A stretch of 46,822 bases of DNA from Bacteroidales bacterium (GTDB lineage: Bacteria; Bacteroidota; Bacteroidia; Bacteroidales; Tenuifilaceae), in contig JABFRB010000033.1 in NCBI GenBank assembly GCA_013141385.1, positions 1-46,822 on the forward strand. Reading direction: 5' to 3'. Each line of letters starts with the position of its first letter. Position 1 is the first letter of the stretch. The position numbers and the translations under genes are program-made. The notes beneath the pieces are model-generated. The model saw only the letters and a list, made by a program, of their open reading frames with translations, was not told where the DNA came from and ran no database searches. Below, in pieces: positions 1 to 46,822 of the stretch.

Positions 1-54
1 CTTATTATGGGAATGTTTTTCAGTATCTTACTCTTAAAAGCAATATTTTTTTAC

Positions 55-62
55 TAGTTTTG
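55..62 (+). promoter_or_regulatory. Candidate -7 promoter box for the dGTPase operon
   Basis: The sequence TAGTTTTG fits the Bacteroidota -7 consensus TAnnTTTG and lies 45 bp before the dGTPase start. No good TTG -33 box is seen at the usual distance, so this is only a candidate. Confidence 0.35.
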
Positions 63-107
63 GCTAAAAGAAGAATTATTTTATATGAATGACCTTTTGA
101 TTAAAAC

Positions 108-1541
108 ATGGTTAATGAAATATTAAATATACATTCGTTATATAAAAGACTAATAAACAACTTCGACATAATGAATCATAGAGATAAATGGATCTTACTT
201 TTAAGAGACAAAAGATTTAGACAAAAGTCCAAAACAAATAAATCAGATGGAAGAAACCCATTTGAAAACGATTATGGAAGACTTATTTCAAGTTCCCCAA
301 TTAGAAGACTTCAAGATAAGACTCAAGTATTCCCTTTAGAAAAAAGTGACTATATAAGAACAAGATTGACACACTCTCTTGAGGTATCATATATTGCTAG
401 TTCAATTGGTCAAAGTGTAGAAAATAAGTTGTTAAAAAAGAAAGATATTGATATTACTTTAAAAGGTAATTTAAGTTCATTATTAAGAGTTGCTGGGTTA
501 GTACATGACTTAGGCAATCCTCCTTTTGGTCATTTTGGGGAAGAAGCTATTAAGAAATTCTTTAAAGATTATTTCTTAAATAACACTACTACCTTAAGTG
601 AATTAGAAAAGGCAGATTTCATAAACTTTGATGGAAATGTTCAGACATTCAGAATACTATCTAAGTTATATTATTTTGGAGACGACAGGGGTTATAATTT
701 AAATTACTCAAGTCTCGCATCTATAGTGAAATATCCTTCTAATTCATTAGATGGAAACAAAAAACCTACTCTTGAAATTGCTAAAAAGAAATTTGGATAT
801 TTTGTTTCTGAAACAGAAACTTATAAGACGATAAATGATTACTTAAAGTTAAAAAACAGAAGACATCCTGTCGTATACTTATTAGAAGCTGCAGATGATA
901 TTGCATATAGTGCAGCAGATATCGAAGATGGTGTAAAATTAGGCATAGTTAATATTGATGACATTTACGTTTTATTTGACAAATATTTAACTGAAAACAA
1001 AGAAGAAGTTTTAAATTACTTGAAAGAATTAAGAAAAACATATTTTGATAATACAGATGTCAGCAAATCATTAATCGTTCAAAAATTTAGAATTCATACT
1101 CAGAAGTTAATGATCGAATGCATAATAAATGCATTTGAAGAAAATTATGATTCTATTATGAATGGAGAATTAGAAGATGAGATCATTAATATTTCAAATG
1201 CAAAGGATATTAGAATAGCTTATAAGAAATTACAAAATATTCTTTTTGATAATAAATCTATTTTGAAAAAAGAAATGGCTGGCTGGGAGGCAATATATGG
1301 TTTGTTGAAAATATTTGTTACAGCATCTAGAAGTGAGAATTTTAATGCAACTGGTAATAATTATGAATCACGTTTATATAAAATAATAGCAGCAAGTCAT
1401 AGAAAAGTATATCAAGACATTGAAAAGTATGAAAATAAAGAATATAAGAAACTTCAATTAGTTGTGGATTTTATAAGCGGCATGACAGATTCATATGCAA
1501 TTACACTTTTCCAGGAATTGACGGGTATTAAATATAATTAA
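108..1541 (+). CDS. dgt: Deoxyguanosinetriphosphate triphosphohydrolase (dGTPase), HD superfamily
   Basis: This 477-residue protein is predicted to cleave dNTPs, classically dGTP, to the deoxynucleoside and triphosphate in the cytoplasm. The HD-domain metal ligands are visible: His89 in RLTHSLEV, His133-Asp134 in VHDLGNPPFGH, and Asp263/Asp264 in EAADDIAYS. The length is normal for the family. The stop is followed after 2 bp by a nucleotidyltransferase gene, so the two are almost certainly co-transcribed. Known dGTPases serve in dNTP pool control, and some protect bacteria from phage by draining dNTPs. The pairing with a nucleotidyltransferase and the adjacent Bro-N gene make an accessory or defence role possible here, but that is inference. 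The family call is firm. Confidence 0.92.
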   Translation: MVNEILNIHSLYKRLINNFDIMNHRDKWILLLRDKRFRQKSKTNKSDGRNPFENDYGRLISSSPIRRLQDKTQVFPLEKSDYIRTRLTHSLEVSYIASSIGQSVENKLLKKKDIDITLKGNLSSLLRVAGLVHDLGNPPFGHFGEEAIKKFFKDYFLNNTTTLSELEKADFINFDGNVQTFRILSKLYYFGDDRGYNLNYSSLASIVKYPSNSLDGNKKPTLEIAKKKFGYFVSETETYKTINDYLKLKNRRHPVVYLLEAADDIAYSAADIEDGVKLGIVNIDDIYVLFDKYLTENKEEVLNYLKELRKTYFDNTDVSKSLIVQKFRIHTQKLMIECIINAFEENYDSIMNGELEDEIINISNAKDIRIAYKKLQNILFDNKSILKKEMAGWEAIYGLLKIFVTASRSENFNATGNNYESRLYKIIAASHRKVYQDIEKYENKEYKKLQLVVDFISGMTDSYAITLFQELTGIKYN

Positions 1542-1543
1542 TA

Positions 1544-2317
1544 ATGCTAGAATATAAGGAAATAAAGGACAAATTTAATTTATCATTTAGTGAGTTATTA
1601 AATAATAATTCTTCACTAAAATATTTGCTATATGAAATCTTTGTTTATGGTTCGGCTTATATTGTTGGAGGTTATTTGAGAGATTTAATAAATGATAAGT
1701 CATCCAGAGATATAGATATTATAATTGATTTAAAACATGAAAAGCTTTTAGAATTATTGAGGGATTCAAATTCAATATATGCAATTAATAGGCATAATGG
1801 TATTAAAATACAGTATAAAAACGTTGAAGTTGATATGTGGAGTATTGAGAATAATTGGGCATTTAAAAATAATTTAGTGAAATTGAATGATGAAAAAAAA
1901 TTGAATAGTATTGCTAAAGGATGCTTTTATAATTTTGATGCACTAGTAATTAATTTACACACAAGCAATTTAGATATAAAGTATTACAATGACTTTATTA
2001 AAAATAATTGTCTTGAAATACTCCAATCATCTCCCCTTTATAAAAATTTAAATCCAACAACAGAAGCAAATATTCTAAGGGCTTTCTATTTAAGAAAATT
2101 GTATAATATTGATTATTCCTCAAACACTAAACAATATCTTATAAAAAAAATTGGTAATATTAGAGATAGAAACAAAAACTCTATAAATAAACTCTTAGAA
2201 ACAAAGCTTAAATATCCAAAGTATGATAATACTTTATCAAATGATGATTTGTATTTTTATATTAATGAATTAATTAATAGCAATGAGATAAATAATCAAT
2301 TTTTATTGAAACTATAA
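1544..2317 (+). CDS. Small polymerase-beta-like nucleotidyltransferase (CCA-adding/poly(A) polymerase head domain)
   Basis: The 257-residue protein carries the class II tRNA nucleotidyltransferase/poly(A) polymerase head signature: GGYLRD at residues 42-47, the metal-binding pair Asp56/Asp58 in RDIDII, and a third carboxylate Asp97 in VDMW. All three catalytic acids are present, so it is probably active. It is much shorter than a housekeeping CCA-adding enzyme (about 400 residues or more) and lacks an HD domain, so I do not call it cca. It starts 2 bp after the dGTPase stop. The substrate cannot be told from the sequence. It may modify RNA ends or a protein, and the linkage to a dGTPase suggests a joint two-gene accessory module. 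Confidence 0.75.
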   Translation: MLEYKEIKDKFNLSFSELLNNNSSLKYLLYEIFVYGSAYIVGGYLRDLINDKSSRDIDIIIDLKHEKLLELLRDSNSIYAINRHNGIKIQYKNVEVDMWSIENNWAFKNNLVKLNDEKKLNSIAKGCFYNFDALVINLHTSNLDIKYYNDFIKNNCLEILQSSPLYKNLNPTTEANILRAFYLRKLYNIDYSSNTKQYLIKKIGNIRDRNKNSINKLLETKLKYPKYDNTLSNDDLYFYINELINSNEINNQFLLKL

Positions 2318-2600
2318 ATATGAGCGGATTATTTTTGAATTTTTATACTATTGAAATTCCATTAATCCCCAGTTCGCAGTAGATTAGCGAAGCGTATCTT
2401 CGTCATATTTAAATAATAGTCTACTGACCTACCAACGAAAACCCCGTTTGCTGGAGGCTGTAAATAAAGAGAAATTGTCATTGGACTGGGTATAGGTTGT
2501 TTTATGCGAGTTATATCTCTGTAAATGAACTTACTGTATTCTAAAATCACTTTAATATTACCATGATTTAAAATAATTTGTAAACTATTCTACTATTAAA
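2318..2600. other. Intergenic stretch with a REP-like repeat, no gene
   Basis: I see no convincing gene here. The part around 2370-2400 contains the string gcgaagcgtat, and a related string (agagcgtattta) occurs at 3650-3661 beyond the Bro-N gene. The minus-strand open frame at 2362-2550 has no recognisable domain and runs through this repeat, so I regard it as non-coding. Confidence 0.4.
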
Positions 2601-2606
2601 ACAGTT

Positions 2607-2664
2607 AAATTTAAAAGTTGAGATAAAAGTTATTTAATTAGGTTGAAAAAGGTTTATTTTTACT
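2607..2664 (+). repeat. Promoter-region element shared with 4777-4834 (copy 1)
   Basis: About 58 bp ahead of the Bro-N gene align almost gap-free with 4777-4834. Shared blocks are ttaaaagttg, ataaaag, gaaaaa and tttatttttac, at the same spacing. TATTTTTA inside it is one base off the TAnnTTTG -7 box. It may be a shared promoter type or an old duplicated intergenic element. Confidence 0.45.
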
Positions 2665-2668
2665 TCCC

Positions 2669-2709
2669 TAACGATATTTGCTAAATGTGATATTTTTACA
2701 ATATCGTTA
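2669..2709. promoter_or_regulatory. Inverted repeat, candidate operator of the Bro-N gene
   Basis: Perfect 10-bp arms TAACGATATT (2669-2678) and AATATCGTTA (2700-2709) are separated by 21 bp, so the arm starts are 31 bp apart, about three helical turns. The right arm ends 35 bp before the Bro-N start codon. Position and symmetry fit an operator bound by a dimeric regulator, possibly the Bro-N protein itself. This is inference. Confidence 0.5.
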
Positions 2710-2744
2710 ATATGAAATTTTGCAGAAAGAAATAACTCGTAACA

Positions 2745-3575
2745 ATGAAGGATATTAAAATATTTGAAAGTAAAAAGATACGTTCAAATTGGGATAGTGA
2801 ACAGGAGAAATGGTACTTTTCTGTTGTTGATATTATTGAAATTTTAACTGATAGTCCAAGACCACGAAAATATTGGAGTGCTTTAAAATCTAAGTTAAAA
2901 CTGGAAGGGAGTGAGTTGTCCCAAAATTTGGGACAACTGAAAATGCAATCTGAAGATGGAAAGTTTTACTTAACAGATGTGGCTGATACTGAACAATTAT
3001 TTCGATTAATACAATCAATCCCTTCTCCGAAGGCAGAGCCATTTAAACAATGGTTGGCAAAAGTTGGGTACGAGAGAATAGAAGAAAGTCAAGATCCGGA
3101 AAAGTCAATTGATAGGGCTATGGAGAATTATTTGGCTTTAGGGTATAGCTCGGCTTGGATAAATCAACGATTAAAAAGTATAGAGGTTAGAAAAGAATTA
3201 ACCGATGAATGGGAAAAAAGAGGTGTTAAAAAAGGACAAGATTTTGCCACACTTACAGATATTATTACACAAGCCTGGAGTGGAAATACGGTTGGGCAGT
3301 ATAAGAAGTTTAAAGGGTTAAAAAAGGAAAATCTACGAGATAATATGACTAATCTTGAACTTGTGCTAAATATGTTGGCAGAAGCAACAACTACAGAAAT
3401 AAGCAAGGAAAATAACCCCAAAACTTTTGATGATAATAAAAGAATTGCCAAAAAAGGCGGTGAAATAGCAGGAGATACCAGAAAGAAAATTGAACAACAA
3501 ACAGGGAAGAAAATTGTCAGCCCACAAAATGCTAAATTATTGAAAGAGTCAAAGGAGAATAAACGAATTAAATAG
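2745..3575 (+). CDS. Bro-N domain protein (phage-antirepressor/DinD-like)
   Basis: The 276-residue protein begins with a Bro-N-like domain, roughly residues 1-110: FSVVDIIEILTDSPRPRKYW, then FYLTDVADTEQLFRLIQSI, then a WLAKVGYERIEE segment typical of antirepressor-like proteins of bacteria and phages. The C-terminal two thirds are highly charged, ending in a Lys-rich tail with IAKKGGEIAGDTRKKIE, also common in this family. Such proteins bind DNA and are induced by DNA damage or carried by prophages and islands. It stands alone, with an inverted repeat just upstream and related short repeats on both sides, which fits an island cargo gene. The exact function is unknown. Confidence 0.75.
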   Translation: MKDIKIFESKKIRSNWDSEQEKWYFSVVDIIEILTDSPRPRKYWSALKSKLKLEGSELSQNLGQLKMQSEDGKFYLTDVADTEQLFRLIQSIPSPKAEPFKQWLAKVGYERIEESQDPEKSIDRAMENYLALGYSSAWINQRLKSIEVRKELTDEWEKRGVKKGQDFATLTDIITQAWSGNTVGQYKKFKGLKKENLRDNMTNLELVLNMLAEATTTEISKENNPKTFDDNKRIAKKGGEIAGDTRKKIEQQTGKKIVSPQNAKLLKESKENKRIK

Positions 3576-3640
3576 TTACACTCCTAGCGTTCGCCCTAGT
3601 CTGTAAGCAAAACGAAATTTTCTTTAGCCTAGCGGAGATT

Positions 3641-3665
3641 TGCAGAGCGTATTTATTTTAGCATA
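3641..3665. repeat. REP-like short repeat after the Bro-N gene
   Basis: The sequence around agatttgcagagcgtattta resembles the gattagcgaagcgtatctt stretch at 2383-2401. Together the two bracket the Bro-N gene. The similarity is partial and short, so a common origin is not certain. Confidence 0.3.
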
Positions 3666-3715
3666 TATACATGCAAAATTAGAAACCTTAAGTTCTTTTC
3701 AATATGATATTGTTT

Positions 3716-4486
3716 CTAAGCCACCAATTCAGGATATTCAAAGTATTCCTGAACCTTGGAGGAATTAAGAAATTGAGAGTTCTCTTTCCTTTGAAATCTT
3801 AAAACAGAATGTGCTGTCATCTCCTTTTCGTCATATGGCTTAAAGAATTGCTTTACCTCTTCGATGGTTAAGTTTTCATTCAAGTAGTTCAGTGCTTCAT
3901 CCTCTTTTATGAGCAAAAGCATCCGCGATCCATTTGGTGCATCGGGATTATTGTGAATCTTTTCAACTAAGGGGTTTGGGGGAGTTGTAATAATTGAGAA
4001 CGACTCAGAAATCTCTCCAGTTTGCTCGTCAACCTTTTTATTCCAAATTCCACCTGCATAAAAAAGGTCTCCATTTTTAGGTTGAATAAAATATGGGTAG
4101 GTTTCCTTTCTAAAGTGATAATACTCAAAGTAACCATCAATTGGAATTAAGCATCGATGATTAAATATAATATCCTTATGCTGGTAGAATACTCGTTCAC
4201 AGGTTGAGTTCAGCAATTCTCGTGTAACAACTTTACTCGTTTTTTTATCATAGTATGAATATGGAAGAGTCCATTGCATATTATGGAATTGCAGCTTCCC
4301 ATTCTCCTTTACTAAGGCGGTTATTTGCGGTTTCCCTTTGCCAATAGCAACGTAATACTCCATGAACTCGTCCTTCATAGCAACAATTGCTTCATTAACT
4401 TGTTGATTAAATTCACTTGGATACTGATTTTTAGATCTTTGTTCCATAGCCTTACGGACTTTCTTTGTTCCAATCCAGTAGCACAT
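3716..4486 (-). CDS. yedK: SRAP-domain protein (YedK/HMCES family), abasic-site DNA-protein crosslinker
   Basis: This 256-residue protein belongs to the SOS-response-associated peptidase family, which shields abasic sites in single-stranded DNA through a thiazolidine link to the N-terminal cysteine. The expected residues are visible: Cys2 (exposed after Met removal), Asn93 in LLNSTCERV, Glu121 in IPIDGYFEYY, and His178 in VEKIHNN. The usual second residue pattern MCGR is MCYW here, a mild divergence. It is monocistronic and convergent with the Bro-N gene. Inducibility by DNA damage is plausible, but I see no operator I can name. Confidence 0.9.
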   Translation of the reverse strand: MCYWIGTKKVRKAMEQRSKNQYPSEFNQQVNEAIVAMKDEFMEYYVAIGKGKPQITALVKENGKLQFHNMQWTLPYSYYDKKTSKVVTRELLNSTCERVFYQHKDIIFNHRCLIPIDGYFEYYHFRKETYPYFIQPKNGDLFYAGGIWNKKVDEQTGEISESFSIITTPPNPLVEKIHNNPDAPNGSRMLLLIKEDEALNYLNENLTIEEVKQFFKPYDEKEMTAHSVLRFQRKENSQFLNSSKVQEYFEYPELVA

Positions 4487-4900
4487 TGTGGTATTGTTTG
4501 AAATTAATTATTCGTCTAATTTACAAAAACATCTATTCAGTTAAAATTAAGGAAGCAATCAAATTGCGTGTATTGTTTGAGCATTTTAAGCGTTGCATTT
4601 CACATGTAGGGTTCATCATTTAGCTAGTTCAATATTCAAGGACTCGTTGGCATGATAAATAATAAATCACTTATCTGGATTTGAACACTCAAAATTCCTT
4701 GTTTGAGTTATCTTTTGGATAGTTTTTCAATGATTTAAGATAGTTTGCAAAGCTATTAAACCTCCTGTAAAAGCTAAATTTTAAAAGTTGCAATAAAAGA
4801 TGTTCAAAGAGTGGAAAAAAGATTTATTTTTACAACTCATAAAAGGGTATCACAATTACAAATAAAGGCTGAGTAAATAATCGAATTAAATATTTTTATC
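4487..4900. other. Intergenic region between divergent genes, no gene seen
   Basis: About 410 bp separate the SRAP gene (leftward) from a small exported protein gene (rightward). Apart from the promoter-like element at 4777-4834, I find no open frame, RNA gene or strong hairpin. Confidence 0.5.
4777..4834 (+). repeat. Promoter-region element shared with 2607-2664 (copy 2)
   Basis: This is the second copy of the element ahead of the Bro-N gene, in the same orientation and here 66 bp before the next start codon. Fixed blocks ttaaaagttg, ataaaag and tttatttttac keep the same spacing, which favours a functional element over chance AT-richness. Confidence 0.45.
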
Positions 4901-5302
4901 ATGAAAAAACTATTGTTTTATATTGGAGTCCTAACATTGATAATTACTATGTCTAGATGTATGGATGGAGGGACGTATGCAAAATATGAAATAGTATTAA
5001 ATCTAACAAGTTGGAGTTTGCCCGATACAGCAAAGGTCTCAGTTCCTTTTAGTACATCTTTAAATTCAGTAATTGATAATTCTTGCCTAAAGAACTTACG
5101 ATTTGTAGTGGATAAGTACGATAATTTCACCTATAGGGGTTATGCACATGCACTTTTCGAGAATCATGGTGAGGCTTGCTACGACATGCAAGAATACAAG
5201 GATACTACAATTAACGTCACTATTAATAGTGCAGGTAAGTACTATTTCTATTTCTTAAGGGAAGGAATATTTAGAAGAGATTCAATAGTAATTATTCCTT
5301 AA
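4901..5302 (+). CDS. Small exported protein of unknown function
   Basis: The 133-residue protein starts with MKKLLF and a hydrophobic stretch (residues 4-18), followed by SRC at residues 18-20. It is therefore exported and may be a lipoprotein, although Arg just before the cysteine is unusual for a lipobox. The rest (residues 27-133) alternates short hydrophobic and polar strands, consistent with a beta-sandwich, with four cysteines in all. I do not recognise the family. It is monocistronic and convergent with the DUF4440 gene. Confidence 0.6.
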   Translation: MKKLLFYIGVLTLIITMSRCMDGGTYAKYEIVLNLTSWSLPDTAKVSVPFSTSLNSVIDNSCLKNLRFVVDKYDNFTYRGYAHALFENHGEACYDMQEYKDTTINVTINSAGKYYFYFLREGIFRRDSIVIIP

Positions 5303-5339
5303 CAATAGGTTTTTGAATTAAAACAGTAGCATTTTAATA

Positions 5340-5771
5340 CTAATTTGTATGGTCGAAGATTACCTTCCATCGACCATCAATTTTTTTCCAAAGCAAAGAA
5401 TAGAATCCTTTTAGGGTGTCTTTTTCCCTTTCAAGAGCCCATTTGCCAACAACAAACATTTGTTTATCATTCAATGGTTCAAATGATATGTGGGTGAATT
5501 TAAGCCTTCCCATGGTTTGTTTATCGGGGTACGATTTTTTGTAATTATCTAATGTTGTCTGCCAGCCCTTTGTAAGGCCTCGTCTACCTAAAAACCTTAA
5601 ACTATCGGATTTCCAATAACCATCCATAAACCCATCAATATCGCCATTGCTCCAGCACTGGGATTGTTTGTCCATTACCGCTTTGATTTCAGTTTTATCT
5701 TTATCAAAGTTACTTCTTGAGCAGCCAATAACAACAAAAACAAATAGGATGATAGGTAAGAGTGTTTTCAT
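5340..5771 (-). CDS. DUF4440/SnoaL-like lipoprotein
   Basis: I place the start at 5771, giving 143 residues that begin MKTLLPIILF with a clean lipobox VIGC. A longer frame to 5888 would bury this signal, and a good promoter at 5805-5832 sits between the two candidate starts. After the signal comes a cone-shaped NTF2-like domain: AVMDKQSQCWSNGDIDGFMDGY, then SLRFLGRRGLTKGW, and the C-terminal strand LLWKKIDGRWKVIFDHTN. DUF4440 proteins are mostly uncharacterised, and some related folds bind small ligands or act as isomerases. It is probably anchored in the periplasm or outer membrane. Confidence 0.8.
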   Translation of the reverse strand: MKTLLPIILFVFVVIGCSRSNFDKDKTEIKAVMDKQSQCWSNGDIDGFMDGYWKSDSLRFLGRRGLTKGWQTTLDNYKKSYPDKQTMGRLKFTHISFEPLNDKQMFVVGKWALEREKDTLKGFYSLLWKKIDGRWKVIFDHTN

Positions 5772-5804
5772 AGTGATACGATAAGGATATGAAGTAAAGA
5801 TATA

Positions 5805-5832
5805 CAAAACTATGTAACTATTCAGCATACAA
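5805..5832 (-). promoter_or_regulatory. Promoter of the DUF4440 lipoprotein gene
   Basis: Read on the minus strand, TTG (5832-5830), 17 bp and TAGTTTTG (5812-5805) match the Bacteroidota -33/-7 pattern. The -7 box lies 33 bp upstream of the ATG at 5771, which supports that start over the longer frame. Confidence 0.6.
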
Positions 5833-5986
5833 AAAATCGCACGCAAAGTCACAGAGAAATTAATCCGTAGAGGATAAATAAAAGACAATGAAGGTGGAAT
5901 CGTTATAAGAAAAAAAACAGAAAAAACACACTAATGTAGGTTTATCGAAAAAACTAAGAAATTTATAATGACAACAATTAATCAGC

Positions 5987-6043
5987 GCAAAGGGAAAAAC
6001 TTTTAGTTTTTTCTTCTTTGCGAACTTGGCGGCTTTGCGAGAA
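5987..6043. repeat. Dispersed intergenic repeat with TTTGCG motifs and imperfect hairpin (copy 1)
   Basis: The stretch ctttgcgaacttggcg followed by ctttgcgagaa recurs at 15746-15794. Its left part, gcaaagggaaaaac (5987-6000), can pair imperfectly with ttttttcttctttgc (6007-6021). A reversed fragment (acgcaaagt) lies at 5841-5849. No gene is seen in 5833-6150. Confidence 0.55.
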
Positions 6044-6150
6044 TTATTAGTGCAAGAATATCATGGTAATTGACTTTTTTTATTTTCTTTTAAAAAAATA
6101 GCTATCAAATCATGCACCTAAGTAGTTATAAAACTCTAAATGAGGATAGT

Positions 6151-7173
6151 TTATTTTCGAAATTTCTTAAACCCTTCATCTATAGGCATCCAGTAAATAT
6201 CTGAGTTTCCATTGCCGGGGACTAACCTCCTTTTTGAAATTGAGCTAAGTTTCCAATCTGGCAGTATATCTTTAAATTTTATGGTTTTTGTTGATGAGGC
6301 AAAAAACAAATATTTTCCATCTGGAGTAACTGAAATGCTTATGGCATCTAGGCAGGGAAGGTTTAGCTCTTTAATAAGATCTATTCCGTTACTCCAAGTA
6401 TCATCTACGTTATGAAAAAATAGCATGTAGGTAGATTTTTTCAAGTTACTTGAATCCCTTCCAGCCACACAACCTATAAGGTAGCTATCATCAGGAGCAA
6501 TACAGGCATTATAAATAGTTCCTTTTTCGTTAACTGGAGCAGGAAGAACAGTTGGATTTTGGTATTCACCATTCACCAGTTTTGCGCGAAGTATTTGCGA
6601 TACTTTTGTTTTTGAATCTGTACGGCAGAAGTAAAGTGTTCCATCCTTTGTAAGCGAGGGGTAGAACTCATCGAAAGCATTTATAAATTCGGGTAACGGT
6701 TTGGCTTCGCCCCAGCTATTATCTGCTTGCATTTCAGCCACCCATATGTTTTGGTTCGCCCAGCCTGCTTTAGCAACCTCATTGGCTCTTGGTTTTGTTG
6801 AGAGGAAAAAGATCTTCTTGCCATCAGCAGACAAAGCAGGTTCAGCAAAGAAAAAAGATGTATCCCTTGCAAACGAGGCAACTACTGCTTCTTGCCAAAC
6901 TCCATTGATCCTTTTAGTTGTCATAATTGTATTCCAATCACCCTGAAAAAGAGAATAGTAAATTTCGTTTCCATCGGGTGATATTGCAAAATCTCTTTCG
7001 TACAAACCTGTTGATATTATTCCCGGTGCAAATATTTCTGGTTTCGACCCAGTAAGTTTTTGACCAAGAAAATCTCCTTTGAGAGTTGGAAAACTATTTT
7101 GAGCTGATAATTCATTATAAGCAATTAGTGTGATTGCTAATAAAATGAATAAAAATAATTTTGAGGTTTTCAT
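6151..7173 (-). CDS. Exported PD40/WD40-like beta-propeller protein
   Basis: The 340-residue protein has a Sec signal peptide (MKTSKLFLFILLAITL, cleavage near ELSAQ). Its blades carry the PD40/TolB-like signature: FAISPDGNEIYYSLF, EPALSADGKKIFFLST, YPSLTKDGTLYFCRTD, ACIAPDDSYLIGCVA and SISVTPDGKYLFFASS. At least five blades are visible, so a six-bladed propeller is likely. Proteins of this type in Bacteroidota are periplasmic or surface-bound and mediate binding; no catalytic site is seen. It is monocistronic. Confidence 0.8.
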   Translation of the reverse strand: MKTSKLFLFILLAITLIAYNELSAQNSFPTLKGDFLGQKLTGSKPEIFAPGIISTGLYERDFAISPDGNEIYYSLFQGDWNTIMTTKRINGVWQEAVVASFARDTSFFFAEPALSADGKKIFFLSTKPRANEVAKAGWANQNIWVAEMQADNSWGEAKPLPEFINAFDEFYPSLTKDGTLYFCRTDSKTKVSQILRAKLVNGEYQNPTVLPAPVNEKGTIYNACIAPDDSYLIGCVAGRDSSNLKKSTYMLFFHNVDDTWSNGIDLIKELNLPCLDAISISVTPDGKYLFFASSTKTIKFKDILPDWKLSSISKRRLVPGNGNSDIYWMPIDEGFKKFRK

Positions 7174-7304
7174 GGTAGGAGTTTAGAGCGTTTTATTTTT
7201 TAAAGATACGCATTAACCTTTATACCCTATACCAAAACTCAAAAAGGAAATAAATAGTATCAATAATTAATACCGTATAAAAAGTGTTCGAAACATCTTT
7301 TTAC

Positions 7305-7312
7305 TAATTTTG
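7305..7312 (+). promoter_or_regulatory. Candidate -7 box of the rubrerythrin gene
   Basis: TAATTTTG fits TAnnTTTG and lies 28 bp before the rubrerythrin ATG. The -33 box is poor (gttcg at 7286-7290). Confidence 0.4.
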
Positions 7313-7340
7313 ATTCAAATCTAAATTAAACAATACTGAC

Positions 7341-7919
7341 ATGGATAAAAGTATAAAAGGAACTCAAACCGAGAAAAATCTACTTAAAGCATTTGCTGGC
7401 GAATCACAGGCTAAAAACCGCTATACCTTTTTTTCAAAGAAGGCCAAGGAAGAAGGTTTTGAGCAAATTGCTGAACTATTTATGACCACTGCATTACAAG
7501 AAGAAGCACATGCTAAGATATTTTTTAGATTTTTAGAAGGAGGTCCTGTTGAAATTACCGCAACATACCCCGCGGGCTCAATTGGAACAACCGCAGAGAA
7601 CCTAAAAGCCTCAGCAATGGGCGAGCATGAGGAGTGGACTGATTTGTATCCACATTTTGCAGAGATAGCCGAGCAAGAAGGTTTTAAGAAAATTGCTACC
7701 GCATTTAAACTTATTGCTAAAATTGAAAAAGAGCACGAGGAGAGGTATAAAAAGTTGCTTGAAAGAGTGGAGTCTGGTAAAGTGTTTGAACGCGAAGAGG
7801 ATGTAGAATGGGTGTGTCGTAAGTGCGGACATGTTCATAAGGGAAAGAAAGCATTAAAAAATTGCCCAGTTTGTAATCATCCAGAGGCTTATTTCGAAGA
7901 AAAGGGAACTAATTATTAG
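7341..7919 (+). CDS. rbr: Rubrerythrin (diiron peroxidase with rubredoxin-like domain)
   Basis: This 192-residue cytoplasmic protein reduces hydrogen peroxide in anaerobes and microaerophiles. The N-terminal four-helix diiron domain (about residues 1-145) shows the two EExxH-type ligand motifs, [10 protein letters not shown] and [10 protein letters not shown], and the ligand Glu in [12 protein letters not shown]. The C-terminal rubredoxin-like domain has the two Cys pairs CRKC and CPVC. Length and layout are standard. It is a single gene with its own promoter, and a strong hairpin follows 30 bp after the stop. Its presence fits an oxygen-sensitive host. Confidence 0.95.
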
Positions 7920-7948
7920 TAAGAAAAGTACTTAAAGTGCCTAGAGTT

Positions 7949-7992
7949 TAGAGTGCCTAAAGTTTTTTCAACACGTAACTTTAGGCACTCTA
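7949..7992 (+). terminator. Hairpin terminator after rubrerythrin
   Basis: A perfect 16-bp stem pairs TAGAGTGCCTAAAGTT (7949-7964) with AACTTTAGGCACTCTA (7977-7992) around a 12-nt loop. It lies between convergent genes, so it may serve both. There is no T-tract after the right arm; the hairpin is built from the dispersed TAGGCACT repeat, so it may equally be a repeat structure. Confidence 0.5.
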
Positions 7993-8024
7993 GGCATTTC
8001 AAGTACTCAAGGCACTTCAAGTTA
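7977..8024. repeat. 48-bp dispersed repeat, copy 1
   Basis: This sequence matches 8605-8652 at 43 of 48 positions. Internally it contains two tandem units of the form CT(C/A)TAGGCA(C/T)TTnAAGTA. The inverted unit at 7929-7964 forms a hairpin with it. Confidence 0.75.
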
Positions 8025-8089
8025 ATACCTCGGCTTATCTTTTATCTCATTATAGTAGTTTTCAACTCCAATCTCTTTCATCCTCTGGT

Positions 8090-8473
8090 TTATTTTATCC
8101 ACCTTTGCTCAAGATGGCTATCAAAACCAGTATGATTGCACGGAAACTCATTGCATTGGAAGCAGAAATCAACCGATTTGGTTTTGTGACAAACCCGTAC
8201 ATTACATGATTTAAATAGATGACATTCCTGTTTCCTACATCCCAAGCAGTTGGAAGAGGCAAAATAATCGAGCATCACCTTAAACTCTTGGTATTTGTTG
8301 AAAATCGGAGCATCTAGTAGTTCTGAAAATCGTTTAGCGTAAACTTCGAAATTTCCAAGATCATTTTTTAATGCTTCGCTGTTTTTCTTAATACTACCAT
8401 TATTAAAAGCAAAGCATTTTTGGCAGTTTATACCACATGGACCAAGTGTGTTGAGAATATTCGGGTGGTTCAT
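8090..8473 (-). CDS. DUF3795 family cysteine-rich protein
   Basis: The 127-residue protein shows the DUF3795 pattern: GPCGINCQKC at residues 12-21, then SNCLGCRKQECHLFKSC, VRVCHKTK, and FCFQCNEFPC. With about a dozen cysteines in CxxC-type groupings, a zinc or iron-sulfur site is likely, but none has been established from sequence alone. It is a single gene, convergent with rubrerythrin. Function unknown. Confidence 0.8.
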   Translation of the reverse strand: MNHPNILNTLGPCGINCQKCFAFNNGSIKKNSEALKNDLGNFEVYAKRFSELLDAPIFNKYQEFKVMLDYFASSNCLGCRKQECHLFKSCNVRVCHKTKSVDFCFQCNEFPCNHTGFDSHLEQRWIK

Positions 8474-8604
8474 ACGTATGTAAATTTTAATTTTTCAAAG
8501 ATTGTTCTATTTTATTGAAAAGAAGAATAATTACTTTTTATTTGATTTTATCTAAGAATGCCAAGCAAGAGAAAGAAACTAATTATTTGTATTTTAAGTG
8601 CATT

Positions 8605-8652
8605 AACTTTAGTCACTCTAGGCATTTTAAGTACTCTAGGCACTTCTTGTTA
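8605..8652. repeat. 48-bp dispersed repeat, copy 2
   Basis: This is the second copy of the repeat at 7977-8024, direct orientation, five mismatches. It ends 6 bp before the -7 box of mutS2, so it occupies the position where upstream promoter contacts would lie. Confidence 0.75.
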
Positions 8653-8658
8653 TTTTCT

Positions 8659-8666
8659 TACCTTTG
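8659..8666 (+). promoter_or_regulatory. Candidate -7 box of mutS2
   Basis: TACCTTTG is a full match to TAnnTTTG and ends 18 bp before the mutS2 ATG at 8685, which favours a very short leader. No TTG lies at the normal -33 spacing. Confidence 0.45.
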
Positions 8667-8684
8667 TGCTGAATTTAAAGCAAT

Positions 8685-11180
8685 ATGGATTACATCTATC
8701 CAAAAAATTTTGAAGAGAAAGTCGGGTTTGACCGAATTCGTGCGCTAGTTTCCTCTCGTTGCCTTTGTAATCTGGGAGTTAGAAAGGTTGGTGAAATTTC
8801 GTATTGCACCGATTTTGAAACAATTCTTCGTTATATTGCCGAAACCGATGAGATGAAAACCATCTGTTTGATGGATGACTCTTTTCCTGTTGATAATTAT
8901 ATCGATTCCACTCCATTCCTTGAACGCATAAAGGTTGTTGGAACTTGGCTCGATGAACGCGAATTATACGATCTGCGCAAATCACTCGATTCCATAAAAT
9001 CGTTACTTTCCTTTTTCCGTCGAGGCGAAGAACCCCGATACCCAAACCTTACAAACCTTACAAAAGGTTTATCATATTACCCTTATGTAACCGATAGGAT
9101 TGATTCAATTCTTAATAAATTTGGGAAGATAAAGGATAATGCATCACCTGAGTTAGCTCGAATTCGCTCTGAGGTATCGGCTAAACAGGCCTCGGTTTCA
9201 AAGCGCATTCAGAGCATACTTAAGCAAGGACAATCCGAAGGTTTTGTTGAATCCGATGCATCACCCGCTGTTCGCGATGGTAGGATTGTAATCCCCGTTG
9301 CGGCAGCAAATAAGCGCAAAATAAAAGGATTTGTTCACGATGAATCGGCATCTGGGAAAACAGTTTATATTGAACCCGTTGAGGTAGTTGAGTTGAACAA
9401 CGAGATTCGGGAGTTGGAATACGCTGAACGTCGTGAGGTGATTCGTATTCTGGTTGAATTTACCGATACAATTCGACCATACCTTCCTGAACTGATTTTA
9501 GCGTACGATTTCCTTGGAACTATCGATTTTATTAGAGCAAAAGCACTCTTTGCAATAGATGTTGGAGGTGCAAAGCCAATACTAACCTCTAAGCCACATA
9601 TATTTATTCGTCAGGCCAAGCACCCATTACTTTTCTTAACCCTTAAACGTGAGGGGAAAGAGATAGTTCCTCTGGATGTTGAACTTAATGTAAATGAGAG
9701 AGTTCTTCTTATTTCTGGACCCAATGCGGGTGGGAAATCGGTTTGCCTTAAAACCGTTGGATTGCTTCAGTATATGCTTCAATGTGGGTTTTTACCTTCA
9801 TTGCTAGAGAATTCTGAGATTGGGATATTCGATAAAATTTTTATTGATATTGGTGATGAGCAATCAATTGAAAACGATTTAAGTACATACAGCTCGCACT
9901 TGTTGAATATGAAGCATTTTCTCCGCAATGCGGATTCAAAGTCGTTGATTCTTATCGATGAGTTTGGTGCGGGAACAGAGCCAATGGTCGGTGGAGCCAT
10001 CGCCGAATCTATACTTCAGCGATTCTGCGAGCAGGGAACATTTGGAATTATTACAACTCACTATACAAACCTTAAGCATTTTGCATCGGGTACACATGGC
10101 ATTGTAAATGGTGCAATGCTATTTGATGTTAGTAAGATTCAACCGCTTTTCAAACTCGAAATTGGGAAACCAGGAAGTAGTTTCGCTTTTGAGATTGCCA
10201 GAAAAATTGGACTGCCAGAAGATGTTCTTCAATCAGCATCATCAAAGGTGGGTGAAGATCATGTTAGTTTCGAGAAGCATCTAAGAGAGATATCGCGCGA
10301 TAAGCGGTATTGGGAGAAAAAACGGGATAATATTCGTTTAACAAATCGGAAAGTTGAGGAGATGGAAAAGAAGTTAGAACAGGAACTTCTATCCATTAAG
10401 GAGCAGCGCAAGGAGATTCTTGCTAAGGCAAAGAAGGAGGCAGGGGCTTTACTCTTGGATACGAACCGTCAAATAGAGAATACAATTCGAGTTATTAAGG
10501 AAACAAACGCCCAAAAGGAGAAGACCAAAGAGGTACGTTCCGAGTTGGAAGATTTTAAGGAAGATTTTGAGAGCAAGATTAATTCAAATGATGAGGATAT
10601 TGAGAAAAAGATATTGCAAATCAAGGAGAAACAGAAGCGTAGGGAGGAGAAAAATAGAGAAAAAGGACAAATAGAAGATGCTGGTTTTTCCGAAGATCTT
10701 GCTCCCAAAGCAATGGAGAAGGGCGATAAGGTTAGAATGAAGGAACAAGATATAGTAGGAGAAATTGTTGAGGTTGGGCAAAAGAATGCCGTTGTTGCTT
10801 TTGGGAATATGATGACAAGTGTTGATATCGATAAGTTAGAGCTGATATCGGCTAATGAGTATAGGAAGGCGAATCGGGAGGTTTCTCAGCCCAGAACAGG
10901 AGCGAGTGTCGATACACATAAGCGAAGGCTAAATTTTAAATCGAATATTGATATTCGAGGATTCCGTGCTGATGAAGCAATTCGTGCAACTCAGGAATTA
11001 GTAGATGAGGCTTTGATGCTTGGTATTGGTCAGGTTCGCATCCTACATGGTAAGGGGAATGGTATTTTACGTCAGCTGATTAGGGAATACCTTGCAACTC
11101 ACCCCGGTATTAAATCATTTGCCGATGAGCATATTGAATTTGGAGGTACTGGAATTACTAATGTTACGCTAGACTTATAA
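8685..11180 (+). CDS. mutS2: MutS2 (endonuclease/ribosome-rescue ATPase with Smr domain)
   Basis: This 831-residue protein is a full-length MutS2. The N-terminal half holds the MutS core and lever regions; the ATPase has a Walker A motif GPNAGGKS and Walker B LILIDEFGAGTEP, and the signature segment around STYSSHLLNMKHFL. A long charged coiled coil (about residues 540-680, rich in Lys/Glu) follows, then a KOW-like strand region and the C-terminal Smr domain with IDIRGFRADEA and HGKGNGILRQ. MutS2 proteins limit homologous recombination in some bacteria and split collided ribosomes in others; the sequence cannot decide which. It is monocistronic. Confidence 0.96.
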   Translation: MDYIYPKNFEEKVGFDRIRALVSSRCLCNLGVRKVGEISYCTDFETILRYIAETDEMKTICLMDDSFPVDNYIDSTPFLERIKVVGTWLDERELYDLRKSLDSIKSLLSFFRRGEEPRYPNLTNLTKGLSYYPYVTDRIDSILNKFGKIKDNASPELARIRSEVSAKQASVSKRIQSILKQGQSEGFVESDASPAVRDGRIVIPVAAANKRKIKGFVHDESASGKTVYIEPVEVVELNNEIRELEYAERREVIRILVEFTDTIRPYLPELILAYDFLGTIDFIRAKALFAIDVGGAKPILTSKPHIFIRQAKHPLLFLTLKREGKEIVPLDVELNVNERVLLISGPNAGGKSVCLKTVGLLQYMLQCGFLPSLLENSEIGIFDKIFIDIGDEQSIENDLSTYSSHLLNMKHFLRNADSKSLILIDEFGAGTEPMVGGAIAESILQRFCEQGTFGIITTHYTNLKHFASGTHGIVNGAMLFDVSKIQPLFKLEIGKPGSSFAFEIARKIGLPEDVLQSASSKVGEDHVSFEKHLREISRDKRYWEKKRDNIRLTNRKVEEMEKKLEQELLSIKEQRKEILAKAKKEAGALLLDTNRQIENTIRVIKETNAQKEKTKEVRSELEDFKEDFESKINSNDEDIEKKILQIKEKQKRREEKNREKGQIEDAGFSEDLAPKAMEKGDKVRMKEQDIVGEIVEVGQKNAVVAFGNMMTSVDIDKLELISANEYRKANREVSQPRTGASVDTHKRRLNFKSNIDIRGFRADEAIRATQELVDEALMLGIGQVRILHGKGNGILRQLIREYLATHPGIKSFADEHIEFGGTGITNVTLDL

Positions 11181-11310
11181 ATCTTGCAATTTGCTTAGTA
11201 TTTGTAATTTGTTATTAATAGAATATGGCTCTATTCTTACACTTGTATTATTTGCTTGTTTCTTAAAAAAAACCATATATTCGTAATAGTTTAAAAATTT
11301 CTTTTTCTGG

Positions 11311-12618
11311 ATGGAGGTACTTATTTATACTCAAAGACTTACACCGCGTGTTGATTATGCGATTAGGTTTATTTTCGAGGAGATTCTTGGGGTGAAGATT
11401 AGGGTTACATCATCCTATTCAGAAGCTAAGCAGTATAGCGGGGTACTGATATCCTATTGTAGATCAAAGGTTAAGGAGGGGATTCATATTGTCCCTCATA
11501 GTCTCATGATTGAGGATTCAATTGCTCGCCAGAAAATAGATTTTTTTAGATGGGAGGAGTTGCCTGCTTTTTTCCAAACCTCAAAAGAGGCTGACATTCC
11601 GTTCGATATATTTGCAGCATCATTCTATCTTATTTCCCGATACGAAGAATACCTGCTTTTTGAGCCCGATAAGCATAATCGTTTTACATCTGGGCAAAGC
11701 ATTGCTTCAATTGGTGGTTTTTTGGAAGACCCAATTGTTGACCAGTGGGCATATAAATTAGTCGATAAGATTAGGGATAAGTTTCCCAGTTTTGAGATCA
11801 ACCCAAAAAAATTTGAATTCATTCCTACCATTGATATAGATAGTGCCTTTGCCTACAAGAATAAAGGTTCTGGAAGAGCCATTTTAGGCACATTAAAATC
11901 ACTTGTAACTTTTCATTTTAAGGATGTAGTAGACAGGATTGTTGTTTATTCCAAATTGAGAAAAGATCCTTTTGATATTTACGAAAGCGTTTTTTCAATA
12001 CTAATTGATTGGCCGAATACTATTTGGTTTGCTTTAGTTGGGAAATATAATCGCTACGATAGAAACATTTCCATTCAGAATAGTGAGATGCGGAATCTGT
12101 TATTTAGAATCAGAAAAAAATTCAAAGTTGGAATCCATCCTTCATATCGTTCTGGTGCTAATGTCGAAATAGTAAGAGAGGAAATTTCTAATATCGTTAG
12201 AGCAATTGAAACCGAAGTTTTTGCAAGCAGACAGCATTATCTAAGAATTTTTCTTCCTACAACGTATAGCAATCTTCTGGCCCTTGGGATAAACGAAGAT
12301 TATTCAATGGGATACTCTGATCGTATTGGGTTTCGAGCCAGCACATGTACTCCTTTTTATTTTTATAATCTTAAAGAGGAGCGGGTAATAGATTTAAAAA
12401 TCTTCCCATTTCAAACTATGGATTTTACCCTTTGCTCTCAGATGAAATTGACGCCATTAGCGGCTTACGAAAGAACTATGGCTCTTGTAAATAAAGTAAA
12501 AGCGGTGAATGGAACATTCATTTCTATTTGGCATAACGAGTATCTATCGGGACAATCACCTTGGAAAGGGTGGGAGTTACTAATGCCATTAGTGCTTGAA
12601 AAAGTAAAGAAGCCCTAA
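11311..12618 (+). CDS. Polysaccharide-deacetylase family protein with N-terminal DUF7033-like domain
   Basis: The 435-residue protein has an N-terminal domain (about residues 1-155, with LTPRVDYAIRFIFEEILG and PFDIFAASFYLISRYEEY) found ahead of NodB-like deacetylase domains in Bacteroidota. The C-terminal domain carries IPTIDID in the place of the TFDDG motif and KVGIHPSYRS for the metal-binding histidine region. No signal peptide is seen, so it is cytoplasmic. It starts a four-gene operon of two deacetylase-like and two acyltransferase-like proteins, which suggests modification of an amino-sugar glycan or its precursor. The active site differs from classic deacetylases, so the activity is uncertain. 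Confidence 0.75.
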   Translation: MEVLIYTQRLTPRVDYAIRFIFEEILGVKIRVTSSYSEAKQYSGVLISYCRSKVKEGIHIVPHSLMIEDSIARQKIDFFRWEELPAFFQTSKEADIPFDIFAASFYLISRYEEYLLFEPDKHNRFTSGQSIASIGGFLEDPIVDQWAYKLVDKIRDKFPSFEINPKKFEFIPTIDIDSAFAYKNKGSGRAILGTLKSLVTFHFKDVVDRIVVYSKLRKDPFDIYESVFSILIDWPNTIWFALVGKYNRYDRNISIQNSEMRNLLFRIRKKFKVGIHPSYRSGANVEIVREEISNIVRAIETEVFASRQHYLRIFLPTTYSNLLALGINEDYSMGYSDRIGFRASTCTPFYFYNLKEERVIDLKIFPFQTMDFTLCSQMKLTPLAAYERTMALVNKVKAVNGTFISIWHNEYLSGQSPWKGWELLMPLVLEKVKKP

Positions 12619-12619
12619 T

Positions 12620-13528
12620 GTGAAAATCAGCTACGTAAAACATAATGATATTGATTTCTTAAAGTGGGATGATTGCATAAATCGTTCTCTTAATGGAATT
12701 GTTTATGCATATTCATGGTATCTGAATATTGTAGCAGGGGAGTGGGACGCGTTGGTTGGGGATGACTATAAAGTTGTTTTCCCTTTAGTTAAGGGGAAGA
12801 AATATGGAGTGTCATATCTTTATCAACCCTTATTTACTCAGCAGTTAGGTGTGTTTTCATCTATTAAAATTGATAGCCAAAACATTAAATTGTTTTTAGA
12901 TTCAATTCCCAAGAAATTTCAGCACCAGATTATCAATTTTAACACCTTTAATTACCTTAAAAATGATAAGGGTGAGATATTCGAGAGGGTTACCTATCAG
13001 CTCGATTTAGTTCAATCCTACTTCGATTTATCATCAAATTATAACGATAACACCAAAAGGAACATATCAAAATCAATAGCAATGGGTGTTAGCGTTAATA
13101 AGATGCTATCAGTTGCTGATTATATTCATTTTAAACGTCAAAACTTGATGGTTCCTCTTAAAGACGATCAAATTGAACTGTTAAATAGAATAATGCTTCA
13201 AGCGCTTGAAAAGGGTGTTGGTGAAATATATGCAGCATTTACTGATCATCGGGAATTGTGCGCAGCAGCATTTTTTATTTGTTCCAATGAGAAAGTAATA
13301 TACCTATCAGCCGCTTCAAACGAATTAGGGCGAACGAATAGGGCAATGTTTACCCTTGTTGATCAATTCATTAACAATTACTCTGAATCACAGCTAGTAT
13401 TAGACTTTGAGGGCTCATCGATTGAAAGTGTTGCAAGATTTTATGCAGGTTTTGGCGCTAAGAAATGTACTTACCTGCAGTTAGTTGTAAATAGATTACC
13501 TTGGTATTTGAAACTTTTTAAGCGATGA
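12620..13528 (+). CDS. GNAT/FemAB-like acyltransferase
   Basis: The 302-residue protein resembles the FemAB-like branch of the GNAT superfamily: an early IVYAYSWYLNIV motif, a central FKRQNLMVPL segment and the late core strand pair GVGEIYAAFTDHRELCAAAFFI and KVIYLSAAS, closing with LVDQFINNY. The reading frame opens with GTG at 12620, overlapping an out-of-frame ATG (12618-12620) that shares bases with the previous stop, so initiation is by translational coupling. Its 3' end overlaps the next gene by 4 bp. The role is probably N- or O-acylation of a cell-surface sugar or peptide; the substrate is unknown. Confidence 0.7.
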   Translation: MKISYVKHNDIDFLKWDDCINRSLNGIVYAYSWYLNIVAGEWDALVGDDYKVVFPLVKGKKYGVSYLYQPLFTQQLGVFSSIKIDSQNIKLFLDSIPKKFQHQIINFNTFNYLKNDKGEIFERVTYQLDLVQSYFDLSSNYNDNTKRNISKSIAMGVSVNKMLSVADYIHFKRQNLMVPLKDDQIELLNRIMLQALEKGVGEIYAAFTDHRELCAAAFFICSNEKVIYLSAASNELGRTNRAMFTLVDQFINNYSESQLVLDFEGSSIESVARFYAGFGAKKCTYLQLVVNRLPWYLKLFKR

Positions 13529-14541
13529 GAAGGTTTTTTAGGTCAATTTCAAGAGTATTACCAACAGGAATGGTAACTAAGGGAATTGGTAATAAAACCA
13601 TCTCCCCATTTTACCATTTGGTATCCAATAACCCACCTTCCCATGTCAAGCATCTTTACAATGTGCTTTCTGTAAATGAATTTGAGCGTGATTTAGACTT
13701 TTTCCTTAAGTACTTTACACCAATTGATAGTAGAACCTTAGTAGATACCCTCTCAAACAATATTAAAACTCAGAAACCCCATATTTTTCTTAGTTTCGAT
13801 GACGGTTTTAGGGAGGTTAAGGATATTATCACTCCAATTCTTTTAAGGAAAGGTATTCCAGCCACATTCTTTGTGAACCCAGCATATATTGGCAATCAAG
13901 ATTTAATGTATAGGTGTAAGATTAGTTTGATTGTCGATAGATTAAAAACCACAAATATTTCAGCAGTTACCTATAATGAGATAGCTAAATTACTAGGTGT
14001 AAACTGTGATTCCCGCATTATTGTAAATGCCATTTTTCAAGTAAAACATAATCAGAGTAAACTCCTGAATAGGATTGTTGAGCTTATTGGTGTTGATATA
14101 AGTGAATATTTAAGCATCAATCACCCTTACCTCTCATTGGATGATCTACTGGTTTTGGCAAAATCAGGTCTTACAATAGGGGGTCATGGCTATAATCATC
14201 CGTATTTTAACGAGATTAGTTTTGAGGAACAGATTTCAGAGGTTTTAAGTTGCATGAATTGGGTAGGTTCAAACTTCCCAGATCAACCAAAACTTTTTGC
14301 TTTCCCATTTACCGATTTTGGGGTTTCTGATGATTTGATAAAACAACTTCATTTAACCCCGGATAGCCCTTGCGATATAACCTTTGGCACTTCTGGCATT
14401 CAGCCTGTTCGATTTCCAAAACATTTACAGCGTATTCCAATGGAAGTAAATGGCATCTCAGGTATTCGACTTTTGAGTAGCGAGATAATTTATTACCTTG
14501 CAAAAAAGAAACTAGGATATTATCGAATAAAGTATGATTAA
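13525..14541 (+). CDS. Polysaccharide deacetylase (NodB homology)
   Basis: The 338-residue protein has the NodB-type motifs: motif 1 LSFDDGF with both aspartates, and motif 2 GGHGYNH with the HxxxH metal ligands, followed by CMNWVGSNFPDQPKLFAFPFTD as motif 3. It is predicted to remove acetyl groups from N-acetylated sugars. No signal peptide is evident. It overlaps both neighbours (4 bp upstream, 8 bp downstream), so the four genes of the operon are translationally coupled. Confidence 0.85.
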   Translation: MRRFFRSISRVLPTGMVTKGIGNKTISPFYHLVSNNPPSHVKHLYNVLSVNEFERDLDFFLKYFTPIDSRTLVDTLSNNIKTQKPHIFLSFDDGFREVKDIITPILLRKGIPATFFVNPAYIGNQDLMYRCKISLIVDRLKTTNISAVTYNEIAKLLGVNCDSRIIVNAIFQVKHNQSKLLNRIVELIGVDISEYLSINHPYLSLDDLLVLAKSGLTIGGHGYNHPYFNEISFEEQISEVLSCMNWVGSNFPDQPKLFAFPFTDFGVSDDLIKQLHLTPDSPCDITFGTSGIQPVRFPKHLQRIPMEVNGISGIRLLSSEIIYYLAKKKLGYYRIKYD

Positions 14542-15637
14542 AATTTATAGAATAAATACCAACGATATTCAGCTATATTCGCAAGATCCTCAACTTTCTG
14601 AAAGAGAACATATCCCTATCAGCCGGTTAAGGGCAATGTCCTATTCCGTTAACCCAAGGGCAAATCCAAACGATACCGTTCTTTATCTAGCATATAAAGA
14701 TGATACCCTAATTGGGTATCGTACTATAATGCCCGATTTAATTTTTGTTGATGGAAAAGAAATGAAAGTAGCCTGGCTAAGTGGTAATTGGGTTCATTGT
14801 GATTGCCGTAGGCAGGGTATAGCCACACTTCTACTCGATGAGGCTCTTAAAGATTGGGGTTCACGTTTAATGTATACTAACTACGCTTTGGAATCGAAAT
14901 TTGTATACGATAAATCCGATAAGTTCGAAGAATTATTAACCAAAAAAGGGCGTAGGTTTTACCTAAGACCCTGCCTTTATAGTCTAGTCCCAAACAAATC
15001 TCCGTTTTTTAAAAGGAATAGCTGGATGCTAAAACTAGCAGATACCTTCTTACGCATTTTTAACCCGATGCCCCTATATGGAAAAACATTACGATTAGAT
15101 AAAGAGGTTGAGTTTGAGTATCTGGAAAGACCCGACACTGAGATTTCGGAGATGTTTGAGAAAGTTTGCAGTTCAACACCAACTCGAAGATCGAGGGTTG
15201 AGTTACAATGGATTTTGCGTTTCCCTTGGTTGGTATCATCTCCTCTAGGTGATAGGATTGGCAGGAAATATTACTTCTCGTCCAATCCTCAACGGTTCAG
15301 CCAATCAATTGTTAAAGTATATAAAAGTGATTTGTTGATAGGTTTTTTATTTTTTAACCTTACTGATGTTAAACTTTCTGTTCCCTACTGCTTATTCAAG
15401 GATGAGGACTCTGATCTAATGGCAAGGATAATAATGCTACATGCCTTTAAATATAGAGCCTCGATGGTTACCATTTACCAGTCGGATCTTATAAAAGAAA
15501 TCAAACAAAAATTCTTATTTAATCTTTTCTCAAGAAAACGTACCCAAATCTACTTTGCAACAAAAGAAATAGTAAGCACGCTTACAGGTAAATTCAAAAC
15601 CTTTAACGATGGGGATGGCGATTGTGCCTTTATTTAA
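14534..15637 (+). CDS. GNAT-family N-acetyltransferase
   Basis: The 367-residue protein has a clear GNAT core in its N-terminal third: the acetyl-CoA loop CDCRRQGIATLLLDEAL preceded by VAWLSGNWVH. The remaining ~220 residues resemble no domain I can name and may form a second GNAT-like fold. It ends the deacetylase/acyltransferase operon. A deacetylase followed by an acyltransferase suggests exchange of an acetyl for another acyl group on an amino sugar, which is inference. A palindromic terminator lies about 80 bp beyond the stop. Confidence 0.8.
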   Translation: MIKIYRINTNDIQLYSQDPQLSEREHIPISRLRAMSYSVNPRANPNDTVLYLAYKDDTLIGYRTIMPDLIFVDGKEMKVAWLSGNWVHCDCRRQGIATLLLDEALKDWGSRLMYTNYALESKFVYDKSDKFEELLTKKGRRFYLRPCLYSLVPNKSPFFKRNSWMLKLADTFLRIFNPMPLYGKTLRLDKEVEFEYLERPDTEISEMFEKVCSSTPTRRSRVELQWILRFPWLVSSPLGDRIGRKYYFSSNPQRFSQSIVKVYKSDLLIGFLFFNLTDVKLSVPYCLFKDEDSDLMARIIMLHAFKYRASMVTIYQSDLIKEIKQKFLFNLFSRKRTQIYFATKEIVSTLTGKFKTFNDGDGDCAFI

Positions 15638-15715
15638 CTATTCAGATTTTCTTGTAACAACAAAAAAAATTAGCACAGAGGAAAAAAGAGTTAGAACACA
15701 GATATAAACAGAGGG

Positions 15716-15737
15716 AAAATGACTTTTAAGTCATTTT
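15716..15737. terminator. Bidirectional terminator between convergent genes
   Basis: The arms AAAATGACTT (15716-15725) and AAGTCATTTT (15728-15737) are perfect complements around TT, with A-tract on one side and T-tract on the other. It lies between the GNAT gene (ends 15637, plus) and ftsE (ends 15826, minus), as expected for a shared terminator. Confidence 0.65.
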
Positions 15738-15745
15738 TGAAATAT

Positions 15746-15794
15746 CTTCTCTTTGCGAACTTGGCGCAATTTCTTTGCTGTCTTTGCGTGAACT
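15746..15794. repeat. Dispersed intergenic repeat with TTTGCG motifs (copy 2)
   Basis: ctttgcgaacttggcg (15751-15766) is identical to the copy at 6016-6031, and two further TTTGC units follow (ctttgctg, ctttgcgtg). It sits next to the terminator palindrome between convergent genes. Confidence 0.6.
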
Positions 15795-15825
15795 TTAAAT
15801 TGCATAGCAACCGCCGAAGGCGCGT

Positions 15826-16536
15826 TTACTCCATCAAACTTTCAAAATCGATTTCTGACATTTGCTCCGATTCGGAGACACTTCCCCTTTCGCACTTAAG
15901 CGTTCTTGCAGGGTACTTTTTTAGCAAAGCATAATTATGAGTTGCCATTATTACCGCCCTTCCTGTTGCAGGGATATCATGAAGCAAGCGCATAATCTCT
16001 TCCGAGGTTTCAGGGTCGAGGTTGCCGGTAGGCTCATCGGCAAGGATAATCTCAGGATCGTTTAGCAATGCTCTGGCTATTACCACCCTTTGCTGCTCAC
16101 CGCCCGATAGCTGATGCGGCATCTTATGCTCCTTATTCTGTAATCCAACCTTCTCAAGAACATCCTTAATACGCTGCTCAATCTCGGCTTTATTCTTCCA
16201 CCCCGTAGCACGAAGCACAAAAAGAAGATTATCATGCACCGAACGATCCGTTAGCAGTTGAAAATCCTGGAAAACTGTGCCAATCTTCCTTCGTAGGTAT
16301 GGTACTTGTTTACGTTTTAATTTACGAAGATCAAACTCCGATACACGAACCTCACCCTCCTTAAGTTCAATCTCAGCGGTAATTGTTTTAATTACGCTGG
16401 TTTTCCCACTTCCTACCTTGCCTATTAAATAGACAAATTCCCCCTTCTCAACCGAAAAATTTACCTCCGAGAGTATAAGTTGCCCCTCTTGGTATAACGA
16501 GGCATTAGCGAATTCTATAATCGTATCAAGAGCCAT
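15826..16536 (-). CDS. ftsE: Cell-division ABC ATPase FtsE
   Basis: The 236-residue ABC ATPase has Walker [10 protein letters not shown], the signature QLSGGEQQR, Walker [14 protein letters not shown] and the switch His in MATHNYALL. The short insert [23 protein letters not shown] matches FtsE, which pairs with FtsX at the septum to activate peptidoglycan hydrolysis. Walker A reads GKVGSGKT instead of the usual GxSGxGKS, common in Bacteroidota FtsE. No ftsX lies next to it here, as often seen in this phylum. It is monocistronic, leftward. LolD-type lipoprotein-export ATPase is a less likely alternative. Confidence 0.85.
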
Positions 16537-16888
16537 GCTTTTACCTTTTACTAATTTGCTATAAAGATAGGGGCATTTTTTTGTTGAATAATCTATAAAA
16601 GGGAGAAAAGGATTTTTAATTATTAACAGATTTATTCCATCTGTGTTTTCTAAGATATGGCAGGATTATTATGATGTTTAATAAAAATAATTAAGGCTAA
16701 GTGGCTCGTAACAGATACATTTTTAATATAATTTCAAAAAAGCACCTCGCACAATTTTTTTATTCAGGATTATTTTGTATAAATTTAGGTTGGTAAATTT
16801 TAACAATTTATCTAATTCAAGTCGTTTTTTATTTATTTTAATAATGGTTAAGACAATACATAATAATCAAACTTAATTATTTCAATCA
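16537..16888. other. Intergenic region between divergent genes, no gene seen
   Basis: About 350 bp of AT-rich DNA hold the upstream regions of ftsE and of the gene at 16889. The only structure I can support is the 18-bp element at 16775-16792, repeated exactly at 20974-20991. Confidence 0.5.
16775..16792 (+). repeat. 18-bp repeated element, copy 1
   Basis: TTGTATAAATTTAGGTTG is identical to 20974-20991. It lies about 95 bp upstream of the 289-residue protein gene. The TATAAATTTA core is close to the -7 consensus, so it could be a promoter. Confidence 0.4.
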
Positions 16889-17758
16889 ATGAATAAACAA
16901 AGAAAAGTTACGTATTATACAGTATGTACAAAGGAAATTGAATCTGGTGAAATTAAGCCCTTTTTGGATATTGTTAATCTTTTTAACTATGTGAAAGAGT
17001 TACCAATAGAAGAAAGATTGTTCGAATTTGGACGGGATAGTAAGTCTTGCTATTTAGGTGCTTTTTCAAAACATCAAGATATATATTCTGGTTTTATTAA
17101 GAGTGCGAAGCATAGTTATCGACCTCCTTTAATGAATAGAAGTACTGGTGATGAGAGGGATAATCCGAAAACTTTAAGTGAAGGTGATAGAGAAACTACT
17201 CATTTTGCAATTAAAGAAAGTGGTGGAGAGATTCATCTTATACTTGAACGGAATTTTGTTGGTATTACAATAAACCAGTTCTTATTATATCTTAAAAAAT
17301 ATAATGAAATAAGAATAAAAGATGAAACAGATGAACGACCTAGTTATAATTTATTACATTATACAGATGCAAGATCTGATTTTTTTACTGCCTTAAATAC
17401 AATGAATAGAGCTGTTGTCGCTGATGTTGTAATTGATCGCCAATTACTTGGTAGTAGTTCATTAAGATTTTCTGATAGAATTTTTCCTGTAAAGCAAGAA
17501 ATGACTCTTACAATTAAGGCGGAAAGATCTGAAAGTATCAAAGAAACATTAATTGATTTATGGAATGTTTTTAATAGAGGTAGCGATATTCACAAAATTA
17601 GAATTTATGGCACAGATCAGGATGATAATGACACTAAGATAGATACAAGTTTTGTTGAAAAAATTGATTATATTAGTGCCAATGTAGATTCTGATACAGG
17701 TGTTTTAAATTCTACAGAGTTGTTAAGAGAATTAAGGAAATTAGCTCAATCATTATAA
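16889..17758 (+). CDS. Unrecognised cytosolic protein, partner of a membrane protein
   Basis: I do not recognise this 289-residue protein. It has no signal peptide or membrane segment. It opens with a short beta strand (KVTYYTVCTKEI), has a conserved-looking central part (CYLGAFSKH and a basic stretch KSAKHSYRPP), then ERNFVGITINQFLLYLKKYNEI, and an acidic C-terminal third. The stop is 3 bp before the start of a four-TM protein, so they form a pair. A soluble protein coupled to a small membrane protein, located among accessory genes, is a layout known from several phage-defence systems, but no family marker proves it here. Confidence 0.6.
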   Translation: MNKQRKVTYYTVCTKEIESGEIKPFLDIVNLFNYVKELPIEERLFEFGRDSKSCYLGAFSKHQDIYSGFIKSAKHSYRPPLMNRSTGDERDNPKTLSEGDRETTHFAIKESGGEIHLILERNFVGITINQFLLYLKKYNEIRIKDETDERPSYNLLHYTDARSDFFTALNTMNRAVVADVVIDRQLLGSSSLRFSDRIFPVKQEMTLTIKAERSESIKETLIDLWNVFNRGSDIHKIRIYGTDQDDNDTKIDTSFVEKIDYISANVDSDTGVLNSTELLRELRKLAQSL

Positions 17759-17761
17759 TTT

Positions 17762-18277
17762 ATGGAACATATTCTGGTATTAATTGATTACTTTAGATTG
17801 CAAAAGATTAAAATAATAGTTTATAATATTTTAATTCCTGCATTATTGGCATCAAGCACACTCTTTTTTATCGATAAATCTTGGTTTTCAGATACTTTAA
17901 TTAAAATAGAGTCAAATCTTATTCCATTATTAGGTGTTTTAATTGGATTTTCAATTACAGTTTTCACAATTCTTACAACTAGTTCTAATACAAATGTTGA
18001 AGGAATTAAAAGTCATAAAATTGGAAAAAAGATTGATGGGCAAAATGATGCAACCCTATATGATTTATTAGTTGTAAGCATTGGATACATTCTAATAAAT
18101 GAAGTATTTCTTTTAATTTTCAACATAGCCTATCCATTTATTATTAATGATTCTCCGAAATCACATTCAGTTTTTTTTATAATTAATATTTTCTGGTTAC
18201 TTCATATACTTCTTACAAATATTAGACTAACTCTGGATTTTTATTTTGTCATTTTAGGGAAAAAAACAGATAAGTAA
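17762..18277 (+). CDS. Small four-TM membrane protein
   Basis: The 171-residue protein has four predicted membrane helices, at about residues 18-37, 55-76, 105-130 and 140-165. The loop between helices 2 and 3 is polar (TNVEGIKSHKIGKKIDGQ) and probably cytosolic. I cannot assign a family. It is translated right after the 289-residue protein and likely acts with it. Confidence 0.6.
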   Translation: MEHILVLIDYFRLQKIKIIVYNILIPALLASSTLFFIDKSWFSDTLIKIESNLIPLLGVLIGFSITVFTILTTSSNTNVEGIKSHKIGKKIDGQNDATLYDLLVVSIGYILINEVFLLIFNIAYPFIINDSPKSHSVFFIINIFWLLHILLTNIRLTLDFYFVILGKKTDK

Positions 18278-18620
18278 TTTTTAGATATTATAAAGGTTTG
18301 ATTAAAAATATGCTGAATATCATTTGTGATATTGACAATAGTGCTAAAATGAACTAAAATAAATGGACTATAAGAGTAGAATTGAATTTTAAAGAGTGGT
18401 TCAATAAGGAGCGTATTTCCCCGTTTCTCAAAACCAAAAATCCAAAGGCGATTATATCTAGGTTCTACATTGACTAGCCAAACCTATCTACATCGGTTTG
18501 TTTTTGTCTCCTATTCCTGTCCAAATAATTTAAAAGAAACATATAGCAAACAACCGTTACCATAACCATACCAATTACTCAGCCAAAAACATCACCCCTC
18601 CACCCAATCCAAAAAATTCC
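18278..18620. other. Intergenic region, no gene seen
   Basis: About 340 bp without an open frame worth naming. The base composition changes at about 18470-18620, with long runs rich in A and C (ccaaa, acccctccaccc), unlike the flanking AT-rich DNA. This may be the upstream part of the decayed RadC-like gene. Confidence 0.4.
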
Positions 18621-18628
18621 TACATTTG
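18621..18628 (+). promoter_or_regulatory. Candidate -7 box of the broken RadC/JAB gene
   Basis: TACATTTG matches TAnnTTTG and ends 24 bp before the ATG at 18653. The promoter seems better kept than the gene it serves. Confidence 0.4.
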
Positions 18629-18652
18629 TTTCCACGGAACAAAACGCAATCC

Positions 18653-18873
18653 ATGACCATAAAGCTCACCCGCAAGCAGCGCATAATAATCCGAAGCTCC
18701 GATGATGCCTTCAAAGTAATGAAGGAGATTCTCCTGCGTGAGGGTTAAATCGACAACAGAAGGAGCACTTCTGGGTAATGGGTACTTCCCAGAACAACTG
18801 CGTAAGGTGAGTAGCGGTGATTTGCACGAGTTGTGGCTTAACAAAAGAAGAAGTAGAAAAGCTGAAGATATAG
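18653..18873 (+). pseudogene. Remnant of a RadC/JAB-domain gene (frameshifted, truncated)
   Basis: From ATG 18653 the frame gives 31 residues, including LTRKQRIIIRSS and DAFKVMKEILLREG, then a stop at 18746-18748. Shifting back one base at about 18745 restores a second piece, QQKEHFWVMGTSQNNCV, before a stop at 18808. EHFWVMG is the RadC/JAB-domain signature that precedes the metal-binding part. The HxHPSG motif and the rest of the domain are missing; the following sequence (18811-18995) has short unrelated frames. The gene is therefore dead: at least one frameshift and loss of the catalytic part. RadC/JAB genes of this type often travel with islands. Confidence 0.6.
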
Positions 18874-19068
18874 CAAAACTCAGCCCGCAAGGTGTACCTC
18901 AAATACTCCAACCAGTAAGATTTGCCGATAAAAAAGTTATTCCTATCTTCGTTTCGGCGTTAACGATATATAGACTTGACACTTCGAACCACTAGCTTTA
19001 ATTTAGTATTTAACGTTAGTAAGCATTGTGTTGATAACGCATAAATACTAGACACAAGATAAATAGTT

Positions 19069-20520
19069 ATGACTAAAAACATTTTTACTTATCTTACAAT
19101 TATCGGGGTGTTTGTTTCACTCATTTGGGTTATTATAGATAAAGGAAATCAAATTGTTCGAACAGAGAACTCTGTACTTATTCAGAATATAGATAATAAC
19201 GCTTTACCTAATAAGGCAAAACTAGTAGTTGTTGACTCTCAAGAGAGTATATTGCAACAATTATCAAATAATATTAAATATCCTATTAGTATTTTACTGC
19301 TGCAAGTAATAGTAATTCTAATTACATCAAAAATATTCGGGTTAATTACAAAAAAACTAGGTCAGCAAACGGTAATAGGCGAAATAATAGCAGGAATATT
19401 TCTTGGCCCATCATTATTGGGCTGGTTGTTCCCTAGTTTATCAGCCTTTATATTCCCGCATGACTCGTTTATATCACTTCAATTCTTAAGTCAAATAGGA
19501 CTTGCTTTCTTTATGTTTGTTGTTGGAATGGAGTTGGACTTTGGTAAAATCAAGAATAAAGCTCATGATGCAATTCTTATTAGCCATGTAAGTATAATTT
19601 TCCCATTTTTCCTTGGCACATGCCTATCATATTTCATATATAAGGAATTAGCCCCTAGAAATGTTAACTTTATTTCTTTTGCTTTATTTATGGGAATTGC
19701 ATTAAGCATAACTGCTTTTCCTGTTTTAGCCCGTATTCTTAAAGAGCGTGAATTAACCCGAAGCCCATTAGGGGTATTGGCTATTACTTGTGCTGCCGCT
19801 GATGATGTAACTGCATGGTGCATTCTTGCTGCTGTTGTTGCCATTGTCAAAGCAGGAAGTATTGTGAACGCCTTATTTACAATTGTATTAGCGATTTTTT
19901 ACATTTTGATTATGCTTAAGGTGATTAAACCATGGTTGCAAAGAATTAGTGATAAGCGAATTAATGGTGTGGATATTAGTAAAACTATTATAGCAATCTC
20001 ATTCTTTGTTCTTTTGCTTTCGGCATATTTTACTGAAATTATCGGAATTCATGCTCTATTTGGTTCGTTTATAGCCGGTGTTATTATGCCCAATAATATT
20101 AGATTTAAAGAGATATTAACGGATAAAATTGAAGATGTTAGCACTGTGCTGTTATTGCCAATATTTTTTGCATTTACAGGTCTGAGAACACAAATCGGGT
20201 TATTAAATGCAGTTCATTTATGGTCTTTATGCGGAATTATTATCTTAATAGCAGTAATCGGGAAATTAGGAGGTAGTACATTTACTGCCAGAATTGTTGG
20301 TCGTTCATGGAAAGATTCTCTTTCAATAGGTGCATTAATGAACACAAGGGGGCTGATGGAACTTGTTGTTTTAAATATTGGTTTCGATTTAGGGATTTTA
20401 AGTCCTGAAATATTTGCAATCATGGTGTTAATGGCACTCAGCACTACTTTTATGACAGGCCCCTTGCTCGACTTAATAAATTATTCTTTTAAAAAAGGCA
20501 CTGTTTATGAATCTTCATAA
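19069..20520 (+). CDS. Cation/proton antiporter, CPA2 (KefB/NapA-like) family
   Basis: The 483-residue inner-membrane protein has one N-terminal helix (residues 5-22), a short periplasmic stretch, and then about 12 membrane helices. CPA2 markers are GEIIAGIFLGPSLLGWLFP, FFMFVVGMELDFGKI, and the ion-binding pair in AAADDVTAWCIL (two adjacent Asp). It ends at the last helix with no TrkA-N/RCK domain, unlike KefB/KefC. It exchanges Na+ or K+ for H+. It is a single gene in an accessory neighbourhood. Confidence 0.9.
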   Translation: MTKNIFTYLTIIGVFVSLIWVIIDKGNQIVRTENSVLIQNIDNNALPNKAKLVVVDSQESILQQLSNNIKYPISILLLQVIVILITSKIFGLITKKLGQQTVIGEIIAGIFLGPSLLGWLFPSLSAFIFPHDSFISLQFLSQIGLAFFMFVVGMELDFGKIKNKAHDAILISHVSIIFPFFLGTCLSYFIYKELAPRNVNFISFALFMGIALSITAFPVLARILKERELTRSPLGVLAITCAAADDVTAWCILAAVVAIVKAGSIVNALFTIVLAIFYILIMLKVIKPWLQRISDKRINGVDISKTIIAISFFVLLLSAYFTEIIGIHALFGSFIAGVIMPNNIRFKEILTDKIEDVSTVLLLPIFFAFTGLRTQIGLLNAVHLWSLCGIIILIAVIGKLGGSTFTARIVGRSWKDSLSIGALMNTRGLMELVVLNIGFDLGILSPEIFAIMVLMALSTTFMTGPLLDLINYSFKKGTVYESS

Positions 20521-21203
20521 TAGTTGAAAAAATCAGAAGAATTCTAGTATTTTATTAGCAAAAATTTGCACCACTGTTTGCCTATGGTTGTAATCAAAAA
20601 GGAATTATCACGGTGTTCGGCATAAGATAGCCGTTACTAAGTGCTCTCATAAAATTGCTAGCTGAATAATCCTTGACTTAAAAAGATAATGTACTGATAC
20701 ACAGGAATAAAATGCTTGTAGGGGTTTGTTTTTATCATAGTGTAAAACAACCGTTTTAATTATCAAAAAATAGATTGCTTCTTTCAATTAATTCTTCGAA
20801 TTGAAAAAATCTCAACAAGATAAAATTGTTTTCCATACATATATTGAAAATCAATATATTATAACATCATCTTGTTCGATTTACATTAAGTTTTTAATAG
20901 CTATTTATATAATGCCAAATATACTTCCTAACATATTAAAAGAAAACTATTATATTATTATTGGCAATAAATATTGTATAAATTTAGGTTGTTATGTTGT
21001 ATCAATTATTTTGTGAGTTATGAAAATTGCAATAATGAAATAAAAAGTTGCAATAATATAGATTTAAATATCAATATAAAAAGGAGTGCTCTGTTCGCCA
21101 ATACAAGTGTCTTTTTTGTAGATAAATACTTTAAGTCAAGTTTTTAGTGCATGTAGAAACAGCATAAAATCTAAAAATGTTGTACCATTAAATAAAAAGC
21201 AAT
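20521..21203. other. Intergenic region, 680 bp, no gene seen
   Basis: The open frame at 20801-21016 has no start context or domain and an extreme Ile/Tyr/Asn bias, so I leave it out. The region contains the exact 18-bp element at 20974-20991 and short repeats of aaaaagttgcaataat near 21040-21055 that resemble the element at 4781-4796. Confidence 0.5.
20974..20991 (+). repeat. 18-bp repeated element, copy 2
   Basis: Exact match to 16775-16792, here about 210 bp upstream of the Cys-rich protein gene. See copy 1. Confidence 0.4.
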
Positions 21204-21488
21204 ATGATAGATAATAAGAATTGCGAAAGAACCGCAAAATGCCCAGTGTATTTAGGCATTTTAATATCAAATGGCATAATAATCCAAACTTACAGGAAAT
21301 TATTTTGCGAGAGCGGGAGTGATGGTAAAAATATGTGTAGGCGCTATCAGGTTGCCAAAATTATGGGAGTTTGCCCCCAAAATATTTTACCAAATACTCA
21401 TTTGACAGTTGATGAAATTGTTGAAAAAATGAAGGCTAAGGGGTTAAAACCTGTTTCGGATGGTGCAACTGTACAATTTGAAAAATAA
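21204..21488 (+). CDS. Small Cys-rich protein of unknown function
   Basis: The 94-residue soluble protein has five cysteines in the pattern CxxxxxC (NCERTAKCPVY), then FCESGSDGKNMCRRYQV, and a VCPQN near the centre. The segment YC/FC...CaRY, followed by a small hydrophobic strand and a DEIVEKMK helix, recurs in small proteins of Bacteroidota and Deltaproteobacteria that I can recall but not name. The cysteines suggest a metal or redox site. It is a single gene, convergent with the efflux operon and sharing a terminator region. Confidence 0.65.
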   Translation: MIDNKNCERTAKCPVYLGILISNGIIIQTYRKLFCESGSDGKNMCRRYQVAKIMGVCPQNILPNTHLTVDEIVEKMKAKGLKPVSDGATVQFEK

Positions 21489-21598
21489 TATCTTGTTCTG
21501 TTCATAGGCTACTTATTTAAAACAGTAGAGCGAATTAAGGAAAGATCAAGTAAATGTTTCTAATCGCTATTATCAGCTATTTTGAAATAGTTTCAAAA

Positions 21599-21637
21599 AA
21601 AACGGAAACGATTTTATGGCAAAATCAGATCCGTTTT
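21599..21637 (-). terminator. Strong terminator of the MacAB-like efflux operon
   Basis: Arms AAAACGGA (21599-21606) and TCCGTTTT (21630-21637) enclose an inner stem GATTTT/AAAATC around the loop atggc, with a 3x3 internal loop. On the minus strand the stem runs into eight T in a row. It lies about 70 bp after the adaptor-gene stop at 21706 and may also stop the opposite gene ending at 21488. Confidence 0.7.
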
Positions 21638-21705
21638 CAAAGTAGAAATAACAACTTTCAGTTACCTCAAATGTAATACGTTATATTTCATTTCTCTATA
21701 TCAAA

Positions 21706-22794
21706 TTAATCCTCTTTTAGGCCAGCTTTAATTACATTTGTAGTATCTAAGCCTTCTAATACGTGAATGTTTATACCATCTGAAAGGCCTGTCTTTATTC
21801 TAATCTTTTTGAATACCTGAGGGCTGGTTTCTATCTCAACAAATGCTGAATCTCCTACAAAATTAATAAGGCTTTCTTTTATTGTTAGCACGTTTTCAAT
21901 TTTATCAAGAACAATATCAGCATTGGCACTGTATCCAGCTCTTATAAACTGGGTTGGTTTTAATTTCACATCGGCTTTAATTTCGAATTGAATAGCACCA
22001 TTTTCTTCAACACCTTTTGGGGCAATATATTCTAGACTTGCATAGAAAATGTCGTTTTCAATTGCTCCTATTTTGAGCATTAATTCCATTCCCTGTTTAA
22101 TTTTTCCAACCTCAGTTTCATCTACCTTTCCTTTAAAAATAATATCGTTCATATTGGCAATAGTAGCAATGGTTGTTCCATTGTTAAAGGTATTGCTTTC
22201 TATTACCGAATTGCCCTCCTCTACAGGTAAATCAAGCACCATTCCATCGGTTGTAGATCGTATTAAAGTGTTTGTAGTTGTTCCTGCTTTTTTAATTGCA
22301 CCTTCTTTAATTAATTCAAGGTTGTTTTCTGCAGCTTCGCGTTCTTCCTTTATAATATTATACTCATTTTCGTTTTTTTGAAATTCAGCTTTAGCAACAA
22401 CCCCTTTCTCAAAGAGTTCTTTTAACCTATTAAAAGCTAATTCGGCATCTTCTAATTTGATTTTTGCTTGTTTTAACCTCGATTCAGCATTATTCAGGTT
22501 AAGCATATCGGGAATTATTCGGATTTTAGCAATTAAATCGCCTTTTTTGACTTGTTTTCCAGGAACAACAAAAATGGTTTCGACAATTCCAGATACTTGC
22601 GGTTTTATTTCAATTTGTTTACGTGGAACAACAGAACCAGTTGCAACTGTCTTTTTTATGATATTGCCAATAAAGGCTTTCTCAGTCTTATAAATTTTTG
22701 GCTTCTTTTCAGATTTCTTATAAAGAAAAACAATGGTAGAAATAAATACTATAATAATTGTTGCTAGTAATAATATTCTAAGTACTCTCTTCAT
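21706..22794 (-). CDS. HlyD/MacA-type periplasmic adaptor of an efflux system
   Basis: The 362-residue protein has an N-terminal membrane anchor (about residues 5-25), the split lipoyl domain (GSVVPRKQIEIKPQVSGIVETIFV and GMVLDLPVEEGNSV), a coiled-coil hairpin between them (about residues 110-175), then beta-barrel and membrane-proximal domains. In MacAB-type pumps such adaptors link the inner-membrane ABC transporter to a TolC-like channel. It is the last gene of an ATPase-permease-permease-adaptor operon. No TolC gene is nearby, so the channel must be encoded elsewhere. Substrate unknown; it could be the product of the neighbouring cluster. Confidence 0.88.
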   Translation of the reverse strand: MKRVLRILLLATIIIVFISTIVFLYKKSEKKPKIYKTEKAFIGNIIKKTVATGSVVPRKQIEIKPQVSGIVETIFVVPGKQVKKGDLIAKIRIIPDMLNLNNAESRLKQAKIKLEDAELAFNRLKELFEKGVVAKAEFQKNENEYNIIKEEREAAENNLELIKEGAIKKAGTTTNTLIRSTTDGMVLDLPVEEGNSVIESNTFNNGTTIATIANMNDIIFKGKVDETEVGKIKQGMELMLKIGAIENDIFYASLEYIAPKGVEENGAIQFEIKADVKLKPTQFIRAGYSANADIVLDKIENVLTIKESLINFVGDSAFVEIETSPQVFKKIRIKTGLSDGINIHVLEGLDTTNVIKAGLKED

Positions 22795-22873
22795 TTTTGT
22801 CTTTTTTTATGATAAGTTATTATTCTGGCTTCTAATTAATATTTGGTTTTCGAACTAAAAACTTCAAATTTTC

Positions 22874-24139
22874 TTATTCATTCCGCAACGCATCAATTGG
22901 TTTAATACTTATTGCACGTTTTGCAGGTATCATCCCTGCAAAAACTCCTGAAACAACAAGTATTGCAAGAGATAAAAGGGCAACATTTAGATCCACCTCG
23001 GGATGTTTGAACATTTCAACTTTCATCCCCGACGATTCCATTGAATAATTTACAATCTCAACAATACTAATACCTGCTACCAATCCAGTATATCCGGCTA
23101 CTGCGGTTAAGATAACCGATTCCATTATTATTTGGCTGATAATTTTAACAGGAGTAGCTCCAATTGCCCTTTGAATTCCAATTTCTTTTGTTCTTTCATT
23201 TACAATAATCAGCATAATGTTGCTAACCCCTATTACTCCAGCCATTAGGGTTCCAATGCCAACTATCCACATCAAAGTTGCAATTCCTGCAAATAATCCA
23301 CGCATACTATTGAATCGCTCCTCAAGGTTAAACCCTTCTACGGCCTGCATATCTTCTGGATGTATATGATGTCGCTCCCGAATCAGGCTACGACATTTTT
23401 TATCAACTAATGAAACAGGGATATTGGCTTTTGCCGTTACTGAAAAGTAATGAACCTCATCGCCAAAATTATATACTTTTTGTAGGGTTGTGAATGGGAG
23501 AAAGATAGTTTGCTCCTTTTCGCCAGCAAAAGCAATTTTATTCTTAGGCTCAAATACCCCTACAACCTGAAAATAAACACCTTTGATTCTGATATACTTT
23601 CCCAACGGTTCCTCATCCTTTTCGAAAAGAATCTCACAAACCCTTGTTCCAATTACACATACTTTTCGGTTCTCATCAATATCTTTATAGTTTACAAACC
23701 GCCCCTTAAGCAATTTGTTTGGATCAATAGTATTAATTTCAGGATAATCACCCTGTATAGTAAATGCTCCCGTTTTCAACCCTCTAGTTACGTTATTCTC
23801 CCCATCACCGTTTCCTCCTCCTTGCAAGCGTGGTGCTAGGATAGCAATTTCAGGGATACTCTCTTTGAGGGCTTTCATATCCTCATTGGTAAAGTTGTAT
23901 CTCCTTCCACGCGGATAACCATCGTATGGCATTGATGTTCTTCCAGCCCAAATAAAGGCGCTATTGGTGGCATAATCTCCCATATCCTCAAATGCTGAGT
24001 TCTCAAGACCCTTGCCCGAGCCCAACATTACAATGAGCATGAATATACCCCAAAACACGCCAAAAGCAGTTAGGAAAGTACGCAACTTGTTACTTTTTAA
24101 AGCGGTATATATCTCCTGCCAACGATCGAGGTCAAACAT
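22874..24139 (-). CDS. MacB/FtsX-type ABC permease (second copy)
   Basis: The 421-residue permease has the MacB layout: TM1 near residues 20-45, a periplasmic domain of about 240 residues (with NEDMKALKESIPEIAILAP and PLGKYIRIKGVYFQVVGVF), and three C-terminal TM helices, with the conserved ERTKEIGIQRAIGATP segment that contacts the ATPase. It has no fused nucleotide-binding domain. It is paralogous to the permease encoded upstream; the two probably form a heterodimer, each binding one half of the ATPase dimer. The separation is 41 bp. Confidence 0.9.
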   Translation of the reverse strand: MFDLDRWQEIYTALKSNKLRTFLTAFGVFWGIFMLIVMLGSGKGLENSAFEDMGDYATNSAFIWAGRTSMPYDGYPRGRRYNFTNEDMKALKESIPEIAILAPRLQGGGNGDGENNVTRGLKTGAFTIQGDYPEINTIDPNKLLKGRFVNYKDIDENRKVCVIGTRVCEILFEKDEEPLGKYIRIKGVYFQVVGVFEPKNKIAFAGEKEQTIFLPFTTLQKVYNFGDEVHYFSVTAKANIPVSLVDKKCRSLIRERHHIHPEDMQAVEGFNLEERFNSMRGLFAGIATLMWIVGIGTLMAGVIGVSNIMLIIVNERTKEIGIQRAIGATPVKIISQIIMESVILTAVAGYTGLVAGISIVEIVNYSMESSGMKVEMFKHPEVDLNVALLSLAILVVSGVFAGMIPAKRAISIKPIDALRNE

Positions 24140-24180
24140 GCGATTTTATGTATAGTAAGTTTATTCTTTGGTATTAAAAG

Positions 24181-25410
24181 TTACTCATCGCGTAATGCGA
24201 TAATTGGTTTTATTTTTGCAGCCCTATTGGCAGGAACAAAACCTGCTAAAGCACCCGAAATAATCAAAAGTAGAGTTGCATAGAGTGCAACTGAAAAATT
24301 AGCTTGAGGATCTTTCATATATGGTACAGTTTCAAACACTGGTTTGAGTAATTCCAATAAACCAACCCCAAGCACCAGCCCAATATAGCCTGCAACACTG
24401 GTTATTAAAATGCTTTCCAAAAGAATTAAGGAGACTATTGAGCCTGGACTTGCACCTATGGCTTTTCTGATCCCAATCTCCTTGGTTCGCTCTTTTACAA
24501 CAATCATCATAATATTGCTCACCCCTACAATTCCAGCAATAATAGTTCCAATACCTATAATCCAAACAAACATGCGAATTCCGGCAAATAGGTTCTGATA
24601 TTTTTTAAATATCTTTAAGGTGTTGTTGACGTAGAGCGCTTTTTCATCCTCACTGTTGAAATTGTGACGTTTGGCAAAATCACGTTTTAGCTCAGCAATC
24701 ATTAGTTCGCTTTCTTCCTCGTTTTTTGTAGATGTAAAAGTCAAACGGTGGATGGTATTCCCGCCATTAAACACTTTTTGTGCTGTGGAAATTGGAATAT
24801 AAATTCGATTTCGGTCTCTTTCGTTCGGGTCAGTAAAAACGCCAACTACTTGAAATGGTATGCCATTTATTTTTATATACTTATCTATAGGGTTTTCTCT
24901 GTTCTTGAACAACGCTTCAACTATTTTTGTTCCTATGCAAGCAATTTTTCTAAATTTGATAATATCTACATCGTTTATAAACCGACCCTCAACCATTGAG
25001 GCATTTTCAATTTTCTGATTGTTTGGATGGCAGCTAACAATTTCAAATTTTCCGTATTCCTTTTTATAGGAAGTTGTACCGCTTCCGCTTGTATAATACC
25101 TTGATGAGATATATTCTATCCCAGCGATTTTTTGATTAACCTGATCGTAATCCTCGTTAGTAAAGTTGATGCTTCGGCCAACTGATAAACCGTTATGAGT
25201 CATGCTTGTTTGACCAGGGAAAATGGAAATACTATTTGCAGCATCGTTTTTAAATTCAGTTTCAACACCTTTTTGAAATCCGCTTCCAGTACCAAGTAAA
25301 ACAATTAACATAAATATTCCCCAAGCAACACTAAATGCCGTTAGTGCTGTCCGAAGTCTATTTTTTTTAATGGTACTGATTATTTCTTGCCACTTATCCA
25401 AATCAAACAT
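24181..25410 (-). CDS. MacB/FtsX-type ABC permease (first copy)
   Basis: The 409-residue permease shares the start motif FDLDKWQEI, the periplasmic MacB domain and the KERTKEIGIRKAIGASPGS coupling segment with its neighbour. Four TM helices are expected (one N-terminal, three C-terminal). It overlaps the ATPase gene by 8 bp, showing translational coupling. Two different permeases with one ATPase suggest an asymmetric pump. Confidence 0.9.
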   Translation of the reverse strand: MFDLDKWQEIISTIKKNRLRTALTAFSVAWGIFMLIVLLGTGSGFQKGVETEFKNDAANSISIFPGQTSMTHNGLSVGRSINFTNEDYDQVNQKIAGIEYISSRYYTSGSGTTSYKKEYGKFEIVSCHPNNQKIENASMVEGRFINDVDIIKFRKIACIGTKIVEALFKNRENPIDKYIKINGIPFQVVGVFTDPNERDRNRIYIPISTAQKVFNGGNTIHRLTFTSTKNEEESELMIAELKRDFAKRHNFNSEDEKALYVNNTLKIFKKYQNLFAGIRMFVWIIGIGTIIAGIVGVSNIMMIVVKERTKEIGIRKAIGASPGSIVSLILLESILITSVAGYIGLVLGVGLLELLKPVFETVPYMKDPQANFSVALYATLLLIISGALAGFVPANRAAKIKPIIALRDE

Positions 25411-26119
25411 AACTCAAGCTATTTGAAAGATTTTCTGATATTACCTTTCTGTCCTCAATTGATTCAATCAATCCATCTTTCAGTCTGATTATCTTATTTG
25501 TCATTTCTGAAATATCCTTTTCATGGGTCACAATTAGTACGGTTACTCCAGAGTCATTTATCTCTTTAAATATTTTCATTACCTCAATTGAAGTTGCAGA
25601 ATCCAGTGCCCCGGTTGGTTCATCCGCCAAAATAACTCTTGGTTTGGTTATCAATGCTCTGGCAATAGCAATTCGTTGTTTTTGTCCTCCTGATAATTCA
25701 TTTGGAAGATGTTCCGCCCATTCCATCAACCCCATTTTCTCTATATATTCTAAGGCTATCATATTCCTTTTTTTTCGCCCTACATTTTGGTAATAAAGAG
25801 GCAGGGCAACATTTTCCATTGCATTTTTAAAAGAAATAAGGTTGAACGATTGGAATACAAAACCAATGTACTTGTTGCGTAGCATTGCTGCTTTTGTTTC
25901 GGACATATTACTAATCAACATATTGTCGAGATAGTATTTCCCCTCATCGTAATTATCCAGAATACCCAAAATGTTTAGTAATGTGGACTTCCCCGAACCA
26001 GAGGAGCCCATAATGGACACCAATTCGCCCTCGGCAATGTTTAAATCGAATCCTTTTAAAACATGCAATTTATTCAGGCCGGTTACATACGATTTGTGGA
26101 TATTTTCAATTCGAATCAT
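25403..26119 (-). CDS. MacB/LolD-type ABC ATPase
   Basis: The 238-residue ATPase has Walker A GSSGSGKST, the signature ELSGGQKQR, Walker [15 protein letters not shown] and the switch His in IVTHEKDIS. The sequence is of the MacB/LolD class, which pairs with FtsX-type permeases encoded directly downstream (8 bp overlap). It is the first gene of the four-gene efflux operon, preceded by the terminator that ends the large cluster, so it needs its own promoter in 26120-26350, which I cannot pinpoint. Confidence 0.92.
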   Translation of the reverse strand: MIRIENIHKSYVTGLNKLHVLKGFDLNIAEGELVSIMGSSGSGKSTLLNILGILDNYDEGKYYLDNMLISNMSETKAAMLRNKYIGFVFQSFNLISFKNAMENVALPLYYQNVGRKKRNMIALEYIEKMGLMEWAEHLPNELSGGQKQRIAIARALITKPRVILADEPTGALDSATSIEVMKIFKEINDSGVTVLIVTHEKDISEMTNKIIRLKDGLIESIEDRKVISENLSNSLSYV

Positions 26120-26349
26120 GGGTATTCAAAATGTTAAATAAAAATGCCTTTGATAAATATATTATTATCGAAAGGGATGAAAATACACTAAAAAGATGAT
26201 ATAACTATTCGTTCAGTTCAAGAATTACAACATTGCGATATTATATATTTTGAAAAACTTGTGTTTTGTGAAGTTTATTTTTTTAAATATCTAGTTGTGA
26301 AAATTAAAATAATTTCTAAAACATTGAATTTTAATATTTTATAAAAAAT

Positions 26350-26386
26350 AAAATCAAACACAAGAATTCTTTATGTGTTTGATTTT
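26350..26386 (-). terminator. Terminator at the end of the biosynthetic cluster
   Basis: A perfect 13-bp stem pairs AAAATCAAACACA (26350-26362) with TGTGTTTGATTTT (26374-26386) around an 11-nt loop. Read on the minus strand it begins 30 nt after the FkbM stop and is followed by ATTTTTTATAAAA. It separates the cluster from the MacAB-like operon; it is strong enough to act alone. Confidence 0.75.
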
Positions 26387-26415
26387 GTATGGGCGTATAT
26401 ATTTTTATAATTTAT

Positions 26416-27135
26416 CTATATTGCATTGTTTATATAAACTTCGTTTTCCCCACTCTTAAAATATGAAAAATCATATTTGCTAATTACCTCTAGAAAACTC
26501 TTCGAGGAATCTTTTTTATATCGTTCATGGAGTTCAATAATAATGCAACGTGTTTTAGGAATCCAATTCTCAAAATTGCTTTCAAATAGCTCCTTTTCAG
26601 CACCTTCAATATCAATTTTAAATATATCTATTATATTTAAATTGTTTTCTTTTATTATTTCATCGGGTGTAATTGATTTTACAGACCCTTTGATGTTTTT
26701 ATTTTGAGAATTTTCTGTGGTTTCAGTCATGAAACCCCAATGACCTAAACCGCTGTCAATAATATTAAAAGATTGATTAGGAAGATTAGATAACGCTCTT
26801 TGATAGCAATGTACATTAGAATAGTTGCTAATATTTATTTCAAGTAAACTGAAGTTAGAGTCCTCCGGCTCAATACATATAATTTTACTATCAGGGTATT
26901 TATTTATAAAATATGTTGCAGCTAGGCCGATGTTTGCCCCTGCATCGATAATAGTTGTTGGATAAAAATCTAACTTTATTTCGTACTCTTTTAAATTAAA
27001 AATTTGATGGAAAGTATGCAAATCGGTTGTTCCATTTCGAAGATAAATAGGATAAAATATTTCAGGTACATTTACACGGCAGCCAGAATACGGTATCCCT
27101 GGAATTTCTATATTTTTAATAATTTCAGTTTTCAT
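26416..27135 (-). CDS. FkbM-family methyltransferase
   Basis: The 239-residue SAM-dependent methyltransferase has motif I IDAGANIGLAATYF, IICIEPEDSNFSLLEINI with the ribose-binding acid, and a post-motif DIFKIDIEGAEKEL typical of FkbM. FkbM proteins mostly O-methylate sugars or hydroxylated polyketides. It is the last gene of the cluster, just before the terminator. The most likely role is O-methylation of a sugar or hydroxyl in the product. Confidence 0.88.
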   Translation of the reverse strand: MKTEIIKNIEIPGIPYSGCRVNVPEIFYPIYLRNGTTDLHTFHQIFNLKEYEIKLDFYPTTIIDAGANIGLAATYFINKYPDSKIICIEPEDSNFSLLEINISNYSNVHCYQRALSNLPNQSFNIIDSGLGHWGFMTETTENSQNKNIKGSVKSITPDEIIKENNLNIIDIFKIDIEGAEKELFESNFENWIPKTRCIIIELHERYKKDSSKSFLEVISKYDFSYFKSGENEVYINNAI

Positions 27136-27313
27136 ATTTTCCTTTTAATCGAAATTCGCAAGCCAAAATACATGTAAAAATTAAAATGTTTTAAACACAT
27201 TTAATAGTTGAAATAATCGATTGTATTTTTCACGTTTCATGAGGGCAAACACTTAAGTGCTAAATAATGATTTACCTTCCGATTTATTTAGAAAATTGAT
27301 TAACAACCGTTCA

Positions 27314-28174
27314 TCAACTCTCTTCAATTTCTTTCAACAAGGCTCTATAATGCTCCGAAACGTGAACATTCGAAAACTCCAAAAATTTTCTATAATGTTT
27401 AATTGGTAAAATACCACACCATTTTATTTCGGGATGGTGTTGTGAAAATATTTTATTATTATCTAAGAAGGACTCCATTTTCTTTTGTTCGTCTGCTTTT
27501 GGATGCCAAAGATGGTATGATAATAGTTCCTTGCCCATAATAATTCTACGACCTAATAGCTTCTGCAATCTATATGCAAACTCAATATCATCAGGGCCCC
27601 AAGTAGCAAAGCATTCATTGTACCCATTTATACTACGGGCATCCTCCAAATAACACGAGGAATTATTTCCAATGAAACATTTCCACCTGTCTTCTTCGCC
27701 AATAATATTATACCATTTACGAACATCGCATTCAGTGTAAGAGTGTTTTCCATCCTGAATATCGTTTAAAAATTTTGCAATATTGTAATTTTTGGGTACT
27801 GAATCCTCTTGCATGTAATATGAATATCCCGATATGGCGAAATTTCTTCCCATCTCTTTGTATTTTACATCATATAATTTGAGATAATCGGGAGTAAGTA
27901 CCATATCCGAATCCACAGATACTATTATTTCTCCTTGTGCCTTAGCTATACCTTTATTTCGAGGTTTTGAAAAACCTGATTTCTCAGGATTACGGTGATG
28001 GACGATATTAAAGGAGAAATGCAGAGACTGAAGTTCATCCTCAACAATATAATCGCTTCCATCATCAACTATTATTACTTCAAAATCCTTGAATGTTTGA
28101 TTTTCAATGGAGTATAATGTATTTTTTAATAACTCAAGTCTATTATTAGTTATTATTATTATGGAAAATCTCAT
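27314..28174 (-). CDS. Family-2 glycosyltransferase, galactosyltransferase C-terminal type
   Basis: The 286-residue GT-A protein starts SIIIITNNRLELLKNTL, has the nucleotide-binding VDDGSD, the metal-binding DxD motif in VSVDSDMVL, and the WGPDDIEFAYRL motif with the catalytic acid typical of the galactosyltransferase C-terminal family. It is related to the gene at 40013-40939. It probably transfers one sugar to the product. Membrane helices are absent, so it is cytosolic. Confidence 0.87.
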   Translation of the reverse strand: MRFSIIIITNNRLELLKNTLYSIENQTFKDFEVIIVDDGSDYIVEDELQSLHFSFNIVHHRNPEKSGFSKPRNKGIAKAQGEIIVSVDSDMVLTPDYLKLYDVKYKEMGRNFAISGYSYYMQEDSVPKNYNIAKFLNDIQDGKHSYTECDVRKWYNIIGEEDRWKCFIGNNSSCYLEDARSINGYNECFATWGPDDIEFAYRLQKLLGRRIIMGKELLSYHLWHPKADEQKKMESFLDNNKIFSQHHPEIKWCGILPIKHYRKFLEFSNVHVSEHYRALLKEIEES

Positions 28175-28214
28175 ATTCTAATAATTTAAAAAAATTAAAC
28201 ACTTATAATTTAGA

Positions 28215-29723
28215 CTAACTTGAAATTAAAGTTGTTGTAAACTTTATTTTTTCGCTCTTACATAGTGTTTGTGTGATATTTCTACCTGAAACTGCGCATT
28301 GGCAAATTCCACCTCCCTGGTTTGTCCATTGGCTTATTAGATAAAAATTATCAAGCCCAGGAAGTGTTTTTGGGAATTGGGTTAATATCACCTGTGGGGT
28401 TGGATACCATCCTTCAAAGCTCCCTTTCCAATTGTTTGTATAACGTTTAACGGTCACTGGTGTAGAGATGTCAACCATTTTAACATTAGCTTTTATATTT
28501 CCATAATAATCATCTAAAATATCTAAAACAATATCACTTACTCTTGTTTTTTCCTTATTATACTTTTCTCTATCATTTTGATATAAATTATTCCAATATT
28601 CGTAATTATCTGTTCCAACAGATACCGATATGGTTGTATTCTCTTCACCATTAAGGGTAGGGTCGAAATTAAATACTCTCACCATAATTGAGTTACATTC
28701 CGTTTTATCATCTACAGTGAAGGGTTTCTTTGCAAAAATCTGTGTCATATTTATTTCTTCTGTTACGATTTTTCTTGAAACTCCATATGCAATAAATACA
28801 TGTGACGGGAATAGTTGGAATTCTCTATAAAATTTATCGATTTTCTCATCTGTGTATTTTCCTTCAAGCATATTATAAATTGTATCGTAACCATCGCCAC
28901 ATGAGATTACAATATCAGCATTTATTTCTGTTCCATTTGCCAGTATAATACCATATGCCTTATTGTCCTTTACTAATATTTTATTTACGCGAGATTTATA
29001 ATAAATTTTACCTTCAAGTTCAGTAAACCGCTTTTCGAGTAAATTTGAGATGTTTTGTGAGCCACCAATTGGATAACCAGCGCATCTTTTATCAATCCAA
29101 CCTAATGTAATTGCAAGAAATAGGATTGAACTGTCGGGAAGGAAAAAACTCATTAAGGTTTTTTTCAGTAGAGGGTTTTTACATTGATCAGCAAAATTAC
29201 GAATTGTTTTTCCCCCGTATTTTGTCATGAGCACAGCGAAAGGAGCCAACTTCAAAAACATAATTGTTTTTTCAAAAAAGGAAAGTAGATTTGGGGCTTT
29301 TAATACTTCAAAGTCAAGTTTTTTACACTTTCTGGCAAAATAAATTATTTTGTTGATGACTTCAATATCTTCAGGCGCTTTTTCAAGTAGTTCTTTCTCT
29401 AGCTTATCGATATTTGAATAGATATTGATGAAGTTTTTGTTTTCATCGCTAACTTTAAGAAATACATCATGATCCACAAACTTTAGTTTATCCATTGGTA
29501 GCAGTTCCTGCCACACTTTGTAGTAATCTACAACGTTGCGCGATCCAACAAACCAATGTACACAGAGATCAACTAAGTAGTTTTTTCTTTTCCAGGTTGT
29601 ACAAACTCCGCCTGGTATATCGTGAAGTTCGTAAATTTCAGTATCAAATCCATTCATTTGAAGGTACGAACCAGTGCTCAGTCCAGATATTCCTCCACCT
29701 ATAATAATTACTTTCTTTTTCAT
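28215..29723 (-). CDS. Phytoene desaturase-like FAD-dependent oxidoreductase
   Basis: The 502-residue flavoprotein begins with the FAD-binding fold VIIIGGGISGLSTGSYL followed by GFDTEIYELHDIPGG, the CrtI/retinol-saturase layout. The C-terminal part ends with YLISQWTNQGGGICQCAVSGRN, the second FAD-binding segment. Such enzymes (in)saturate or isomerise polyene or polyisoprenoid chains. In a cluster with a ketosynthase pair and dehydratase, desaturation or isomerisation of the acyl chain is likely. No phytoene synthase or other carotenoid gene is nearby, which argues against a carotenoid role. Confidence 0.85.
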   Translation of the reverse strand: MKKKVIIIGGGISGLSTGSYLQMNGFDTEIYELHDIPGGVCTTWKRKNYLVDLCVHWFVGSRNVVDYYKVWQELLPMDKLKFVDHDVFLKVSDENKNFINIYSNIDKLEKELLEKAPEDIEVINKIIYFARKCKKLDFEVLKAPNLLSFFEKTIMFLKLAPFAVLMTKYGGKTIRNFADQCKNPLLKKTLMSFFLPDSSILFLAITLGWIDKRCAGYPIGGSQNISNLLEKRFTELEGKIYYKSRVNKILVKDNKAYGIILANGTEINADIVISCGDGYDTIYNMLEGKYTDEKIDKFYREFQLFPSHVFIAYGVSRKIVTEEINMTQIFAKKPFTVDDKTECNSIMVRVFNFDPTLNGEENTTISVSVGTDNYEYWNNLYQNDREKYNKEKTRVSDIVLDILDDYYGNIKANVKMVDISTPVTVKRYTNNWKGSFEGWYPTPQVILTQFPKTLPGLDNFYLISQWTNQGGGICQCAVSGRNITQTLCKSEKIKFTTTLISS

Positions 29724-29758
29724 TAAATTCTTTTTTTAAGGTGATGCATATAATTTGT

Positions 29759-30442
29759 TTAATCAACTTCAAGATGTAATGCGGTAAAAATCATTTCGTT
29801 TGAGATGTAATATAGACCAGCAAATGTGGCATTATAATAAAATTGCTTGTCCAATTGTTTATAGAGTCTTATTGAAAAGGTGTTGTCATCCAATATCGAA
29901 CAACATACATCTTTGAAAAAAAGCATCTTTTGTGTAATTTGAAATTGCAATTTGTAGAAAGCTTCTTTGGCACTAAAAAGAATTGTGGCTTTTTCCATTT
30001 GCTCTTGTTCCGAGTATTTTTTCAGAAATAATAATTCTTCGTTTGTGCATAAGGTGTTAAAATATCGACTTTTCATTTTGCTTATATGCTCAATATCAAT
30101 GCCAATGCTTTTATATTTAAAATTTAAGCCTAAAACAACTGCACAATAGCTGCTTGTATGAGCAATACTGCCTTTTACTGTTGATGGGAATAAAGGTAAT
30201 TTATGCTCATTGAAAAGAATCGGAAAATTATAGATCTGCAAATTTTTAAGAGCCCTTCTTGCGCAAATTCTTCCTGTGATAAATTCGTTTTGTCTTTTTG
30301 TTGATTCCCCTGAAATCAAATCACTCTCTTTAGGGTGAATTTCATTATTGCAGCCTGATTCCATCAACGTAGAATAGCTCATTATTGGCGACTCTTCACA
30401 AATCAAATCTGGTGGAACGATTAATGGAAAGTATCCTGTCAT
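29759..30442 (-). CDS. 4'-Phosphopantetheinyl transferase (EntD/Sfp-like)
   Basis: The 227-residue enzyme has the group II PPTase motifs: GRICARRAL (residues 58-66), GSIAHTSSY, GIDIEHI with Mg ligands Asp116 and Glu118, and FSAKEAFYK with Glu160 and Lys164. It installs phosphopantetheine on a carrier protein. The pattern is of the EntD type, used for secondary-metabolite carriers. Its 5' codon overlaps the stop of the upstream methyltransferase gene (4 bp). Its presence implies a dedicated carrier protein for this pathway, yet none is found in the window. Confidence 0.92.
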   Translation of the reverse strand: MTGYFPLIVPPDLICEESPIMSYSTLMESGCNNEIHPKESDLISGESTKRQNEFITGRICARRALKNLQIYNFPILFNEHKLPLFPSTVKGSIAHTSSYCAVVLGLNFKYKSIGIDIEHISKMKSRYFNTLCTNEELLFLKKYSEQEQMEKATILFSAKEAFYKLQFQITQKMLFFKDVCCSILDDNTFSIRLYKQLDKQFYYNATFAGLYYISNEMIFTALHLEVD

Positions 30443-31518
30443 AAACTATTCAGAAATTCCTCAGGGTCAGTAAGGTTTAATAACATAACCCTGTCTTTTT
30501 CTAATTCATTATATGTTAGTTGCTCAATTTGATCGATGGAATAATTAAGGCAACTTTCTGGAGTAGCTTTCTTTATTATACCCAAGCCAAAGTCACAGTC
30601 AAGGGTTATAACTTTCAGATCCTTATGTGTTGAACGAATATTTAAAATTGTTTTCCAAACGTCACCAGTCCATGCATATCCATAAGGATTAATGCCAATT
30701 GCTTTTACCTTCTCACATGCCTCTTCATAGACTGTTGCAGGTGTTTCAATAATTGGTGATATCGGATTGCAATCGTGCATAATAATAAGTCCATCAGGCC
30801 TTAAATAGTTAAGGCAATTTTGAACGTCCCTTAATGCTTGATGATAATTATGGGCTCCATCGATAAATGCTAAATCTATTTTTCTTTTTTCAAAAATATT
30901 TTTGTTGTTTTTAAAAAACTCATCACTCTTTAGTTGGAAATAAAATCGATTTTCAGATAGAGATTGTTTAACCTGTTTATTGGGCTCAATTGGATCAATC
31001 CCAATTACAAAGGGAGCTTCTATTTCTACAAAATTCTCACCGTTTGATACGCCAATTTCAAGATAAGTGTTGACGTTAATTGCCTTTATTGCTCGTTGAA
31101 TAACGGTTCTTCTTAATATTGGGCTATAGTATTCTTTGTTCTTGCCACTCTCCAAATCATTTAATACTTTATTTAACGTGTAGATTAAACTGCCATTCTT
31201 GATAAAACTAATAAAATTGGGGCTTATATCAATAAATGAATCAGATGGTAGGATATTTTGCATTTCCTTTGTTGCAACAACGATAATGGTGGTATTCTTC
31301 TTTTTCAGCAAAGAAATTTTATCGTTAAGATTTTCGTCGTTGCCCTTAAGTAGTACTATGATAGCAACATCAAAAGTTGATGTGTCATTTATTTGATTAC
31401 TGTTTGTGATAAGTGAATAGATACGGTTTTTATTCTCCAACATTTTAAAAATCGACTGAAGCACTGACAGAATCATTGGATTTATTGTTGTGTCCTGATA
31501 GATGATTGCAATATTCAT
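30439..31518 (-). CDS. Class I methyltransferase with an N-terminal accessory domain
   Basis: The 359-residue protein has a C-terminal class I methyltransferase domain (about residues 145-300): TYLEIGVSNGENF, FVIGIDPIEP, KIDLAFIDGAHNYHQALRDV and PDGLIIMHDCNP, of the Methyltransf_24 type. Residues 1-115 form an alternating alpha/beta segment (NIAIIYQDT, DVAIIVLLKGN, TTIIVVATKEM) that looks like a flavodoxin- or receiver-like fold I cannot assign. The stop overlaps the PPTase start. It probably methylates the product or a biosynthetic intermediate; the target is unknown. Confidence 0.75.
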   Translation of the reverse strand: MNIAIIYQDTTINPMILSVLQSIFKMLENKNRIYSLITNSNQINDTSTFDVAIIVLLKGNDENLNDKISLLKKKNTTIIVVATKEMQNILPSDSFIDISPNFISFIKNGSLIYTLNKVLNDLESGKNKEYYSPILRRTVIQRAIKAINVNTYLEIGVSNGENFVEIEAPFVIGIDPIEPNKQVKQSLSENRFYFQLKSDEFFKNNKNIFEKRKIDLAFIDGAHNYHQALRDVQNCLNYLRPDGLIIMHDCNPISPIIETPATVYEEACEKVKAIGINPYGYAWTGDVWKTILNIRSTHKDLKVITLDCDFGLGIIKKATPESCLNYSIDQIEQLTYNELEKDRVMLLNLTDPEEFLNSL

Positions 31519-31628
31519 TTTTTCCCTTGTTAATTTTTATAATGAATTCAGACTAAGAATTAGGATTGGCATAAAAAATATTTGAAAATAAATGTTTTGT
31601 GTATTTCAGATTATTAGACTTTTATCGA

Positions 31629-31636
31629 CAAATTTA
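31629..31636 (-). promoter_or_regulatory. Candidate internal -7 box ahead of the methyltransferase/PPTase genes
   Basis: On the minus strand TAAATTTG matches TAnnTTTG. It lies in the 217-bp gap before the methyltransferase (start 31518), one of the few gaps in the cluster. No matching TTG is seen at the usual -33 distance. Confidence 0.3.
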
Positions 31637-31735
31637 TATTCTTTATTTTTCAGATAGGATGCTTGATTGATAAGTTTTATAATTTTAACTTACGGTGCAA
31701 ACCTCCAATCTATTTCACCTCTTTTTAGAATAATA

Positions 31736-32173
31736 TTAACTCTTTGAGATGGGTTTTTGCTTATTACTCAAAAGAAGTATATAAGGTATTAAAAAAAGGA
31801 TAAAGATGACCGTAAATCCAGTAATTTCATATACAAATGATTTGTCAAAATTTCCTGTATGTGGTAATAGTATTGTTACAGGTAAATGCAAAAACCATGT
31901 GAACATAAATAGGAAATATGCATTAAGAAGAATTTTGTTTTTTTTCATCAACTGTTTTTTGTAATAAAGCAAAAATAGGCTGTATACAGTTATCAATGCT
32001 GATAAAAAGAAATTTGTCCATTGAATTGAAACAAGTACTATTTTGGGAGCATCAGGAATATATGAAAACCATTTGAACATATCAATTATAAAAAAATGCA
32101 AAATACCAACAAGTAAGGTAATACATAGAGCTGTAGTAATTAATATGTTAATAAGTTGATCTTTTGATATCAT
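31736..32173 (-). CDS. Small four-TM membrane protein, paralogue A
   Basis: The 145-residue protein has four predicted TM helices. Near the first loop it has HFFIIDMFKWFSYIPDAP, which matches HLFVPSIHKWFYYIPDTP in the next gene: the shared pattern is HxFxxxxxKWFxYIPDxP. I recognise no named family. Adjacent and similar, A and B are a tandem duplication. They may help export or membrane-bound steps of the pathway. Confidence 0.65.
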   Translation of the reverse strand: MISKDQLINILITTALCITLLVGILHFFIIDMFKWFSYIPDAPKIVLVSIQWTNFFLSALITVYSLFLLYYKKQLMKKNKILLNAYFLFMFTWFLHLPVTILLPHTGNFDKSFVYEITGFTVIFILFLIPYILLLSNKQKPISKS

Positions 32174-32235
32174 AATTTTTTCATTATAATATAAAAATAT
32201 TAAAACTCTATTTTATAAGACAGTCCCAGCATCTA

Positions 32236-32646
32236 TTATGCTTTTTGCCAATAACTTATAAAAGAGATTGCGAAACAAACCATGGGAATTATAAACATAA
32301 TAAGCAAATAGTATCTTAAATAAGGAATCATTAGTCCTTGCGGGATAAATATCTGATAGGTTAACCTAGCTGTCCATAAAACAACTAGTAATAAACAAAT
32401 TAACCTCATAACTGGAGTGTTAGTTCTGAATAAATGATAGGAACATAAGGATAGGACGCCGAACAAAATAAGTGAAAGTGAAAGGAAAAAATTGGTTGCT
32501 GTAATTGCATTTTTTAATTCTAATGGAGTATCTGGAATATAATAAAACCATTTATGTATGCTTGGTACAAATAAATGCCAAATACCAAAACAAAGTGTAA
32601 TGACACCGCCAGAAATGAAACAGATTCTTTGAAAAAGAGTTTCCAT
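32236..32646 (-). CDS. Small four-TM membrane protein, paralogue B
   Basis: The 136-residue protein has four predicted TM helices and carries HLFVPSIHKWFYYIPDTP at residues 26-43, closely matching paralogue A and then ATNFFLSLSLILFGVLSL versus WTNFFLSALITVYSLFLL. The conserved His, Lys-Trp-Phe and Pro-Asp sit at a membrane boundary. Function unknown. Confidence 0.65.
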   Translation of the reverse strand: METLFQRICFISGGVITLCFGIWHLFVPSIHKWFYYIPDTPLELKNAITATNFFLSLSLILFGVLSLCSYHLFRTNTPVMRLICLLLVVLWTARLTYQIFIPQGLMIPYLRYYLLIMFIIPMVCFAISFISYWQKA

Positions 32647-32657
32647 AATGATTAGGT

Positions 32658-33485
32658 TTATATTAAGTTGATAAATAGAAATATACAGCAGATTGTAATT
32701 AGCGAAAGAAGCACTGGTAATAGTTTGTATTTAAAACTTTTAAAATATCTAGTTTGTGGTGTATATGTTAACCAAAGAAACAGTTTAATTGATAATATTA
32801 TGGCAAATAAAGTAATAAAAAATATGTAATAGCCAAAATATTGTTCTTTATAAAATGAATAATAATAGATATTAAAAAATAAATGAAAGATTGGAAAGCC
32901 AGTATAAAAGAAAATAATAAAAGCCTCAGAAAGCACATTTAACTCACGTTTAGAAAGCCACATTTTCCAATTCATTGCAAACGGAGCATAAAAATGCCAC
33001 AGTATTAAAGGTATTAAACAAAGAATACAAATTAGCATTAATATATTCTCAAATGAAGTAGATGTCCAGTTTGGTACATGAAATGAAATAAGATCTATTT
33101 TGTATTTATAAATTTTGTAGAGATACAAGAGAGAGAGAAGCATTGACACAATGTTCATACAAGCAAGCCAACCAATGATTTTTCTTTTTTTAATAAAGAA
33201 AAAATTTATTGCCCAGGCACTTCCATACAATCCATTTATTATGGCAAAGGGAAGAAAAAAGATAAGGTTAAACCGAATTACATTTTGCTCTTGTGCCAAT
33301 AGCAATAAAATATAGGCAGCCATATAAAAATAGTAGAGCCCAGAAATTATTGATGATGTGCGGGATGCAAAAAAAATAATAATATTCGGAATTTTTTGTA
33401 TTTCAAATGTTTTAACAGGCCTACAATACAGTATTCCCGTTAAGGCAGTGATTAAAAATAAAACGCATAAAATAAATGAATCCAT
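32658..33485 (-). CDS. Polytopic membrane protein, possibly distant relative of paralogues A and B
   Basis: The 275-residue protein has about seven or eight TM helices. Midway it contains LWHFYAPFAMNWKMWL, reminiscent of the IWHLFVPSIHKWFYYI motif of the two small paralogues, suggesting a fused or ancestral form. It starts 30 bp after the radical-SAM gene. No conserved catalytic pattern is visible. A role in membrane transport or in making a membrane-bound intermediate is possible. Confidence 0.6.
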   Translation of the reverse strand: MDSFILCVLFLITALTGILYCRPVKTFEIQKIPNIIIFFASRTSSIISGLYYFYMAAYILLLLAQEQNVIRFNLIFFLPFAIINGLYGSAWAINFFFIKKRKIIGWLACMNIVSMLLSLLYLYKIYKYKIDLISFHVPNWTSTSFENILMLICILCLIPLILWHFYAPFAMNWKMWLSKRELNVLSEAFIIFFYTGFPIFHLFFNIYYYSFYKEQYFGYYIFFITLFAIILSIKLFLWLTYTPQTRYFKSFKYKLLPVLLSLITICCIFLFINLI

Positions 33486-33515
33486 TTCTTCTCTTATTAA
33501 AAGTGATAAATTTTT

Positions 33516-34544
33516 CTATCCAATTGGATTAATACATCTTTTACATATAAAATTATCTTCAGACTCGTCTATTCCACAACCTTTACGTATCATTTGTACA
33601 AATTCTGGTGACTTAAATATATTTTCGACATCAATTTTATTTTCTGGCAAGGGAATTACTGTTTCCCTATTATAATCCATACAGCATAAAATTGGTTCGC
33701 CGGAATACAAGAAATGCACCCATCTGTCGAACCTATTACAGTAAAAATCTTGTAAAGAAGATCTAAATATTTTATTAAAACTTAAATTCTTTTCCTTGAG
33801 TTGTATTTGGCCTGCTCTGTCGTGGTAATTAAAAAAGCGTATTTTGGGTTTTTTACTATAATCTTTGAGTTGTTCTTCCCAGAAGCTATAATATTCTTCC
33901 TCTTTAAACCAAGTTTTTAATGTGCCATTCAAAATAGGTTCACCCGAACCATTGATCATAAGATAGATTGGAAGATCTTGCGATAGTTCCACCAATTTTC
34001 TAATATTTTCCATTGTTTGATCGTAATCCAACCCCATAATTTCTTGGTAAGTTTCTTTATTTATTCCATGAAAACTTATCCAAAAAACATGTTTTATCTT
34101 AGGAAACAGATTTTCTATATGCGTGAGCATTTCATCTGTTAGAATGGAGAGGTTTGTTGAAAACTCAACCCACATCGGTTTTAATTCCTCAACCATATAC
34201 TCAAGACGTTGAAAAATCTTTTTATCTAATAAGGGTTCATTTTCAAGATACGGGCACAATTTTAGAATTTTATAGTTTTTGAGCCCTTGTACTATTTTTT
34301 TAAATGTTTCATCATCCATATGTCCTGGGTTCTTGTGATGCCAAGAACCCACGTATGGGCAAAAAGCACACTTACCATTGCATGCCGATGTGGTTTGAAT
34401 TTGAACATTCACTGGATGAGGTCCAATAATATCTCCCCCCTTAGAAATTCTAGAAACAAGATCTACATAATTATTATCTAATTTTTGTTTACTACCTAAA
34501 TCATTAAATAGTAAGTTTATTTTACTTATATCGGAAGGTTTCAC
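33516..34544 (-). CDS. Radical SAM protein with SPASM-like C-terminus (first)
   Basis: The 342-residue protein has the CxxxCxxC cluster of radical SAM enzymes at Cys55, Cys59 and Cys62 (TTSACNGKCAFCPY), and a C-terminal Cys-rich part with ILCCMDYN and FICKRCINPIG, which resembles a SPASM or twitch domain carrying an auxiliary iron-sulfur cluster. Known SPASM enzymes dehydrogenate alcohols or modify peptides and sugars. It may oxidise a sugar hydroxyl, as BtrN does in butirosin, or act on the chain; both are inference. It starts 27 bp after the ketosynthase gene. Confidence 0.82.
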   Translation of the reverse strand: MKPSDISKINLLFNDLGSKQKLDNNYVDLVSRISKGGDIIGPHPVNVQIQTTSACNGKCAFCPYVGSWHHKNPGHMDDETFKKIVQGLKNYKILKLCPYLENEPLLDKKIFQRLEYMVEELKPMWVEFSTNLSILTDEMLTHIENLFPKIKHVFWISFHGINKETYQEIMGLDYDQTMENIRKLVELSQDLPIYLMINGSGEPILNGTLKTWFKEEEYYSFWEEQLKDYSKKPKIRFFNYHDRAGQIQLKEKNLSFNKIFRSSLQDFYCNRFDRWVHFLYSGEPILCCMDYNRETVIPLPENKIDVENIFKSPEFVQMIRKGCGIDESEDNFICKRCINPIG

Positions 34545-34571
34545 GAGTAGTGGCTTTAAGAGATAAAATAT

Positions 34572-35816
34572 TTATACTTCAGTTTTTTTAAGGACAATAG
34601 AAGAACAATTGCCCGCAAAACCAAAAGAATTTGACATTGCATAATCAACGTTACATTCTAATGATTTTTGAGGAACAAAATTATATTCAGACATTAGTTC
34701 ATGGCTTTCTTCTAAATTAAGGGTAGGAGGCAAAAAGCTGTGTTTTATTGCCATTAAACATGCAGCAAACTCAATAGCTCCAGCTGCTCCCAGGGCGTGT
34801 CCCATTGCGGCTTTGGTGGAACTTATTTTTGGTTTATTTTGTACATTTTTAAAGACCTCTTTTATGGCCACACCTTCCATCAAATCGTTGAATTTTGTAC
34901 CAGTACCGTGAGCATTAATATAATCAATTTTTTCTGGTGCAACTTGACTTTCTTTCAATGCTTTGCTTATTGCTCTAATTGCACCTCCGGCATTTGGATC
35001 TGGTTGTGTTTCATGAAAGGCATCGTTGCTAAGTCCATAACCACAGACTTCGGCATATATTTTTGCGCCACGTTTTTTTGCTGATTCATAATTTTCAAAA
35101 ATAAATACTGCTGCTGCTTCTCCAAGTACTAGGCCTGTTCGGTTGACATCGAATGGTGCACATTTGGTTTGAGTTAGGTTCATCATGGAGCTAAAGCCGC
35201 TATAACTAAGTAGATTAACTACATCTACTCCACCTGTTACCATAATTTCACATTCATTGTTTGCTATTTTGTCATAAGCATAGCCAATGCTATTTGTTCC
35301 TGAGGCGCAAGCTGTATCAACTGTAAAAGAAGGTCCTGTGAAATTATATTTTTCTGCCAGGTATGCAGTTGGTACGTTGTGAGGAATAAACAGTAGATTA
35401 TTCAATTGCTCTTTTTTATTCTCTCCATTTATTCCTGAATCTTTTCCAATTATATATTTTTCAAGAAAATCGACGCAGCCAAGGGAAGTTGCGAAGGAGA
35501 CACCATAATTGTAGGCAGTATCAGGTTCTAAATGAAGTTTAGAATCGTTGATAGCCAAATTTGATGCATGCTCCAATAAGAATAGACACCTGTCGTGCTC
35601 TGGATTATTCTTTTTATCTTCCTTTAGAGGATCAAAATCAATCATTCCTGCATTATCCGTCCTGTAGCCTTCTGTACTAAAAATAGTAATCTTTTTAATA
35701 CCATCATTACCGTTTTTAAGGCTTGCCAAAAATTCGTCATTATTGTTAGCAATTGCGCATATAACGCCCATTCCGGTTATTGCTACTTTATTTTTATTAT
35801 TCATATTATCGTTCAC
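34572..35816 (-). CDS. Beta-ketoacyl-ACP synthase (FabF-like), intact catalytic triad
   Basis: The 414-residue ketosynthase has the complete thiolase-fold triad: Cys170 in TVDTACASGTN, His303 in NAHGTGTKFND and His340 in AAMGHALGAAG. It is predicted to condense malonyl-ACP with an acyl chain. Similar KS enzymes partner a chain-length-factor-like KS in type II polyketide and aryl-polyene clusters, which fits the neighbouring degenerate KS (36588-37667). The ketoreductase gene lies 10 bp upstream in the operon. No acyltransferase is encoded, so malonyl-ACP must come from primary metabolism. Confidence 0.92.
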   Translation of the reverse strand: MNDNMNNKNKVAITGMGVICAIANNNDEFLASLKNGNDGIKKITIFSTEGYRTDNAGMIDFDPLKEDKKNNPEHDRCLFLLEHASNLAINDSKLHLEPDTAYNYGVSFATSLGCVDFLEKYIIGKDSGINGENKKEQLNNLLFIPHNVPTAYLAEKYNFTGPSFTVDTACASGTNSIGYAYDKIANNECEIMVTGGVDVVNLLSYSGFSSMMNLTQTKCAPFDVNRTGLVLGEAAAVFIFENYESAKKRGAKIYAEVCGYGLSNDAFHETQPDPNAGGAIRAISKALKESQVAPEKIDYINAHGTGTKFNDLMEGVAIKEVFKNVQNKPKISSTKAAMGHALGAAGAIEFAACLMAIKHSFLPPTLNLEESHELMSEYNFVPQKSLECNVDYAMSNSFGFAGNCSSIVLKKTEV

Positions 35817-35826
35817 TTTTGTTTTA

Positions 35827-36576
35827 TTAAAATTGATAAGTTACTCCTCCTCCGTCAATTACAATAGTTTGACCATTTATGAATTGTGCTTCATCTGAAG
35901 TCAAATAAACAATGTTATCTGCAATTTCCTTTGGAGTTCCAAGTCGTTTAGAGGTAGTATTTACTACCATGGATTTTAATGTTTTTTCGTCTATTGGTTT
36001 TAACATATCTGTGTCAATTAAGCCAGGCGCTACCACATTTACTCTTATGCCAGCGGGTGCTAATTCTTTTGATAATGTACGAGTAAAACCAATTAGTGCA
36101 GCTTTTGATGCGGCATATATCGCTTGGGCCGGACCTAAGGGGCGAATTGCCATAAATGAACTGACATTTATTATTGAATTTCCCTTCTTTTTCATCAAAT
36201 AAGGGATGCAGGTTTTTGACAAATTAAAAGCACCGTAAAGATTTGTTTCAAACATATCTTCCCAATCCTGCTTTTGCATGCCAGCAAAAGCACCAACTTT
36301 TAAGATCCCTGCATTATTGACTAGAACATTTATGGTTTGTTTTTTTTCAAATATATCGCGCACCATTTCACTAACTTCGGATAGGATTCGCACATCGCAT
36401 TTATATTTTAAACAGGACACACCTGTTTTAATAACCTCCGACTCAACTTCCTGTGCCTTTTCATCACTCGTTCTATAACAGAAAGCAATGTCATAACCTT
36501 TTTGAGCAAACTTTAGACATAGCTCTCTTCCAATGCCCCGCGAACCACCAGTTATAAGTGCCAGTTTGGTTTCCAT
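35827..36576 (-). CDS. 3-Oxoacyl-ACP reductase (FabG-like)
   Basis: The 249-residue short-chain dehydrogenase has the NADPH motif TGGSRGIG (residues 9-16), NNAG at 87-90, and the catalytic Ser139/140, Tyr154 and Lys158 (YAASK). It reduces the beta-keto group formed by the KS. It sits between the two KS-type genes with 10- and 11-bp gaps, a tight core module. Confidence 0.93.
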   Translation of the reverse strand: METKLALITGGSRGIGRELCLKFAQKGYDIAFCYRTSDEKAQEVESEVIKTGVSCLKYKCDVRILSEVSEMVRDIFEKKQTINVLVNNAGILKVGAFAGMQKQDWEDMFETNLYGAFNLSKTCIPYLMKKKGNSIINVSSFMAIRPLGPAQAIYAASKAALIGFTRTLSKELAPAGIRVNVVAPGLIDTDMLKPIDEKTLKSMVVNTTSKRLGTPKEIADNIVYLTSDEAQFINGQTIVIDGGGVTYQF

Positions 36577-36587
36577 ACGAATAAATG

Positions 36588-37667
36588 TTAAACTTTAGCT
36601 TTAGATAATAAGATTGAAGAAACACCACCTTTATAAAAATATGAGTTTATTAAAACTTTCGAATCAGGCAACATTATATTTTTAGATGCTATTTCATTTA
36701 ATTCAGGTTTGGTGTCTTGAATTAATAAGCAAGATATTATTGTATTTACAGCAGAGATGGCTCCAAAAGGTAAAATAAATTTATTTCGGATATTATCATC
36801 AGGGTACATCACCTTACAGGTCAATTCCTCAAAACATTCCTTTTCTAAAGTTTTTAAATCGGCATCGACAAGTATTTCTTGAACTGAGGATGACAATAGG
36901 GCTGTATTAGATGCAGTTCCATTAATTACATCTTTTATAATTCTTTTAACTACTTGTTTGTTGACATCCCTTTTTTGCTGATAATTCTGGAGTAATAGAT
37001 TCCCAGTTTTTGAATTATCAATTTCAGCGTATATAAATGCACCTCTTCTTAATGCATTTTGTTTTTCTTCAAGAACAACAACAAAGCCTCCTTCAATGGA
37101 TGGTGTATCCTGATTTGTGGTTTCGTTTTGGTATAATGATATATGTTCTGTTACATCATCAATGCCTCCTGCAAGCACAATGTCTGCTTTCCCGTCAAGT
37201 ATTAAATTATAAGCATAATTTATTGGACAGGTGCCAACTAGCATGCTGCTAACTCCCTTTAAGTCCAATTGCTTTGCAATTCTACCTACTACAGCATTTG
37301 TAACTGTAGATGGGAATAATAATGGTGAGGTTCCTGCCACCCCGCTTTTTAGCACATTTTTATAGTAATCATATGTTCGGTTAAAAGGGCCCCATACAGT
37401 AGAAAAAATACCGCCAATTTCAACATCCTTTAAGGAGGAGAGATTTGCATCATCATAAGCAAATTTTGAGGAGAGTATTCCATATTTGGATAAAGAATCC
37501 ATTCGGCGAATAATATTTGCCCCAAAATAGTCTGAAGCAATGTTGTTTAATTCTTTTTCATCAATTTTTGCAACACCATTTTTTGATGCACTAATAAAAT
37601 TCTTTGTTCCAATTCCTATTGAAGATGCAATTCCGATACCTGTAATAACTACTTTTTTTGTTTCCAT
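36588..37667 (-). CDS. KS-like protein lacking both catalytic histidines (chain-length-factor-like)
   Basis: The 359-residue thiolase-fold protein starts KVVITGIGIASSIGIGT as a KS does. Cys147 is kept, in the atypical sequence VGTCPINYA, but the HGTGT histidine region is gone and GHxxGAAG reads PFGAISAVNT. The protein is also about 55 residues shorter than the active KS. It is therefore likely a non-condensing partner that sets chain length, as in type II PKS and aryl-polyene systems, where the partner often keeps the fold and loses the triad. It is transcribed first in the KS-KR-KS-like trio. Confidence 0.8.
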   Translation of the reverse strand: METKKVVITGIGIASSIGIGTKNFISASKNGVAKIDEKELNNIASDYFGANIIRRMDSLSKYGILSSKFAYDDANLSSLKDVEIGGIFSTVWGPFNRTYDYYKNVLKSGVAGTSPLLFPSTVTNAVVGRIAKQLDLKGVSSMLVGTCPINYAYNLILDGKADIVLAGGIDDVTEHISLYQNETTNQDTPSIEGGFVVVLEEKQNALRRGAFIYAEIDNSKTGNLLLQNYQQKRDVNKQVVKRIIKDVINGTASNTALLSSSVQEILVDADLKTLEKECFEELTCKVMYPDDNIRNKFILPFGAISAVNTIISCLLIQDTKPELNEIASKNIMLPDSKVLINSYFYKGGVSSILLSKAKV

Positions 37668-37789
37668 TATAATTATGTTTTAATAAATTTAAAAACCCGA
37701 GTGAAATATGATTAAAAAAAACATTCGATTTAGATTGATATTTTTTTTGTAAGAAATAAAAAGACAGAATAGAAATATCAGTTTTGAAC

Positions 37790-38509
37790 CTAGATAGAAT
37801 GAACTTTTTCTTTTGCAAAATCAAACTTATTAACATATGATTCTGCTGTATCACAGTAAAAAGCTTCAGCAAAGTTTATTCCCGGGAATGGGTAAAAAAC
37901 AGATCTATATTGATTGAGGCCTATGCACATTCTATCATAATTAAGATACTTAAGTTGGGATTTATGCTCCCTTATAGCCATCAATTTAAGCTCCATTTCT
38001 TGTGTAATATTTATTATTATTGATGGCATAATCATTGGAGACCATACCTCATAGGCCGCTACATTTGATGAAAATCCATTCAAAACACAATTTTTAAATA
38101 AATAATTGGTCTTGATATGATCGTTATGTGAGTCCGAATAAAACGGCAATAAAACGAGATCCGGCTTTTCACTATTTAATATTGACAAAATATCACTTGT
38201 GTCATAGTGCCATTGTTCATCACTACTATCATCGTTATTTAGGTAATAAGAATTTTGAATGCCAAGAATTTTCGAAGACCTTTTTGCTTCCTCAACTCGA
38301 ATTTTATTAAGCTCGCTTGCTGGAATTCTATTGAAGAGATCCTTATTGCTTAATGTTGTATATACAACGCTTACTGGAATATTATTTTTGGCATACTTAT
38401 AAATAGTCCCTCCACATCCAATTATTTCATCGTCCATGTGAGGTGCCAAAACAAGCACCCTTTTTGCAGGTATAAGTGTCTGAAGGTTAGGTCTACCGGC
38501 AAGATTCAT
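37790..38509 (-). CDS. PIG-L/LmbE-family N-deacetylase
   Basis: The 239-residue zinc enzyme has APHMDDE (His24, Asp26, Asp27, Glu28) and the HxxH pair His128 and His131 in DSHNDH. PIG-L proteins remove acetyl from N-acetylglucosamine linked to an aglycone or to a lipid or inositol. Butirosin and related aminoglycoside pathways use an N-deacetylation step to expose a sugar amine. Together with two glycosyltransferases this predicts a glucosamine-type unit with a free amine, which could be the acceptor of the BtrH-like enzymes. This last step is inference. A 190-bp gap precedes the gene. Confidence 0.88.
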   Translation of the reverse strand: MNLAGRPNLQTLIPAKRVLVLAPHMDDEIIGCGGTIYKYAKNNIPVSVVYTTLSNKDLFNRIPASELNKIRVEEAKRSSKILGIQNSYYLNNDDSSDEQWHYDTSDILSILNSEKPDLVLLPFYSDSHNDHIKTNYLFKNCVLNGFSSNVAAYEVWSPMIMPSIIINITQEMELKLMAIREHKSQLKYLNYDRMCIGLNQYRSVFYPFPGINFAEAFYCDTAESYVNKFDFAKEKVHSI

Positions 38510-38699
38510 GTTTTTTATTGTTTTATTCAGATATTATTATAAAGATCTTTTGTGAGCAAATGGAATAATTATCTAATAATATAGTTATTAACATTAATGC
38601 TCTGTAAATGATATATTTAATAAAACCATTGTTCCCTTTACGAGAGAAACCTTAATCAATAAAGTGAATAATGGATTTGTTACTTAATTGACAATGATT

Positions 38700-40016
38700 T
38701 TATTTGCTTTGAAAAAAGTCTGTTTTATATAAGTCACAGCATCTTCGGCAAATGGGGAATAACGCTGTGTCTAATTTTTCTCTAAAATCAAGGAATTTTT
38801 GATTATTCCAAATATCAAAAACACCTTGTTGGTTGATATTTCCAATTGTATAATCTGGAAAACAGGAGCAAGGTACAATATCACCGTTAGATTCAACCCA
38901 AATAGAATTTTCAATGTTTTTGCATTTATTAATTCCTATTCGATTCGGATTTGAATAATATTCCCTAACTTTTTCATCTGTATTAACTGGATATGGAAAG
39001 AATCGAATGTTAGGATCATTTTCTTTTTTAATTGTATTAATTTGTGATAATAATACATTCATGTCAGTTTTATCCTGATTTTCGGGATAGTAATCGATTG
39101 AAGTCGATTTTGCATTAAATAATTTATTGAGCATTTGTTTGTAGCCATCTTTTTCTTTTTCAGAAAAAAACATCATAAATTGAAACTCAAGAAATTCTGC
39201 TTTTAATTCTTTCTTTAATGCAACAAGGTCGGTAAGTTTATTGTAATTATTTTCGTTTATAACACAATTAATTGTAAGAATTGGCCTTCGTGTTTTAATC
39301 TTTTGAAGTTCTTTTATTGCACTAATAAGTTTGGAGAACGCTTTATTATTTCCTCGGACGGTATTATGAGTTTCTTCCAAACCATCAATTGATATAATAA
39401 GCATATCAACTTTATTGTCCAGAATAGCCTTTATGTTATCATTTAAAAGATAGCCATTGGTATTAATAATTGTAAAAAAATTCTTTGACTTTAAGTATTG
39501 TATGATTTCCCAAATATTGGGATGAAGAAGAGGCTCTCCTCCCCAGAGATATACTGGTGGTCTTCCAAAAATAGATATAGAATCAACAATTTTTTTAATA
39601 GAATCAACAGATAAATAGTGTATGGCTGATTTATCGCGTTGCCAACACATGCTACATTTTAAATTGCAGTTGTTTGTAAGCGAAAGCCCTATCATTCTAC
39701 TTGGGTAGGAGGCAATATATTTATCTGCTTCGAATCCAGTTTTATTATATGTCCAAGACCCTAAAATGCCATTCTCATTATCTTTTGAAAATTCAATTTC
39801 AATTTTTGATTTTTCTGGTAATAGTTCTTCTTTTAGTTGGATTGTTAAACTAAAGGTATTGTTATTAAATTCTGTAATTTTTTTTGTTTCGGATAAACTT
39901 CCATTATTACTAAATTTATAAAGCAATTGTATATCATTTAATTGCCTTCTATTATTAATAATGAAATTGAAAATAACACTATCATTGCCAATTACAGTAT
40001 TATTCAGCGTTATCAT
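38700..40016 (-). CDS. Radical SAM/SPASM protein with N-terminal beta domain (second)
   Basis: The 438-residue protein has an extra N-terminal domain (about residues 1-95), rich in short beta strands with no Cys, which may be a binding module. The radical SAM core follows with Cys117, Cys121 and Cys124 (TNNCNLKCSMCW). The SPASM tail is clear: NKCKNIENSIWVESNGDIVPCSCFPDY and PICRRCCDLYK. A single enzyme of this shape can form C-C or C-S links or dehydrogenate. It overlaps the glycosyltransferase gene by 4 bp, so they are coupled. The function may be sugar or peptide modification. Confidence 0.85.
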   Translation of the reverse strand: MITLNNTVIGNDSVIFNFIINNRRQLNDIQLLYKFSNNGSLSETKKITEFNNNTFSLTIQLKEELLPEKSKIEIEFSKDNENGILGSWTYNKTGFEADKYIASYPSRMIGLSLTNNCNLKCSMCWQRDKSAIHYLSVDSIKKIVDSISIFGRPPVYLWGGEPLLHPNIWEIIQYLKSKNFFTIINTNGYLLNDNIKAILDNKVDMLIISIDGLEETHNTVRGNNKAFSKLISAIKELQKIKTRRPILTINCVINENNYNKLTDLVALKKELKAEFLEFQFMMFFSEKEKDGYKQMLNKLFNAKSTSIDYYPENQDKTDMNVLLSQINTIKKENDPNIRFFPYPVNTDEKVREYYSNPNRIGINKCKNIENSIWVESNGDIVPCSCFPDYTIGNINQQGVFDIWNNQKFLDFREKLDTALFPICRRCCDLYKTDFFQSK

Positions 40017-40939
40017 AATTTCCCCGATTTTAAGTTTATATAGTCAAAGGGTTGAAATTTAAACTGATTTGGGTGTTTTTCAGCCTCAAAAAGTTTTCCT
40101 GCCATTTTGTAGCTAAATTCTTCTAAACTAGCACCACCGCTGGTAAAATTTATATAACCTAATATTTCTTCGTTTCCTGGATATTTTTTTTGCAAGTATT
40201 TAAGATTTCGTGCTGTATCCGATAACATTTGGTTTCTGTTTTTCTCAACATCGAGGTGGTAATTAATGATGTGAGGACAATATTTGAATTCGTACTTGTT
40301 TTTATAAATACGGTATCCCAATTCGATATCTTCGGGTCCCCATCTATAAAAATTAGCATCGAATCCCCTTGCATTGACCAAATTTTCTTTACTTATTGAA
40401 GAATTTCCTCCTGTAAAGCAAATCCATGCGATGTTATTCAGAGTTTTATCAAATACTCGTTCCACCATATCCAGATACAAATCTTTTTTTATGTATGTTT
40501 TAATACTTTGCATACCCGATTCGAAATTTGCATAAATTGGATTGGTAACAATTTTAAAATCTTCCACATTTATTCTGTAAATTCTTCCGAGAATAACGCA
40601 ATTACTATCCTGTTCATGCTCTTTTAAATGATATTCAAGAAAATCAGGAATTGCAATCAGATCGTCATCAATAAAAACTATAATACTGCCATTAGACATT
40701 TCTATACCTTTGTTACGGGCAAACGCTTGGCCTTTGTTTTCCTGATGATGAACCTGAACATTAAAATTAAACTTGGTGCTATCAAGAAATTCTTTAGTTC
40801 CATCATTTGAACCATCATTAATTACTATTACTTCAAATAAGGATTTATCAAGATTTTGATAACCCAGACAGAACATGGTGATCATCAATCGATCAAGTTT
40901 ATTAAATGTTGAAATAATTACTGAGATTTTGGGTTTCAT
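40013..40939 (-). CDS. Family-2 glycosyltransferase, paralogue of 27314-28174
   Basis: The 308-residue GT-A enzyme has ISVIISTFNKLDRL, VINDGSN, the DDD motif in VFIDDDLIA and the acceptor/catalytic motif RWGPEDIELGYRI. The same WGPxDIExxYR motif occurs in the other glycosyltransferase of the cluster. The extra C-terminal part (about 40 residues) is rich in Lys and aromatic residues. It probably attaches a second sugar, or the same sugar at another position. Confidence 0.87.
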   Translation of the reverse strand: MKPKISVIISTFNKLDRLMITMFCLGYQNLDKSLFEVIVINDGSNDGTKEFLDSTKFNFNVQVHHQENKGQAFARNKGIEMSNGSIIVFIDDDLIAIPDFLEYHLKEHEQDSNCVILGRIYRINVEDFKIVTNPIYANFESGMQSIKTYIKKDLYLDMVERVFDKTLNNIAWICFTGGNSSISKENLVNARGFDANFYRWGPEDIELGYRIYKNKYEFKYCPHIINYHLDVEKNRNQMLSDTARNLKYLQKKYPGNEEILGYINFTSGGASLEEFSYKMAGKLFEAEKHPNQFKFQPFDYINLKSGKL

Positions 40940-40947
40940 ACTTAAAT

Positions 40948-41412
40948 TTATTTTCTAAAAACATGAATAAATACTCCTTGGCACAGAAGGTGATTATTAG
41001 TAAAAATTGTTGACTTTGTTTTATACATATCAGTTGTATTGATAAGCATTTCATTCTTGATGCTCAAATTATCATAAGGTGTATAGCTATTGTTTATTTC
41101 AAAACCCTGAACCCCTGCTAAAAATCCTCTTCTTTCTGCCAGATCAAAAGACAAACGTAGTAGCACCTCTGATAACTGTCCCATTAATTCAATAATGACG
41201 AATAGTGGTAATGTTCCTGTTTCTGTTAGATAATAAGGACAAGTTTGTGTAATATTTTTTATTCCATGAATGCTTTTGCCCTTTTCAAAGTCTAATACCT
41301 TATCAACAAAAATGAAAGGGTATCTTTGATTGATAATCTTGTAAATGTTAAAATTTTTAATTTCCAACGGATAATCAATTGAGTTTTGATTAGGATTAAC
41401 TGTAAATTCCAT
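40948..41412 (-). CDS. ApeP-like hotdog dehydratase, non-canonical
   Basis: The 154-residue hotdog protein shows INQRYPFIFVDKVLDFEKGKSIHGIKNIT, like FabZ-type dehydratases, and LPLFVIIELMGQLSEVLL with Glu. The HFP motif that holds the catalytic His of FabZ is missing: the sequence CPYYLTETGTLP matches the layout of ApeP, the 3-hydroxyacyl-ACP dehydratase of aryl-polyene clusters. I call it a dehydratase in the ApeP group, which would introduce double bonds in the chain. The gene is between glycosyltransferase and BtrH-like genes with 8- and 6-bp gaps. Confidence 0.75.
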   Translation of the reverse strand: MEFTVNPNQNSIDYPLEIKNFNIYKIINQRYPFIFVDKVLDFEKGKSIHGIKNITQTCPYYLTETGTLPLFVIIELMGQLSEVLLRLSFDLAERRGFLAGVQGFEINNSYTPYDNLSIKNEMLINTTDMYKTKSTIFTNNHLLCQGVFIHVFRK

Positions 41413-41418
41413 GATTTT

Positions 41419-42447
41419 TTAGGATAGCATTATACCTCCTAGTATATTTAAAGCCTTCTCTTCAATTTCAATAATGGCTTCACAATGTTTGCATGCCTTT
41501 TCTAGTTTTTTACTTATATCTTGCGTGTAATTTTTCTCAATATCTAAAATTGAATTATACAAAGATTCCCATTCCAGTTGCGACTTATTGAAGTCTTCTA
41601 TAACACTATTAATTTCGTTGGTCTTAAGAATTTCTTTTGATTGTATGAGAAAATCAATAAACAAGCCTCTATTTGCAACTGAAGAGTTATCATTTCTTTT
41701 AATTACTGATTTAATATGCACAATAAAACTTTGAAATTCCTCTGTTGGATATTTATTTATATTTTTCAGAAATGAAATGAATGCTTTTAAACCAGCCAAA
41801 CCTCTCGTATTTCCTGGAGTATAAAGCATAGATTGTACGTTTTTAACGATAGCCCATTTTATGCACTTTTCTAATGGAAATATTTTTTCAGGTAAAGCAA
41901 TATCAAACCAAAAGTTACTAAGAGAAGCGTTTGTTTTAGAAAAATCGCATGCTTTAATTAGTTCTTTAGCTCCAATACTTACATGTTTATTGGAATAGTA
42001 ATCGTATGCATTAAATGAATTCTTCTCATTATTGCAACTATAAAGTAGAATAGGGAGATGTTCATAATATGAATCAAAAGCCTTCAAATTAAAGGTTACA
42101 ATTGGTTGAGATTTCAATAATAAATCACCGATATATTGCAAAAAAAGTTCAGGATCAGGTTCTGTTTTATACCATGCTTTAATATTCAAGTGAGCAAGTA
42201 AGTCTTTGAAAAATATATTATTAACTGTACTAATTCTAAAGGTGGATTCATTAGTTTGCTCAAAGTTAAATGATAATCCACAACCAAGACCAAAGATCAT
42301 TGATTCTGATAGTTCTATTTTATCAATGTCTGGCACTAGTTTTAAATAGTAACTTGTATAATCATATATTGCTCCAATATCAGGACATGAATATGAACCA
42401 ATAAGGCATTTTTCTATTTTATTTAAATTATTCATATCATTTAGCAT
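41419..42447 (-). CDS. BtrH-like acyltransferase homologue (second, divergent)
   Basis: The 342-residue protein resembles the BtrH N-terminal domain family: a Cys21 (GSYSCPDIGAIYDYTSYYL) lines up with the cysteine of the neighbour, followed by ESMIFGLGCGLSFNF, the (F/G)G(I/L)GxGLxFNF signature. The following His is absent (Pro22 instead). The C-terminal part has a predicted coiled, charged tail (EKNYTQDISKKLEKACKH). It starts directly after the BtrH-like gene (zero gap). The pair may be a heterodimer in which this one is structural or has another donor or acceptor preference. Confidence 0.7.
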   Translation of the reverse strand: MLNDMNNLNKIEKCLIGSYSCPDIGAIYDYTSYYLKLVPDIDKIELSESMIFGLGCGLSFNFEQTNESTFRISTVNNIFFKDLLAHLNIKAWYKTEPDPELFLQYIGDLLLKSQPIVTFNLKAFDSYYEHLPILLYSCNNEKNSFNAYDYYSNKHVSIGAKELIKACDFSKTNASLSNFWFDIALPEKIFPLEKCIKWAIVKNVQSMLYTPGNTRGLAGLKAFISFLKNINKYPTEEFQSFIVHIKSVIKRNDNSSVANRGLFIDFLIQSKEILKTNEINSVIEDFNKSQLEWESLYNSILDIEKNYTQDISKKLEKACKHCEAIIEIEEKALNILGGIMLS

Positions 42448-43590
42448 CTATTGTATTTCTTTGTATAATAGAGAAATGTTTCTTTCTTCCTCATCAATAA
42501 TGTTTTGTAGTAATTTTTTTGTGTCTGAATCATTTACAAAATCAAAATTTTCAGCTAAGACCTTTGCTCCAATTATGTCCATAAGTAATGTCCACTTTTC
42601 AGACAATCCCAAATAATTAGCGCCTATTGAATTAAAAGTTTTGTTGCCATTTATCTTGGCTGATTCTTGTAGGAATTTTCCAAAAGGAAATCGATATGCT
42701 CCCCATCTGTTTGCAAACCCGCGTGATAGCATTGAGGATACAAAAAAGGTCTTTTTTAACATATCCTTATCCGGGATTATATCTGACATGGTTTCCAAAT
42801 CGCTAAAAAACTGTTTTATGCCTTTTAGACCTTGGCTATACTTTCGCCCATCAGTATCCTGTGTATACATATTGTTATCCATCATACGCAAGCAGCATTT
42901 GGTTATTCCTTTAGTTATGAGATAATCAATTGGTAAAGATTTTTCGGGAACATCAAAAACAACCGTTTCATTAAATACTGGAGGACAAGCTTTCTCCTCA
43001 CTTCGTAGTTTCTTTAAGAGGGAGATTGGTATTTCAATTGGTGCTAAAAAAATGGTATAAATTATTATTGCTGATTCCTTAATATCATCATATCCGATTA
43101 CTAGGTTTTTTGAGCCAGAAGTGATAAAATCTATAAATTCAGGAACTTGTATTTGATCAAATAGATTCTTAAGAAAAGGCATGTCATTTAAGGGGCCAAT
43201 TTCTTTCTTATATAGGAATAGATCTACAACATCTATTAAAACAGGCTGTTTGTTATCAATAAATTTTTTTGTTTGCTCCCAAGCTACATCTTTATTTGTG
43301 AACCGGTAGACATGCGGCGTGATATTAAATTCATGACAAATATCTACATAGGTAACGTTTGAGCCCATAATAACCCAAAAAGGTAGTTTTACCGGAGGAT
43401 TATTGCATTTAACTGTGACATTAACTGGTATGTAATTAAAATTTATTCCACCCCCAATTCCAAAACACATATAGGGCGATATATTTGTTCCATAATAATG
43501 TAATACGTCTCTAATTGATGTTACATGACAGTCAAACCAAGCTTGGTGAGTTTTATATAACGAATCAAGCACAAATCTTTTCGGTTCCAT
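42448..43590 (-). CDS. BtrH-like acyltransferase with DUF4872-like C-terminus
   Basis: The 380-residue protein has the BtrH N-terminal domain: Cys21-His22 in WFDCHVTSIRDVLHYYG, then YMCFGIGGGINFNY, then PVLIDVVDLFLYKKE and VIGYDD. The C-terminal half is like DUF4872 (about residues 225-380, with SRGFANRWGAYRFPFGKFLQESA). BtrH moves the ACP-bound side chain in butirosin onto an amine of the aminoglycoside, with a cysteine nucleophile. The second His that normally precedes the IVIGYDD strand is Asn here. The transfer of an acyl chain to an amine is the best guess. Confidence 0.82.
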   Translation of the reverse strand: MEPKRFVLDSLYKTHQAWFDCHVTSIRDVLHYYGTNISPYMCFGIGGGINFNYIPVNVTVKCNNPPVKLPFWVIMGSNVTYVDICHEFNITPHVYRFTNKDVAWEQTKKFIDNKQPVLIDVVDLFLYKKEIGPLNDMPFLKNLFDQIQVPEFIDFITSGSKNLVIGYDDIKESAIIIYTIFLAPIEIPISLLKKLRSEEKACPPVFNETVVFDVPEKSLPIDYLITKGITKCCLRMMDNNMYTQDTDGRKYSQGLKGIKQFFSDLETMSDIIPDKDMLKKTFFVSSMLSRGFANRWGAYRFPFGKFLQESAKINGNKTFNSIGANYLGLSEKWTLLMDIIGAKVLAENFDFVNDSDTKKLLQNIIDEEERNISLLYKEIQ

Positions 43591-43613
43591 TTTATATTTA
43601 TAAATAACAAAAT

Positions 43614-44696
43614 TTATATTAATTGTTTGTTTTTAATTTTCCAACTATATAATGATATGATTGAAAATAGGCAAATCCAGAAAACTATTAGGGCAAATTG
43701 CCCCACATACGATCCAAAAGAATCATTATAAATCATAATGGAACGTAGTAAGTTAACAGTTGGTGTTATTGGAATAATTAATGATAGTTTACTAAATATT
43801 GGAGAACTATCAACAGGGAAAAACGCCCCGCTGAAAAATAACATTGGCATGCTTATGTAATTCGAAAGACTCACAGCACTACTAAAAGAGTTTGAAATAC
43901 TAAAGATCAAAAATCCCATTAGTGTTGCTAAAATAGTAGTCAAGAATAGCATTAAGCATAAAGAGTAAATATTTATATCTGCTAGCCCCGTTTTAAATAA
44001 AAACTTATTTACCACGAAAATAAGTAATACCTGTAGAATAATTAATAAAAACCTGCTTAGTAGATAACTTGTTAAAAATGTATCAATACGTATTGGGGTT
44101 ATAAATAGTCGCTTTAATATGCCTTTTTCCCTGAAGTTAGCAAGTTCGGTTCCAATACCAAACAGACAGGTATTTAGAATTGACATTATTATTATTCCTG
44201 GAAAGATAAAAATTGCAAAATTTGGTATTTTAATTTTTAAGGTTTCTTCCTTAAATCTCATTTCCTGTTTTTTATAAGTCGAAACCTGTAAATTTATTTT
44301 TTGGATTAAAGGATTAAAAATAAACTCGTAGCCTTTAACCGTATAAAGTTTAAGATCAATATAATCCTTTTTATAGTTTATATTTATAACCTGAAATCCT
44401 TTTTTAATTTGTTTTGATATATAGTATATATCATCTACATTATTTTTGTTCTTGGGTGCTGTTTCGAATGATTTTATTGAAAAATTACTGCTGAGATATG
44501 ACTTATAATCAGTGGGAAGTTCATCTTCTGAAATAATCACTATGTTTTCACCACTCATTATCGCCGGAACCAAATAGCGAAATGATTCACCAATGATTAG
44601 ATAAATAATTACGGGAAAGAGGGTTAGTAGTAATAAATTTTGTTTTTCCCTAACAAAAAGTAACAGATTATATTTAAATAGTTTAAGTATATTCAT
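43614..44696 (-). CDS. ABC-2 type permease
   Basis: The 360-residue permease begins with a cytosolic amphipathic stretch and TM1 (about residues 19-38), an extracytoplasmic domain (residues 45-165), and five further helices with FREKGILKRLFITPIRIDTFLTSYLLSR, the coupling segment of ABC-2 exporters. It works with the ATPase encoded just upstream (7-bp gap). It is likely a homodimer that exports the product or an intermediate. Confidence 0.9.
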   Translation of the reverse strand: MNILKLFKYNLLLFVREKQNLLLLTLFPVIIYLIIGESFRYLVPAIMSGENIVIISEDELPTDYKSYLSSNFSIKSFETAPKNKNNVDDIYYISKQIKKGFQVININYKKDYIDLKLYTVKGYEFIFNPLIQKINLQVSTYKKQEMRFKEETLKIKIPNFAIFIFPGIIIMSILNTCLFGIGTELANFREKGILKRLFITPIRIDTFLTSYLLSRFLLIILQVLLIFVVNKFLFKTGLADINIYSLCLMLFLTTILATLMGFLIFSISNSFSSAVSLSNYISMPMLFFSGAFFPVDSSPIFSKLSLIIPITPTVNLLRSIMIYNDSFGSYVGQFALIVFWICLFSIISLYSWKIKNKQLI

Positions 44697-44703
44697 TGTT
44701 TAA

Positions 44704-45621
44704 TTAATCAAATTTTTTACCAGTAAGGTTTAAATAGACATCTTCTAGATTTGCTTTCCTAACGGTTATGTCCTTAACCTGTAAATTAAGTATTTCAGGA
44801 AGTTCAACTATAAATTTCTCCAAATATTCCTTCTTATCTTCAATATAAATAATTAGGGTTGAGTTTATTCGAATATTATCAATATATCCGGGTGTTTTTT
44901 TAATTGTTAGAATATCTATGTCATTATCAATAATAAACTCTACAACCTTAGTGTTTTCATATTTTTTCATGAAACCGGCTAAGGTATTATGTGCAATAAT
45001 CCGACCCGAATCTATAAATGCTATTTCATCGCACAACGCTTCGGCTTCATCGATATAGTGGGTAGTAATGAGTATTGTCTTTTTTTTAGCTTTATCTTGC
45101 TTGATTAATTGCCAGACATTTCTTCTTGATTGAATATCAAGTCCAGTTGTTGGTTCATCCAATATCAATATTTCGGGGTCATTCATTATACACATAATAA
45201 GATAAAGTTTCTGTTTTTGTCCCCCAGAAAGGTTCTTTATTAATGTACTCTTTTTGCTGTTTAATTCAAGAATGTCAATTAATTCGTTAATATCAACATC
45301 TGTTTTGGGGTATAAGGACTTAATATAATCAATAGATTCGCTTACCGTAAGATTTTCGAAAAAATTGCTTTCCTGAAGTTGAACTCCAGTGGTTTGCATA
45401 ATTTTTCTTCGATTTTTTTTAATGCTTAGCGAATTAAAGTAAACCTCTCCTTGATTAGGCTTCATTAATCCACACATAATATAAATTAGTGTAGATTTTC
45501 CCATTCCATTTGGTCCAAGCAAACCAAACACAGTACCTTTTTCTATGGTAAATGATATTCCGTGTAAAATTTTGATTTTCTTGAATGATTTATGAATATT
45601 TTCAACTCGAATAGCGGGCAT
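44704..45621 (-). CDS. ABC-2 type exporter ATPase
   Basis: The 305-residue ATPase has Walker A LLGPNGMGKSTL, the signature NLSGGQKQKL, Walker B ILILDEPTTGLD and switch His in TTHYIDEAEALCD. The C-terminal ~90 residues are typical of drug- and antibiotic-exporting ABC-2 ATPases. It drives the adjacent permease. Placement at the start of the operon, right after the MBL gene, suggests early expression of self-resistance or export. Confidence 0.93.
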   Translation of the reverse strand: MPAIRVENIHKSFKKIKILHGISFTIEKGTVFGLLGPNGMGKSTLIYIMCGLMKPNQGEVYFNSLSIKKNRRKIMQTTGVQLQESNFFENLTVSESIDYIKSLYPKTDVDINELIDILELNSKKSTLIKNLSGGQKQKLYLIMCIMNDPEILILDEPTTGLDIQSRRNVWQLIKQDKAKKKTILITTHYIDEAEALCDEIAFIDSGRIIAHNTLAGFMKKYENTKVVEFIIDNDIDILTIKKTPGYIDNIRINSTLIIYIEDKKEYLEKFIVELPEILNLQVKDITVRKANLEDVYLNLTGKKFD

Positions 45622-45645
45622 CTTGATTTATATCTAGTTTGTGAT

Positions 45646-46518
45646 TTATATGTTGCATATTCTTTTCATTTCATTAATGAAGCAGTCATTCCCATGTCCT
45701 TTAATAATTATATTTCCTGGTTTAAAAATATGCTTAATCAATTGATTGTCATTATCTGAAATGAATCGGTCTTTAATTAAACTATCATAGGATTCTGAAT
45801 TATTATCTTCTAAGATATCACCTACGCAAAACGAGGAAAAATTCTTGTTTTGTATTTCCAGAATAAGATCGCCTTCAGTATGTAAATTTAAATTGTAAAG
45901 AATTAAATTCGAAGATAAATTCTTGGTTTTATTTTCAATTATTAAAAATTTGCCTTGATTAACTTTATCAATTATTTGTGAGTACATATTATTATTGTTT
46001 ATAATAATATTGGCAATTGCGCGTACTTTTGAATAATTATCAAAATATTTATAGTTATCATTTATTGTGGGTTCAAATTCAGCTTTTCTTTTATGATCGT
46101 TCATCTTTTGAAACAAGATGTTTGTAAGAGAATCAATCGGTTTTTCTTGTGATAATGAATATTTTATTGCCTGATCAAAATAGTCAATTGAACGATAGGT
46201 CTCATATGACATGATTATTGTTGCATTCTTAAAGAAATTTATTGATCCGCAGTGATCGAAATGCCAGTGAGATAGAATAATATAATTAATCTGATCCGGT
46301 TCAATCTCCAACTTCTTTAGTGCGTCTAGTAGATTCTTTGAGTTATATGGAAAACTCGTATCGAATAGAATATTGAGATTTGCATTTTTATCGTGAATGT
46401 ATAATGATGATGATGCAAAAACATGTCCGCTTGTACCTTTTATAAGCCTGATGATATTACATGAAGTATTTTCTTGCAGTTCTATACTTGTTTCAGCGTC
46501 TACAGTTACTTTCTCCAT
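45646..46518 (-). CDS. Metallo-beta-lactamase-fold hydrolase
   Basis: I choose the ATG at 46518 (MEKVTVDAETS). A longer frame from 46551 (MPFFQPLIRIT) overlaps the transposase end and is made of its sequence, so it is not likely to be native. The enzyme has the HxHxDH motif SHWHFDHCGS and further ligands His in NLHTEGD, Asp in CVGDILE and His in KGHGNDC. Of the MBL family, it resembles lactonase-like enzymes. In the cluster it may hydrolyse a thioester or lactone to release the product, or protect the host. The first gene of the operon. Confidence 0.85.
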   Translation of the reverse strand: MEKVTVDAETSIELQENTSCNIIRLIKGTSGHVFASSSLYIHDKNANLNILFDTSFPYNSKNLLDALKKLEIEPDQINYIILSHWHFDHCGSINFFKNATIIMSYETYRSIDYFDQAIKYSLSQEKPIDSLTNILFQKMNDHKRKAEFEPTINDNYKYFDNYSKVRAIANIIINNNNMYSQIIDKVNQGKFLIIENKTKNLSSNLILYNLNLHTEGDLILEIQNKNFSSFCVGDILEDNNSESYDSLIKDRFISDNDNQLIKHIFKPGNIIIKGHGNDCFINEMKRICNI

Positions 46519-46529
46519 AGTAATGCGAA

Positions 46530-46822
46530 TTAAGGGTTGAAAAAAAGGCACATAAATGCAACGGCTAGCCTACCAAATACATGAACCAGCAAGCCGTTTG
46601 TCGATCGAACTTTAGACGCTCTTTGAATGCCAGTCTTCTCCTCTAGCCAGTTGAAGAAAGACTCAATGGGTTGACGTACCCTAGACACAACGGTAGAGAA
46701 TAGATCCGCAGCAGCCTTGTCGAAGTATTTTATGGATTCCGCTTGACCTTTCACCCCTTTAACGGGAGTGTACATGATGGATTGCCGTTCTTCAAGGAGT
46801 TGGTTGAAGAAGTTCGGATCGT
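46530..46822 (-). mobile_element. Insertion-sequence transposase, C-terminal part (cut by window end)
   Basis: The frame is open through the end of the window, so only the last ~97 residues are seen, ending in AVAFMCLFFNP. The segment SRVRQPIESFFNWLEEKTG holds the Arg-rich and Glu motif (third acid of a DDE transposase); ASKVRSTNGLLVHVFGRLAVAF is a typical tail of DDE transposases of the IS4/IS982 type in Bacteroidota. Exact family is not certain. It ends 12 bp before the MBL start, so the insertion has replaced the native upstream region of the cluster operon. Confidence 0.75.

Follow-up and report, generated by a model that had tools for sequence, protein, structure and literature searches.

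The 46,822-nucleotide stretch of a Bacteroidales contig analyzed here (the window) apparently carries about two thirds of a biosynthetic gene cluster that a mobile element has split; the remainder of the pathway most likely lies on C5, a second contig of the same genome. On balance, we favor a single cluster, roughly 34 kb long, that is divided between the two contigs by an insertion sequence (IS) and would assemble an unusual fatty chain and couple it to an amino sugar. Judged from sequence comparison, this looks like a real, conserved pathway, with a matching cluster in a distant phylum. The closest known kind are ladderane-type FAS II clusters. As the earlier note had proposed, the cluster is coherent and lacks a defining feature of those described types that could be checked for one; no such cluster type was found in the literature searched.

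Gene content of the window

Between positions 26416 and 46518, open reading frame and family assignments identify 21 genes (Table 1), all on the minus strand. The earlier note had the single direction right but counted 19 genes. Its description of mostly short gaps or overlaps agrees with our data: 12 of the 20 intergenic gaps are shorter than 30 bp or overlapping, four measure between 30 and 62 bp, and the remaining four 190, 122, 217, and 178 bp. The enzyme classes it named are all present on the minus strand according to Pfam and NCBIfam; as for the two SPASM-type enzymes, Pfam detects SPASM in one radical SAM protein only, and the other has a Cys-rich C terminus. Pfam was run on the 21 window proteins and four efflux proteins, and NCBIfam on the 21 window proteins, three of the four efflux proteins, and nine C5 proteins. 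The MBL hydrolase matches NCBIfam lactonase and beta-lactamase models only far below their cutoffs. No cluster protein of the window was called as ACP by Pfam or NCBIfam, and a search with the C5 ACP retrieved nothing from the window at E<=1. The MacB/FtsX/HlyD-type genes downstream are a possible export part of the cluster: the MacB-type ATPase is 44% identical to an ABC ATPase adjoining the Spirochaetaceae cluster described below, which is weak evidence given that the family is generic.

Table 1. Features of the window and the matches on which their assignment rests
Feature	Coordinates	Strand	Evidence
MacB/FtsX/HlyD-type efflux genes (n=4)	21706..26119	-	Pfam
FkbM-family methyltransferase	26416..27135	-	Pfam PF05050, NCBIfam fkbM
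GT2b, GT2 glycosyltransferase	27314..28174	-	PF00535
crtI2, CrtI-like flavoenzyme	28215..29723	-	PF01593; best NCBIfam carot_isom/crtI_fam, below cutoffs
4'-phosphopantetheinyl transferase (PPTase)	29759..30442	-	PF17837, PF01648; motifs GIDIE, KEAFYK
SAM methyltransferase (Methyltransf_24)	30439..31518	-	PF13578
mem3, small membrane protein, mem2 paralogue	31736..32173	-	no family; 32% to mem2 over 94 aa
mem2, small membrane protein	32236..32646	-	no family; Spirochaete-cluster relative 33-35%
mem1, membrane protein	32658..33485	-	no family (Pfam/NCBIfam)
rSAM2, radical SAM protein	33516..34544	-	PF04055; CNGKCAFC; C-terminal Cys cluster
KS, ketosynthase, Cys-His-His triad intact	34572..35816	-	PF00109/PF02801; ACASG, HGTGT, GHALGA; 48% to Spirochaete KS
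KR2, ketoreductase, FabG type	35827..36576	-	PF13561, best NCBIfam 3oxo_ACP_reduc; 45% to Spirochaete KR2
CLF, degenerate KS/chain-length-factor-like partner	36588..37667	-	PF00109 N part; triad lost; 31-36% to Spirochaete CLF
PIG-L N-deacetylase	37790..38509	-	PF02585; PHMDDE, HNDH; 39% to Spirochaete copy
Radical SAM/SPASM enzyme	38700..40016	-	PF04055 + PF13186; CNLKCSMC; 47% to C-terminal part of Spirochaete GT2-rSAM fusion
GT2a, GT2 glycosyltransferase	40013..40939	-	PF00535; 49% to N-terminal part of Spirochaete GT2-rSAM fusion
FabZ2, FabZ-like hotdog protein without catalytic His	40948..41412	-	NCBIfam FabZ below cutoff
BtrHd, BtrH/DUF4872 protein, degenerate	41419..42447	-	PF16169
BtrHc, BtrH/DUF4872 protein, degenerate	42448..43590	-	PF14399, PF16169
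ABC-2 exporter permease	43614..44696	-	PF12698
ABC exporter ATPase (DrrA-like, below cutoff)	44704..45621	-	PF00005
MBL-fold hydrolase	45646..46518	-	PF00753, HWHFDH; 29% to Spirochaete copy
IS982-family element, right end, runs off contig	46523..46822	-	transposase C-terminal piece 46530-46775; terminal repeat

An IS982-family element at the contig break

The end of the IS element lies 4 bp upstream of the first gene of the window cluster, that for the MBL hydrolase; its transposase piece gives a weak IS982 match (20.9 bits against an NCBIfam cutoff of 130). The terminal repeat occurs at 12 places in the genome, six right and six left ends. C5 closes in the other end of such an element, behind nine genes in the order crtI1-KR1-B12rSAM-ACP-BtrHa-BtrHb-FAD-FabZ1-TE, which encode a CrtI-like enzyme, a second KR, a cobalamin-type radical SAM protein, an ACP, two BtrH-like proteins, a flavoenzyme, an intact dehydratase, and a thioesterase. 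We infer that the C5 end and the window are one cluster split by the element. That they are two separate clusters, each ending by chance in a copy of one IS, is very improbable: the six right and six left ends make other joins possible, but the 5-bp TACTA that flanks the C5 left end and the right end on the window contig is found in no other of the 6 x 6 end pairs, and in the reconstructed empty site TE ends 13 bp inside the MBL gene, a normal stop/start overlap. The MBL start was placed at 46518 rather than at an upstream GTG partly on the basis of this overlap. Six other left-right pairs also match over 5 bp (TATTA or TGTTA); because the IS seems to prefer T-N-N-T-A, the duplication by itself is moderate evidence. 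The two parts are, furthermore, complementary, and genes of both occur together in a Spirochaetaceae genome. The 20-kb cluster of the earlier note is thus incomplete: an ACP, an intact dehydratase, a thioesterase, and the one competent BtrH are encoded on another contig. Without the ACP and the probable functional transferase, the window as cut is misleading. The IS may block transcription from passing between the two halves.

A counterpart in Spirochaetaceae

Of the 30 cluster proteins queried, 17 (nine encoded in the window and eight on C5) have relatives at 28-66% identity in one Spirochaetaceae MAG; these relatives lie on two contigs, L105 and L193, that seem to break within one KR gene. 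The order FabZ2-GT2a-rSAM-PIGL-CLF-KR2-KS is that of the window and is followed by crtI1-KR1; the contig continuing with KR1 carries ACP-BtrHa-BtrHb-FAD-FabZ1 in the C5 order. B12rSAM adjoins MBL, unlike the arrangement on C5, and GT2a and the radical SAM/SPASM enzyme form one fused protein, the gene of which overlaps that of PIG-L. A 61-aa stretch of FkbM matches, at 33% identity, an ORF on the margin of L193. On L105 and L193, no separate-gene relatives were found of TE, the ABC-2 pair, BtrHc, BtrHd, rSAM2, mem1, mem3, the methyltransferase, PPTase, crtI2, or GT2b. The co-occurrence of the gene set in other genomes, raised as a check in the earlier note, was thus observed in another phylum, in the single genome found; a close copy of the cluster was absent from the Bacteroidota samples of 27-395 genomes per query. 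Identity of this extent across two phyla suggests that selection has kept the pathway.

Conservation of catalytic residues

The cluster has the arrangement of type II PKS as far as motifs can tell: an active-site KS and a partner without the Cys-His-His triad, with separate ACP and KR. In FabZ2, the loop that contains the catalytic His of FabZ is altered in both the window and the Spirochaete copies. The catalytic residues of the BtrH family are Cys, His, and Asp; in DarH-like ORFs, His and Asp are conserved in 29 of 29 and Cys in all 21 that reach that position (eight of the 29 end before the Cys column). Among the four BtrH-like cluster proteins of the genome, only BtrHb, encoded on C5, keeps all three residues together with EGTGG, as does its Spirochaete partner; the other three lack some conserved residues. 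BtrHc keeps Cys and has lost His and Asp; BtrHd has lost the invariant His, with one Cys one column off. The BtrH-like acyltransferases of the earlier note do belong to the family, but both window copies are degenerate, without the invariant His. The degeneracy of BtrHa is not conserved, given that Spirochaete BtrHa keeps Cys and His.

Proposed pathway

The putative cluster would extend from crtI1 through TE on C5 and from MBL to FkbM in the window, probably with the MacB-type efflux genes. PPTase would prime the ACP; the KS/degenerate-KS pair, two KRs, and FabZ1 would extend and dehydrate the chain, with FabZ2 as a predicted non-catalytic partner. For both SDR proteins, the top score is to 3-oxoacyl-ACP reductase, although the family also covers enoyl reductases; with no gene having an enoyl reductase as its best match, double bonds would stay in the chain, which the CrtI-like and FAD enzymes might isomerize or desaturate. 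A GT2 would place an N-acetyl-hexosamine on a lipid acceptor, and PIG-L would take the acetyl group off. Rearrangement or cyclization of the sugar or the chain may fall to the radical SAM/SPASM enzyme linked to GT2 and to the cobalamin-type radical SAM enzyme that resembles HpnJ/BchE. The B12rSAM chemistry is only a lead because HpnJ scores are far below the NCBIfam cutoff of 577.6 (104.6 bits for the Bacteroidales protein; 112.6 for the Spirochaete one, which scores best, 119.6, with BchE). By analogy with BtrH in butirosin, BtrHb would then acylate the free amine (or a hydroxyl) with the ACP-bound chain. TE and the MBL hydrolase would release or edit, and the ABC exporters would carry the product out.

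The combination of GT2, PIG-L, a BtrH-type transferase, and ACP supports an acylated amino-sugar product as its best reading, in line with the acylated amino-glycoside-type product of the earlier note, although the window alone has neither ACP nor a competent BtrH. Much more tentatively, and we hold this doubtful, the product could be a new lipid class of Bacteroidota and Spirochaetota, in which a polyunsaturated or radical-cyclized chain made by a ladderane-kin KS pair would be amide-linked by BtrH to an amino sugar or a ring-contracted aminocyclitol, the acceptor coming from the GT2/PIG-L/cobalamin-type radical SAM series. The cluster links ladderane-like FAS II enzymes, the chemistry of which is still unsettled, to BtrH acyl transfer and an amino-sugar module. 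It offers a tractable enzyme set (one KS pair, one ACP, one competent BtrH, one GT2-radical SAM fusion), in which the action of such radical SAM and CrtI-like enzymes on ACP-bound chains could be tested.

Comparison with known systems

It is highly improbable that the cluster is a lipid-tailored RiPP pathway of the radical SAM kind. A SPASM enzyme and MacB/HlyD-type export are present, but in the five window and two C5 gaps longer than 100 bp that were scanned, there are only two ATG ORFs of at least 22 aa (22-23 aa), and the Spirochaete SPASM enzyme is fused to GT2 and overlaps the PIG-L gene. The first gap also has short TTG/GTG ORFs. Only slightly less remote is a modified pathway for aryl-polyene or flexirubin pigments, with which the cluster shares a KS, degenerate KS, KR, hotdog pair, BtrH, and ABC exporter; the NCBIfam matches below cutoff include FlxB and DarH. 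Excerpts of PMC3949708 describe, in flexirubin/dialkylresorcinol (DAR) clusters, a BtrH-like gene adjoining an ABC ATPase gene, along with ACP and KS, as here. Those of PMC10698177 describe, in the polyene subgroup of highly reducing type II PKS, the same KS with KS-like partner, KR, dehydratase, and ACP. However, among the matches listed for cluster and efflux proteins there is no ammonia lyase or chorismatase and no AMP ligase for aryl starter supply, and neither DarA nor DarB of flexirubin resorcinol synthesis; PIG-L, three radical SAM enzymes, and the sugar genes are extra. Compared with PDB sequences, moreover, KS is nearer to FabF (261 bits) and 9s5h chain B (254) than to 6kxd (216), cited as a typical KS-CLF in PMC10698177, or 1tqy (195), the actinorhodin KS. 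Of the cispentacin type II PKS-like NCBIfam models, KS matches AmcF, the hotdog proteins AmcE, and ACP AmcB, all below cutoff; AmcG (CYF) and AmcH models are not among the matches listed, from a library that may hold none.

A ladderane/PUHC-type lipid pathway, in which CrtI-like enzymes would desaturate and radical SAM enzymes cyclize the chain, the sugar genes serving the head group only, is unlikely but far less so. The lipid that defines ladderane-type clusters bears linearly fused cyclobutanes. The make-up is close to the anammox loci of PMC4790861 (Table 2, in excerpt), which hold ACP, FabZ, FabF, non-canonical FabF, phytoene desaturase, SAM radical enzymes, SAM methylases, FabG, and GT. 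At an Omnitrophota locus, L116, a ladderane-type B12 radical SAM protein passes the TIGR04072 cutoff of 360 with 435 bits; the locus also encodes a protein 40% identical to our B12rSAM, as well as more distant relatives of KS, CLF, KR, CrtI, ACP, and FabZ. In a 35-row tree, our KS groups with both L116 KSs (support 98/98) and our CLF with the Spirochaete CLF and one L116 KS-like protein (99/93), the second L116 KS-like protein falling outside; without CLF rows, the KS grouping has support of 94/94, 96/96, or 77/75, depending on the rows dropped. These joins rest on long branches, however; our B12rSAM is not TIGR04072 (84.5 bits against 360), no PaaK-type ligase was called in the cluster, and BtrH and PIG-L are absent from the excerpted ladderane-locus descriptions, although kuste3351 is said to have polysaccharide deacetylase-like domains (PMC2649909).

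The acylated amino-sugar reading draws on two further systems. In butirosin, BtrH is an ACP:aminoglycoside acyltransferase with a papain-like BtrH_N domain (PMC10318531, in part), and a BtrH_N-family protein could likewise acylate an amino sugar from an ACP here, except that four BtrH-like proteins are present, three without conserved residues. In hopanoid cyclitol-ether formation, GT HpnI, deacetylase HpnK, and radical SAM HpnJ act serially (PMC12583986, in part); the series of GT, N-deacetylase, and radical SAM protein is similar, but here comprises an EpsD-like GT2, PIG-L, and a B12rSAM far below the HpnJ cutoff. As in the ladderane/PUHC FAS II loci of Kuenenia and Desulfotalea (excerpts of PMC2649909 and PMC4790861), a FabF and non-canonical FabF, FabG, FabZ, ACP, CrtI-like, and radical SAM proteins occur together both in the Spirochaete cluster and, if the two contigs are one cluster, in ours, with SAM methylases and GT; unlike these loci, the cluster has neither a TIGR04072 protein nor a PaaK-type ligase among its family calls and adds BtrH, PIG-L, FkbM, and ABC/MacB exporters.

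Gene content and extent of the cluster

The window part of the cluster comprises 21 genes, every one on the minus strand (see the table), where an earlier note had counted 19; its remaining description holds for the most part, and we are highly confident of the cluster anatomy. The further proposal that these genes form an undescribed cluster is borne out insofar as the pathway is real and conserved, but the cluster is larger than proposed, and key parts of the acyl-transfer machinery lie outside the window. A MacB/FtsX/HlyD-type efflux set follows downstream on the same strand after a gap of 296 bp. The window part has a G+C content of 0.31 and the part on contig C5 of the same genome one of 0.33, compared with 0.34-0.35 in the adjoining stretches and 0.36 in the efflux genes.

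Coordinates and gene content of the cluster parts and associated loci (cluster genes in order of transcription for the window part; percentages refer to the query cluster proteins)
Feature	Contig	Positions	Strand	Content
Cluster, window part	C33 (JABFRB010000033.1)	26416-46518	-	MBL-fold hydrolase, ABC ATPase, ABC-2 permease, BtrH-like c, BtrH-like d, FabZ-like hotdog protein (FabZ2), GT2a, radical SAM/SPASM, PIG-L, degenerate KS (CLF), KR2, KS, radical SAM 2, three membrane proteins, methyltransferase, PPTase, CrtI-like, GT2b, FkbM
IS982-family element	C33	46523-46822		Runs off the contig
Separate genes	C33	11311-15637	+	Include a VimE-like protein (160 bits vs cutoff 440) and a weak aminoglycoside 6'-N-acetyltransferase-like match (25 bits vs cutoff 140), both below cutoff
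L005, putative other half	C5	70000-87489		UpxY-type antiterminator, CrtI-like crtI1, KR1, B12-binding-type radical SAM protein (B12rSAM), ACP, BtrHa, BtrHb, flavoenzyme without NCBIfam match, FabZ1, YbgC/MenI-like thioesterase
L102, second cut cluster, same genome	C7	1-12891		Four proteins matching the B12 radical SAM query; from reading of translations, glycosyltransferase, MBL-fold, ThiF/E1-like, TonB-dependent receptor, NusG-like start
L082, same genome	C43	10759-11739		DarH-like BtrH gene; no further relative of the 30 cluster proteins in the surrounding 20 kb (E ≤ 1e-5)
L105, Spirochaetaceae bacterium isolate MAG4		19 kb		MacB-type exporter genes, LolA-like protein (no NCBIfam match) and outer-membrane-like protein (both from reading of translations), mem2-like, MBL (29%), B12rSAM (57%), FabZ2 (29%), fused GT2a-radical SAM/SPASM protein (49% and 47%), PIG-L (39%), CLF (31-36%), KR2 (45%), KS (48%), crtI1 (54%), KR1 start at contig end
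L193, same MAG	C241			KR1-like gene end (54%), ACP (66%), BtrHa (28-32%), BtrHb (49-50%), flavoenzyme (31-32%), FabZ1 (59%), another B12-type radical SAM protein, FkbM-like piece
L194, same MAG	C74	1873-2936		Two overlapping ORFs with BtrH-like matches; KS match about 1 kb away

The MBL gene starts at 46518, and the terminal repeat belonging to an IS982-family element is situated four bases away. With BtrH-like c as the query, two further BtrH genes were found in the same genome near the end of C5, where this same terminal repeat is located beyond the thioesterase gene, 125 bp from the contig end. The IS element is represented in the genome by six right and six left ends, each of the 12 lying 121-369 bp from a contig end. 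Comparison of the 36 left-right pairs showed that the C5 and C33 flanks have TACTA in common, and that neither matches any other IS end over more than 2 bp. Six other left-right pairs also share 5 bp, not uniquely, and T-N-N-T-A sites seem to be preferred by the element, so that, taken by itself, the 5-bp duplication counts as moderate evidence. When the two flanks are joined as an empty site, the thioesterase gene runs 13 bp into the MBL gene before it stops. Thus, the two contig ends appear to fit each other, and the putative join is supported by the Spirochaetaceae genome described below.

A related gene set in a Spirochaetaceae genome

When named genomes were scanned with a B12rSAM alignment of two rows, 80 loci emerged from at least 235 relatives; the scan is keyed on two B12rSAM patterns, so that clusters lacking this protein would escape it. 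At E ≤ 1e-6, 50 of these loci had no other cluster protein nearby and 28 had one to four types, whereas the richest were L105 with 14 types, the top locus of the scan, and L116, an Omnitrophota locus, with 10 (cross-matches between paralogues included). A BtrH profile search recovered L193 on another contig of the MAG that carries L105. Together, the two pieces account for about 205 of the roughly 248 residues of KR1, so that the contigs seem to break within one gene. This MAG encodes relatives of 17 of the 30 cluster proteins, nine from the window and eight from C5, a count that leaves out FkbM (61 residues) and an ABC ATPase match that falls on a MacB-type gene.

At 13 of the 80 loci, including a 4200-bp contig of Bacteroidota bacterium BIN5 (L099/L163), the B12rSAM relatives also have a nearby ABC exporter ATPase that resembles ours (33-38%, at least 150 bits), and this neighbourhood is a second recurring context of the B12rSAM subfamily.

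Catalytic motifs and the proposed pathway

The KS contains the motifs ACASG, HGTGT and GHALGA, all three of which are missing from CLF, its degenerate partner, in both our genome and the Spirochaete. The predicted CLF structure (mean pLDDT 44) was set aside; of the 57 PDB matches to CLF, 9s5h chain C alone has a best stretch that spans the whole protein (5-358). The GHFP motif is kept in FabZ1 and lost from FabZ2 in both species. PIG-L, PPTase, MBL, the KRs and the three radical SAM proteins retain their usual motifs. Among 29 DarH-like ORFs, Cys, His, Asp and EGTGG are invariant, with Cys present in the 21 that extend to it. Within the cluster's set of four BtrH-like proteins, the full combination of Cys, His, Asp and EGTGG occurs in BtrHb alone. 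Protein c has the Cys, and a and d have the Asp; the His is absent from all three, and in protein d the Cys is displaced by one column. The Spirochaete BtrHa, unlike ours, has both Cys and His.

In the proposed pathway, KS/CLF would act with two KRs and FabZ1 to assemble an ACP-bound chain. Its double bonds should stay, given that no gene has an enoyl reductase as its best score, unless they are removed by a KR-like SDR, a flavoenzyme or a housekeeping enzyme. The fusion of GT2a with the radical SAM protein suggests that the two work on one intermediate. A GT2 combined with PIG-L is one of the usual means by which a GlcNAc-type sugar acquires a free amine. In hopanoid cyclitol-ether synthesis, HpnI, HpnK and HpnJ act as such a series (PMC12583986, in part). 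The few non-methylating cobalamin-dependent radical SAM enzymes carry out ring formation or rearrangement (PMC13142503, in part), and BtrH transfers an acyl group from ACP to an aminoglycoside (PMC10318531, in part). By analogy with the Hpn series and BtrH, and given the GT2/PIG-L pair, the best reading of the product is a glycolipid with an amino sugar that would be acylated by BtrHb; the product logic as a whole is only slightly on the probable side.

Distribution in other genomes

No close copy of the cluster was found in the Bacteroidota samples (27 to 395 genomes per query), so the cluster looks rare; these samples overlap, and the search assigns scores to no more than a restricted initial selection, so that a miss does not equal absence. 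BtrHc was detected in one of 27 family genomes, our own, and in three of 395 phylum genomes, namely, our own and two with marginal matches (E about 1e-4). Matches to BtrHb occurred in 70 of 395 class genomes including our own (top non-self 116 bits vs 815 self), and to CLF in 335 of 393 order genomes including our own (55 vs 773 bits), the CLF matches listed covering mostly its first half and mostly on FabF-length ORFs. For KS, nine of 385 phylum genomes were positive at E ≤ 1e-80, our own included (top non-self 41%, 293 vs 931 bits); three of the eight other loci (L079-L081) have FabF adjoining FabG, one of them, L079, with an ABC ATPase match as well, and a locus from the CLF search, L083, combines KS and FabZ. 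B12rSAM was found in 92 of 247 phylum genomes including our own at E ≤ 1e-40 (top non-self 40%), and among the other loci L099-L101, L103 and L104, more cluster relatives were present at L099 only, namely, those of the ABC pair.

The BtrH profile was positive in one of four genomes, our own, at five places. The CrtI1 alignment hit one of 26 Spirochaete-kin genomes, the query genome itself, and a family sample for genome G040 (E ≤ 1e-65) gave one of 21, G040 itself. Plasmid searches returned two records for CrtI1 (25-27%) and 21 for CLF, which among the matches listed are 24-32% and ketosynthases where annotated; a CLF-only scan of named genomes found nothing. The cluster may have been transferred between phyla.

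Comparison with known cluster types

The literature search turned up no description of such a pathway, and a search combining BtrH, radical SAM, phytoene and PIG-L showed no such cluster, by titles and abstract openings among the matches listed. The cluster lacks the defining features tested for aryl polyenes and flexirubins, as well as the one tested for HpnJ, and aryl-polyene/flexirubin, RiPP and capsule readings were weighed and put aside. It has no TIGR04072 protein and was not filed as a ladderane cluster.

The Omnitrophota locus L116 encodes a TIGR04072 protein above cutoff and, in addition, has a 40% relative of our B12rSAM. It further contains two KS matches, two weakly KS-like proteins, a FlxY/PaaK-like ligase (below cutoff), and radical SAM/SPASM-like, CrtI-like, KR, ACP and FabZ-like genes. 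A 35-row tree places our KS as sister to that of the Spirochaete (100/100) and groups the pair with both L116 KSs (98/98). Of the two KS-like proteins of L116, one groups with our CLF and the Spirochaete CLF (99/93), a placement that carries a long-branch warning, and the other stays apart. When the CLFs are omitted, the KS grouping receives 94/94, 96/96 or 77/75, depending on the L116 row dropped. Kinship with ladderane-type KSs, as judged from this phylogeny, is likely but not firm. The cluster belongs to the type II FAS/PKS-like kind, and, in the parts of the published accounts that we compared (PMC4790861, Table 2; PMC2649909), the anammox ladderane loci come nearest to it in composition.
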